Assembly: GCA_021292105.1 (NCBI GenBank)
Contig: CM037869.1
Span: forward strand, 23,388,050-23,452,049
DNA length: 64,000 nt
DNA from: Anadara kagoshimensis
Taxonomy: Eukaryota; Mollusca; Bivalvia; Arcoida; Arcidae
Direction of reading: 5' to 3'
This document shows positions 1 through 64,000 of this stretch, piece after piece (the stretch's first letter is position 1; the number at the start of each line of letters is the position of its first letter). The position numbers were made by a program, and so were the translations under genes. The notes beneath the pieces are model-generated. The model was given only the letters and a program-made list of their open reading frames with translations. It was not told the origin of the DNA and did no database searches.

Positions 1-135
1 TGCAGAAATTTTGCCTGTGCGTTGCACTGATGGCATTATACAGCAGGGTTCTTTATCGTGCCAAGCCTACCGCGACACGGACCTCATTTATTGTAAGTTC
101 CCATACGAAAGAACCGTGCCTTTCATTTCGTAATT
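1..135 (-). repeat. Truncated tRNA-derived SINE, body only
   Basis: Read on the minus strand this matches the body of the SINEs at 27115, 36198 and 44219: a 'cacgataaagaaccctgctg' type segment followed by 'tttctgca'. The tRNA-like head is missing, and the window edge cuts the element. The ORF across it has no family resemblance. Confidence 0.6.
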
Positions 136-1250
136 TTTGTACAGCGTGAACAAAGTGAACCTGTACTTTGCCATCGCTTTCTTCCAAGATATCGAGCTTC
201 TTTGCTATGAAATTATAAGATATGAGTACACCTGGAAATAGTGCGCCTGATAAATGAGCGTGAAAGAAGTATATCTGTTTTATCATGAGATATGTATTCT
301 GAGACGGGTAATGCATTTGGTTACATATGCACATTTGGAATAAATTTTCGGAATACATTTTAGAATCTAGTAAAATTTGCGACGGGATGCATCTAATAAT
401 TTCTGCAATTTGGCGAACTGATCTCATGTTTACAATAAAAAGTAGTTCGAGAAGTTTGCGTCCTACGATGTAAAATCATAACTTTTTAAGAAATGAACAG
501 CAACGGCAGGTTGTTTAATTAATTCTTCGTGAAATCTACGGAAATTTAAATTTATTTTGAAGGTTATGATAACGTATTTTAATGTTGAGGCAATTGTGTC
601 ATATTTTAAAATGTTTATCGATTAGATTTTACTTTCGTGAAAGGGAGATAATTCGTACAGTGTTGTATGCAAATTTTAAATACAGTCGTTTTACCAGTTC
701 CGAACAGGGTTTCATATAAGCGCTGCTGCAGACGTCATCCACAAGTAGAGGAAATAAAATTTATGTGGTGTAATAATACAAATGTTTACTGATTCCAAAT
801 ATCGACACCTGTCCTCAAAAACACGGGGTAGTATGTTTTCTTGAAAAAGCATTTCCGTGATCACGATTTGTTTACATCGTTAAACTAGGTCACCAACAAT
901 CTGTCGTACATTTAGGAAGCGGTTGAAGAAACAGCAAATTGAGAAAGTTATTTTGCGATTCCTTTAATTGAACGGGATTGAAATTTTAGATTATTCGGTA
1001 GTAAAAATTCGGAACTGGTAAAACAACTAAATGATCCAGTTATGCATACAACCGCTAGAATGTACCCCCTCATAGCGACGGTAGGATCTGCAAAACTCTA
1101 CTTTCTCTCTATCCGAAATGACAAAACGATCGGGTACAACTTTTTTAAATTTTAATTACCGATTGTCTTTTTCATATATTTATGAAATTAATTTTTTCTA
1201 CCATTTAATTCAGCAATACATGGTTTGGTACATAAAAATTTGTTTCTTTT
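136..1250. other. Gene-free AT-rich stretch
   Basis: No exon with convincing splice sites or protein similarity was seen on either strand. Short ORFs here look like chance. A CRE-like 'gacgtcat' occurs near 732 but nothing around it supports a promoter. Confidence 0.4.
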
Positions 1251-1251
1251 T

Positions 1252-1336
1252 CAAAAAAAAAAAAAAAAAAAACCCATCCGTCGGACTAGATGCATACATC
1301 AACGACACCCCCCCCCCCCCCCCCCCCCCCCCCCCC
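1252..1336. repeat. Poly-A and poly-C runs
   Basis: A run of about 19 A (near 1253-1271) is followed by a run of about 29 C (near 1308-1336). The polyproline/polylysine ORFs spanning it are artefacts of these homopolymers. Confidence 0.8.
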
Positions 1337-2310
1337 GAATTTTCGGTTATATTCTGTCTTGCCACAACACAATTTTCCCAACTACGCTGTACAACAGCAC
1401 GACAGTGCTATGTTTAATAAAACTATTTATTGCTAAATTGATAAAAACCACTAATATCACAGAAAAATAATAAATAAAACACTGGACTATGTATGATAAA
1501 ACAATTAGACTTTATTAAACAAGTTAATTTCCCAAAGGAAGTACTGTATGCTTTTAGTATTCGCAACTACTAAGATAGCTTCAATTTACCAAGTCTTAAA
1601 CTTTTTACTCTTAGCATCAATAGTTCACTTATAATTCATTTGACCAATTAATGGTATTTTTCACACTATAACTATGTTCTAATTGTGATATTTGATTTGG
1701 AATTGTTTGTATTTATTGTGTTTTCAAGGTTGATAGAATGGTGGAGTTTCTTTTCTTTCTTTTTTTTCCCTCTTTTTTGTGTGTGTTTTCTTTTATATTT
1801 ATATATGTACCAAGTACAAAGATAATATATGATTATTGGTTTGCACCGTAATGATAGGACCAGTAGAAATATAAAGCTAATATATGTATCAGTATTCTGT
1901 TCCTGATCAAATAATACTGGCCTCATCACTGTCTATGTGGCCAGAAAGGTACAATACTGCCATAATGAGCTTCTAACTGCTCATGTACAAATCTGTTTAA
2001 TAAGTAAATTGACATTTATCAGTATTCTTTTTTAATAAAGGTTAGTGGTTATGTTTTTTTTTTTTTTGTTTTTTTTTTTTTCATTTTTTTCTTTTGCATA
2101 TTGAATTCTTCCATTCAAGTGACAGTTTTACCTAAGCACTTAGCACTTTGTTGGTGAATAATGTCAGTGATGATAGATTCTATTTTCTATTTTCATCATT
2201 TTTCGTTTCTTCTTTTTTTTCCTGGATTTATTTTTCTCTGCATGTGATTTTGAAATGTCTCGAGTATACTACAATACTACACAATAATATGTGCTTGTAT
2301 GTATTTCATT
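1337..2310. other. Gene-free AT-rich stretch with T runs
   Basis: No supported gene. Long T runs lie at about 2055-2090. The Phe/Ser-rich and Lys-rich ORFs in this interval are composition artefacts. Confidence 0.4.
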
Positions 2311-2568
2311 ATACCCCCAGCAAACAAGTTTGGGGTGGTATATAGGAATCACCATGTCTTTCTGTTCGTCTGTCTGTCTGTCCTTGTAAAATCGCATTCA
2401 GGCCACATCTCATAATTGCTTTGGACGACTGTCATAAAACTTCTTATGAATAATCTTCATGGTCCAAAGGTGTGTCATGACCTTGAATCAAAGTGATACT
2501 GAAAGGTCAAGGTCATGGGAAAACATTAAATGTTGGAGATAGGGTGTATTTGGGTCTCAAGAGTTTTA
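2311..2568 (+). repeat. Dispersed repeat R, copy 1
   Basis: The copy begins with a short self-complementary head ('acccccagcaaacaagtttg' then 'ggg'), followed by 'tatataggaatcaccatgtc', a (TGTC)n stretch, and 'gaataatcttcatggtccaa'. It ends near 'ggtcaaggtcatgggaaaac' plus about 50 bases. Clearly homologous copies lie at 35446 and 38703, with a partial copy near 39382. No ORF is conserved between them. The class is unknown; it could be a SINE or a non-autonomous DNA element. Confidence 0.75.
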
Positions 2569-3571
2569 TTACAAGTGAGTTAATTAAAAATGTATTAAGT
2601 GACAACAAAAAAAATATTTCATTCAATCATTACAATTAATCTATCTTGTCTCAATTCAAGTAGATGATGCACTTGGTTTAGACCAAATCAAATATATGTT
2701 TTACACTTTAGCTCTTAGAAAAATAAGGTTTGGTAGGTAGACATTGTATTACATCGACCATATGGGACAAGGATGCCAACTTTAATAGTGCTTGTCATAA
2801 TATTGTCATAATAACTCTAGGGTAGATGTTAAAATTTAGGGGTTTGTCAGATTAGCTGAAACACTTTTTTAGGCTGTAATACAAGATGACTTGAAATACA
2901 TGTACTCCTTTGCATGACCCCCACCCCACTCACCCACCATTATGTACAACATTTTTGCCATACATATTTGCACTATTTTTTTTTTAATTAAGAATAAAAA
3001 TAGGTGAAATTGTAAAACTTTAACTGTTTATATACAATGAAATCATTAATTTTCATTGTGTCAAATTTTCATGGATCTAAGAAAGAAAAAACATTTTCAT
3101 GGGTTTGATAAATTCGTGATTTGAGGCTAATATTTAAGGGAAGTTTGTAATTCATACCCTGATACTATTTTGTTTATGTATAATTACCAGGGCAAATGTT
3201 CGCAAAAACAACGAAAAATTTGAACACTATGAAAATTAATGTTTTCACTGTAGGTGTATAGGTAGGTATGAGTCTTTAAAGATTTCTAGAGATTTTAAAA
3301 AAAGACAAATCATAAAAATTGTGTTTCATGATATACATGAATTTTTTCTGTTATGATAAAATTTTAGGTGGTTTTGAAAAAAATGTGATCAACAGTTGTG
3401 TAGATAAAACATATAGTATATATATCATAGGTATTTATTGAATATTATTTTAGCAACCTAGAGATGTTTTTATAAAATCAACATCCTAAGATACCTATAG
3501 TTGATAATCATCACCTTCCCCATTCATTAACCATAATTGGATTGTTGAATGAACCAGATTTCACGAATAGC
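2569..3571. other. Gene-free AT-rich stretch
   Basis: No exon, RNA gene or recognisable repeat was seen here. Confidence 0.35.
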
Positions 3572-3800
3572 AAGTGGAGTGGAGTAACAGTGTTTTTTAT
3601 GTCTCAGTCAAGATGTTTTCATTTACATTGAAGTGGTCAATTCATGGATGTTGGAAAAAACTGACTGGAGTGCCCAAAGGAGCACACCGACCTTTAGCAA
3701 GCGAACTGACAAACTTGCTGTCTTTGATCTATCTGGAGTGGGATTTGAACCTAGGGTGTGAGAGGCGCTGTGATCTGTAAGCTTGCTCCGGGCATACCAG
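3572..3800 (-). repeat. tRNA-derived SINE, Ser/Leu-type head
   Basis: In minus orientation the tail (complement of 'gagtggagtaacagtg' and 'gtctcagtcaagat') precedes a head whose B box appears on the plus strand as 'gtgggatttgaacctaggg'. Copies with the same head and tail lie at 8538, 15752 and 62290. Confidence 0.7.
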
Positions 3801-4061
3801 TTTTCTCCAATATACTGTACTGACAACCCAAATATAAGTGAAAAAATATAGTTTGGAATGTAAAACTCCATTACACTTCTCTACTCTTACTGTTAGTTCA
3901 CTTGCGGATTTGAAGAGGGTATCTTTCACCGTTCTATAACTGAACACCTCGATATGGATGATATTCCTTGACTGAGGTGTAATCCACTCTACTTACCCAT
4001 CATTTTCAACAAAGTCAAATTGATGCATGTTAAGGATAAGGTCTGTTAAAATGGAAATATA

Positions 4062-4244
4062 TACAGTCAAACCTGTCTATAAAGGCCACCCAATGGAACC
4101 AGTGAAAAAGCTTTTATGTGCATGTGGCCCTTATATACAGGTTCAAATAATATGAATAAAGAACAATTAAGATACAATTGTACTGGCCTTTATAAGCAGG
4201 TGGCCCATGTATAGAGGTGGCCTTTAAGACAGGTTGGATTGTAT
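4062..4244. repeat. MITE-like palindromic repeat A
   Basis: It opens with 'tacagtcaaacctgtctata' and closes with an imperfect reverse complement ('cctttaagacaggttggatt' then 'gta'), so the ends form terminal inverted repeats. The interior repeats the same motif ('ggcctttataagcaggtgg'). It belongs to the family at 4999, 8005, 29319, 30041, 39973 and 47691, and to the tandem array at 42130. Confidence 0.75.
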
Positions 4245-4725
4245 ATGCAATCAAACTTTTTAAACAGTCAAATCAATGGTTATAATGGGGAACAGTGACT
4301 ATCACCTACAGGATTCTAGAGGATGATCCGCTTTGGTGTCTGGTTAAGAAAGTAATTCATGTTGAAGACTGAAGTACCTGTATGTCACAGATGTATAATA
4401 TGTATTAATGATTTAGTTTTTTTTGTCATGTACGGTAGCTTTACCTCAAATACTCATGTTCTGTTTTATAAAGTAATTCCATGTGTTTATGCTTAAATGT
4501 GATATTATGTTACCTTTATATTATTTTTCTGTTTTATGTGTATGAATGATATGTTGCCATGGTGATGAAAACAATACACACACATAGAGAATGGGGGTGG
4601 GTAGGTAAAACCTATTTTAACTGTTATGAATACTTAAGATATATAAATATGTGGTTTTATCATGTAGTAATATGCATTAAGTATTTGTAATTGCTAAGAT
4701 AGCTTTGAATTACCCCACCCTGTGT

Positions 4726-4728
<3 letters not shown>

Positions 4729-4767
<39 letters not shown>
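4729..4767. repeat. (AC)n microsatellite
   Basis: An uninterrupted dinucleotide AC run of about 19 units. Confidence 0.9.
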
Positions 4768-4768
<1 letters not shown>

Positions 4769-4998
4769 TGGTCCAAATGAGTGATTTTAGAAACTTAAAT
4801 TGTTAAATGAAATATAACAATTATGTATATACAATTTATACATATAACTGAGAAAGGAAAATTGTAATTCTAAATGATTAAAATGGGTGTTTAATATATC
4901 CCAGCAATAAATATAACTGATTTTTGTTGTTCATTCTGGAGAGAGAGAGAGAGAGATGGCAAGAGTGAGAGGGAGGTTGCTTTATAATTAGCTACATG

Positions 4999-5168
4999 TA
5001 CAGTCAAACCTGTCTATAAAGGCCATCCAAGACAACCAGTAAAAGTAACTGCCCGTTATATACAGGTTCAAATAACATGAATAAATAGCAATTGGGATAA
5101 AATTTTAGTGGCCTTTAAAAGAAACCGTGGTCTTTATAGAGGTGACCTTCAAGGCAGGTTTAAGTGTA
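4999..5168. repeat. MITE-like palindromic repeat A
   Basis: It has the same termini as the copy at 4062: 'tacagtcaaacctgtctata' at the left and 'aaggcaggtttaagtgta' at the right. A short (GA)n run at about 4941-4957 precedes it. Confidence 0.7.
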
Positions 5169-5579
5169 CTATGTTAAGTTACAATAAGGATGTTAGTGTA
5201 TACTTGTTTGAATTAAATATTAGTATTCATCTAGTCCTACAGTTTTCATCATTATGGTTGTTTGTATTCCATGGTTAAAACAAAGTCATTTTGGTTTTTA
5301 TCTATTTGTGTAGAAAATAGAGAGCAGTGTTAAATATTGCCATAATCTGTCTTTATTCTGGCACTTGCAAACACAGATGATGATATTTTTAAGCTGCAAC
5401 ACTTGTTGAGAATCTTGATTTTTGCACTATCTTTCTACCATATATTCAGAACCACCAAGTGCAATACATCTTTACAGAAGCTTAGAAAACAAACTTGTGT
5501 CGGTATGGTACATGTAATGGACTAATAGAAAACTGCAGACATAAAAACAGTTTTAAGAAACAAAACTGGATTAATTCAG

Positions 5580-5765
5580 GATTTCTTTCAATATCCAGCA
5601 AAAATTCTAGATTCATTCCATGTTCCTGGACTATGGATTCATTCCAAGTTGCCATTTATTCATTCCAGATTTCCAGCAGAAATTTCGGATTCATTCCAGG
5701 TTTCCAGCAGGATCTGTGGATTCATTTCAGGTTTCCAGCAGAAACTTTGGATTTGTTCCAAGTTT
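5580..5765. repeat. Imperfect ~33-36 bp minisatellite
   Basis: About four to five degenerate units share 'ggattcattcca' and 'gtttccagcagaaa'. The ORFs across it are repeat translations, not a recognised protein. Confidence 0.65.
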
Positions 5766-8004
5766 TCTTTACTGGAAAGCTGACTTGTGCTCAACCCTCA
5801 ATATTCCTTTCTCCCTAGTACATCATCGTTCAACATGATGAAGAATCTGTTCAACAAACAAGGTCCAGTTGTGAATGAGGCTCACAGATGTGCCATTATT
5901 CTGATACCACTTGGTTTTTGCAAAGAACCATCATCTTCAGTGGAAAAGAATTTTCTAGTTTGGTTTCTTCTGTTAAAGCATATTACTCCATGAGTAAGGT
6001 ATATATGTTTCTAATAACCACTTCTGCAAAAATGTTTGCAGATATTGTATTATAATATTTCATAATTGGAATGAATTGTGTCATTCTTGAATTTTTATTA
6101 GCTATTATTAGTGTGTCTGTCTGACATGAATAAACTGTTTTAATACATTCCAATGAGAACTTATTGTTGTAATATAGTGTGAATGAACTTTACAGTTTAA
6201 GTTGAATTAGTAGTAGATGATTTTAGTAAGCATAAATCTGTGTGTACTTGTGTAAAATAGAGATGGGTAAGATGCCCAAATGAAGTAAGACATGATTATA
6301 ACACTGCATAAACTGTTGCCTGTTTAATGAATTATTTTCCTTGTCATGTGTTGGACTTTCCTATTAAAGAGTTATTTCCCTTTTTGGGTTACAATGCAAT
6401 CTCTATATCCAAAAAATCTTGGATATGTTTGATCTCCCTTAATTCCCTCTTACTTTCATTCTCAAATATGGTTTCATATGTGGTGGGTTTATTTAGCGAG
6501 AAGGAAAGTGTTTAACCTCCCAGAGCACCTGTCTTGGTGTTTCAGAGTTATCAAAAGTTTTAACTTACTTTTTGAGGTTGTGATTAAACATCGATTGGTA
6601 TGTTTGTGTTTGATTCTATTGGTTACCACAAATATTTGTATCCCATATTTCTTGGAATAACACATACAATTTTCACCAGCAAATGTCAAATTATGCAAAT
6701 TAATATCAAATGATTTGCATGTAACATTTCCTGGGATGATAACCCATCTTGTGATGGGCCAGGAACAGGTTGCACATCATCATGAACATTTGTATCGTCA
6801 CATGCATTTTTGTTTGCCAATTGTGGTCCAGACTTTATCTTCTTAAATATACTATTACACTTACTGTCTGACGACATATTGTGTGTTATCATATTTAATG
6901 AATTCTAGGCCCTGTGTGTATACCCCAACCTGGAAAAGTGATTGCATTTTAACTTCCAGTGTTTCTACCAATGATTTATTTTATAATCCTTAAATTTTTA
7001 AGATTATATGGCTAGAAAATTCCTAAATCAATAAAATAATCCAAATATTTTGGAGTAGCTGTCGTAATACAACTTCACCATTCAGTGGACACTAGCGTAC
7101 AGAACTGGACACACATGCTTCATCTCATGTGACCCCCTATTTCATTCATATGAAGACATCACATTGAGGTATAGGTGAAGTTGCAGTAATTTTTACCTTT
7201 GCATGTGCATGGGGAGTTCTTGAACATTCCATGCCTGCCATGATATTGGACATCAGTTTTTAAGTTCTCTTCCAAAGGACCCTTAAATGATTAAGGAAAA
7301 AGTTTCTGTTTTCCAGAAAAATGTTTAAACCGGTGATACCACTCACTCCTCACATACATTATGGGGTACATATCAAGGTATACCCGTGTATAATAGTTTC
7401 ATCAGCTTGAATCAGAGGGCAGGTTATAATATGTCTCATAGCTTAAAAATTCTTTAAAATTTTAAGAGGCACAATTGCTTTGTAGTCTAATCATGTAATT
7501 TGAAAATCTAAAGAAATAGTCACAATAGTTATCCTTTATATTTTAAAAGTTACCGTCTTCAAAGTTACCTCCCTTTGTATATGTCCAAAGTTACCTCCCT
7601 TGGTGTTTAAGTGGCTATAGTTAGGATGGAATGTATTCAGTAATAAAGGTTGGGTATAGAGATACACTTCCCAGAAAGCTTAGGTTTTGGTATACCACAT
7701 TAATGGGTGAGAAAGTTTACAAATTATCAATGTCTGTATGATGGGGTTCACCACTGTACTACATGATCAATACCCCTTAGCATTTGTACGAGACATTTTC
7801 TGAAAAATGTTAATGCCATAAATTCCCAGAATAATGTCATCTTTATTGGAAAATGAGAACTGATACAATTCTGTATTCAATGAAAATAATTGTTCCACAC
7901 AAACATTAGGGTATCAATTGGTACAGTGGTGCACCCCATTGGCCTTTGTATTACATGTATTTGTGTTCAAAGATTTTATTTACGTAAAAATACAAGTTTT
8001 AATA
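5766..8004. other. No recognised gene
   Basis: Nothing in this stretch could be tied to a known protein. A pyrimidine-rich 'tttctccctag' at 5808-5818 followed by an ORF to about 5990 looks superficially like an acceptor plus exon. Its translation has no recognisable family features and no partner exon was found. A minus ORF near 6690-6890 with a 'PVPGPSQDG' segment may be transposon debris, but this is unproven. Confidence 0.3.
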
Positions 8005-8111
8005 TACAGTTAAACCTGTCTATAAAGGCCACCCAAGGAAACCAGTAAAAGTGACCTTTATAAGCAGGTGTCCCTTATATAGAAGTGACCTTTAAGGCAA
8101 TTTGGACTGTA
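8005..8111. repeat. MITE-like palindromic repeat A, short copy
   Basis: The left terminus is 'tacagttaaacctgtctata' and the right is 'aaggcaatttggactgta'. The interior 'ccagtaaaagtgaccttta' matches the other family members. Confidence 0.7.
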
Positions 8112-8537
8112 TTTTAATTGAAATATTTATGTAGAAATATGAGTTTTAATATAATTTATATGTAAACTTAAGTTGCTTTAGATAGAAAATGTCCATTATC
8201 ATTATATATCACATTTATCAATAGTTATGTTATATTACGAGAACTGGAAAAGACAGAAAAATGATTGTAAATCACCAAACTAAATAAAAATATAAAATTT
8301 TATATGTTTCTTGTTAATGTACTTCCTGTAACTGGAACATTTGAATGCTCTAAAGTATTCAGGGGACCGAGTATTGACTGGTCCACCCTATGCCAGTATA
8401 AAGGGACTTGGAGAGTGATATGTTTGTATGCAGTGCACTGGCTCTGTTAGCCGCCACATTTTAAGTCACAAATACAAGACAGACCATAAAACACACTTGC
8501 ACATACACAAACAAGTTTTTGAATGTAAATATTATAT

Positions 8538-8748
8538 GTCTCAGTTAAGATTCCTTCACTTATATCAAGGTGGTCAGATCAGGAATGGTTGAGGTAACCA
8601 GAGTACCCAGAGAACACTCTATTTTGCAAGTGATCTGACAAACTTGCTTACACTAGGACCTGTCCATAGTGGGATTCGAACCTACTTAGTGAGAGGCACT
8701 TTGATTTATAAGCAGGTTCTTTAGATCACTTGGTCACAGAGGCTCCCT
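8538..8748 (-). repeat. tRNA-derived SINE, Ser/Leu-type head
   Basis: The reverse-oriented tail ('gtctcagttaagattccttc') is joined to a head with 'gtgggattcgaacctactta' (B box complement) and 'cttggtcacagaggctccc'. It is the same family as the copy at 3572. Confidence 0.7.
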
Positions 8749-9032
8749 CATGCACCACATGAACATGTCTTAATGTAAATAGATACACAAATGTACAAAA
8801 GTTAGAAACAAATGTATAAACTGGACAGAAAAAATTTGGAACTGACCAATACTGTTATGTAAGTTGAAGGTCAAGTAATTTACCAATCAGTAAGTTGGCG
8901 GTCCATTTTAAACAAAACTTAAAGATGTAACAAAAACTGAAGGTCACATGTAATAATCATCATAACAAGACCTTCATATAACAGCAGATTCTACAACTGT
9001 GACATGATTGTCCAGATGCACATTCTTTTTAT

Positions 9033-9223
9033 TACAGTAAAATCTCGTTATAATGCTCCTCGATAACTTTGCAACCTCGCTTATCGCCACATTATTTTGA
9101 AGTCTCAAAATCCATTTTGCTTATGTTTTTCTTTATCCGCCTCCTCCAATTTATTGCCAAACACCTTTATAATGCCAAAATTTGACTAAATAAATAGTGG
9201 TGATGAATCGAGGTTTAACTGTA
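9033..9223. repeat. MITE-like palindromic repeat C
   Basis: The termini are 'tacagtaaaatctcg' and 'cgaggtttaactgta'; as inverted repeats they match at 13 of 15 positions. The internal motif 'atttattgccaaacacc' recurs at 14756, where a related copy is split by a SINE. A partial copy starts at 36667. Confidence 0.7.
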
Positions 9224-10088
9224 TATCAGTTTCATGCCATCTTCATTGGAACAGGGGAGATAATCAACATACAATAAAATGATGTACATATGGTGTAAGT
9301 TTTTATTATCTTTTTATTTATAAAATATATATGATAATTATACAAATGTTAATATTAGGACCAGAATTACTGTCACATTGTGTAATTAATCATTCTTTGA
9401 TCAATCTTAATATATGTAATATAATACTACTGCCTGGATCACTATTTCTGTGACAATGAATTAGGCTTTATTTGTGCATAGAAAATCCAATAAAATTTTG
9501 TAAAAATTGATAAAGCAAAATAATGATGTCCTTGGTAACATTTTAAGCCACATGCACAAAAAGAGTCCATAATTTGCCTGGTTATTCAACATGTTAAGTT
9601 CCCATAGAGTCAACATTTTACTCATGTGTGGAAACATTCTATGCTAATGCTATGCTAATCGCAGATGTCATGGCAATATCCCGTTATGACTAGGCTTATG
9701 TGAGTGAAAAGTATCAATATTTATTCAAGTTATTGGATTTTCTATGAAAATAAAGTGTAATTACCTGTCATGGAAATAGTGATCCAGACAGTGGTCTCTA
9801 ATGATTATCTGGAAGCGGTTTTAAATGATATAAAAATAAACCAAAGTCTGTCATTTTCAAGAGATATTAAGAATCAGTCATTGCTTCAGATGCTTGATGG
9901 AAACCTTCAATAGGTTTAAATACTAGTAGATTAGATTTGACAAAGTTCTGAAATAAATACAGTTGTAGTTATCGCTGTCTCAGTGTCTGAAATGATGACT
10001 TGATTCTTTTTGTTATACAACTGCTGTTAGAAGAACAAGAAGAAAATTGAACATCCAATATCTTATGGATCTATCTTCTTGCAACCCT

Positions 10089-10290
10089 CATGAAACAAAA
10101 AAAATCTGAATTTTGTCTGTATATTTCTGAAAATATCTGATCTCTATTTCTGAACACTTTTAAATTTATTCTGAATTTTGTCAAAAAATTTTGATTCATA
10201 ATGCAAATGTTCAACATATGCTGAAATTCAGACAAAATTAAGAAAAAAATCAGAACTTTTTCAGATAAAATTCAGAAAACTTTTTTCATG
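10089..10290. repeat. Large imperfect hairpin
   Basis: The left arm ('catgaaac' ... 'tctgaattttgtctg') is the approximate reverse complement of the right arm ('cagataaaattcagaaaac' ... 'catg'). Further 'tctgaatttt'/'aaaattcaga' motifs lie inside. It is a likely MITE-type element; no second copy was found in the window. Confidence 0.5.
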
Positions 10291-13163
10291 ATGAAAGGAC
10301 TCTCTTATTCTTCAATATAGGACACAGAAAAAGTAAGAATCTGTTTATAAATGCAAAAAAGTTTTTGAAACAAAAATGCAAATACTTTCTTTAAACAAAA
10401 ATGCAGAAAAGTTCTCTAAACAAAATTTGTCTATTTTCTTTCATTCTATGTACACTTTAATAAGAGGAATGTAACATAATCACATAATCAGTACAGTTAT
10501 AAGAACAATACACACTTATATATATATATATACATTATACGGTATATCGTAGTCCGTCCTCCGTGATATTGTGGCAGAGTGTTTATAAACATAAAATAGT
10601 CTATAGGTCGTCCATGATCTGATGGCAAAGTATACAGCCAGACAGCCTATACAGTGTTTGTTCTAGAAAGGGGCCACTGATCCCTTATTTTGCCAAATGA
10701 CCTCTTGTTAAGGCCTTAGGAGGCCATAGTTAACATTGCATGAATGCAAAAATATTCATGTTTGGGTGTTTTAGAGAAAATGTTTCTTGAAAATAGCCCC
10801 TCTGAAAAATTTGATAATGAAAACTTTCAAACATAACTACATAAAAATATAACATCTTTATGTGCAATAAATTTATACTTATTTAAACATTATGATCATA
10901 ACTCGACAATTTTGGACTGACCTTTAGATCTGGAAAGGATTGTCTCATTCTACAATTGAAGGTGCATGTACACTCTTCAAGTTCCCAAAAAACCTGCTAC
11001 ACAAAAAACGTGTCTTTTTGTTCACCTAAAAATTTGAGAATTCCCTTCTGAGGAAACTAAAGGTCAAAGGTCAGGTAAAACATGCTGAGCTACAAGAAAC
11101 ACCAAATCATTTGCAAAGACTCATCATCTTAACTCTGTCATCCCTTAAGTGAAAATGGAATGATCTTTCTTTTGTTTTTCAGACCATACCAACATGTCAG
11201 TTGGGGTGACAGGGTTAAATTGACAATGTAAACGGGATATACAAATATAATGGAAACTATGGTAACCAATCTGGACTTTCAATACTCAACCCTGTCTCTA
11301 TTTTTAAGGATTTCAAATTAATGTTCTTGCGTCATATCTGCTAGATTAGCACTCCTTTTTTAAGTATCAATACCAAGAATTCCTCAAATTCAAGACACTC
11401 GCTGCTTGATTAGCACTCCCATTTTAAGTATAAACACCAGAATTTGTCCCATTTCAAGATACTTAATGACAAATAACTTTTCTAGGCAGTTTATGTACAA
11501 GTATGTATTAAGTGTGACTCTCTTGAATTGTCCATTTCTATCTACATGCATGGACACATATAGTCTTAATCAACTTAAACATTTGTAGTTATTATTATAA
11601 AGTTTACCCCTTAATGTCGGAAGTCTCATAATTTACTTGTACAGTTCCATTAAGCTTATTACAATCATGAAACAGATAAAACAATACATACATCACAATT
11701 TATGATCTAATAATTCCATGGAAATCAGCATTCTAGAAACCATGACAAAATGATATTGTAGATGATGGTCATACCACATTATTACTTCTTTTTCTTTTGG
11801 GGGTGTCATTTTTCCATGTGTACTTTTTGCTAGTAAAATGTTTTAATTTTCATATGTTGAAAAATTTTCCTGATATTATTTCATTCGCCAAACTTGTGAA
11901 ATTTACATTATATGAAAATAACCATGCTTACAGTACTTATATTTTGACTGTCTTCACTAAAAATTAATTTTATTTTTCAACTTTTGAAGTTTGATTTATA
12001 TTAGCCCATAACATAATTTGCAGAGTACAATACATAATTATGAATATTTTTGTTTAGTACACAATTGTGACTGATCATAATATATAATAATAATCAGAAA
12101 TTACATTCAAACAAAAAAATCAGATAATAAACTAAAATCATTCTCAGATTATACACGACAGAACTTCATAACTTCATGAAACAATTAATAATAGGCAAAC
12201 AACAATAACCTGTCCGGTTGACCTTTCCTTAGCAATATTTATATACATCTAAGAAGAAACATAAACCGTAGGAAACTTCTTAACTATTCATGTTAAGGAT
12301 TGTTCATGGTTCCGACTGTAGGAAAAGTGTGCCAAGGGAAATAAGAAGTGTTTTTATTAGAAGATATATTTGTGATACAAGAGTCATGGTAAAAATTGCA
12401 GATATTTTTCCCCACAAATGTTTCTTCTTATAAAGGACAATGGTTCAGCCATTACATTGATAGTGTTAGGATTTGCCCATGATGTAGGTGAAGTAACACT
12501 TGTGTTCCAAATACCTGTACATAAATGTACTGGCTTATAATAAATATTTAAATTAAAGGTCATGTCGACAGGTCAATGTTGTCTGCCTATACCAGGATGT
12601 CAAATATAAATGATATGTTTTTAAGGTGATTATAAAAATCATCTAAATTATAATTTATACTTAAACAGAAATATTTCACTGGAAGTTAATATTTGTAAAT
12701 TCAACAGTTTAATCTTAACCAGGGTCGGTTGTTCAAAGCCCCATTACTTTAATCAGTTTGTTAGCCAAAATTTGTATTTTTGTTTTAGGCCATATTTCTG
12801 AAATTTCGGCTTGAAGGTTATGCCCCAAATTGATAGTATCAAATAAATTCAGTTTAATCAAAACTGTATTTTTAAATCAAAAATTTAAAATTTAATTACA
12901 TTTTGAATCTTCACTAACCATTTGGTTAAGGTAGCAGAGCTTGAACAACTGACCTTAAATTAATTACAAAATGAGGATCTATTTCTTATAATAAAATAGT
13001 TCCTTGAAAAATGAAAAAAAATCTTCCTGTGAATTTTTCTATTTTTTAAAGTATTTAAAATGTATATGATTGTGATACTGATTTTTAAGTTATATGATGT
13101 CCAATATTCTACACCAATCACATGTGAAGATTTTACTCCAAGGGGAGATAACTCAGCAATTCT
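10291..13163. other. 3' flank of PDCD10, no other gene
   Basis: This lies downstream of the PDCD10 stop in minus orientation and will include its 3' UTR. The first minus-strand AATAAA I noted (plus 'tttatt') is at about 12353, which would give a roughly 0.8-kb UTR. No exon of another gene was recognised. Confidence 0.4.
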
Positions 13164-13248
13164 TTAACAACATTCTTGTTTGACTGTACGAAGAATGACA
13201 TTTGTCTGGTATATGAGGTAATTTGCACTTAGGAACACACACTGATTT
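13164..13248 (-). CDS. PDCD10: PDCD10 coding exon 7 (last)
   Basis: The acceptor is 'ctttttcag'. The first base completes a Gln codon begun in exon 6. It encodes the C-terminal helix with [10 protein letters not shown] (human SANRLIHQTN), ends QECC and stops with TAA. Confidence 0.93.
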
Positions 13249-16200
13249 CTGAAAAAGAAAAGACAATTTAATTTAGTTTTTACTGTCAATTAATGGGGAA
13301 AATAACTTTAGTTTTACATTCAACACCCATCATGACACAAAGATAATGCACAGCCTTGATGGGCAGGTGATCTAAGACACAACTTTCCAAATTATAGCCC
13401 TGCACATCATTTAGGTCTGAATCCCACTCAGGAAGATCATAGTGTAAATAAGTTTTTCAATGACCTTGCCAAGGGTTGTTGGTTATCTCTGGGCTCTTGT
13501 TTTCTCAACAATCAAAGAAATTATCAATTCGATACAAGTAAAAAATCTTTCCTGGTTTGTAACAGTACATTTATCAATTGGCTTTGTTTTACCTAATAAC
13601 TGATTATTCTTAACTTTTAACTTTTCCTCCATAATTGATATAATAGAAAGAAAACCAAAACAAAGTATTAATTTTGAACTGATGGACTATATAACTAACC
13701 TTTGACCATGATTATATTACAAACATTTGCCATGTGTATGTTATTTTTGCTAGTAAGAACAGAAATGTGAAAATAATTTGTGCAAATATTGATCTAATGA
13801 AAAAACACAGATCACAGGTTAGTACATAAGGATATGTACATGATGAAGGAATTACAGGCATTTTTACTTGCATACCTATATGAGAGGTTCGCAATGTGAT
13901 ACCACAAAAATTTCATGCCATAAAATGACTTTGATATAAATCTCGCAAAATTTTATGTTTCGGAAATAAAGTGTTTTACAGCTATACTACATGTACTTAC
14001 TGATTTGTATCTCTAAAGAATTCCTTTAATGTGTTACTGAACTTTTTGGAATACCGTACAAACTCCTTCTTTCTGTCTTCTAAGATCTGTAGGAAAAAGA
14101 ATATAAGGAAATAATTATAACACTCCACATCAGTGACTCAGTGGTAGAGTGTCTTCCTCTAGAATGGAAGGTTGTGGGTTCAAACCCCAGCCTGGTCATA
14201 CATAAGACTTTAACATTTGAGATACTACTTGTTTGCCTGTCAATCAGTAATAAGAGGACAGGGTACCTGGTGTCAGGATGTGACTGGGGGAGTGGTCTGC
14301 TTGTCTGCAGCATACTGACTCTGTGAGTTAACACATTAAAGTCGACCTGAGTTCATGCTAGTACCAGGCAGACCATAAAACACACTCTTGACATCTCATG
14401 CAAAAACAATGTTCAAACATAACTCACAAAGGCATAGAATAACTTTTTTTCTTAATTCTCAATTTAACAGTTGGGTGTGTCCGATGAACTACAAATTAAA
14501 TTGGCTTGGCCTTACCTGTTTACTTCCATTATCAGCAGAAGGAACTTCAGCTATAACTCTGTTGACTGCATCCAAAAGTCTTTTAATAGCACTAGCTATT
14601 TCTCTGTAAAATTATAAATGTTTAAATTACTCTGTAATCCCATTAATATCAATAAATGTTCGGGACATGCAAGGGGATATAAAGCAAATTGTAAAAATAC
14701 AATGTTCTATAGCAACAATGTTTGGAGTGGAGTGAAATGTTATTCTTTATAAGGCTCCCTTGATTTATTGCCAAACCCAATTATAATTCTACCAATATGG
14801 TAGCTCAGATGGTAGAGTGCTCCCTCTGTATGTGGAAGGTGGTGTGTTCAAACCCTGGCCGGTTCTAGCCAAGACTTGAAAGTGGGCAGTGACTGTTCTT
14901 TTGCCAAAGACTCTGGAGTTAGAAATGAAAGTCATGGTGGCCTTTGGAAAATACCTTAAAAATTAATGCCTGTGTCATGACAGGCATGGCACGTTAAAAA
15001 TCCCTCACTGCACATAGCCCTGAGCACACATCAAAGGTGAAAATCTCTGCAGCTTCACCAACAGCTGGTCACGTCCGAATACGATTGAAATATTCTTGAG
15101 CAGGACTTAAAACCTCATTCAATATACTATTTATAATGCCAAAATCTGACTGTGCCAACAAAGAGGATGAATCAAGGTTTTATTGTAGTAACATTTCAAA
15201 TTCATCTGTGTACTTTTTAAAAAATAATTTATATTTAAGAAATAATCAACATTTTCCCATTGTCCATTCTAACATGACCTAAACCAATACCATTTAAGTA
15301 AACACTAGGTACACTTTTCTTTGAAGTACATTTTATTATTAACTTGTACATGTACATTGTATTTGTGAAAGGTTCACCGATACAACTCAGAATTCCATTA
15401 AATTAAATAATTTTATAATAAAACTAGTTAGGATACATGGCATAACAAGGTAAGACAGTATGTCAGTAAAATGAAACATCCATATAGATATATCATTTGT
15501 TTAACCATGGATGGTTTTCCTCAAATTTTGAAGAAAAATGCAGTTCATATTAAAATTGATGTCCCCTGTCCTATGACTTACTTGATAGTTTCTAGAAACT
15601 GTTTTCTATCATAAATCTGTTCTGGAATTCTACTTAATATTTTCTTTAGTCCTGTAGCACACCTGTTTAGTTCCTGGAATGTTGGTTCTGGTCGAGATAT
15701 CCGTAACTCTGAAAATATTTACATACAGGTACTACAACAACAAATAAGAGGAGTAGAGTGGAGTAATGGGGTTATAAACTGTGTTCAAGATTCTTTCACT
15801 TATATCAAGGTGGCCAGTTTAGAAACGGTGGAGTGGAGTAATGGTGTTTTACACCCCATCACAATTTTTTCACTTATATTGAGGTGGTCAGTTTTAGGAT
15901 GGTGGGTGTTTTACTGTTTTACACCTCAGTCAAGATTCTTTCCCTCATACCGATATGGCCAGTTCAGGAATGATGGAGTGGAGTAATGGTGTTTTATGTC
16001 CCAGTCAAGATTCTTTCAACTATACTGATGATGGTCAGTTCTGGGATGGTGGTGAAAACTGAAGTACCGACAGAAAAAACCAACGACTGTTGCCAAGCAA
16101 ACTGACAAACATTCTCACACTAGGGTCAGCCACAGTGGGAATTAAACCTGGGTGGCAAGATGTGTGGTTATCCGTAAAAAATACAGTTTAGACCACTCTG

Positions 16201-17961
16201 CCATTAAAGCCTCTATAATACGAAGAGATCCATATGAAAAGAACTGCATTTAAAATATACGTTAAACCATAAATTTTCAGACAGTAACATGAAACTGTAG
16301 TATTTTCATCCGAGATACAAAATCACGGGTTTTATCTCTTCTGAAAGTACACATTCTTGAATCAAACAATGTTTTTTAATTACATGTTTAATTTGATTAT
16401 AATTATGCCTCTAAATACCATCTGAATCTTGTGTTCCTCCAAGCCTTAACAATGTGTCACACATGTCAAATTTCTCCAGTATATCTGCTTTCCTTAATAA
16501 TCCTCTAACATAATCATAGGCAAACCCAGATAATGTGTTGTCAACCTGAAACAGAATATTGAAAATTTTCATTTTATAGAATATACATGTATTTGTAAAA
16601 ACACAGTGCCTGTTTTTGATGAAAATTACAGAATAACTTGCTATTATGACCATCTGTAATTAAAGACTATCTGTCTATGGAGACCGGTGTTTCAAGGCCA
16701 CCAATGCTTCATATATCAACCAAAAACTGAACCTCTGTATAAATACCACTTATCTATAAATTTCATATTTCTTGGGTACAACACACGGTCTTTATATACA
16801 AGTTTTACTGCACTTGGATACCATGGGTGGGGTTTTATTTATAGGTTTGACTATACATATGTTCCATGGATTTGAAGCTATTTCATCAGGGACCTAGCAT
16901 TCTGATATGAAGATATAACCACCAACATGGGATTAAGAGCATGTTTTGAACTATAATCAAAACTGGAAAATATTTATTTATAATGAGCCAATACTATGAC
17001 GACTGATCTTAAAGACCCAAAGTATATTTCTCTTATGTTACATTCTAGAACTACCTCACGATTTAAAGCTAACACTACATCATGCAATAATCTAAATGGT
17101 GGTGATTGAGGTTTTACAACTGGAAAATATCTGTTTATAATGAACTTATAATACTACCATACTTACTTTCATGAAGGCTGATCTTAATGTCTGTGCTGCA
17201 GATATATCCTTCTTCTCCAGCTGTAGATATAAAACAAAAAATTAGAACCAGTACAATAAGAGCTTTCAATGGCAGAGCTGTGGCTCTTTTGTCAATGGTA
17301 CCAGGGCCCTTGTTATAATGAAAATTGTCAATGTAATGGCCAAGATTGTTAAAATGAAAAAAAGTTATTGTTACAAAACCCCAAAACAGACCGGCCAATT
17401 TGATGGATTACCGTATTCTGTTTTTTAAAAGATTTGTACCCTAAAAAGGGATAAACGGACAGATAAAATGAAAAAGTCAAATTTGATTGATTTTTCCCAT
17501 TATTATGTTTTTTTTTTTTTAATTTAAAGGTACTGAAAATTCGGACTTTTTGTATGGACATTGTATCAAACTCAAACAATTAACCATTAAAAGTACTAAA
17601 AATATACCGATCTAGACAAATAAATAAATTTGATTGGTCAGCCTGCAAAAACAGATGTCACAAATGAAAACATGATTAAGGAAATTAATTACTAAAGTTA
17701 AACACAACAAATTAAAATTATTTCACTCTGATTAAGAGAATAGTCCTTTATGCTAGTGTCTCTTTTTTACAATTATGTCGGCGAGGGAGAGAGAGAGAGA
17801 TTTACTTTTTCTAGTACTGGACCTATGACTACATCTACGATTATCTTGGCATATAAAGCTAGGAGAGAGAGAGATAGATTTACCTTTTCTAGTACTGGAC
17901 CTATGACTACATCTACAATCATCTTGGCATATAAAGCTTTGTTATTGTCTCCCATGGTCAT
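13164..17961 (-). CDS. PDCD10: PDCD10 (CCM3) orthologue, seven coding exons
   Basis: The gene encodes programmed cell death protein 10/cerebral cavernous malformation 3, an adaptor that binds GCK-III kinases and belongs to STRIPAK and CCM complexes. Joined minus-strand exons are 17961-17884, 17220-17167, 16545-16419, 15708-15582, 14603-14516, 14086-14001 and 13248-13164. All introns are GT-AG and all phases match. The product is 214 aa; the human protein is 212. Diagnostic segments in order: MTMG start (human RMTM); [12 protein letters not shown] at about 32-43; the dimerisation-region exon; [11 protein letters not shown] at about 91-101; [20 protein letters not shown] at 110-129; [14 protein letters not shown] at 130-143; [19 protein letters not shown] at 164-182; and [20 protein letters not shown] at 191-210. 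The N-terminal half should be the dimerisation/kinase-binding domain and the C-terminal half the FAT-homology four-helix domain. A 78-bp tandem duplication covers the first donor. The start at 17961 gives the family length; an in-frame ATG at 17997 is the alternative. Confidence 0.95.
13340..13480 (+). repeat. Degenerate SINE fragment
   Basis: 'ggcaggtgatctaagacac' resembles the Ser/Leu-type A-box region, and 'aggtctgaatcccactcagg' resembles its B box. No clear tail was seen. Confidence 0.4.
14001..14086 (-). CDS. PDCD10: PDCD10 coding exon 6
   Basis: The acceptor is 'ttcctacag' and the donor is GTAAGT. It starts in phase 0 and ends two bases into a codon. It encodes [20 protein letters not shown] and onwards, matching the human HQKKEFVKYSKSF region. 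Confidence 0.95.
14128..14395 (+). repeat. tRNA-derived SINE in PDCD10 intron
   Basis: The A-box-like 'tgactcagtggtagagtg' and B-box-like 'ggttcaaaccccagc' are 40-50 bases apart. The body differs from the main family: 'gacagggtacctgg' ... 'caggcagaccataaaacaca'. A body of the same type occurs at about 8386-8510. It is antisense to PDCD10. Confidence 0.7.
14516..14603 (-). CDS. PDCD10: PDCD10 coding exon 5
   Basis: The acceptor is 'ttttacag' and the donor is GTAAGG. One base completes a Lys codon, followed by 29 full codons. [16 protein letters not shown] matches human DIASAIKELLDTVNNV. Confidence 0.95.
14750..15187. repeat. Repeat C copy split by a SINE
   Basis: The left part ('gatttattgccaaaccc', then 'ttataat') and right part ('ttataatgccaaaatctgac' ... 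'aatcaaggttttattgta') together resemble the repeat at 9033. The SINE at 14788-15130 lies between them. Confidence 0.65.
14788..15130 (+). repeat. tRNA-derived SINE with 7-bp TSD
   Basis: The head has 'tggtagctcagatggtagag' (A box) and 'gtgttcaaaccctggc' (B box). The tail has 'gaaatattcttgagcaggac'. It is flanked by direct repeats TTATAAT at 14781-14787 and 15131-15137, consistent with target-site duplication in repeat C. Confidence 0.75.
15582..15708 (-). CDS. PDCD10: PDCD10 coding exon 4
   Basis: The acceptor is 'atattttcag' and the donor is GTAAGT. Two bases complete a Glu codon split with exon 3. [11 protein letters not shown] and [14 protein letters not shown] match human ERPEPEFQDLN and SKIPDEINDRVRFL. 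Confidence 0.96.
15752..16205 (-). repeat. SINE with tail repeated about four times
   Basis: The Ser/Leu-type head is at the right (minus-strand A box as plus 'gaccactctgcca', B box as plus 'gtgggaattaaacctggg'). To its left, a ~70-bp tail motif ('gagtggagtaatggtgtttt' ... 'caagattctttcac' ... 'ggtcagttc') repeats about four times. It lies in PDCD10 intron 3, in gene orientation. Confidence 0.65.
16419..16545 (-). CDS. PDCD10: PDCD10 coding exon 3
   Basis: The acceptor is 'ctgtttcag' and the donor GTATTT is non-consensus at +4 to +6. It encodes [20 protein letters not shown] and then [14 protein letters not shown], matching the human NPGLTQDIIMKILEKK...NFTESLLRMA helices at moderate similarity. 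It ends one base into a Glu codon. Confidence 0.9.
17167..17220 (-). CDS. PDCD10: PDCD10 coding exon 2 (54 nt)
   Basis: The acceptor is 'atatctacag' and the donor is GTAAGT. It has eighteen complete codons, [18 protein letters not shown]. The SAAQTLR core is shared with human PDCD10. The exon is too short for ORF detection. Confidence 0.95.
17785..17938 (-). repeat. 78-bp in-frame tandem duplication, PDCD10 exon 1
   Basis: A 60-bp core (17879-17938) recurs at 17801-17860 with about three differences, each followed by a (GA)n tract. The upstream copy in gene orientation is the end of the first coding exon with donor G|GTAAAT. The second copy repeats the ALYAK...VLEK segment and carries its own GTAAAT donor. 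Reading through the first donor stays open and in frame for 26 residues. Confidence 0.85.
17884..17961 (-). CDS. PDCD10: PDCD10 coding exon 1
   Basis: It encodes [13 protein letters not shown] then [13 protein letters not shown], and is spliced in phase 0 to exon 2. The exon itself runs from an acceptor at 18008 ('attctacag'), and an in-frame ATG at 17997 could add 12 residues. The MTM start is preferred because human PDCD10 begins MRMTM and the total length then fits. Confidence 0.85.
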
Positions 17962-18103
17962 TCTTCTTTGTCTGTCTGTTGTATCTATACTCTGCATATC
18001 ATTATAATCTGTAGAATACAAACATAACAATCAAAGTACTGAAAGTACTGAAACTACAAAACACAATATAAAATAACAAAATTAAGATTGTTCATGTATA
18101 TTG

Positions 18104-18255
18104 AATAAAGAAGAGGACCTTTATCGCTGGATGCTTACTTTGAAACAAACAATCACCCATAAATATGAAATAACAAAATTAAGACTGTAAATACTGAATA
18201 AAGAAGAGGACCTTCGTCCTTGAATGCTTACCTTGAAATGAACAATCACCTATAA
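18104..18255 (-). repeat. 93-bp tandem duplication with candidate leader donors
   Basis: 'gaataaagaagaggacc' recurs at a 93-bp interval (18103 and 18196). On the minus strand each copy has a donor-like site: TTTCAAG|GTAAGC with exon end at 18232, and TTTCAAA|GTAAGC with exon end at 18139. Either could be the donor of a PDCD10 5' UTR exon. A frame joining the 18232 site to the 18008 acceptor is open but its coding use is doubtful. Confidence 0.5.
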
Positions 18256-18999
18256 ATATGAATTAAAATCAAAGTACTGAGTGTACTGATACCTCAAAAC
18301 CCACATTTAAAAGAATAATTCAACATAAGTTTTATCATAAGGATAAAGAAGACATCAAGTTTCAGGGTTAACAAATTTGTTAATTTTTGTTATCTTAGTA
18401 TTTTTTTTTACATGTTCACCAACACGTTTCTGAGATTTGTACAAAAATTTATCTTCAGTAACTAAGGTCTCACGAAACAGTTTCGTATTTTCGTCCACGG
18501 TCTAACCATGAAATTACTCGGCAAAAATTGCAATGGCAACATAAATCACCCTACCACTTTCGCGTTTTGCATTTTAAATGAATAAAAAGTATATACATTA
18601 AAATAGTGGGTCTAAATGTTTGTAAAAATATCAAATTCGTAAATCATTGTTGAAGAAATACGAAACTACATGAACATTTCGGCGGCCAATATTGCGGCCC
18701 CTTGACAGCGTTTCGTAATACGATTTTAGCACCATTTTTTAAAATTAGTTTATCTCGAAAACGAGCAGAACGTGCTATTAATTTTATTGCATAAATAAAG
18801 AGCACTTTCAAAGATCTTTTAAAGGTCACCAGTCACCAAAAACCGATTTTTTTTTAGTACTATTTTCCGAAAGATTACATCATAAAAAGTCGATTTAGCC
18901 ACAAATAACATTTTTTAATCATTTCTGTCTTTTTCTACAGCGTAAATTAAAGCCCTGAAACTGTTGAAAATCTGTATTATCTCCCTTTGCAAGTAAAAA

Positions 19000-19030
19000 G
19001 GCACAAAACCGGAAGTGACGCAGAAGGTGT
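19000..19030 (-). promoter_or_regulatory. Candidate PDCD10 core promoter, ETS/CRE-like sites
   Basis: ACCGGAAGTG at 19008-19017 is a strong ETS consensus; TGACG, a CRE-like half site, overlaps its end. It lies about 1 kb upstream of the first coding exon, in a slightly less AT-rich patch. The orientation of the promoter is inferred. Confidence 0.3.
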
Positions 19031-19289
19031 TATCCAAGCTATTTAGGAAATGAAGCTTGTATAGTGAACTGCATTTATTACCCAGATAAATCGGAAATAA
19101 CTTCTAGTGTTTTTATATATATATTTATTTTTTTAGCATTGGGTATTTCAGTTTCCTTCAGCAGAAAAAAATAATAAAAAATAAACATAATAATAAGAAA
19201 TAAATCAAGAAAAAAAAACTATATTTGTGTTTGCTCTAAGTATGATATACTATTTACTAATATTTTTACAAAACATAATTTTACATTTC

Positions 19290-19489
19290 TTTTGAAATTT
19301 ATTTATTTATTTATTTATTATTTATTTATTATTTATTTATTTATCACAAAAAATAATAAAAGAACCCAAATTTCCATTTTTTATTGAAAATATTGTTCAT
19401 ATTAATTTTCATTAATATTTAATATCATTTTAATTATCTTTGCTTATCTCTGATTAATTAATTAAATAATTAACTAATTAATTAATTAC

Positions 19490-19529
<40 letters not shown>

Positions 19530-19700
19530 TCACAACAAATCATAAGAGACACAAATTTCCCTTTTTGATTTAAAATATTGTTCACATTAATTTTTATTAA
19601 TATTTAATATCATTTTAATTATCTTTACATATCTCTTATTAATTAAATAAATAATTAATTAATTAATTACGTTATTTATTTATTTATTTATTTTTATCTC
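19290..19700. repeat. TTTA-rich ~185-bp direct duplication
   Basis: Two successive copies of a block ('aaatttcc' ... 'aatatttaatatcatttta' ... 'taattaattaattacgt') are separated by (TTTA)n tracts. No coding potential. Confidence 0.75.
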
Positions 19701-20879
19701 TTTGTCATAATGAATAATAATTTTGATTCATATTTGTTTTAGAAATTGTCCAATTTTTAATTCCTTTTTAGATTAAAATCAAAGATTTATTATTATTATA
19801 TATTATTATTATTATTTACCCATGTAATGATTAAAAAAAACACGTTTTCGGGTAGAACTGGGTCCAAGACCTGTAGTTTTTTGTACAACTAAATTATCAA
19901 AATAAAGGTTTAAAAAATAATTTGTTATTGTCTCTCAAATAAAATATTTTACCCCAGTATTACATAAATATAAAAACTATTTCAATTCAATAGCTTCCTA
20001 TTCCTTATTTGCAGTAAGTTTAATAATAATAATATAATAATAATAATCATTATTGTTTCCATGGTAAAATAAAAAAATAATTCATATAATAACTTTATTA
20101 CGCTTAATTTTAATGGGATTAAAAAAACGTCATCAAAATGTGATACCAGTGGGATTATGCTCGACTAACTAAGGACTCAAAACTCGAGTGAAACTTTCTT
20201 TCTTTTATTCACAATAAATTTATATCGTTCAAAGTGTGATTTACACCCCTCACATACCAGTATAATTAAGAGATTATCAATATGCTACAGTACACTAAGA
20301 AAAATCCTGTTTAGAAGTAGACATCTACCACCTGTAATCAACAGAGTTTACCTTACAATATGCAACAATAATTGACACGTGTGATTATCTTTATGATATA
20401 CCCGGTAAATGTTATTTGTCATTTTTGATGGATTCTGAAAATCGAATAAATTAAAGTCAAATTAGATTGGTTAATTTGAACAAAACATACACGTCTTTGT
20501 TTGAATGTGTGAGCTGATTGAATTACAGAATTAAATTAATTTTGAAAATTAAAATTGTTTAAAATCTATTTATTAGACTGAATTCATTCATAATAGAATT
20601 GTCTTAAATAATTATATCACTCATATTTTCCTGACTTATCTCGTAATATTTAATATGAATACATTCAAAACAACTAGAAAGCTGCATGAAGGACTTGTGT
20701 AAATCTGGTTTAAATTTGTTCTGAAATTTGTGGAAAAAACATGTTCATCGGTCATTGTGATTTTACTATCTCCAAATCTCACAAAATATATCATTTTGAC
20801 TTGAAATCAAACTTTAAAACCCTTTTAAACACCACACAAACCCACATGTAATATATGGATACATATATCCTCAGCAGCT

Positions 20880-20961
20880 TAACACCATGTACGTCATCAA
20901 TTAGCTCGCCGGAAAGTTACGAGCGGTGACGGAAACTACCGAGTATTAGCAGTTCGTTCAG
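20880..20961 (+). other. Candidate non-coding first exon (weak)
   Basis: A patch with several CG dinucleotides ends in a strong donor, TTCAG|GTAAGG. It could be a 5' UTR exon of a plus-strand transcript. No downstream coding partner was recognised before 33.8 kb, so this is only a possibility. Confidence 0.2.
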
Positions 20962-22430
20962 GTAAGGTTTTAGTGTATTACAGGTAAATGTAAGGTCTGG
21001 GAAACCGTCAGACACATCAATATTGACTATTCTACCCATTGGAATGCAAAATACAAAATTGATAAATTTGGTGACCGGTGACCTTTAAATGATATGTTTT
21101 CCACCCTAATTAAACCGGAAATACACCGTATTTTGGCGTGAAAGTGCACAATTTGGGTATTTTTGGACAATTTTTGTTATAGAAGAGTTACGTCTCCTTG
21201 CCTTTGGCGGCCATTTTGTTTCACATTTTGACATTTTTTTTAAAATGTGGCAGATATCTCATCATCTTAGGTCTTTAAAAAACCAAACATATGCACCTTA
21301 TCTCCAATAACAGTGAAAATATTTAAATTTGACATGTGTATACCGGTTTTTCGAGTCGGAAAATGGCAGAAACTGTTTAGTGATACCTAAGAAACGGTTA
21401 CATAAAACTACAGTTAAATAACAAGAAAAATCAATCAATAATCACAGCAAACATAGACACACAATAAAAAGCATAACAGCCAGTGATTATAAAACTCACT
21501 AGCTTGTGTGGACAAGTTAATTCAGTGAATTAGGATCCCTCACAAGCAGTTTATTTTCGCGGCAACAGGTTCCTTTTTTGTGATTTGCACTTATGTTCAA
21601 AGGGCAATAACTCCCAGAAAAATGAGCAAACCAACTCCGGTTAAAGATATACGCATCCCCTTTAAATGTTGATGTTGTACACCAAATTTCATGAAATAGT
21701 AATTCACAGTTTTAGAGAATTTGCACAGACCAAAACGGAAACTTGAATTTAATATCTCCCACTTTCTTGGAAAAGGAAGGGGATAATTACTGACTTTGGG
21801 GGAGGTTGTAGACATAAGAAGGATTTGTCAACCTCAAAAACATATTAACCTTAGCCTTGGCGACTGTAAAAAAAATTTAGGGGTCCAGACTTATTTTTTG
21901 GAGCTACATACTACTGGGTCCCTACTAACCATAATCTTTGAACATATACACAATATTAGCAATGGTCTCAAATTTTAATTTTTCATATATCAGACATGAC
22001 TATCATTTAAATAGAAGCAAACACTTTTAATTGGTAACTTGACTTACTGCCATCCATTTTTCTTGTTTCCTTAAATGTCCTTTTTTGTTGTTTTTCTTTA
22101 AAAAGAATAATAAATTCTGATTTATCATTTATTTGTATCATACATTAAAGCAATTTTTTAAATATGACATTTGTACTTATTCTCCAATTTTATAATAAAA
22201 TGTTTGACAATGTTTGTGTCAGCTATTTCAGAACACAGTTTCAATTTCATTATTGAAGGGGGTGGGGCACTTTGGTCAAACTTAGCGACTGGTTTGTAAA
22301 TTAAATTATTTTCACATTTTCTGTCCCTTAACTCGATATTCTCCAACAAACAACACATTTTAAATGCTGCCATCTATGAAAGATGGATCATACATATGAA
22401 ACTGGAAAAGGCAAAATGCAATGGCTTAAC
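20962..22430. other. No recognised gene
   Basis: AT-rich, with short ORFs on both strands that lack family features. Confidence 0.35.
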
Positions 22431-22439
22431 CAAACCACT

Positions 22440-22815
22440 GCGTTAATGGTGTTATATATCAGAGTCAGGAATATTTCACTTATATTGAGACATTACCAGC
22501 TATAGGCGAAGGTGCAGACATGCTGCCTGTGCATTTCATTGATGAATTTATACAGCAAGGTTTGTTATGGTACCACGCTTACCATGACACAGGACCTCGT
22601 TCATTTTAAGTTCTCACCTGAAAGAACCATGGCTTTTATGTCCTAATGCGGAGTGTTTGGCGAAAGAACAGTCACTACCCACTTTCAAGTCTTGGGTCAG
22701 ACCCAGTCAGGGTAACACCATTACCCATTCACTCGCAACGGCTAAACCAGGACTCAAATCTGGGGCTCTTTCACAAATACTAGTGGGAAACTATTGACTG
22801 AGCCACCCAGCTATC
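22440..22815 (-). repeat. Nearly full-length tRNA-derived SINE
   Basis: In reverse orientation: tail ('tatatcagagtcaggaatat'), body ('gctataggcgaaggtgcaga', 'accatgacacaggacc') and head ('ggactcaaatctggggctc' ... 'gagccacccagctatcc', complement of an A box). Confidence 0.7.
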
Positions 22816-23610
22816 CATCTGATCAAGGATTGCCTGTCACATTATTATTTCAAAATGATTAATTATGATTAACAGGGGTTCTGAAGACAATGTTTGGTCA
22901 TTTATTCTAGACTGAAAATTTCTACATTGCAAATTCGTCATTTTTTGGTTTAAAACTTTACGTCAATAATAAGTGAAATATAAAACGAACTATAATTATT
23001 TTTATTATTTACTATATTGGCAAAGATAAGTGGCGACTTCAGAGCATGAATGGTTTTAATTTTTATGAGTTTTAGTTTAGAGAACTGGGCGATTTATCGT
23101 CTTGGGTCAGAATTTTCGGACTGGTCAATAATTTTGCTGTCCTCAACACAGCCTACAATCACACAGAATTTTATACTGTTCTTAAAAACCATGATCGGCG
23201 TGTACAATTATATAAACTTTATAAACTACACTTACCAAATTTCAATGAACTCCAGGCCTACAAGGAAAACATTCTTCCTTTTTGATAGCCACACCTTTTC
23301 TATCTTTGTAACAAACGAGTTCCAACTAATAATACATCAAGAGTTGTCTCTCTTTAATCGTGTCATAAAACTCGATCATATTTATATGCCTCTGATAAAA
23401 TAAATAGTATCAACAACAACAACAATAATAATAATAATCGACTGTATACATTCAAATATATCTATGGCCACCGAGCCGGCAATACACAGCTGATACAGAG
23501 TCAAATTACCTCACCTGAGCAGGTGCTCTACAAAATTAGTGTTGTGTAGCATATGAGGTTTATGCACAGGGGATTGTGAGAATCTAAAAATACGATCAAA
23601 TAACTATTTA
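22816..23610. other. No recognised gene
   Basis: A 117-aa plus ORF (23050-23403) is rich in Phe, Ile and Ser and has no recognised motif or splice partner. It is treated as chance. Confidence 0.35.
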
Positions 23611-23611
23611 A

Positions 23612-25110
23612 AAGATATATGCTGATCAGAGCTAGATATATGCTTTTCTGAGCTAGATATATGCTGATCTGAGATAGATATATGCTGATCTGAGCTAGAT
23701 ACTATGCTGATCTGAGATAGATATATGCTGATCTGAGCTAGATATTATGCTGACCTGAGATAGATATTATGCTGATTTGAGCTAGATACTATGTTGATCT
23801 GAGCTAGATATTATGCTGATCTGAGCTAGATATATGCTGATCTGAGCTAGATATATGCTAATCTAAGCTGGATATATGCTGATCTGGGCTAAAAATATAC
23901 TGATCTGAGCTAGATATGTACTTGTCTGAGCTGATATTTTAATGATCTGAGCTAGATTCATGTATATATCAATTGTTTAAGAAATATACTGATATGAGCT
24001 AGATATATTCTGATCAAAGCTAGAAATATACTGATCTGAGCCAAACATAATTATGGATCTGAGCTAGATATATGCTGATCTGAGCCTGATATATGCTGAT
24101 CTGGGCAAGATATATGCTGATCTGAGTTAGACATATACTTATCTGAGCTAGATATACATGTATACTGATCTGATCTAGATATACATGTATACTGATCCGA
24201 GCTAGATATACATGTATACTGATCCGAGCTAGATATACATGTATACTGACCCGAGCTAGATATACATGTACATACCGATCTGAGCTAGATATACATGTAT
24301 ACCGATCTGAGCTAGATATACATGTATACCGATCTGAGCTAGATATAGATGTATACCGATCTGAGCTAGATATACATGTATACTGATCTGAGCTAGATAT
24401 ACATGTATACTGATCTGAGCTAGATATATTCAGATCTGAGCTAGATATACATGTATACCGATCTGAGCTAGATATAGATGTATACTGATCTGAGCTAGAT
24501 ATACATGTATACTGATCCGAGCTAGATATACATGTATACCGATCTGAGCTAGATATACATGTATACTGATCTGAGCTAGATATACATGTATACTGATCTG
24601 AGATAGATATATTCAGATCTGAGCTAGATATACATGTATACTGATCTGAGCTAGATATACATGTATACTGATCTGAGGCTCAGATCAGTATACATGTATA
24701 TCTAGCTCAGATCGGTATACATGTATATCTAGCTCGGGTCAGTATACATGTATATCTAGCTCAGATTCTGAGCTAGATATACATGTATACTGACCCGAGC
24801 TAGATATACATGTATACCGATCTGAGCTAGATATACATGTATACTGATCCGAGCTAGATATATTCAGATCTGAGCTAGATATATACATGTTGTACTGATC
24901 TGGGCAAGATATATGCTGATCTGAGTTAGACATATACTGATCTGAGCTAGATATACATGTATACTGATCCGAGCTAGATATAAATGTATACCGATCTGAG
25001 CTAGATATAGCTAGATATATGCCGATCTGGGCAAAATTTATACAGATCCCATCTAGATATTTCCTGTTCCTAGCTAGTTACATTCTGTTCCAAGTTAGAC
25101 ATATGCTGAT
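23612..25110. repeat. Satellite array, 21- and 27-bp units
   Basis: About 60 units are built on 'ctgatctgagctagatatat'. In the left third the period is about 21 bp. From about 24150 most units carry an extra 'acatgt' and are 27 bp. Units drift at both edges (near 23930-24050 and after 25020). The Ser/Asp-rich ORF here is a repeat translation. Confidence 0.92.
24679..24765. repeat. Inverted block inside the 27-bp array
   Basis: Between 24678 and 24766 about three units run in the opposite orientation ('cagatcagtatacatgtata' ...). Both junctions are single-base-centred palindromes at 24678 and 24766. At the left junction the arms match perfectly for at least 30 bases before the first mismatch. 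Confidence 0.88.
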
Positions 25111-25204
25111 CCTAGCAACCTTTAACCGATATACATCCAACACTTTCACTAGAATCTCCAAAAGTAGGATTTGAACCCAGGCAATGAGTGTTCTTTGATC
25201 TAAT

Positions 25205-25545
25205 CAAAAACAAACATACTAATCCATGTCCGAATCACAACCCAGAAGCAAAGTAAACACTTTGGAACTGACAAGTTAGGTTAGACACGTGAACTTCCAC
25301 CAGGAAAGTAAGGCTGGGTGCTCTGGAAGGGTCAACACCTCCTGTTTAACTAGCTACACCCGCCATGTGTGCTACCAAAAATGTGTGAAAGGAACATGGA
25401 ACTATGGGATGTCAAATTATATCCAGGGCAATCCTGAACACAGAGACGTCAAACTTATCAACAATAATGTGATGACGGCCATAAAACTTTTTGAGGGCCT
25501 TGATAAGCCGAGGCTTGCAATATACAACCATTTACATGTACATTG
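25205..25545. repeat. Dispersed repeat E, copy 1
   Basis: It shares 'aatcaaaaacaaacatacta', 'gtgaacttccaccag', 'ggtgctctggaagggt' and 'gagggccttgataagcc' with 32567-32860. Parts recur near 36903 (direct) and 37125-37347 (inverted). The short Cys-containing ORF is not conserved in frame enough to call a protein. Confidence 0.65.
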
Positions 25546-25789
25546 TATTTATTAATTTTGTATTACTATGACAATCATCAGAAAGATTGCACATGTTCAA
25601 TTTGTTGGAAAGACGGACAAGTGAAGCAACATTTAAATTAGTGGAACCTAGAATAGAGAAAGTGTGTAAGTCTGGTTGCCAATGGCTGGCGGATTTCTCT
25701 AGTACTTGTGTTTCCTCCTCAGAGCTGACCCCCAAAATATAAGTGAAATAATGCTGATGGGGTTACTCCACTCCACTCATTCCCAGCTG

Positions 25790-25975
25790 GGAACTCGGTT
25801 GCTAAGTGGTCTAAACCCTGTTTAGGTAACACTGTGGGTCTCACTATCTAGGTTTAAATCACATGCAGGTAGATCCTACAATTAATGCCTTGATATTAGG
25901 GAAATACTAGTACATGACTGGATGGTTTAACACCATTACTTCACTCCATTTGTTCCTAGTTGTATGAAAAGTCTA
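25790..25975 (+). repeat. Degenerate SINE, Ser/Leu-type head
   Basis: 'ggttgctaagtggtctaaac' is A-box like and 'ctaggtttaaatcacatgc' B-box like. The end 'tttaacaccattacttcac' matches the common SINE tail. Confidence 0.55.
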
Positions 25976-26112
25976 ACAAAATTCTGATCAAGTTCCAAAT
26001 GATTTTATTTGATAAAATTAATAAATAATAAATGAAATAAAGGCACAATTCAGTGTTAATTTAAGACAAAAAAACTTGACCAATATCCAGACTTATACTG
26101 TATAAAATGTAC

Positions 26113-26232
26113 ATAATGCAAAGTTTGATTAAAATTCATCGATAGATCTATGTGAAAGTTATGAAACAGACATGATTTTACACTGGTATACGGTGGACAG
26201 ACAGAACCTTACGTCTCGTCGTATATGAAAAT
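26113..26232. repeat. Dispersed repeat D, copy 1
   Basis: It is nearly identical over about 115 bp to 30305-30425 ('tcgatagatctatgtgaaag', 'cagacagaaccttacgtctc'). The nature of the element is unknown. Confidence 0.7.
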
Positions 26233-26575
26233 GTTCCACACAATTGTTACAGGGTATTAATCTTGTGATCCACTGGCATAGCCCATTGTTTTTCCCAATG
26301 GATACGGAATCGCATAAGATTAGGTTTCATATACAAACTTTATTTCAGGACTTTGTGATGTAAACATTTTCCAAAATGTTCCACACAAATGTTAAAGGGT
26401 ATTAATCATGTTATGCACTGGCAACCCCCATTGTTGAAAGTTTCTCTCAATGGATAAGGAATCATATATGATTGGGTTTCCAATAAAATATTTATTCCAG
26501 AACTTTGTGATGTAAATGTTTTTCAAAATGTTCCACACAAATGTTATGAGGTATTAATCATGTGGTGCATTATTA
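26228..26575. repeat. ~150-bp tandem repeat, about 2.3 copies
   Basis: 'aaaatgttccacacaa' recurs at about 26228, 26373 and 26525 (spacing 145-152), together with 'ggtattaatcatgt' and 'ctttgtgatgtaaa'. It sits just beyond the TMEM254 stop, possibly within or after its 3' UTR. Confidence 0.75.
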
Positions 26576-26602
26576 AAAGTTATGTATTACAATATAATAA
26601 AT

Positions 26603-26608
26603 TTTATT
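26603..26608 (-). promoter_or_regulatory. Candidate TMEM254 poly(A) signal
   Basis: Minus-strand AATAAA, 48 bases after the TMEM254 stop codon. Use is inferred. Confidence 0.45.
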
Positions 26609-26655
26609 ACTTTAAAATGAAAGAACTTGGTATATTAAAAATTGTTGTAGATAGC

Positions 26656-26764
26656 TCATCTGGACTTTGGTTTATATGGGACTAGTTTTAACAGTGATGC
26701 AAATCCAAATATAAAAGTCTGTAATACCCATTTACAAGTGGCTGGGGTATTTAATTTTCTGTCT
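26656..26764 (-). CDS. TMEM254: TMEM254 coding exon 4 (last)
   Basis: The acceptor is 'tattttcag'. One base completes a Gln codon; then 35 residues including WVLQTFIFGFASLLK, and TGA. This is the third membrane segment and cytosol-like basic tail. Confidence 0.94.
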
Positions 26765-29695
26765 CTGAAAATAAACAAACAATTTAATTATAAATAAAGG
26801 CAATACTTCAAAATGAAATATGTGCAGATAATACTATTCAAACTCAATTTATTGACAGGGTAGGGATATGCCAACAATCCAATCATAATGCAGGCAAAAA
26901 AATTTGAATGCAATCAATAGTCTGTTAAGATAAAATGCCTTTATTTTAATTTAATTTAAGTTTTACAATTTATCCACAACAATTGGGATAATTTCACTTT
27001 TATTTATTACTATTTTGTATATACCAATATTAGCACTTAAAATATAACAAAAATTGACGGTATTTTTTTTTTCAATAGGGATCTTTTTGCATATGGATGG
27101 TCACATGTATTTAAATAACCAATGTGGTAGGTCAGTTTGTAGAGCACTCACTTCTTAAGTGGGAAGTCCTGGGTTTGAACCCATAGTGGCTGATAGTGGA
27201 AAGTGATAATTCTGTTGCCAAGCACTCGGCATTACGAAATGAAAATCAGTTCTTTCAGATGGAAACATAAAATAAAGAACCCTGCTGTATAATGCCTTCA
27301 GAGCAACACACAGGTAATATTTCTGCACATTCGCTTTTAGCTTACAATGTCTCAATATAAGTGTAATATTATTGGCTGAGACGTTAAACACTATTACTCA
27401 ACTCAACTCAACATGTAATTAAATCATAATTATCCCTGCCTTCTACATTGTACAAACTACTTACTGGCACAATTTATATGTATACACTGCTTCACCAACG
27501 TGGATTAGTAGTGTTACTACAGATCTGAAATACAACATAAAACAAAATTAAGTACCAGTATTGTGTAATAAAGGGCAATAACTCTGTCAAATCAGATTTG
27601 CCAGTTAAGAAACACAAACTTGTCCAAGATATCACCATGATAAACTCTTGTATCAAGTTTGATTAAATTCTGTTAAGTGTTGACAAGGAAAGTGTAACAA
27701 AAGTATGTATGTGCAGGACAAATCCTATATCCCCAAACTTTGTTTTTGAGGGGATAATGAATATGTTAAAACATGAAAATAAAGCTCCCGACTACATCAA
27801 TGAAGCAAGATTTTTCTTTGTTTTTTTTCTCTCTCCAACTATCCAAACAGATTTAAAAATGTAATAGAGTGGACATTAATGTGGTTGGTAAAATTGAATA
27901 AATTGAATAAATAAGTAGGTAAATATGCATGTTAAAATGCTTAACCCCTTCTCTATTGGGCATTTTTGGCACATTTCCTTCCCCTACGTACAATTTACAA
28001 ACAATACCAGTGTATCACAAAGTACTATTGTAACTCTAAAACATTTTAAGGTATCAACTTGTAGGGGAAACACTATGGTTGCTCATATAGTGCTTGCCTC
28101 ATATGTTGGAGGTCGTGGTTCGAACCCCAGGCAGGTCTGATCAAGACTTGAACTAGATAGTGACAGGGCGTCCTTCGGAAGAGACCTTAAAAAGCATTGC
28201 CCTGTGTCACAGCAGGTGTGGCATGTAAATGAACCCTCCCTGCACTTAGCCTGAGCACACACCAAAGGCAAAGGTTCTGTCATTTCACCTATAGCTTATG
28301 ATGTCTCAATATAAGTGAAATATTCTTAACTGGGACATAAAACGTCATTCAATCAATCAATCAATCAATTGAAGGGGAAAACCTGTATTTTAATTTGCAT
28401 ACCAATAAATATGTTTTATAGTGACCTCGATGCTATGATCAACTCATAATTATTTACAAAGTGTCAATGTGTGATGTCCCTTATCAAAGTAAACAAAATG
28501 AAGATTTCCTCTTTGCTTCTTTAGATTTTTGAAAACTAAAAAGAAAAGCATAAGTCTTTCCACTTGTTTAATTCTATAAATTAAAGGCAGATAATACATC
28601 TTAATAATTTCAATTAATAATAAATTTTGAAAAAAAACTTACAAATTAAAGCAAAATGAGGGATAATTTTCTCCAATATTTCTTCCAAACCTTCCAACTG
28701 GGCCCAATATTTCTGGAATGTCTTTTGGTGAAAATGTTGCCATCTGTAAAATAAAGTTTTATATTTACAATCAAATTTGTTTCCTTCTATGAAGTTGTTA
28801 AGGCAGACTGACTTAATACTCTAACTAGAACTGTCTCTTGAGAGCCAAATACCCCTGCTCCAAACATTAACAAGGGTTTAATGTTTAACTAACTGCTTTA
28901 ACAATGGTAAGCTACTTTTTGATATTGCTAACATTGTAAGACAGATATATTGGACTATACCAACCCCCTGACAAATCCCTGTTTTTACTTATTTTCCTGG
29001 CAAGTAGTTTCGTTATTGCATCGTTAAATTTGATAAGTGAACAAACGGTGAAATATTACATCAGCACCTAAGGGCAATGATCTATCATATGTATAATATG
29101 AATACAAAAAAACATCCAGGTGAATGAACATAAGACGAACAAAACCTGGGTGAGAGTGAATTAGGGTGAACAGACTTACTATATGGATAACTGCATGATA
29201 ATATTAATTAGCACTGTGGCCATCTTCTTCCCATCCCAGATATATATACATGCACATTATTTGCAATTTCCCACCCCTAGACAGCTAGAGTGAGGCTAAA
29301 CCACACTTATTTTAAACTAACAGTCAAACCTTTCTATCAATGCCACTCAAGGGAACTTGTTAGTGGCCTTTAAAAGCAGGTGGCCATTATATAAACTGAT
29401 AAAGGCAGGTTTGACTGTATTTAAACCATAAGAAAAGACATGTTTATCATTGTTTAAGCCAGTATTCACAGACTGAACCCAGCCATGTCACTGGAAGAAA
29501 ACAGAGACAATGAGCTACTAGATGCATGACAATCTGACTATTGGCCTAATATACATGATGCATCATAAGCATGCTGCATGAGCATAACACACTCCTGCAT
29601 CATCTAACCGTGAGAAGATAAAGTCCAAATCCAATTGTTCCCATTAAAATTGGATTTCCAAATCTAAAGAAGCCATTCCCCTTGTCAGGATCCAT
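26656..29695 (-). CDS. TMEM254: TMEM254 orthologue, four coding exons
   Basis: A small predicted multi-pass membrane protein of the TMEM254 family, whose molecular function is not established. Minus exons are 29695-29609, 28743-28643, 27524-27465 and 26764-26656. Splice sites are GT-AG and phases match throughout, giving 118 aa against 123 in human. Three hydrophobic segments are visible: about 14-33 (PILMGTIGFGLYLL), about 62-80, and about 95-112. Family hallmarks are IPEILGPVGRF at about 38-48 (human IPYQNLGPLGPF), LLIHVGEAVY at 68-77 (human WLIHVGESLY) and WVLQTFIFGFASL at 95-107 (human WFLQTFFFGIASL). The tail is basic (YKPKSR). The start is the first ATG, in the exon whose translation resembles the human N-terminus. 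It lies head to tail with PDCD10 and divergent from the TSC22 gene. Confidence 0.94.
27115..27415 (+). repeat. tRNA-derived SINE
   Basis: 'tggtaggtcagtttgtagag' (A box), 'gggtttgaacccatag' (B box), the body 'aaagaaccctgctgtataat', and a tail ending 'ttaaacactattactcaact'. It lies in TMEM254 intron 3, antisense. Confidence 0.75.
27465..27524 (-). CDS. TMEM254: TMEM254 coding exon 3 (60 nt)
   Basis: The acceptor is 'tgtatttcag' and the donor is GTAAGT. It starts with one base of a Leu codon and ends two bases into a Gln codon. SVVTLLIHVGEAVYTYKLC contains the IHVGE family signature. Confidence 0.95.
28066..28370 (+). repeat. tRNA-derived SINE with (TCAA)n tail
   Basis: The head has 'ctcatatgttggaggtcg' and 'ggttcgaaccccaggc' (B box). 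The tail has 'tctcaatataagtgaaatat' and ends in about five TCAA units. It lies in TMEM254 intron 2, antisense. Confidence 0.75.
28643..28743 (-). CDS. TMEM254: TMEM254 coding exon 2
   Basis: The acceptor is 'attttacag' and the donor is GTAAGT. MATFSPKDIPEILGPVGRFG continues exon 1 in phase 0. The exon happens to begin with ATG, but exon 1 supplies the first membrane segment, so this Met is internal. Confidence 0.9.
29319..29419. repeat. MITE-like palindromic repeat A, short copy
   Basis: 'aacagtcaaacctttctatc' at the left and 'aaaggcaggtttgactgta' at the right. It lies in TMEM254 intron 1. Confidence 0.7.
29609..29695 (-). CDS. TMEM254: TMEM254 coding exon 1
   Basis: 29 codons from ATG: MDPDKGNGFFRFGNP then ILMGTIGFGLYLLT. 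The donor is GTTAGA, weaker than the other donors. It aligns with human ...YFQRGSLFWFTVITLSFGYY and joins exon 2 in phase 0. Confidence 0.88.
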
Positions 29696-30040
29696 TGTGT
29701 GTCAATGTTGACTTTGCTCTTTCTAGTCTATCTGTTTGTCCTGGGCTCAGCCCACATTTCAGCACAGGAAACGTTGTTTACATGGGGTAATATAAATTGC
29801 AGAATAATGTGGACGAAACGAAAACGAAGTTTCAATAACACAAGCAAGTATATTTTCATATTGAAATGTTTATTATTATTTATTTTCTACTATATTTATT
29901 ATCATATATTTATGTAAATGTAACGTTTATATACATGCATCACATTTTAATACTCATTCAAAATTTATAGAAGATATTGCACGACGTTTAAATCGTACAC
30001 CGGATGTTGCGACCGTACAGGGCCAAAATATATTTTACTA

Positions 30041-30163
30041 TACAATCAAAACTGTCTATATAGGCCACCCAAGGGTAACAGTGGCATTTATATACAGGTA
30101 GAAGTAATATAAAGAACGATTAGGATAAAATTCTAATGGCCTTTATAGGCAGGTATATTTGTA
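30041..30163. repeat. MITE-like palindromic repeat A
   Basis: 'tacaatcaaaactgtctata' at the left and 'cctttataggcaggtatatt' then 'tgta' at the right; more diverged than the other copies. Confidence 0.6.
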
Positions 30164-30304
30164 TACCTATGTGCTCAGTTGGATCCAAATCACCCATTGA
30201 AAAAATGAAGAGATTATGTAGCGAACACGAAATTTATACACCTTGGCAAAAATCAGATCTGACCTTTTTACCGTGACCTTCATCTCAACACTTCAATACA
30301 TTTA

Positions 30305-30425
30305 GACAAAGTTTGATTAAAATTTATCGATAGATCTATGTGAAAGTCAGTATGAAACAGACATGATTTTACACTGGTATACAGTGGACAGACAGAACCT
30401 TACATCTCGTCGTATATGAAACTTT
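30305..30425. repeat. Dispersed repeat D, copy 2
   Basis: Near-identical to 26113-26232. Confidence 0.7.
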
Positions 30426-31004
30426 TGAAATCCCAAGATATTTTTTTCAGGTATGATGCAAGTTTTGAACATCGCCTTGGAAATACTCACATCATTGTAC
30501 AATAAGAGCACCACAAGCGGATCAAGATACACCTTTTTGCAATGACGGCAAAGTACTAAGGGACATGTAAACACATTTCTCTCATGAAGTCTTCTTAACA
30601 CGTGTCACATCAGTATAACATTATTTCAGTTTTTCAGACGCAGACAACAAACGTTTCCGATAAGTTCACACATCAATTTGATTTAAATAGTGCAATAACG
30701 AAACTGCTGATAAAAAAAAAAAAAAAAAAAAAAAAAAAACAAACAAATACGGGGAATCGTCAGGTGATTGGTGTAGGCCGAAATATCAACTGTCGTACGA
30801 TGGTAGCGATATCAAGAAGTAACTTACCATCGTTATTTTTAAAACGCAGTTAGTTCGGGCTAGCGTTGAAACACTATAAGCAGGACATTCACTTGGTTTT
30901 GATGATGGAGAAAGAAATTTCAGTATTATCGATTTGGTGAAATGGACAACCAATAATGCATTGTATGCCTGTGATACGGCAAATGTTAAATTGTCTTGGT
31001 TATA

Positions 31005-31275
31005 TGCCTATGGTACCAGGGAGGTACATAGACCACTGATAACACTCCTCCATCTAGTTCTGTTCTGTGCTAGTCTGGTCAGATCTTGTCATTTGTAACC
31101 CTCTTTTCTATTTATGATTGCAAACATGTTTTCTTTTCCCTTTAGTATTCCACTGCAGTGCTTGTCGTGTGATTGAGTTTGTTGGTTTTCGCAGTGTGTG
31201 TCCTATATCCATCGTCATGTTCCATCTCTATACTATAGACTGTTGTTTGGTCTTCTGTGTTTTCTTCCATAACTC
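31005..31275 (-). mobile_element. LINE 3'-end fragment
   Basis: It matches the plus-strand text at 45880-46180 ('ggtaccagggaggtacatag', 'agtgtgtgtcctat', 'gttgtttggtcttct'), which is the downstream end of the LINE described there. It is short and non-coding. Confidence 0.7.
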
Positions 31276-32566
31276 ATAACTCAACGTTATAGTGATGTTA
31301 AATTTAAGTGTGTTAAATTGTCTATCAGATTTTTATCCAATGCGACACTAAATGTTTGGGCATGTGCAAAATGGTGAACTCAACTATCCTGTGAAGATTT
31401 GGTATCTGACTTTAAACTTGAGCTGCTACGGTCGACTTACAAAAAAATCTTCAGGAATAGAAATCCAAGTCATCAATTTCACAGATGTTTTCATAGATTA
31501 TGCAAACAAATCCGCAATCAGTTTCCAAGTGTCACTTGAGATTTGCAACTAAAAATCATGCACTTGGAAACAGTCAACAAAACCAAGAACGCAACACAAG
31601 TGAATTATGAAACAACCGAAATAAATAAATAAATAAATAAAACTATATTGTTTCCGAGATTATAAAATTCCCGACTTCGGACGGACATTGTCCAAAATGT
31701 CCAGTGGTGTCACCAGGTTAACTAGTACTATTAAATTATTTAGATCATTATATAGTGAGGAACTGCAGCGCTAATATATAATTGAATAAAAATTAAGGAG
31801 AAACACCGATGAATTTCCTAAATGATGTAATTTTTTATCAAAATATATCCAGTCATACGCATTAGTTAGATCTTGTAAGTTTAGTTAATAAAAGTAGGTT
31901 ACAACATTTATTTATTTGTTTTGACAGATTACCTGTCTTTATTATATTTACCGACTAGAACACGTTGCAAGCCAGACCGGGTAACCTCGCATCAGAGCGC
32001 GCATCAAATTATGTAGAATGCATGCAGACGTTATCTGGCTCCAGTTTCACAATCGTTCCTTAACTAAGATTTACCTTTACATCTGAGAAAATTGAAATAA
32101 TTGTCCTTTTTATAAAATATTCAGCAATTTGAAGATTGGTTCAAGCTTGTAATATATGTGTTCTAGTTTTGTAGAAAATTGTATTTTGATTATGGATACC
32201 CATAAAAAAATTGCCAAAATTTTAATTTAAGGAAAAAAATTAGTTAAGAAAGACTCTTCTAGATCTACTGGACATGCATTTAAAGAGGAACTGTGTGTGG
32301 ACAGGTACATCTGTAGTAGAATTCTCTGATTTCTCCTTCAGTGTAACATGTTTCAGAAAACACTTTAGATGTAAAAATATCAAAATTCCCTGCACCCAGA
32401 TTTAAAGCAATGGGAATGGCATTTTAAATTATTACATTTTCACTATGCGGAAAATACTATGTTTCGGTTTTTCGCAAAATCAGGAATCTCAATCCCGAAT
32501 GTCTCAATACTAATCAAACTTGAAAATTAGAAATTTTATTGTAAGTTTTGTTTGAAATATATGGTA

Positions 32567-32860
32567 ATCAATCAAAAACAAACATACTAATTCATGTCCG
32601 AATTATAATCCAGAAGCAAAGTAAAAACTTTAGAACTGATAAGTCAGGTTAGACACGTGAACTTCCATCAGGGAAGTGAGGCCGGGTGCTCCGGAAGGGT
32701 AAGCACCTCCTGTTTAGCTGGCTTCACCCGTCACGTGTGTAATCAAAATTGTAAATCCTGGACACAGAGACGTCAAAGTTATCAACAATACTATGATGAC
32801 GGCCATAAAAATTTTGAGGGCCTTGATAAGCCTAGGCTTGCAATATCCCCGTGTCAACAA
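32567..32860. repeat. Dispersed repeat E, copy 2
   Basis: Same order of motifs as 25205-25545: 'aatcaaaaacaaacatacta', 'cacgtgaacttccatcagg', 'ctccggaagggtaagcacct' and 'gagggccttgataagcct'. The interior is partly deleted. Confidence 0.65.
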
Positions 32861-33614
32861 TTTATTTGCAAGCAGCCTGCTTTGTAATGTTACAAATCCA
32901 GTGTAAAGTAGGTGTAAGTGTAAAATTTACATGTTAAAGTGTGGAATTAAAATATTAAAATATAAGTTTTACAGATTATTTTCAAATATAAAATTAAGTT
33001 TCAAGTGTAAATGTTACAGTTTAGTTTTGTCTGAGAAATTATGGTAATGTTTAAATTTAATCAAATAAACACTAGATCTATTGGGTTTATTTTCTTACAT
33101 GTAATTATCTAGCTGCTATTTTCTAACAAAAATATTCGCGACCACGAGGTTGAAATTATTTAAAAAATACAATGCTGGCTCGATATGATATTTTTTACTA
33201 AGATTTTTTTTTAATTTAACAAATTTTTGCAATCTAAATTAATTAAATTGTCAAAAACCAAATACAAATGTCATTTTCAGGTAAGCTTTTAAAACGTGAT
33301 CATGGTTGAAATTTAAATTCCCATAATAATAATAATAAAATTATTAAGAATTAAAATTTTAAGTTAAGGAAAAAGTTTAGTTGAAAGCGGTTGAGGATGG
33401 GTCAGCGGCTTGCAAGTGCCCGTCCAATGTCGGGGTCTGTTTCAGCGACTAGGCCTAATTAAGCGTGTAGTTCTGATTATGTGACTATAATCTATAAAAT
33501 TATGTTCTACTGTAATTTTAACTTTATATTTCTATTTTACTTATTTTTTCATTCCAGTTTTCTTTTATTTTTCTAAGTAAAATTAAATTGAACCCGTAAT
33601 TAAGGAATTCGGTC

Positions 33615-33629
33615 AGGTCAGGCTGACCT
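33615..33629. promoter_or_regulatory. Perfect ERE-type inverted repeat
   Basis: AGGTCA GGC TGACCT is an exact inverted repeat with 3-bp spacing, the consensus oestrogen-response element. ERR-type receptors can use its half sites. It lies 251 bp upstream of the first ATG of the long TSC22 exon. Occupancy is inferred. Confidence 0.55.
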
Positions 33630-33631
33630 CA

Positions 33632-33639
33632 TGACGTCA
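33632..33639. promoter_or_regulatory. Perfect CRE palindrome
   Basis: TGACGTCA, two bases after the ERE-type palindrome and followed directly by 'cttccc', an ETS-like core. It fits a promoter-proximal position for the long TSC22 isoform. Confidence 0.55.
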
Positions 33640-33662
33640 CTTCCCATCATTCGTAGTTGCTC

Positions 33663-33866
33663 ATGTCCGCCGTCATACACTGTAGACTACGAAGGTGATA
33701 AGTGCAGGCAGTCTTGTTTTTCCTCGTATATTTTAACCCAAGAACAGAATCGTTTCAAAATGGTGTGAGTTGAAAGAATACATATGGAGGACTTATTTGC
33801 ATTTTTATCTCTTGCGGACATACCGTTCAAGAGAGATAAACCTCTATGAATTTGCATCACAAATAA
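33663..33866 (+). promoter_or_regulatory. Upstream ORFs before TSC22 long-isoform start
   Basis: Four short ORFs precede the main ATG: 33663-33698 (12 codons with stop), 33760-33768 (ATG GTG TGA), 33784-33849 (22 codons with stop) and 33846-33866 (7 codons with stop). The last stop, TAA at 33864-33866, overlaps the main start as TAATG. The cap site is unknown, so the first may not be transcribed. Confidence 0.6.
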
Positions 33867-35346
33867 TGGCTGCGAATCATAACTTTGACAAAATGGCCGT
33901 TGCAGACAACATATCCGTTAATTCTACTGTTAAGGAGCCTGAATCGCGAGATGATATTGATCAAAGACATCAGACAGGTAATTTGAAAGTCCTTAATAAT
34001 GGTTCACATAAAAAGAAGAGTACCTTCAAAATTACGAGCCTTACAAAAAGTGGGCAATCGAGTGGGAGTGGTGAAACTCCAGCTGATGCTGATGGTGACT
34101 CGATGGATGATCTGGACGAGACAGTCGAGAGTCACACGGAAGATATCAGTTCTGAAATTTTAGATAGTTCACGTTATACTGATTTAGCAGACACTCCACT
34201 GGAGGAATTTAACCAACCGTTTGGAAATGATCCTGAATCTAAGGAACCTAAGGAGAAACCAGAAGCAATTCCCCCAACTAGATTCAAAGTTGTTAAAATT
34301 GAAACAAAAGAACCATTTAAACGTGGAAGATGGTTATGTAGGGACTCGTTAGATGCCCCAGCAGCTGACAAGAGTGATACTAAGGTTGGAATTGAGGAAG
34401 GAACTTCAGGAAATTCAAGTGCGGCAAGTTCTATACATTATGTGCATGGTTTTGATGAACCCAGTAAAAATCCATTATCAGTTGTAACAAGTCAAGCAGT
34501 GGAAATACCACCTCAACAGAATGACAATATAGTTGATAATTATACAAAAGATCCACTACATGCATCTCACGGTCATGGACATGGTATTGTAAATACACAA
34601 GATAATGTGCCGGTTTCTTTACACATGTCTGGGCATGGTCAGAGTGTATGGAGTGATGGTACACAAATGCATGGTAACCCACCAGGCTCACATCTCCAGG
34701 GGGTACATGCTGGGACAGCATTTAATATACCACAAAACTTATCACAAACAAATATTCATCAGCCTCAGTCAGTATTGATGAGTACTAGTAATGCTTCTTC
34801 CAATATAACCGTACCCCCTATACAAAATTATCCAATTGCTAGTGCTGTTGGTCAAATAAGTGCTCCTCTTCCTGTGATATCGTCTCAACCAAGTGGTCAG
34901 ACCGGAACTGTCGAACCATCCACGCATATACCATCCGTCCCACCAACCCATCTCCAGAATGCTATGCAACAACCTTCTGCAGACCAACAATCGTCACAAC
35001 AGCATCAGATACCACAGCTAGAACCGCAGACATCAGGTCTGATACCTTCTCAACCAAATGTAGACTCTTCTAATCCTGTACTACAAGGTGCCCCATATTC
35101 AAATACTCAACAGACAGGCGTTGAGGCATCAGATAATAGACAAATTTTAGATGCTAGTACATCAAGGACGATAATTCCTCCTGTTCAATCTAGTGGTGAT
35201 GAAACTATAGTTAATCAGAATACAAGAGTTACAGTTCCTGGAATAGACAATTTATCGTTGGGAGTTTCTGGTTCCACATTATTAACCCCTTCTGCTGTCG
35301 CTGAAGCAGTAGGTGGTGTATCTAGTCCCACTAAAGAAGATGAAAG
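33866..35346 (+). CDS. TSC22-domain family, long-isoform first exon
   Basis: It encodes the N-terminal 493 residues, plus two bases of codon 494, of a long TSC22D1/2/4 or Drosophila bunched-A type protein. These are growth and signalling regulators whose C-terminal TSC22 box and leucine zipper mediate dimerisation. The ORF is open further upstream but has no earlier in-frame ATG. The chosen ATG has A at -3 and G at +4; an ATG at 33893 is possible. Residues 49-61 (KKKSTFKITSLTK) match conserved motif 1. An acidic DDLDE and ESHTEDISSEI follow at 81-98. Residues 139-160 (TRFKVVKIE ... EPFKRGRWLCRD) match motif 2. In known long isoforms these motifs bind NRBP1/Madm-type partners. Residues 170-490 are Gln/Ser/Pro/Asn-rich and likely disordered. 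The donor at 35347 is AAAG|GTATGT, and read-through reaches a stop at 35408. The TSC22 box exon lies beyond the window. Confidence 0.93.
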
Positions 35347-35445
35347 GTATGTATTAATTTTGTTAATTATACATGAGAAGTTTATTGCAGGAGCTCAAAA
35401 TTGTTTGTAATGGAAGGTCCAGAATGTTTTGCCTGTATTATACCC

Positions 35446-35697
35446 CCCCCCCCCCCCCCTCCCATTCTAGTTTGAGGGGGTATATAGGAATCGCCCTGTC
35501 TGTCTGTGTAAAATTGTGTCCAGGCCATATCTCGTAATTCCTTTGGACGACTTTATAAAACTTAACATGAATAATCTTCATGGCTTAAGAGTGTGTCATG
35601 ACCTTGAACCAAAGTCATATTAGAAAGGCCAAGGTCGTGGGAAAACATACCCATGTAGATGTTTGGGGCAGGGGGTATTCGGCTCTCAAGAGACAGT
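35446..35697 (+). repeat. Dispersed repeat R, copy 2
   Basis: It follows a run of about 17 C. It contains 'gggtatataggaatcgccct', 'gaataatcttcatggc', 'ggccaaggtcgtgggaaaac' and 'ggctctcaagagacagt', homologous to 2311 and 38703. Confidence 0.75.
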
Positions 35698-36197
35698 GTT
35701 AGTTTTTGGCATAGAGAGTTGTTAAAAGTCCAAATCAATATTGAAATAGCTGTAGTATCCTGGTAAATAAAAAAGACCCATCAGACTGTTTCAGTTAAAA
35801 TACCAAGGACCTGCGGAATGTTTGAACCCTGTGTTGTCGCCAACATGAAAACTGTATGATTGCATAATAGGGAAGACTTCCATTTATACCCTCCACTTAA
35901 ATTTTTATTTCAACTGAAAAAGTTAATAAATGACAGAATCAAGCCTGAACATTTCCGTAAAAAAATATTTTTCAAAAATGTTACAGTAAAAGTAATGGTT
36001 GCAGGGATTACAAAAGGAAGTCTTGCCACAGAAATTATATTTTTAATGTGGTACCTTAGCATACCACATGATGGATACCCCTTAAAGTTTGTGCCTAACA
36101 TATTGGAAAATGTTTATGTCACAGATTCCAGGAGTAAAGTAAATATTACGCTATTGGATTCCATATCTAATGGAAAAAAGTTTATCCTATTAATAAC

Positions 36198-36385
36198 CAC
36201 CGTGGTAGCTCAGTTGGTAGAGTGCTCGTCACGGAAGACTTGACACGATAAAGGATCCTGCTGAATAATGCCCTCAGTGCAACGCACAGGCAGAATTTCT
36301 GCACCTTCACCTATAGCTGGCGATGTCACGATATAAGTGAAATATTCCCAACTGGGATGTTAAACACCATTACTCTACTTACCTG
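36198..36385 (+). repeat. Internally deleted tRNA-derived SINE
   Basis: The head 'gtggtagctcagttggtaga' is intact through the A box. The B box and upstream body are missing. The lower body ('aaggatcctgctgaataatg') and tail ('atataagtgaaatattcc') remain. Confidence 0.75.
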
Positions 36386-36902
36386 TTCTGTATTAATGTT
36401 ATGTGGTATTGTTGGGTACGATATTGACAAACCCATTTGTTTATCACATGGTAAATTGCTGGATTTGATTGAAAATATTGTGTCTAGTTTCTGTTTTCCT
36501 TGACAGTGACCTTCAATACTGTTAACTTTTCCTGGTATCGTACTGTACCAATCTGTCTCCTGGTACCCAGGAAATGAGTGACATCACATCTTGTTGTGTA
36601 TCATTAAATGTATTTAGAAGATGACATGTATTATACATTTGTATATATTATTTTGGAACTTCTATTACAGTAAAACCTTGATACAGCGTCCCTCTATAAC
36701 TTTGCTACTTCACTTATCACCATAGTATTTTTAGGCCCCAGAGTCTATTTCTTGTCTGTTTCCAAGGCATTGCAGCCATCAAAGTGGGCTTCAGCTGCCC
36801 ACCAATTAAAATTTTCAGGGGGCCAGTGGAAATTCCAAGTGGCCATTCAACCTTTTCTTCCAAATGAAGGAAAATTAAGGCATCTTTTAGACAAATTAGG
36901 AT

Positions 36903-37347
36903 AAGCATGTGAACTTCCACATGGGAAGTGAGGCCGGGTGCTCCAGAAGAGTAAGCACCTCCTGATTAGTTAGCTAAATGATAAAACAAGACTAACACAC
37001 ATTGGGATCTGACACTGATTATAAAATTTCAGAATTTGAATAGGCTCTGGATAAAATGTCTAGTGTGGTTAAAGTACTGTTCTACTGGATGGCAACATCC
37101 AAACCCCTTATTTACAACCAGAACAGTGCCAGTGGTCATAGTTCCATGTTCCTTTCATTCAATTTTGATTACACATGGTGGATGTAGCTAAACGGGAGGT
37201 TCTAACCTTTCAGTAGCACCAAGCCTTATTATTTCCCTGGTGGAAGTTCTTTGTTTAACCTAACTTGTCAGTTTCAGTTTCTACTTTGTTTCTGAATTGT
37301 GTTTCGGACATTGATTAGTATGTTTGTTTTTGATTTACAACAAGGAC
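36903..37347. repeat. Repeat E fragments in opposite orientations
   Basis: 36903-36985 carries 'gtgaacttccacatggg' and 'gtaagcacctcctg' in direct orientation. 37125-37347 carries the complement ('ccctggtggaagttc', 'aacttgtcagtttc', 'tagtatgtttgtttttgatt'). This may be an inverted pair or one palindromic element. Confidence 0.55.
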
Positions 37348-37499
37348 AGTAGTTCATAAATATGCACATTTAAAAAACTCCAACTAAATCTTTTTTACAA
37401 AAAAATGAATCAACAACCCTTGCTTTGTATCTGTATCAATAAATAATGAGGGCAGAATGAATGTTACTTAGACTTAATTAAGTCACTAATCATATATTT

Positions 37500-37740
37500 T
37501 GTCTTTAGCCAAGTTCTCAGCATTACAAAATGAAAGTCAGGGTTCATTTGGAGGGATATTAAAATTAACAAGATCTTGTGCCACGGTAGGCATGGCACGA
37601 TAAAGAACCTTGCTGTATAATGCTATCAGTGCAATGCACTAGCAAAATTTCTGCACCTTTGCCTTTAGATAGCGACATCTCGATATAAGTGAGATGTTCT
37701 TGACTGGGTAAGTGGGATTAAACACCATTACTTAACTCTC
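37500..37740 (+). repeat. 5'-truncated tRNA-derived SINE
   Basis: Body and tail only: 'gaaagtcagggttcatttgg', 'ggcacgataaagaacc', 'gatataagtgagatgttc', 'aaacaccattacttaac'. Confidence 0.7.
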
Positions 37741-38702
37741 ACTGTATGAACTAAAGTCACTAACCATATTGCTGCGCCATTGTATTTCCTCACACTATAT
37801 GTAATATTGCTGTATATATTTTTTTATTGAGGAAACTACAAATATCTCAATGGAAATCATTTAAATGGCTTTCATTTTCAAATCAGAACATTTTATCATA
37901 CAGGGGAATAATTTATGCTGTTATGCCTCTTAGAAAATTCTTATACATGTACTGTTATTGGCCAATTTCTAATCACATGGTAACAGTGTTTGAAACCTTG
38001 GTCAAAATTGTAATGGGAAATTGCAATATTCACTGCTAAGCAGAGACTCAGGAAAACTTCAGAGTAAGCAATAATCCTATTTGTCTACATGTATCTCTAT
38101 GATTCTGATTAGTAGCACCCAAAAACCCTGGTCCGAATTATTCCTAGTCAATATTAAAAGGTTGTCAGAATAAAAGGTAAAAGAAGATGTTTTTCTTTCT
38201 TGTTCAGTATACACTTTTGTTGGGCATTATGAAGGATTGTCTCCCCTTTTGGAACTTCATCTTCCTTGCCAATCGGCTTTGGAGATGTTCCCTCTGGGAG
38301 ACAATCATTCATATTTTTCCCTCAACTATGTCTAAGGGCACCATTTGTATATTTTGGTTCACCCTAGTACCATGTAAATTGAGAGATTTAATGCTGGCAA
38401 GTGTCTGCTGAAATATCACTTCCTGTTGTTATCATTTAAAAATACATGTATTAATGCTATGCTTGTATATGTTCCTGGAATAACATGGTTTAAATAAACA
38501 GGGTTTAAGTAGCCAATGACCCCCCAGAAATTTGTTTGGGTCCCCCAATGTTTTTAGGGTTTTTTGTTGTGTATTGCTATTGTAACTTCTCTTCAGAAGT
38601 GAGCTTGGCCCCCCAACTCAAAATAGTTAATCTTCATTCAGAATAATATTTCTTGGGGAAACATCAATTTCATAATTGCACTACCAGTAATTATGGTTTA
38701 AT

Positions 38703-38948
38703 TATACCCCTGCAAACTAGTTTGAGGGGGGTATATAGTAATCCCCATGTCTGTCTGTTCATGTAAAATCGTGTCAGGGCCATATCTCATAGCTGCTCTG
38801 GACGACTGTCATTAAACTTCACATGAATAATCTTCATGGTCCAAAGATATGTCATGACCTTGAACCAAGGTCATATCTTAAAGGTCAAGGTCATGGGAAA
38901 ACATTAAATGTTGGGGCAGGGGTATTTGGCTCTCAAGTGACATTTCTA
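38703..38948 (+). repeat. Dispersed repeat R, copy 3
   Basis: 'taccccctgcaaactagttt'-like palindromic head, 'gggtatatagtaatccccat', 'ggtcaaggtcatgggaaaac'. A partial fourth copy (3' half) lies at about 39382-39492. Confidence 0.75.
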
Positions 38949-39972
38949 GTTATTATGAAAACGTGATATTTTGTAAGTTTTAAATTAAAATTTTTTAAAA
39001 AGAAAAAAATAATAAAGAAAGAAATTAAATTTAAACGTTTTGATAAAAGTCTGATGATTAATGCCGGTTCTAAACATTTGTAATATTCAAGGAAAAAAAC
39101 AATAATTAAAAGGTTTTCATGAAAAATGTAAAACCAAAGGTTTTTTAATTTTTATGCATCGAAATAAAAAATTCAAACTTAGCATTTGACCCTGCTGAAA
39201 ACCTGTGGCGTCACGAAAAATGTTTTTGCGATTATTATTATTATATTATTGATTTTAAACTCTAATTAATTATTGTGCAACTGGAGCTAGAGCTACATTT
39301 TAGCATTATAAGGTATGACTGATTAGGCAGGCCCATTGGAGACAACAGGCCATGGTGGCCATTTCAATCTTCTTTGATAGAGTGTTCATGGTCCAAACCG
39401 GTGTGGCATGACCTTCTACCAAGGTTAAGTGAAGGTCGTGGGAAAACATGAAATGTTGGGGGCAGGGATGTTTGGCTCTCAAGAGACAGTGCTAGTTGCT
39501 TTTGGCGATGTTTGTTGAATTAATTAATCTCACACCACAATAAGCTGATTACAAGCATGATAAGATTGGTTTTCAGAGTGAAGAGACAAAATTATCTTGA
39601 ACATTATTCTAGGATAACCTTGTCAGTAGTGTTTTGCATCATATGATTCTGGTGCTGAAAATCTTGTCTTCTTGATCTAAAAACATTACTACAATTCAGG
39701 AATTTACCTCTACACTTCTTATTGGTACTCTAGGATTTTTCCTTTACATTTACACAAGTACATGTACATCATATAAAAAAATCTGTCTTCCCACAGAACA
39801 GTTCCGCAATCCTAAAAAAGCAAACATGTATATATAGAATACCAGAAAGCAAACAGTCATGACTCAAATCAGGAAGCATTCTCCAGGAAGTACATGTAGT
39901 AGGCATATTAATATTATAGTTAATTACTCTTCAAACTACATGTGTTTACTTATATCATTTGTATGATTTAAA

Positions 39973-40140
39973 TACAGTCAAACATGTCAATAAAAGCCAC
40001 CATAGGGAGCCAGTAAAAGTCGCCTTTATTGGCAGGTGGTCCTTATATAGATTCAAATAATATCTGGTAAATTTGAATAAAGAGCAATTGATATAAAATT
40101 TTACTGGTCTTTAAAAGCATGTGGTCCTTATATAGAGGTG
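39973..40140. repeat. MITE-like palindromic repeat A
   Basis: 'tacagtcaaacatgtcaata' at the left, internal 'ccagtaaaagtcgccttta', right part 'gtccttatatagaggtgaca' lacking a clean terminal repeat. Confidence 0.6.
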
Positions 40141-40217
40141 ACAAAACTTCAGTTGTTCTTCATTTGGAAAAAATAGATATTGGTCATTTCAGTCCAGTAC
40201 GAACCTGTAGCCATCTC

Positions 40218-40322
40218 TATTTACATAGGATTCCATTTCTGGTATCCAAAATTGCCATAGGCTACTTTTCCACAAATTTCAGAACTTTGGTTACTATTAA
40301 GTTAGAAATTGTGGAAACCTAA
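40218..40322 (-). repeat. Partial MITE-like repeat B
   Basis: 'ttccatttctggtatccaaa' at the left and 'attgtggaaaccta' at the right correspond to the ends of the family at 52456 and 60636; the interior is shortened. Confidence 0.5.
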
Positions 40323-40631
40323 TGTACTGGTAAAAGGCCAATCTATAGTATTCTATAGCCAACAAAAAGTTTGACATTTCAATTTGACAAGTTAGTGATT
40401 AAGTTGACAAACTTTAACAAACGTAAATGGTCATCACTGGAGAAGCAAAATTAAAGCTTAATTTGACAAAAGAAGTTCCTTTAACCTTGATATTTCATTT
40501 AATCATGGACAAAATTGTCCAGACTTTTTACACCCCTTTGACCAGGATTCACTTGCACTAAAGCATGTAGACAAAACAAAAATTAAGTGTACAGTAGAAT
40601 TGTTTTAGGTCTTTCCTGTCACTCACTCAAG

Positions 40632-40890
40632 GGGCTTCGGCAGCTGAGTGATGTATATAATGGATTTACAAATCACAACACTGCTCGGTGCCTAGATTCT
40701 CAATTGGGCAGATCTTAGTGTGAAAGTATAGTTACATGTCAGTTGCTTGCAAATGTACAGTGTGGGTGGTATTCTCTGGACAGACACTCTGGTTTCCTCC
40801 GCCATGCAGAACTGACTGTCTTGATACAAGTGAAACAAAGTTGACTGGCTTAAACACAATATACTCACGAGTCACTCCACTACCTTATTC
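40632..40890 (+). repeat. Degenerate SINE-like element
   Basis: 'cggcagctgagtgatgtata' and a tail-like 'gatacaagtgaaacaaag' suggest an old SINE. The boxes are poorly preserved. Confidence 0.35.
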
Positions 40891-41649
40891 ACTTAGTATC
40901 TGATCTAACCAGAAATTTAAAATGTGTAACAATAATTGATATGGTGGAAATGGAATATACAGAATTAAGAGTAATCTGTTGTCAAGGAAACAATAATTAA
41001 GTTGATAGTTTTTTCAAATTTTGAAAATTGCCTGGAGTGGATTTGTAGAGTCTAATGCAATCAAAATTGTACATTTCCATTTTTTATCCTTGTTAATTAT
41101 GTTATATATCTTGCAGTGATGTTTTAATTCCATCTTAGCAGAGATGAACATAAAACTGGTCTCTAAACCATGTACATCCATTTATCCCTTACAAAAACCT
41201 TACCAGTTCTCTTGGCCTGTGTCGAAGCGAAAACATTTTGGAATAAATTAAAATGCTGGCCTGATATAGGATAATGAACAGGATTTTGATTTAGGGGAAT
41301 GTGATTATTCAATTTAAACCTCTTATTGTGATGTGAATTATTTCCTTCCAAGTAAATGTTTTCTTTCAAATAGGCACCTCCAGTAGGCAATGTGGGCAAG
41401 TGTTCCAAGTGGATGTTTTCTTTCAATAGGCACCATAGAGAGTGAGCTGAGTTGATGTGTCCTTCAAGTAGGCAACATGGGCATTTGTGAATGCTTTCCT
41501 CCAGTTGGCATATTGGATCAGTTGTATAAATGTTACAACTAGTAGTGCTACCAAATTATAAATATTTCAAGCAGTTAAAGATAATAATGTGACTACATTT
41601 GTGTTTAGTAGAAACTTGTGTCATTAAACATATAGACATGTGATATTCT

Positions 41650-41684
41650 ATCTCTCTCTCTCTCTCTGTCTCTCTCCTCTCTCT
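41650..41684. repeat. (CT)n microsatellite
   Basis: A CT-rich run of about 35 bases with GT interruptions. Confidence 0.8.
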
Positions 41685-42129
41685 GTATGTGTGTTACATA
41701 TACAATACTCGGAAGTGTACCAGTCTGTGGGGGGACATTCTGTTTTTCCATATCCTCAAGCAAATTTGTCATAAATTTTGCAGAAATGCCTGATATTTTC
41801 TGTACTAACTGGAAGTTACAGCCTACAGGAAACAATAAACTTTATACTTATACATGTATAATAGATAAAGAATTTATGAACAACAAAAACTGCTGTTACT
41901 CTATAATAGTGTATATACATAATCTACATTATAAGTAAATTTCATTTTACCCATGGTAAGTCCATTTTATAAATTTGTTCAGTTGTGCATAGTATACAAT
42001 GTACTGGGAAGTGTTTACTGAGGAAATATTTCAAATTCCATTATTGTGAATTTTCCCAAAAAATGTTTATTGTACTCTGTGGCATACAGTTGGTAGAGAT
42101 GTATAAAATCCATACCCTGTACAAAAGGG

Positions 42130-43377
42130 TGATCTGCCCATAAATGCCACTTTTACTGGTTCCCTTAGGTGGCATTTGTAGACAGGTTTGATTGTACCAC
42201 CTGCCCATAAAGGTCACTTTTACTTGTTCCCTCAGGTGGCCTTTATAGACAGGTTTGACTGTACCATCTGCCCATAAGACCACATTTTCTGGTTTCCTTA
42301 GGTAGCCTTTATAGACAGGTTTGACTGTACAATCTGCCCATGAAGCCACTTTTACTGGTTCCCTGAAGGTGGCATTTATAGACAGGTTTGACTACCACCT
42401 GCCCATAAAGGTCACTTTTACTGGTTCCCTTAGGTGGCCTCTATAGACAGGTTTGACTGTACCACCTGCCCATAAAGGTCACTTTTACTGGTTCCCTTAG
42501 GTGGCCTTTATAGACAGGTTTGATTGTACCACCTGCCCATAAAGGTCACTTTTACTGGTTTCCTTGGATGGCCTTTATAGACAGGTTTGACTGTACCACC
42601 TGTAGGGGTGTGCGATATTACCGGTATACCGGTATATTGCGGTATGGCAGGGTCGATACAATATACCGGTACGCAAAATAAAAAACTGGTATACCGCGGA
42701 AATTTTAAAAAATCAGTAGATTATGCTTTACGGTCATTATTTTGTTATTAGCACTTAAAAGGCTGTAATATAATCTTTATCTCGTAAGTGTTTGTCAACT
42801 ACATACAAAATAAAGCGCCTCTGAGATACAGACATGTATACATGTTATAACCGATAATGGCAGACGACGAAGTAAAACTTGTCAAAAACAAACGAGCAAA
42901 GGCAAAAGTGTGGGAACATTTTAAATTTAGGCAAATAGCAGCGGGAACTAAATGAAAATATAGCAGTATGCACTGTCTGTAATGCAGACTTTAAATATGC
43001 TGGGGGGGTACAAGTAATCTTACTTGCACATTCGCCGCCATCACCCAAACTTGATGCCGGTTCGTTTATCTTTTAAGCATTCATTAACTTTGCAATATAT
43101 TGCAATATGTATTGCAATATTTTCTCAAATATTGCAATATATTGCAATATGCTTTTTTCCCCAATACCCACCCCTAACCACCTGCCCATAGAGATCACTT
43201 TTACTGGTTCCCTTAGGTGGCATTTATAGACAGGTTTGATTGTACCACCTTCCCATAAAGGTCACTTTTACTTTTTTCCTCAGGTGGCCTTTATGACAAG
43301 ATTGACTGTACCGCCTGCCCCTTAAGGCCCCATTTACTGTTCCCTTAGGTTGTCTTTATAGACAGGTTTGACTGTAC
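42130..43377. repeat. 67-bp tandem array related to repeat A
   Basis: About ten units with a 67-bp period carry 'tgcccataaaggtcactttt', 'actggttcccttaggtgg' and 'tttatagacaggtttgactg'. The unit is the core of dispersed repeat A. A 574-bp hAT element splits the array at 42603-43176. ORFs here are repeat translations. Confidence 0.9.
42603..43176 (+). mobile_element. hAT-type element with 8-bp target duplication
   Basis: The ends are TAGGGGTG and CACCCCTA, exact 8-bp terminal inverted repeats, flanked by ACCACCTG on both sides (42595-42602 and 43177-43184), the 8-bp duplication typical of hAT. Inside, from an ATG at 42857, is the start of a transposase-like protein (MADDEVKLVKNKRAKAK then VWEHFKF) that stops after about 32 codons. 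A shifted frame gives AVCTVCNADFKY and GG, resembling the first half of a BED zinc finger. The element is short and non-autonomous. Confidence 0.85.
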
Positions 43378-44218
43378 ATGTATTGATTGTAATTTGTTGC
43401 TTAACATAATTACCATTCAATCTGAATAAATTCACATAAAAAAACATTTACAAGTACATGTATATCATTGTCATTTGTGCCAAGTTAAAATTCTAAGTCC
43501 AGCTAGGCACAGTGCTGGGTAGTGTAAAAATTTCCAGACACTTGAGTATTATACACTCCATAATTGTTACCGTTGACAAGTCTGATATTGATAAGAGAAA
43601 TTATAAATATATATATGTCATTTGAATTGAGAAATAAATATTTATTTGACTTCTCATTTTAAGAGGGAAAATGTGTTATAGATTGTTATATAATTAGGCC
43701 AATGCCATATGTTTTTTTTTGTGATTTGAGTTACCTCCCTTTATCCATAATATAAAGAATGCTTTGTATTTCAAAGTTGCATGCATAATTTATATCTCAA
43801 AATTAGTCATAGCTTCTTGCTTCTTTATTTAAATGTACATGTTTTTGTACAACACTAACTTTACATAACACATATGTAGTACCTATTTACATAGTATTTT
43901 TATAGTTGGTACTTGTCAATTTTTGTTTAATGAATTGAAAAGGAACTTAAAAAATACTTTGATAATGTGCATGTTTGTGTGTACGTGCGTCATAAAAATG
44001 ATAGTACAAATGTACCTGTCTGCACAAATTTATGCATCGCCCTCCACAAACAATATATACATCCAGTTTGATTAATGTGATGAAAAATTTACGTATCCAG
44101 TGTTTTCATTTCATGGTTATGTAAAATAGAAAAAGAAATGAGTGTGAAACTAGAGTCTGGATAAACAGCCTTGCAAATTGACATTAGGGTAGTTTATATA
44201 ATTTCACATTTTTGAAAG

Positions 44219-44530
44219 ACCACTGCAGTAGCTCAGTTGGTAGAGTGCTTGCTCTGTAAGTGGGAGGTCTTGGGTTCAAACCCCAACCGGGTCTGATCCA
44301 AGACTTGAAAGTTGGTAGTGACTGAAATGAAAGTCAGTTATATCGAATGGTAACTTAAAATAAATTAGGCCCTGTGTCACAGTAGGTGCAGATAAAAAAC
44401 CCTGCTGTACAATGCCATCAGCGCAATGCATAGGCAAAATTTCTGCACCTTTGCCTAAAGCTGAACTGGCGACATCTTGATGTATGTGAAATATTCTTGA
44501 CTAGGATGTAAAACACCATTAGCCAACTCA
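44219..44530 (+). repeat. Best-preserved tRNA-derived SINE
   Basis: 'cagtagctcagttggtagag' (A box), 'cttgggttcaaaccccaac' (B box), the body with 'gcagataaaaaaccctgctg' and 'gcacctttgcctaaagctg', and a tail 'gtgaaatattcttgactagg' ending 'aaacaccattagcc'. Confidence 0.85.
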
Positions 44531-45875
44531 CATTTTTAAAATGTATTTTGAAGTTGTCAAATTAAGATTTTACTTTATTTAGGTATTAAGATGTAGAGTG
44601 GTTTGTCAAAGGTTCAAATAACTTTCTCTTAATGAAAAAATATTTTATAGATATGTCATACTTGCCAACCATTACAATTTTGGCGTAAATTTTACGATTT
44701 TGAAGTTAAAATTAGAACCTTACTATTGCAAGTTAAAACTTATGATTGAAAAAAAAAATTTAGAAAATTGGAGTTGAAAGCCTTCTCTATTCTATGTATA
44801 TAGTGAAATATCAACTTCTTTCAATTCAATTGTGTAAATACTGCCCAAGAGCACAAGACAGGGATCCAGTGTTGTACATTTGTTTAAAAATGGCTTCTTA
44901 ATGTCATGGTCATGAAAATGACAATGATCGGGATCTTTAGCTGTCAGTTAAAATGAGAACAATGGTATAAAAAATTCCAACCCGAATTTTCGACAAAATA
45001 TCCATTTTTGTCAAGTCAAATACAAGAATAAATCCTTACGACTGATTTTGCAAAATTTTATGATGACCAAAATTTAAGCAAATTTACTCCTAGTCTCAAA
45101 AAAGGGTAGGCAAGTCTGCTATGACATTATTTCACATTAAACATAGTCATGCAGTGCACTGTTACAATTAGTGATTGAACAGACATGGAATTTAATGTAA
45201 GAGTTATCTCTCTTTACACTTGTATTGTCCATACCTTAGATCAAGTGGATTAAAATTAGGTATTGTAATTTAAAGATTTAAAAATTTAAAGGATACAGCC
45301 AGTTTTACTGTATATACTAGTGAAAATTTGAAATGTTTGTAAAAACAGGATGGCATTTTAAACTGTTCTGTGTTCAAGTTTGAAATTATAATAGAATAGA
45401 CTGTTAGGATGATTTATTTAGGCAAAATTGGGTTACATATTTTTGTGCAAAAATTTAAACATTTCATAAACACAAATAATGAATGACATGTGGTTTTCAG
45501 TAAATAAACTTTAAAAATGAGGTAATGGGCAAGGTCATGACCTCATGTAAAATATAAACAACATATTAAGATTTTGACATTAGATTTTCATTTTACTGAT
45601 GATTTTAGATATTTTATTGAATATTGTCTGTCACTATTTGTTAAAATCTAAATGAACAGTGATAATCCTATCTTGCCCTGCTTGGCCATGCTCTAATTAA
45701 CAGAATGTATATATATATATATTTGTAAAAATACTTTCAGTTTTAACTGTTTCTCATAGGTCAGTTATGGCCATATGTAAATGATTATTATTTTTATGAT
45801 TTTATGATATTTATGATGTATGATTTTTAAAATTGCTTATTATTATTTACATGTAACACTAATTTTTTTGCTTAT

Positions 45876-46995
45876 GCCTGTGGTACCAGGGAGGTACATA
45901 GGCCACTGACAACACTTCTCCATCTGGTTCTATTCTGTGCTAATCTGCCCAGGTCTTGCCATTTTGACCCTCTCTATCCATTTCTGATTGCAGGTTTCTC
46001 CGCCAGGTGTTTCTTGGCCTTCCGACTTTTCCTTTTCCTTGAGGATTCACTGCAGTGCCTGTCTTGTAATTGAATTTGTTGGCTTCCGCAGTGTGTGTCC
46101 TATCATCGTCATTTCCTTTTTGATAGCTCCATCTCTATAGGTTGTTGTTTGGTCTTCTCCCATAAATCAAGGTTGGTGATTATCTCTGGCCATCTGATCT
46201 TTAGGATTTGTCTTAGGCAGTTGTTAATGAAGACTTGGAGCTTGTTTAGGAGACATTTAGTTGTTTTCCATATCTCGCAGCCATATAGAAGTATGGTTTT
46301 AACATTTGAATTAAACAGTCTGATTTTAGTGTTCAAGTTGATGTTACCAGCTCTCCAAATAGTTGTCATCATTCTATATGCTGTTCTTGCTTTTCCTATT
46401 CGGCATTTAATGTCTTGCTCTGAGCCACCTCGACCATCCATAGTGCTACCAAGATATGAGAAGGATTCGACCTCTTCCAAAGGAGTTGATGATAGTACTT
46501 GCACGACTGGTGGTATTTGCCTTAAGCACTTTGGTTTTCTTTTTGCTGATGATAAGGCCAGTCTCATGCTCTCTCTCTTCTATTACAAGCAGTTTGTCTT
46601 TCATTTGTTGGTGGGTGTGGGACAAAAGGGCGATGTCATCTGCAAAATCTAAGTCATCTAGCTGTTCAGTAAGAGTCCACTGGATTCCATTTCTTCTCTT
46701 ACTTGTAGTCTGTCTCATAAACCAGTTAACTGCTAGGAGGAATAAGAATGGTGACAATAAACATCCCTGCTGTACCCCTGTAGTGATATCAAAGGAGTCT
46801 GTGAGTTGACCTTCGTGCATTATTCGACTCTGCATTCCTGTGTATGTGTTCTTAATGATCTTAATAAACTTTTCTGGTATACCATAATGTCCCATGAGTT
46901 TCCATAACACTGCTCTATCTAGGCTGTCAAAAGCTTTTTGGAAATCGGTGAAAACTATATATAGCGATGACTTGAATTCCAGTGACTGCTCGATG
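45876..46995 (-). mobile_element. 5'-truncated LINE, reverse transcriptase remnant
   Basis: On the minus strand the translation shows non-LTR reverse transcriptase motifs: DFQKAFDSLDR (46965-46915 region), TGVQQGCLLSPFLFLL, and the catalytic LDFADDIALL, then YLGSTMDGRGGSEQDI. The reading frame shifts near 46450-46570, so no intact protein is made. The 5' half (endonuclease and most fingers) is missing. A fragment of the same element is at 31005-31275. The clade is not assigned. Confidence 0.88.
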
Positions 46996-47690
46996 ATGAT
47001 TGATTAGATCAACTTTATTATTATAAATATTTTTTCTATTTAAAGATATTTTGTTTTTGGTCACAATTTAGAAAAATTGAGAAAAAATGTCGCAAATTGT
47101 GACATTTGCTACTGACAGTGTGAGCCCTGCCTGTACAAACATGACACATAGGTAATGAAATTAATAATGCAACAAACATTTACATTCAATTTCACACAAG
47201 TCCAAAAACAGTTACCCTGCCTGAGGCCATGGTAGGCCAAAGTTTATGTATTACTACATGTACTGACAAGAAAATAAATTAGTACTTAGTAACAGTGTCC
47301 CCTTAATTATTAATGACTGTCATGGCTAGGGTAAAACTGCTGTAAACTTTCTCTCCTTTCAAATGCTACAGTGTTATTTAAGAGAGTGTAAGATGCAATA
47401 TAATGAATATTATAGTAAGAGGGAGGGACCGAACAAAAGGTCAAATGCAAATGATACATATAGAAAAACCCCCATTTGTATACTTTCCACTAAATTATGA
47501 CTTTATTCATACTGGTTATTAATATCCTAAACTTTAGATGACAGACTAAATCTGTATTGAAAAATTGTGTGAAGAATTTTTTCAGAAATTGTACTTAAGT
47601 AAGGCTTACCCAAACTACACCTGACATAGTACTCTATTAGAAGAAACATTAGCTGTAGGAAAAGTCTGGGTTTTGGTATTCTAGACTATA

Positions 47691-47870
47691 TACAGCTGAA
47701 CCTGCCTTAAAGGTCACCTCTATATAAGGGCCAACTGTCTTTACTAGCCAGAATTTTCCCCCAATTGTCTTTATTCAAGGTATTTGAACCTGTATACAAG
47801 GGCCACCTGCCCATAAAGGCCACTTTAACTTGTTCCCTTGGGTGGCCTTTATAGACAGGTTTGACTGTAT
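47691..47870. repeat. MITE-like palindromic repeat A
   Basis: 'tacagctgaacctgccttaa' at the left and 'atagacaggtttgactgta' at the right, with array-like internal units ('cacctgcccataaaggccac'). Confidence 0.75.
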
Positions 47871-47957
47871 CTGTAAGAAATTTGCATGGTTCCAACTGTA
47901 GGGAAAGTGTAATAAAGGAAATAAGAAATATTGACTGTCAGAATAGGTATATATATC

Positions 47958-48118
47958 TAGGTTTCCACAAATTTAAAATAAGTATTAGCCAAATTTCTAA
48001 AATTTGTGAAAATATAGTCCTTTTTAAAGTATTTTTCCACAAATTTGCTAAAATAGGTTACTTTTTGAAAGAATTCCTCAGAAAGTAGTAGCCAATGGCA
48101 ATTTTGGCTACCAGGAAT
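47958..48118 (+). repeat. MITE-like repeat B
   Basis: It begins 'taggtttccacaaattt' and contains 'tagccaaatttctaaaattt', 'tttgctaaaataggttac' and 'agccaatggcaattttggc'. The right terminus runs into an AT microsatellite. Confidence 0.75.
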
Positions 48119-48542
48119 ATATATATATATATCACTTTATAAGAATCACTGTGAAAATTGTGAATTTTTTTCTCGAAAAGGCTTCTTCTTGTACAGTATG
48201 AATTTTGCATAAATATACAGTACAGACTTGTTGAAAGTTTAACACTTAAGGTAACGAATTGGTGCAGAATCAACAGTTTATCCTGACCCCTATATCTGGC
48301 AGCTTTTTAAATGCTATCTATATTTTGGTAGCATTTTGCCCATTAGGTATCCATATCTCGGCCACTTGGCAGCTGAACTGTGACTCTTTTTTTGTAAGCT
48401 CATTAACACTTTTGACAGGTTTGTACTGTATATGTCCAGCCCTATGTGTCCTTTAATTTTCATATCATGTTACATTTGAGAGGCTGAAAATGTTATTTAT
48501 GTTTTATACTTATCATAACTTTCATCACTGCTGCTTTAAAAG

Positions 48543-48545
<3 letters not shown>

Positions 48546-48590
<45 letters not shown>
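48546..48590. repeat. (AT)n microsatellite
   Basis: Uninterrupted AT dinucleotide run of about 22 units. Confidence 0.9.
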
Positions 48591-48594
<4 letters not shown>

Positions 48595-49009
48595 CTGTAA
48601 CATGGTACTCAATTTCAATGTTAAATTGTCATCACTCATATATGATGACATTCTAACCTTCCTTGTATTGGTTACAGTGTACTACATAGTTTGTATACCT
48701 ACACAACAAGTTAATATTTAAATAAAAATCCAAATCATGTAAATGACATTTTAAATTGTAAAACTTATATTTAATGCCACATAAAACAGGATATTATAAT
48801 ATATATAACTATGAAATTATAAACAATAATCTTGATATAATTTAGACATTATGTGTATTATATATCAGTAGAGTGTTTTTGAATTTTAATGTTTGCCATG
48901 TTTGACCTTTAGTGGTGAACATATATCAGGTCATAGACCCTTGTTTTGTCAAATTTTGTCCTCTTAAGTCCTTAAACCTTTAACTTTGACTTACTTTTGC
49001 GTATGTCAT

Positions 49010-49391
49010 GTCATCTCTCTCTCTCCTTACTTATACCCCATCTCCTTGGTGTGAATAGCTGAAATAATACTGATGTAGTTTAAAACAGTAATTCAGTCTC
49101 GTATCTTGGTCACTCAGCAGCCAAGCTCTAGTTACTTATACCACCCCCCTCTCTCTCTCCGCTTTTACTATTTCTCTCTTCCTTTCCCATTCTCTTCTTA
49201 TAACTTTTCTCTCTCATTTTCTCCTTATAACCTTTCTCTCTCCCTCATACCATTTCTCTTGCCTTAAACCATTTCTCTCTCCCTCTCTCTCCTAAAACCA
49301 TTTCTTTCTCCCCTCTCTCTCTTTATACCATGATTCTCTCTCATTTCTCTTTCTCCCTCTCTCTCATTTCTTCTCTCTCTCTCTTTCTCTC

Positions 49392-49446
<55 letters not shown>
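49010..49446. repeat. Long CT-rich tract
   Basis: Pyrimidine-rich DNA with degenerate 'accatttctctctccctc' units ends in an uninterrupted (CT)n of about 27 units (49393-49446). It lies about 1.1 kb upstream of candidate TSC22 exon B. Confidence 0.85.
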
Positions 49447-49450
<4 letters not shown>

Positions 49451-50530
49451 ATTTATGACTATCTCTCATAGACAGACAGCTGTTTATTACTACCTCTCAC
49501 ATATTGACAGGTAAGCTTGGTATTGTAGTACATGATTATCTTCACGTTGACATGATTACCACACCTTAACACTTATATTACCAAGTAATATTACCCAACA
49601 TTACCTTAATCCCTAGTTTGTTACCCCTGCTAGGTATAATTAAGAGGGATTTCTTTATCTCAGTCACATCTTTTGATTGTATTAATGTCATGTTTTCACC
49701 TAATTTTATATAACCAGTTTAAAGCAGCTATCACTAGTAGGTAAAAAACGAGAGATAGTTCATTATATTATTTGTGTGTTATAATGATTGATGGATTTAT
49801 ATATATATATATATATATAGTGGAAAAGTAGGGCTTCATTCAAGTGTGACCAACTATTTCTGTGCACAGGGCTTGCTTGACCAGACTTTATTACAAGTAT
49901 ATAATTGTTTATGAATGATATTGTGACCTGAGTGTGTGTGTCCCTGAGGCTATATATGTTGTACAGTGCTGGACAGGTCTACTGCATCACAACACCAAAA
50001 ACACTGGTGAGATTAATATATATGTGACCAAGATCTAGAAGATAAGGATGTATTTGTTGATATAAAGAGAGTTGTTTATGTTGAAATATACCTGTCTGAG
50101 GTTGAAAGAGTTGATGAAGAAAAGACGTTTAAAGAAGAAAAAAAAACCACTTAGGGTGTATTTGTGTAGAAGTTTTTTAAGTTGTTTATGTTGAAATTCA
50201 CTATCTTAGTTAAAACTAGTTGGAGAAAAAACTTTTAAAGAAAAACACTGTTTTAAGCAATTACTGATTTAGGATGTGTAAATTCAAGGTGCTTTGAAGT
50301 TACTTTTTCATGAGTTGGTGATAAGAAGGTTTGGATTTGTAGATACTCAGCTGAACTTTATATGTTGTGAAAGATTGACACAAAGCAGTTTTGAAATTTA
50401 GAATTAAGTATATACCATAAGTCAGGAGTGTGGAATTGTAGATATTCTGAAGTTTACATTTCGCAGTTTAAGATTTAAATTTTACCATATACCATAAATA
50501 AGTCAGGAGTTGTTAAAACTTTCATCCAGA

Positions 50531-50781
50531 ATGATGAATTATTTAGATCGAGGTTTGAAACTGGACAAACCTAGACCCAGAAGTAGAAGTGATGATAGTT
50601 ACATCAATAGTAATTCATTTCCCAGCTATACCAATGCCAAACTGGCACAGTCCAGCACAACCACGCCAGCATATCTAGTCATGCCGTACTATATGTACCG
50701 GTCACTTAGTCAGGAGAACTTACCCGTGTATTATGGCCAGCATACTGGTACTTGGCCACAACCTTGGTATAAATATCAAAA
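50531..50781 (+). CDS. Candidate TSC22 alternative first exon B
   Basis: ATG at 50531 (A at -3), followed by a second ATG. It gives 83 codons plus two bases, then AAAA|GTAAGT, a full-consensus donor. The peptide begins MMNYLDRGLKLDKPRPRSRS, continues Ser/Asn/Tyr-rich (PAYLVMPYYMYRSL) and ends TWPQPWYKYQ. No database family is recognised. Assignment to the TSC22 gene rests on strand, position between the long first exon and the missing box exon, absence of an acceptor need, and the same phase 2 at the donor as exons A and C. It could instead be a first exon of an unrelated gene. Confidence 0.6.
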
Positions 50782-51037
50782 GTAAGTGTTCTAAATGTCT
50801 CAAAAGCTAATAAATGTAGTAAGGACATCATCAGGATACTGTTATGTTTTCATTCCTGTAGCCAAAATGCAAAATCTACATTGGCTTCTAATATGTTTGA
50901 GAAATTCTTTCAAAATTAATATATTAGTATTAAATTTGTTTAAATTTGACTTAATTTTGAAAAAAATTTTTTTTAGAAGGACTTTGGTATATTTACAAAA
51001 ATTTTAGAAATTACGCTACTTACAGTTGTACATTTGT

Positions 51038-51222
51038 GGAAGCCTAGCCAATTGTATCTTAAGTTTTCACAATTTTAAAATTATTAGTAGCCGGATTTAT
51101 GAAATTTGTGAAAATAAGAGTTCTGTTTGAAGTATTTTCACAAATTGGCTAAAATAGGTTAATTTTTGAAAGGATTTCCCAGAAATAAGTAGCCAATTGT
51201 TATTTTGGTTACTAGGAAGCAT
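51038..51222 (+). repeat. Degenerate MITE-like repeat B
   Basis: 'aagcctagcc', 'attattagtagccggattta', 'aatttgtgaaaataagag' and 'aaataggttaatttttgaaa' follow the family order. A weaker reverse-oriented copy may lie at 50850-51010. Confidence 0.55.
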
Positions 51223-51559
51223 AGATTGTATCTATTTTTTCTTGAAATTTATGAAACTTCACAGTAACAGTCTTTGGTTAGAGATGCCATTGGCTATATT
51301 TATTTTGATCTTGTATAAGGTTGGGAAAACATGAATTTCTCAGTTTGGGGTTTGTTTGAGGGACATTTGAAATATGGCTCTCCATTTTAGGTATAATTAG
51401 ATTCCAGTTATGGTAATGGTATTGAATTGTATTGAATGACAGTAGTTGTGATCATAAATTTTGTATGTTTTGTATTGAACTCGGATGTGGACAAATTTTC
51501 TATGGTTTTCAGGATTTGAGTCACCTGTTTTAAGTTTCATTTCTTCTTGGATATTCAAC

Positions 51560-52318
51560 ATTTAGGAACACACGGACAAGTGGTTAACATTTTAGGTCGA
51601 GGTCAGAAACCTCAGCCAAGCTGCTGGGTATTTTCTTGAGCACTTCATTAGGTCACCTGAGTGAATCCTCAAGATGACCTGTAAAAAATCTTTTTCTCCA
51701 CTATCTGGTTTCTATCGGAATCTTGGCAGATGCAACAAAGAGGTGAAAGAGAGAGCCTATCTTTCCCTCATAAGACCACACCTGGAATATGGAGCATCCA
51801 TATGGGATCCCTATCGCCATTACCAGATTGATGGTGTAGAAATGGTCCAGCGTGGGGCAGCCAGGTTTGTCACAGGACGCTACAACCGTACTGAGAGCGT
51901 AACATCAATGCTTCAGAACCTCAAGTGGCCGACACTTAAGCAACACAGACAAGACTAGCGACTTGTGCAATTTTATAAGTGCGTCAATAGAATTGGAGTG
52001 CTCTGCCTACCCAATGACATAACACAATCCATTAGACAGACAAGGGGGCACAACAGCATCAGCTTTATCCAAATCAGCTGCAACACCGACACCTACAAGT
52101 ATAGCTTTTTCCCTCGCACTATCCCAGAGTGGAACACGCTACCAGAGAAGGTTGTCACACAGGCAACTGTGGAGTCATTTAAGATCATGCTCCACAGTTC
52201 CAGTGCAGAGTAGAGGGAAGTGGCAACTAGTGTAAATAGTTTTAAGCCACGTCACACAAGTACTCCTGTGAGTTGATACTGATAAGCGCTACACAGTATT
52301 CCAGTAAATAAATAAATA
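51560..52318 (+). mobile_element. 5'-truncated LINE, reverse transcriptase C-terminus
   Basis: The translation from about 51674 shows KERAYLSLIRPHLEYGASIW and VQRGAARFVTGRY, typical of the region after the RT palm in Jockey/CR1-like LINEs. A TAG at 51956-51958 interrupts it, after which the frame continues to 52213 (FFPRTIPEWNTLPEKVV). The 3' end is a (TAAA)n tail at about 52303-52318. It is a dead copy in the TSC22 intron. Confidence 0.87.
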
Positions 52319-52455
52319 AACCTTTGTCCGTTCATCCTTCTGAAACAAAACATTTGTAAGTTTTCTAAGCAACTACAATACATGCATTATCAGGTAATCT
52401 GTAAACCTTTCACTTGAATTATGGTAAGTAATTCCAATGAAACCGAAGGGATTTC

Positions 52456-52625
52456 TAGGTTTCCATAAATTTAAAATAATTAATAGCCAAATTTCCAAAA
52501 TTTGTGAAAATATAGTCCTTTTTAAAGTATTTTTCCACAAATTTGCTAAAATAGGTTACTTTTTGAAAGAATTCCTCAGAAATTAGTAGCCAATGGCGAT
52601 TTTGTCTACCAGGAATGGAAACATA
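52456..52625 (+). repeat. MITE-like repeat B, full copy
   Basis: 170 bp with ends TAGGTTTCCA and TGGAAACATA, which are 10-bp terminal inverted repeats with one mismatch. The interior is partly self-complementary. Confidence 0.8.
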
Positions 52626-54242
52626 GGATTTTGCCAGGCTTAATGCAGCAGTTTTAAGTTTGCAAATCTAGTTGACCGACGAATCACATTTAAGGTCACA
52701 ATGGCCTTAAATAGTTCAACCTTAAGACATCCTGTCATGAGCAGAATGGCTTGAATTAAGGTCATATATAATACTAATTCATCAAGTTGACCGCTACCCA
52801 CATCAAGGTCACAGTGACCTGAAGTAGTAAAACATTAAAAGAACTGAAACAGTGAAAGGCCTAGATTCCTGACACGGCATCACAGTATAAATCTACCACA
52901 CAAATGCTGTTATGTGTTATCAACATTCAGATTTTGGCTTAAACTAAGGTCTTTTTTATTTGCATTTTCTTTGCAAGTCCATCTTTAAGCTGTCATATGT
53001 CAAAAAATGAGGGGATTTTCCCCATCTTTTAAAGTTATTTTTCAAATGTTCTCCTCGGAGGACCAAGCATTTTATTACTATTTTTTTAAATATTTTACGA
53101 GTTTCAAAAAAGGTCTTCTTAAATTTGGAGAAAAAGGTCAAATTTTGAAAACTTGGAAAATTAAAATTGACCACTGAATACATAATTGATGTCTAACATT
53201 AACTGCTAAGATTAGCTCATTGTGTCCAAAATCTAGTGCAGTGGGCTTGTCTATGACATATTATACTTGTCATCTATTGAAAAAACCTGTAGTTATTGTC
53301 TGAATGCCTCTTAGTCAATCAGAACCTAATAAATAGTATAGTACATCTGCAATCATCATATAATTAGTGTAAATGATATTTGTGTAACAATGGTCTGTCA
53401 TTGTCTGACAGGCCACATGTAGAAGTTAAAACTAAATATGACATGTCTGTCACAATCAACTTTGTGTAAAACCAGACAGAGGTTTAAGGGTACTAACTTG
53501 TAATTTCCATACTTGTATTCCTAGTAAGAAGCACCTTCAAAGTACTCAATTCATGTATATATAAATTCTAAACTGAAAATTTTACATTACAATATTATTT
53601 AAGAAGCCTGTACCAAGTCATTAGAAAAACAACTTGTTGAAATTCAGGTTATCTTCACATTGTTTATGTATTGAAATGGGTCACCATGATAACGAAGAAC
53701 AAAGTGTGATTTGTTGTATGGTTTGTAATGGTGTTATTGAAGATGATGATAATTATTTAATTTTGTAGTATAAAACATTACATATATCAGAAAACAGTTA
53801 AATAAATTCATCTTTATTGCTCTAACAAGTAAAAATAACTTGTATACAAATATTAGGGTGAAAATTGACACTATTCAGCTATAGCAGATATTACTGTATA
53901 TTAAAGCAAAGTTGAAAGGTATCATGTTTTGTGAATTCATAAGAGTTATTTCCCTTTAACTGAAAAAATATTTTAGAAAATGGTTATACAAAGCAACACA
54001 CTATTTACCATAGCAAAATAGTACAGGTCCTAATCAGACAGGTGACTGGATCACAGTTACACAAATTTTTAAAACCAATGAGTAGAATCCAAGTCTGATG
54101 TGATGTTTGGATTTTGTAGTGTCTAATGAAGCCCATAAGTTCTTCAATTTGTAAAATTTGGTCTATAATTTTTACCTTTTTTTTCCACAAAAAATGTATC
54201 ACTAATTTTATTATTTATTTTACTTATTATAAAGATATCATT

Positions 54243-54267
54243 TACTTATTTATTTATTTATTTATTT
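54243..54267. repeat. (TTTA)n microsatellite
   Basis: About six TTTA units. Confidence 0.8.
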
Positions 54268-54555
54268 GGTTTCAACAATCTGTAAGTTACAATGAAATTA
54301 ACTTTATTGTGTCAGCACTGACATCATTCACTTTTATTTAAGAAAGTAAGAATTACCTCCCTTTGATTGTAAAATGATATTCGCTATGTGTAGTGCCAAA
54401 ATGTATAAACATTATGATTTTCCACAGTTACTGTTATCAACATCATATGTGTGTTTCATGGATTTATAGTTATTTTCCAGGTAAGTGTTTCGTTTCGTTG
54501 TTTTAAGTTTATAACACTTTCTTCTTTGGTCATTCATTACACATAAACTGCTACC

Positions 54556-54625
54556 GGTACTCCACTAAGTTGGTAGAGTGCTTGCTTTATAAGTGGGAGG
54601 TTGGGGGGTTCAAGTTGTTAGGACT
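54556..54625 (+). repeat. SINE head fragment
   Basis: 'actccactaagttggtagag' and 'gtgcttgctttataagtggg' match the tRNA-like head only. A more complete SINE follows at 54655. Confidence 0.6.
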
Positions 54626-54654
54626 TTCTTTAGTCAATCATTATACATAATAAA

Positions 54655-55010
54655 ACTACTATGGCAGTTCGGTTGGTATGGTGCTCATATCATATTTTGG
54701 AGGTTGTTGGTTTGAACCACAGACCAGAACTGACCAAGACTTGAAAATAGGTAGTAACTGTTCTTTTGCCAAGCACTCAACATTTAGAAATTTTGATAGT
54801 CACAGAGTCCTTTGGAAGAGACATTAAAAACAGCAATGTCCCTTGTCATGGCAGGTATGGCACATTTAAGAACCCTCCCTACCCATTGCCCTAAGCGCAC
54901 TGTAATGGCCAAAATTTCTGACTCTTCACGGTCACTATAGTTGGTGACATCATGATATAAATGAAATATTCTTGTCTAGGACATAAAACCCGCTCAATCA
55001 ATCAACCATT
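54655..55010 (+). repeat. tRNA-derived SINE with TCAA tail
   Basis: 'tggcagttcggttggtatgg' (A-box region), 'tggtttgaaccacagacc' (B box), body 'gtcacagagtcctttggaag', tail 'gatataaatgaaatattc' ending 'ctcaatcaatcaacc'. Confidence 0.75.
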
Positions 55011-55572
55011 ACACATAACAGCTAAAGCATCTTCATTGCTTTAATGGAACTTGTAATGTGCAGATCGTTCTGAGACCTTTTAACTTTTTAGTCAGACTTT
55101 TTAACATTTTGTTTAATATCTTATTATTAGTTAACATATATTCTTATAGAAAACATTCGGGCAGTTAAAGTCTAATATCAGATGCTGCAGTAATATGAAA
55201 TGGCTTATTAAGTTATTTTGAAGGTCATAACGATTTCACATATTTAGTAAGTTTATATCACCAACTGAGAGACCTAGAAGGTAAAATCATCAGTGTAATA
55301 CACCTAACCAATAGGTTATAGCTTCAACAACATTTATAATCAAATACTTATTCATGTCCTCCCATAAGTGTGTGTTTAGGCCTATTGGGACTCTAATTGC
55401 TTTTATTGCTAAAGAAAGTGTTGAGGCTTATTGATGCTTTTTGGTAATAACACGGCTATAATGTTGGTCAGAAATAGCTCCTGTCCAGCTAAGACCTCAA
55501 GGAGTTGCTTAAATTTGGCATTCCAGGAATTGGTTTGATAATTTACAGTATATACATATACTATATGCAATG

Positions 55573-55705
55573 ACTAGGTTTCCACAAATTAAGATAGAAC
55601 ATGTATATTACTATAAGTAGCTAACTTTGCAAAATTTGTGAAAATATAGTCCCACTAAGGTATATTTTAGTGCTAATAGTGATTTTGGCAACCAGGAATG
55701 GATCA
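55573..55705 (+). repeat. MITE-like repeat B, shortened copy
   Basis: 'actaggtttccacaaattaa' at the left, 'gcaaaatttgtgaaaatata' inside and 'ggcaaccaggaatggat' at the right. Confidence 0.65.
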
Positions 55706-56039
55706 AAACATAGCTTATCTGACTGTGCCAAAGTTGAAAGACCTCAGATCAAAACTAAAAGAGGTCATTAAATAGTTGTGTTTGTTAATTTAGAAAATGG
55801 AAAATTACTTAGTATTAGGGAGTGCAGATAAACCACTAGGTCAGATTCGACTAAAAGATAAACACATGACCTCAAAAATATAGAACACATTTTGTCGCAG
55901 CTAAATCCAGCTAAAAGATAAACACATGAGGTCACAAATATAGAACTCAATTTGTTGCAGCTAGGCTAGTACTTTTAAAGCAGTGTTCAGTCTCAAATAC
56001 ATTATTTCCAAAATATTTGTTTTTAATTATGGGTCTAGT

Positions 56040-57950
56040 ATTGAACCTAAACACCAGCAAGCCATTAGGAAACAGAGCTCTCACATAGTCATTTTATGAT
56101 ATTTTGTTCCATTCATTGAACCTCAACATCAGCAAGCCATTAGGAAACAGAGCTCTCACATAGTCATTTTATGATATTTTGTTCCATTCATTGAACCTCA
56201 ACACCAGCAAGCCATTAGGAAACAGAGCTCTCACATAGTCATTTTATGATATTTTGTTCCATTCATTGAACCTCAACACCAGCAAGCCATTAGGAAACAG
56301 AGCTCTCACATAGTCATTTTATGATATTTTGTTCCATTCATTGAACCTCAACACCAGCAAGCTTTTAGGAAACAGAGCTCTCCAGGGGCGTAGCTGGGGT
56401 GTTTATGATGTGGACGCCTAAAGAGGGCCGCCCTGATGCGAATTTTCGGCCCTCCAGGGCGCTATTTATCAGAATTTTTCTTATAATTTTATGCTATGCT
56501 GTTGTAGTTTTTGTCGTTCTTTTGAGGACTGGTTCATTCTTAAACCTGAAGACGAGGTACAAGGGGATCTGATGTTGTATGGCATAAGCACTACGAAAAC
56601 AACACACTCAATAATTGAGAAAGTCAAGTTAAAATGGGAGTTCAGTTAATATAGTGGTGAGGTTAAACGGAGGAGAGGAAATATATTTGTAAATATATTG
56701 CGTTAATACATAATGAAACCTGACGAATCTTGTGTATCTGGATTCTGCTGTTGAGCTGCTGGACTAACTGCGCTCGAGTTATCGGCTTTTGAAGCCAAAA
56801 ACAAATCAGATAGTTTTAATTGTTTTGCCATGCCGGCAAAGTCAAGACAACACCGGAACCGCACCTCAGAGGCTATCGAAGTCAGGTGTAAACCGAATTC
56901 GTATATAACATTTCCGGTGAAGACCAACGGTTTGGGTATAAGAAATATATTATACTCTCTCTCTCTCTTTTTTTTTTTTTTTTTTTTTTGCGAAAACGAT
57001 GTGGACGTTTTTGCGTACAAACGTACGCCTGGCTACGCCCCTGCTCTCACATAGTCATTTTATGATATTTTGTTCCATTCATTGAACCTCAACACCAGCA
57101 AGCCATTAGGAAACAGAGCTCTCACATAGTCATTTTATGATATTTTGTTCCATTCATTGAACCTAAACACCAGCAAGCCATTAGGAAACAGAGCTCTCAC
57201 ATAGTCATTTTATGATATTTTGTTCCATTCATTGAACCTCAACACCAGCAAGCCATTAGGAAACAGAGCTCTCACATAGTCATTTTATGATATTTTGTTC
57301 CATTCATTGAACCTCAACACCAGCAAGCCATTAGGAAACAGAGCTCTCACATAGTCATTTTATGATATTTTGTTCCATTCATTGAACCTTAACATCAGCA
57401 AGCCATTAGGAAACAGAGCTCTCACATAGTCATTTTATGATATTTTGTTCCATTCATTGAACCTTAACACCAGCAAGCCATTAGGAAACAGAGCTCTCAC
57501 ATAGTCATTTTATGATATTTTGTTCCATTCATTGAACCTCAACATCAGCAAGCCATTAGGAAACAGAGCTCTCACATAGTCATTTTATGATATTTTGTTC
57601 CATTCATTGAACCTCAACACCAGCAAGCCATTAGGAAACAGAGCTCTCACATAGTCATTTTATGATATTTTGTTCCATTCATTGAACCTCAACACCAGCA
57701 AGCCATTAGGAAACAGAGCTCTCACATAGTCATTTTATGATATTTTGTTCCATTCATTGAACCTCAACATCAGCAAGCCATTAGGAAACAGAGCTCTCAC
57801 ATAGTCATTTTATGATATTTTGTTCCATTCATTGAACCTCAACACCAGCAAGCCATTAGGAAACAGAGCTCTCACATAGTCATTTTATGATATTTTGTTC
57901 CATTCATTGAACCTAAACACCAGCAAGCTTTTAGGAAACAGAGCTCTCAC
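56040..57950. repeat. 75-bp satellite array, about 16.6 units
   Basis: Nearly identical 75-bp units contain 'ttgaacctcaacaccagcaa', 'gccattaggaaacagagctc' and 'tcatagtc'-like 'cacatagtcattttatgata'. Unit differences are mostly limited to 'cctcaacacc/cctaaacacc/ccttaacatc' and 'gccatt/gctttt', so expansion looks recent. A 661-bp element splits the array. It lies in the putative TSC22 intron between exons B and C. Confidence 0.95.
56383..57043 (-). mobile_element. hAT-like element inside the 75-bp array
   Basis: The ends CAGGGGCGTAGC and GCTACGCCCCTG are exact 12-bp terminal inverted repeats. The flanks are CTCTC on both sides (56378-56382 and 57044-57048), a 5-bp duplication. A minus-strand ORF (about 56703-56860) gives FAGMAKQLKLSDLFLASK, resembling the N-terminus of hAT/ZMYM1-like transposases. 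(CT)n and T runs lie at 56956-56989. It is non-autonomous. The family is provisional because most hAT elements make 8-bp duplications. Confidence 0.82.
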
Positions 57951-59560
57951 TTATTTTTTCTCATTCATAATGCAAAATCTTGTTTTTTCACAATCACTTT
58001 TCCAATATGCCAATTTTCTGTTTTGGAAAATGAAGTTTTTAAAACTTTTATTTTGGAGTTCTGCTGTCACTTTATTCTGGTATTTTTCTTTTCACAATTT
58101 TGGCCATTACTGGTATGATACTAAATTTCACAATTGCAAGAGGTTTTATTTTCACAATTACAAGTACAATTAAGAACTTCCCAGTTTATTCAATATGCTA
58201 TTCCCAACTCTCATTCATAATAGTGAATGAATACACTCAAATAGAATGTTATTTCTTATATTTACAATCATAAAAATGTTATTAACATGACAAAAATGTA
58301 AAATTATCACTAGAATTATTTATTTTATCCAACAAAGATATGGTATTGATGGAACAGCCTTTTCCCAAATAAGGATAGAAATGTTGGAACTAAGTTAAAA
58401 TTCTGACCAATCAAACAAGACGTGATGTAACAGAATGATATTCTATGACATAATCAGATAGTTAAACATTAGGTTATCAAAGGTCATGTCGAACATTGTA
58501 TTCATTAGCAATTGAATGCCAGCAAAAACAAATAGGTTCATTTAAAGAATGTCAATTCCTTTTATAATATGAGAGTGTTGAGGGTTCATTATACTGAACC
58601 TGTTTATACTGGTCTGAAGGAGATACTGTCACTGTCCTCACCTCACAATTCTTTGTCCTGATATTTTTCATGGAAGTTTTTTAGAGAGTATTGAAGGTTC
58701 ACTATGCTATACTGAACCAGAATTTACTTCTCTAAAGAGGACACTGTCTTTATTTTTTATTATGGAAGTACAAATAAGAGTTGTTGTAGGTTCATTATAC
58801 TGAACAAGCTTTCACTGTCCTGAAGGGGGGCATTGTCTTTATTTCACAAAAACATTGCCCTCATACACACATGCATGTATATATATATATTTTATGTACC
58901 GGTAAGTTTATTACACAGAAGTTTATTGCAGTGATATTTTTACTACCAGTATGTAAGGATTACTTGGTCTTAAATTATTTTTTGCAGAATAATGCTTCTC
59001 TTTAAAACTTTCTATTTATAAATAAAACTTTAAAATATGTTAAATGTGACATTGACTGCAACAAAAAAGAGCTTTGTAGGTGACTGTACCCTGAGCTAGT
59101 TCTCTCTCTATATATATACACATACATAAATCTACAGGTAGTTATTTTTTCCACTCTGACAAGTACAACTGCTCTGTGATGTCTGTTCTATGATATATGA
59201 AGTAGCTAACAATTTTATGTATAAGTACCTTAACAGAGTTCAAATCTGCCAGATCAATAAATTTTTGTGTGAAGTCGTGTGAAGTTTGCAATTGGAATTT
59301 TAATTATTTACCTTTAAACCAATAAGTTGACGCAATATAAGTTCAATATTTATTGTTTATTTATAAAGTTATCCTAGTACTTTTTTAGTTGTTATGCACA
59401 TAGGAACTTTCTATTTTACTTGTGGGAGATTACGTAACACTTTAGTTATCTCTGTGATCACCCTGTATGAAGGTGTATACCAGTTATAAATAGTAGTATA
59501 CTCTTATGACTAATTGTTTACCTGAAAATAACAGTAAATAAGTGCAGGGGGTCTGTGCTA
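57951..59560. other. Intronic DNA without recognised features
   Basis: AT-rich. A triplicated phrase near 58575-58830 ('gagggttcattatactgaac', 'actgtcctgaag') suggests an old ~110-bp tandem repeat. No exon is supported. Confidence 0.35.
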
Positions 59561-60046
59561 CCGGAAATATTCAACAGGTTAACCCCGCGACCTTGGCTAC
59601 TTATGAATATTCATGAATAGAAAGGTTTTATCTAGCCAGTGAAGCTCCTCCTTTCTGTGGTTTTATGTAGTGTAACAGTTCAAATGAACAGCTGATCGAT
59701 CGAAGAGGTTGTCTTGTTGTATGCGTTGGTGTAGATTGTGTGGTAATTAACTTTGGGTGGATCATTATTTTTTCATGGATTTTTACACATCCAACGTCTT
59801 TATTAAGTTTGGGTTGGACTGATATTTATTGAATTTGGTTGATGCATGTATATGTATATATAGATGGTTTTGCAGCAATCAGGTGGCATATAGTGTTATC
59901 TATAACTTCTAGATACAGGACTTAAAGTTGATTAACTTTTTATCTACATAACTTTTTACTCGGGAGATTTATTTTTAATCTTTATCCAGGATTGTAAATA
60001 TTGAGCTATATTATACAATCTGATAATATTTATTCTTAATATTGAA

Positions 60047-60540
60047 ATGTGCTCTACTGTTATGGTACTCACCATGGATATGCAGCCAGCTTTACAAAAA
60101 CAAGACTTAATGTTACATCATCTAGTGGACACTAATTATAATACCCAACCATATATCGACACCGGTGGTCATTCCTGTGGTGTCCAGACTGGACACCCTG
60201 ACCATATGTATCTTGATAACAGATTTAGTGACAATGGCATTAGCGGTCATTCTTGTGACAATCACACTGGACAGTTAGACCATATGTATTGCAATAATAA
60301 TAACAGATTACACAAAAATGACATTGGTCATTCGTGTGGTGTCCAAACTGGACAGTTAAGCAATATCTATCTTGATAATGGCAGCCTAAGTAAAAAAGAC
60401 AATGACCACTCTCTTGATAATAGCAGATTAAGCAATAAAAAGGATAATCTGAGCAATAGAGGATTATCTCCACATTGTCGACAAGAAGATAGTTACAATG
60501 TGATGCTTCATACAGCATTTAGTGTTTTAAAGACTTTCTG
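60047..60540 (+). CDS. Candidate TSC22 alternative first exon C
   Basis: ATG at 60047, 164 codons plus two bases, donor TTCTG|GTAAGA. The exon has no visible family match. Residues 41-130 hold three clear and one degraded 26-27-residue repeats, with GHSC at 41, 67 and 94 and DHS at 120, each followed by a TG(Q/H)...Y(L/C)(D/N)N-type segment. The end, NVMLHTAFSVLKTF, is hydrophobic and loosely recalls the segment before the TSC22 box in short vertebrate isoforms (weak). The phase 2 donor equals those of exons A and B. Upstream, 59601-59625 has an ATGAATATTCAT palindrome and 59690-59702 has CAGCTGATCGATCG, possible promoter elements. Gene assignment is inferred. Confidence 0.62.
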
Positions 60541-60635
60541 GTAAGATATTTTATATAAAAAAATGTACAGTATTTCAATTATAGAGTGTCCAGATGAAAT
60601 CTGAAACATTTCGGATGACCTGTGTCACAGTAGGT

Positions 60636-60795
60636 TATGTTTCCATTCCTGGTAGCTAAAATCACCATTGGCTACTAATTTCTGAGAAATTCTCTCAAAA
60701 AGCAACCTCCATTAGCATGCGAAACTACAAAAATAGACTATTTTCACAAATTTTGGACATTTGGTTACTAATAATTTTAAAAATGTGGAAACCTA
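60636..60795 (-). repeat. MITE-like repeat B, reverse copy
   Basis: 160 bp, ends TATGTTTCCA and TGGAAACCTA, interior 'ggctactaatttctgagaaa'. It begins 96 bp after exon C. Confidence 0.8.
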
Positions 60796-61299
60796 GAGAT
60801 AGGTGTGGCATGGTAAAAAGACCTTTACTGCAACTTTTGCAAGTTTTGTAAAATCATTCTATAGATATTACCAGTAGTTAACAGCTATTTTATTTACCTG
60901 TAGCTGGTAACAGCTGGATATAAGTGAAAAAAAATCTTGACATACAATACAAAAAATGATTGATTTGCTTGATGTGTTTTGTGTAAGCTGGGGTGTAGAT
61001 ATCAAAAATATAAATATATTTATACAATTGTGTGGGCATATTTGATAACTTGTAAAACAGGTGTCTTCACTATATATTTGCATACTGCATACTAGTAAAA
61101 CAGGTATATATATAAGTTTATAATATATATATATATATTGCAGTTATTTTAATACCACTTGAATTTAAAGTGTGACCGTGACATTTTACCCAACTTATCA
61201 TAAATGTTATTTTTTTTGCTTTTATGGTAAGGTTGGGTTATTTTTTGCTCAATTAGGTTTTCTGCATTCTTGTTAAGCTTGGCCATTTAAAATCACCTC

Positions 61300-61530
61300 T
61301 GGTTTTAACCAGTTAAAACCATCCTGTCACTTTTCCCATAGTAGTCAGTACCGGTCAGTACTGGTCAAATGAAATTTAGTGTCAATGACCAGTAGTGGTC
61401 AGATAGATATATTGTTATAATTGACCAGTTACCACATTTTTAATTGACTATTATCAACCGGTTAAAACCAGTGTTGACCACTGACTGCACCTGTGCAGTA
61501 CTGGTATTAACTGGTTCTTTGTCAACCTAA
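61300..61530. repeat. Palindrome-rich ACTGGTCA cluster
   Basis: GGTTTTAACCAGTTAAAACC is self-complementary in part. 'ccggttaaaaccagt' repeats it about 140 bp on, with many 'ctggtca'/'tgaccag' motifs between. The nature is unknown. Confidence 0.5.
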
Positions 61531-61697
61531 TGCCGAGTTGAAGAGGTTTATTGCTTCACATCTATATGACTGGTATTAGTAAAACTTAATATACAGATAG
61601 CCTGGTCTGACTTTTATTGCTAATGATTTGTTCAACAGAGGTGAGTGACAGGCATCTCCATCATAAAAAATGGGAAATAAGTAAGGTCACCTGTTGT

Positions 61698-61896
61698 AAA
61701 GAGAGAGAGTTAACAAAGGGACTGGGTGAGAGAGAGAGAAGAGAGGTAAGTAGGTTAGACTAGTGTATAAAGGTACTTATGTGAGAGAGAGAGGGAGAGA
61801 GAGAGAGAGAGAGAGGGGGGGGGGTAAGGCTAGTTATAAAGGTACTTATGAGAGAGAGAGAGGGAGGTAGAATAGACTAGTGTATAAAGGTACTTA

Positions 61897-61940
<44 letters not shown>
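61698..61940. repeat. GA-rich tract with higher-order repeat
   Basis: (GA)n runs alternate with 'ctagtgtataaaggtactta', three units of about 60-70 bp, one with a run of ten G. It is complementary in composition to the CT tract at 49010. Confidence 0.85.
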
Positions 61941-61941
<1 letters not shown>

Positions 61942-62289
61942 AAGAGGATGTATGTATGTAAACTGTTCTATTCAGCTAGCCACTAAGGCAGTATAGCAGG
62001 TTAATGACCAAGGCAGAGGGCATGACATGTAGAAACAGCTGATACATTTGGAAGGCCAATTATTAGGTGGCATTAGAGTTTAGAACTTTTGAACTAACGA
62101 TATAACTTAACAGTCTGTTTTATTTCATTTAAGTTTATTAACACCAGATCAGTCAGATAATGGAAGGACACAACCCTACTCTTAAAAAGTAATAATAATA
62201 ATAAAAAAAAACAACTCTGAAATGTTGTATGTAGAGTGAACTTCACAAACTTTTTCAGTTACTAATGATTTAGCTGTGCATGCTTTTAG

Positions 62290-62540
62290 CTATTTTATAG
62301 GGGGAGTAGAGTGCAATAATGAAATTTTAGGCATCAGTCTCGGCCAAGATTCTTTTACTTATAATGAGACAGTCAGTTCTGGGATGGTGGAAGAAACTAG
62401 AGTGGCAAAGAGAAAACAACCAACCTTCAGCAAGCCAACTGACAAACTATCCATGAGTAGGACCTGTCCCGAGTGGGATTCAAACCCAAGTGATGAGGGC
62501 CACTTCAAACGAACACTTTAGACCTCTCTGTTACTGAGTT
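62290..62540 (-). repeat. tRNA-derived SINE, Ser/Leu-type head
   Basis: Tail complement 'agattcttttacttataatg', internal 'gccaactgacaaactatcca', B-box complement 'gtgggattcaaacccaag', head end 'gacctctctgttactgag'. Confidence 0.7.
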
Positions 62541-62987
62541 ATATCATCATCAGGTCTTTGACAGGGGTCAAACAACACAGAATAAGTTCATTAGCATCAC
62601 CAAGCACTCAGTCTGTTACACTGTTACCTGAAGTCCACAAATAAAGGCTCGTTACCTCTCATTGTACGGTATAGCATGATGTACATCAGGCCATTAACAG
62701 GGGTCAAACACCACAATGGTTAAGTATGTTCCTAATTGAAGAAGAAGACATCATGCATGTTACAGAGTATCTCATGATGATTTAGGAGATTTGAGCAGTT
62801 CAAAATAATGTAAATCCCAGTTGATATCATTTGACTTTATCTCAAGGATGTTGTCAGTTGCTGAAATCTGTACATTTGTAACGTACAGATGACAAGATCA
62901 GGACTGGGTAACTCAAGGATATTTTAACAGTTAAAATAATAAACATCTACTTATTTATTACAAAAAAACTAAATCTTACATACATTC

Positions 62988-63157
62988 TATGTTTCCATTC
63001 CTTGTAGCCAAAATCGCCATTGACTACTAATTTCTGAGGAATTCTTTCAAAAAGTAACCTATTTTAAGAAATTTGTGGAAAAATACTTTAAAAAGAACTG
63101 TATTTTCACAAATTTTGGAAATTTGGCTACTAATTATTTTAAATTTATGGAAACCTA
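62988..63157 (-). repeat. MITE-like repeat B, full reverse copy
   Basis: 170 bp, ends TATGTTTCCA and TGGAAACCTA, high similarity to the copy at 52456 in the opposite orientation. Confidence 0.8.
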
Positions 63158-64000
63158 GACATTGCTTGTTCCATGAATTTTTTGAAAATATTCGATCTTG
63201 TTGATTTCAAATACATGTATTTGTAAGATACAATTGTATTTTAAATCATGATCTGGATAAATATTTCTCTAGATACAGGTAAATGTTTGTACAAGATCAG
63301 TTGATCATTTTTGAGAACCCTTAATTGGGGAAATTTCTAGAAATGGAAAATTTTCCAAAATATATTAAAAACAATAACAAAAAAAGAAGAAAAAAAACCC
63401 AATAATAATGTAAAATTCTATTGTTACACCGGATTTCAAGTTGGCTGCTTTGAAAAATATTTACTGGTATATCCAGGCAATATAATACTGTTAGTTATGC
63501 AATGTTCATATATTTATATGTCATGCTGTGCATTCAATATATCTATAAAAGGAGACTTGAATTCACAGGTAGTTTATTTTATATATTTTCCTGCATGTTG
63601 ATGAATTTTAAAACTATAAAAGGAGACATGACATTTTTGTTTATTTTTTTCTTACATGTTGATGAATATTAAATTATATTTCAGTAGATAATCTTTTTAC
63701 TTCATTGACTGTGACTTTGTAAACACATTGAAGGGTGTTATGTTATAGCCATTTATAGAAATTTGATGAGACTTGTTTTTGATAATCACTATCCATTAAA
63801 TTCTTAGGTAAAATTTTTGAAATTTTTTAATTGATATAGAAATGTTTAAATGGCTAAATTCTGTCATATTTGGCCATTTTAGTCAAGAGTTCAAAATGGC
63901 TTGATTTGTCTTTTTTAGTCAAAATAAAAGACTTATTGGAGGGTACAAATCAAAGTCTTTCCTGAAATTTTTGAGAAAAAAAAAATTACAACATAGAATT

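Follow-up and report, generated by a model that had tools for sequence, protein, structure and literature searches.

The stretch of the Anadara kagoshimensis genome analysed here (the window, 64,000 nt, C13:23388050-23452049) carries the 5' part of a TSC22/bunched-type gene, in which exon A, and most likely also exons B and C, probably serve as alternative first coding exons. Each would be spliced onto a common 46-nt exon, itself followed by the exon encoding the TSC22 box, so that a single gene would give one long and two short isoforms. The TSC22 family has roles in growth and in the response to salt stress. On its sequence, the gene belongs to this family because it encodes both the box and the Rphi motifs that are described below. 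From exon A to the stop codon the gene spans 36 kb or more, and its shared 3' end lies past the right edge of the window. All positions are given in window coordinates unless they are preceded by the name of the contig, and a slash marks each exon boundary.

The three exons were found on the + strand, with frames open throughout, where an earlier note on this DNA had placed three exons starting with an ATG. Exon A (33866-35346, 1481 nt), the first coding exon of the long isoform, starts with the ATG at 33866 and comprises 493 codons and 2 bases; its last base, 35346, is followed by the donor of AAG/GTATGT. The candidate short-isoform N-terminus encoded by exon B (50531-50781) has 83 codons and 2 bases, from the ATG at 50531 (a second one is at 50534) to the last base at 50781, with the donor AAA/GTAAGT. 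The other candidate short-isoform N-terminus, exon C (60047-60540), runs for 164 codons and 2 bases from its first in-frame ATG at 60047 to the donor CTG/GTAAGA after base 60540, and is internally repetitive, with a loose repeat unit of about 26 residues. Each of the three thus breaks off after the second base of a codon, at a GT donor, as had been claimed. When compared with Pfam, exons A, B and C matched no family at E<=0.1.

The 3' end was located by a search of the whole genome (1.115 Gb, 36 contigs) with the Pfam profile PF01166, which gave two loci above the cut-off, both on the same contig. One of them starts at window coordinate 69785, 5.8 kb past the right edge, on the same strand as exons A, B and C. 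The box region matches PF01166 (TSC22/dip/bun) over positions 2-55 of 57 (E=1.2e-27, 96.2 bits for a cut-off of 30), the nine other Pfam families listed for it are all below their cut-offs, and the box also matches the PDB entry 1dip (E=3.2e-21). The TSC22-box exon (69785-69982, + strand, ending with the stop codon) follows the acceptor ...ATCTTCAG/GACTTG and starts in phase 0. Exons A, B and C thus cannot join it directly in frame, and we rejected a direct splice. The earlier note had predicted a shared phase-2 acceptor to the right of the window leading to a TSC22 box; such an acceptor exists, but it belongs to a separate 46-nt exon (68644-68689, + strand, acceptor ...TTTCAG/TGGATCC) rather than to the box exon itself. 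The first base of the 46-nt exon finishes a codon, so its acceptor fits phase 2. The exon encodes GSSTVAIDNKIEQAM; in mammals, the stretch N-terminal of the box reads GASVVAIDNKIEQAM. The acceptors of the 46-nt and box exons scored 7.2 and 8.8, respectively, and ranked 9 and 2 among 3805 AG sites, under an approximate scoring in which donor and acceptor frequency tables were drawn from general knowledge. When joined on paper to these two exons, A, B and C give proteins of 574, 164 and 245 aa that share one stop codon; all three joins translate without an inner stop, and each junction completes a codon in frame. Most Bun proteins and the mammalian ones have in common a conserved stretch immediately before the box, on its N-terminal side, as described in the available part of the source (PMC2253523).

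The three predicted proteins differ in their N-terminal motifs. The long-isoform motifs reported in exon A by the earlier note are indeed there: RFKV at residue 139 and RWLC at residue 155, i.e., with an R-to-R spacing of 16. The same exon also encodes KKKSTFKITS. The presence of RFxV and RWxC close together near the N-terminus is the mark of long isoforms of the BunA and TSC22D1.1 type. Exon B has no R[FW]xx anywhere, and exon C has neither RFxV nor RWxC, its only similar tetrapeptide being RFSD. The B and C forms thus have the features of short isoforms: another N-terminus, no RFxV or RWxC, and the same box joined in frame on paper. The excerpts available to us identify RFxV and RWxC as the Rphi motifs A and B of TSC22D1/2/4 (PMC12266122; PMC12266109). 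They indicate that in mammals the Rphi motifs of the long TSC22D proteins bind the CCT domains of NRBP1, motif A binding also that of WNK1, and that the short TSC22D isoforms lack these motifs and counteract the long ones (PMC12266109; PMC12266122). The R-to-R spacing appears to be 18 in TSC22D2 (R161, R179) and TSC22D4 (R71, R89), as taken from construct names (PMC12266122), against 16 here. In the A. kagoshimensis genome, one CCT-domain exon is above the family cut-off (PF12202, E=1.7e-15, 67 bits, positions 1-41 of 63). We take its translation to resemble a WNK.

By analogy with these mammalian proteins, the A form would be the long adaptor isoform, with N-terminal RFxV and RWxC motifs like those that bind the CCT domains of NRBP1 and WNK. 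The B and C forms would keep the box and the zipper without the Rphi motifs. They would thus be expected to form dimers, among themselves or with the long form, and such dimers would not recruit NRBP or WNK. If so, the B and C forms may act as short opposing isoforms, in the way that BunB and BunC can oppose BunA.

Transcription of exons B and C would presumably start from promoters of their own, and we searched for the corresponding signals in CpG content. A CpG-rich stretch (30001-34000, assigned to neither strand) has observed/expected (o/e) ratios of 0.57-1.06 per kb and ends at exon A; it is the putative promoter region of the long isoform. The ratio drops at exon A, to a mean of 0.27 over 35-70 kb, where two single kilobases, at 56 and 69 kb, reach 0.68. 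The 400 nt located 5' of exon A have an o/e of 0.97 (93rd percentile). Before exon B, the corresponding 400 nt show no CpG-rich footprint (0.13, 22nd percentile); before exon C, the footprint is no more than mild (0.58, 83rd percentile). Given what is generally known of invertebrate methylation, this pattern suggests a promoter before A that is unmethylated in the germline, followed by a methylated gene body spanning B, C and the box. If B and C do have promoters, these are CpG-poor. A complete CRE (TGACGTCA) is found at 33632, its single occurrence in the window; at least one is also found in 32 of 100 shuffles.

The lack of a CpG promoter footprint in the 400 nt before exon B would also be expected if B (or C) were a cassette exon rather than a first exon, which we regard as unlikely. 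The earlier note was right that A, B and C need no acceptor, yet there are acceptor-like AGs of fitting phase near B and inside C. The one near B, just one base 5' of its ATG, has a score of 0.13 (rank 425 among the 3805 AG sites) and would define a cassette at 50530-50781, of 252 nt, with phase 2 at both ends; the succession of A, B and the 46-nt exon then reads in frame and would give a longer A isoform. The one in exon C precedes 60427, has a score of 0.29, and would define a cassette at 60427-60540, of 114 nt, which is likewise in frame after A. Both cassettes have a length that is a multiple of 3 and no stop in the frame of A. Another AG inside exon C, at 60188 (score 3.07), was rejected as an acceptor for A because it is out of phase and runs into stops. 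However, both cassette acceptors are weak when compared with those of the shared exons, the open frame of C extends 380 nt further 5' than the cassette start, and distinct 5' exons are the pattern described for the TSC22 family in the available part of PMC2253523. We thus favour the use of B and C as first exons.

How often would exons like B and C arise by chance? We scanned window coordinates 1..68640 for frames that start with an ATG, encode 60 aa or more and end at a donor with a score of at least 3.5, a cut-off chosen post hoc when the score of B (3.55) had already been seen, so that the scan was not blind: the + strand has three candidates, A, B and C, all in phase 2, and the - strand has two, both in phase 0. 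With a cut-off of 5.0, C alone passes and both A (4.74) and B (3.55) are missed. In 100 third-order Markov sequences, phase-2 candidates of at least 60 aa had a mean of 0.21 (two or more in 1 of the 100 sequences), those of at least 80 aa a mean of 0.04 (two in none), and there were none of at least 150 aa. A count that uses no donor score gave a stop inside GTAAG in 2 of the 11 ATG-ORFs of at least 80 aa on the + strand (B and C) and in 0 of the 9 on the - strand; with the two strands pooled and the minimum lowered to 20 aa, it was 6 of 566 ATG-ORFs. The prior chance that B and C share the phase of A is about 1/9.

A second copy of the gene lies about 313 kb further upstream on this contig, which allows the exons to be compared between copies. 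It may be a true duplication or an unpurged allele. A gap of 2500 N at C13:23217764 was considered as the duplication junction and rejected, because the sequence to the right of the gap still matches the region downstream of the window copy (C13:23549.6-23557.2 kb). Over window coordinates 33000-70000, the copies differ at 673 of 33,035 aligned non-exon bases (2.04%), and this divergence is very uneven, from 0.15 to 5.2% per 2 kb. Upstream of 33000 the match is patchier, with pieces at 81 to 95% identity.

Neither copy has lost the frame or the donor of A, B or C. Exon A shows 14 differences between copies, of which 3 alter the encoded residue (pN/pS 0.08; against neutrality, P 1.5e-5), and is, on this comparison, under purifying selection as a protein. 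The 2 differences in exon B are both silent (P 0.04), suggesting purifying selection on its protein as well. The 46-nt exon has no difference and the box exon has 1. Exon C has 10 differences, 6 of them amino-acid changing where about 8 are expected, with no indel and no stop; the copy comparison reveals no significant coding constraint on it (pN/pS 0.35, P 0.10). Its divergence (10/491) equals the non-exon rate, both being 2.04%. Among non-exon stretches of the length of exon C, 100/641 are equally free of indels, so its intact length gives only mild support to a coding role.

That exon C diverges at the non-exon rate, with 6 of its 10 changes altering the protein, is what would be seen if C (possibly also B) were a frame open by chance or a defunct exon within the intron of the A transcript, and the lack of a clear CpG promoter footprint before C points the same way. 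We nevertheless consider this improbable: none of the 100 simulated sequences has a phase-2 candidate of 150 aa or more, against the 164 aa of C, and both copies keep its frame and donor, with no indel between them. It is highly improbable that B or C is part of another gene, or a small intronless gene with its stop in GTAAG by coincidence, even though both frames end in TAA within the donor and there is a phase-0 candidate of 41 aa at 61623-61745 whose donor is strong: every phase-2 GTAAG donor gives TAA, which accounts for these stops, the scan has no further + strand candidate of at least 60 aa between C and 68640, the phases of B and C both suit the TSC22 acceptor, and no other of the 20 ATG-ORFs with 80 aa or more on the two strands ends in GTAAG as B and C do.

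If exons B and C are first exons of this gene, as we favour, a more specific scenario can be proposed, albeit tentatively, since we find it rather doubtful as a whole. B and C would be lineage-specific short N-termini with tissue-restricted expression, driven by low-CpG promoters within the methylated gene body, and C would be a coding first exon of recent origin, changing rapidly, that modulates the control of WNK signalling by the long form.

The production of long and short forms from one TSC22 locus is already known from bunched and from TSC22D1, and in other respects the gene is typical of its conserved family. The part of PMC2253523 available to us describes six transcripts of Drosophila bunched, which share one last exon but differ in their 5' exons and promoter regions, and reports that BunA promotes growth and that overexpressed BunB and BunC counteract it. 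Like bunched as it is described there, the gene of A. kagoshimensis is a single locus with distinct candidate 5' exons and a common 3' TSC box and zipper, and it would combine long with short forms, the long ones of bunched carrying two conserved N-terminal domains (PMC2253523). It differs in having three candidate first exons, against the six transcripts described for bunched, and a separate 46-nt exon before the box exon. The likeness extends to mammalian TSC22D1, for which the available excerpts give a long form with RFxV and RWxC (TSC22D1.1) and a short form with another N-terminus and the same box (TSC22D1.2); one short form is described there, whereas two are candidates here. Unlike TSC22D3 (GILZ), which has no Rphi motifs according to the excerpt of PMC12266122, the present gene encodes, in addition, a long form that carries such motifs.

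These results extend the long/short layout of TSC22 genes, known in the fly and in mammals, to another animal genome, with a map of the exons from A to the stop codon and their exact junctions. If B and C are used, one gene provides two kinds of TSC22 protein without the motifs, which bears on the age of the antagonism between long and short forms in growth and osmotic signalling. Among the literature matches listed, we found no description of this gene in molluscs. TSC22 is mentioned once in the available part of an oyster transcriptome paper.

The TSC22 locus and its flanks are present twice on a single contig. Comparison within the contig showed that the segment C13:23071906-23156033 (C13 being our name for this contig) matches window coordinates 1410-81912 at an offset of approximately 313-319 kb, and the homology between the copies extends beyond a gap of 2500 Ns at C13:23217764. 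Around the gene the copies differ by about 2%, with a patchy divergence that ranges from 0.15 to 5.2% per 2 kb. Either an unpurged allele or a large duplication of recent origin could account for the second copy. Between window positions 42000 and 45999, only 3 of 1998 aligned bases differ from the second copy in each 2-kb half, against 2.04% overall.

The alignment with the second copy is interrupted and shifted at two tandem arrays upstream of exon C, one of the candidate first exons of the TSC22-family gene. Both are built of the same 75-bp unit with 98% match, the first with 4.6 copies (56040-56382) and the second with 12.1 copies (57043-57950). The peptide encoded by exon C is partly a loose repeat of approximately 26 residues (GHSCGVQTG...HMYLDN...; window 60160-60440), as seen by eye in the translation.

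Two stretches are open on the minus strand. Translation of window 46446-47003 gives an open frame that, judged by eye from its motifs, looks like a fragment of a reverse transcriptase from a retrotransposon. Window 23613-25009 holds a large, degenerate array whose units measure 21 and 27 bp; 219 codons of it are open on the minus strand and read as a repeat of the SDQYTCISS type.

Window positions 1-1000 and 18001-21000 are also CpG-rich (observed/expected CpG of 0.84-1.36) and flank a CpG-poor stretch at 2-18 kb; this pattern over approximately the first 21 kb possibly represents the promoter and body of another gene.
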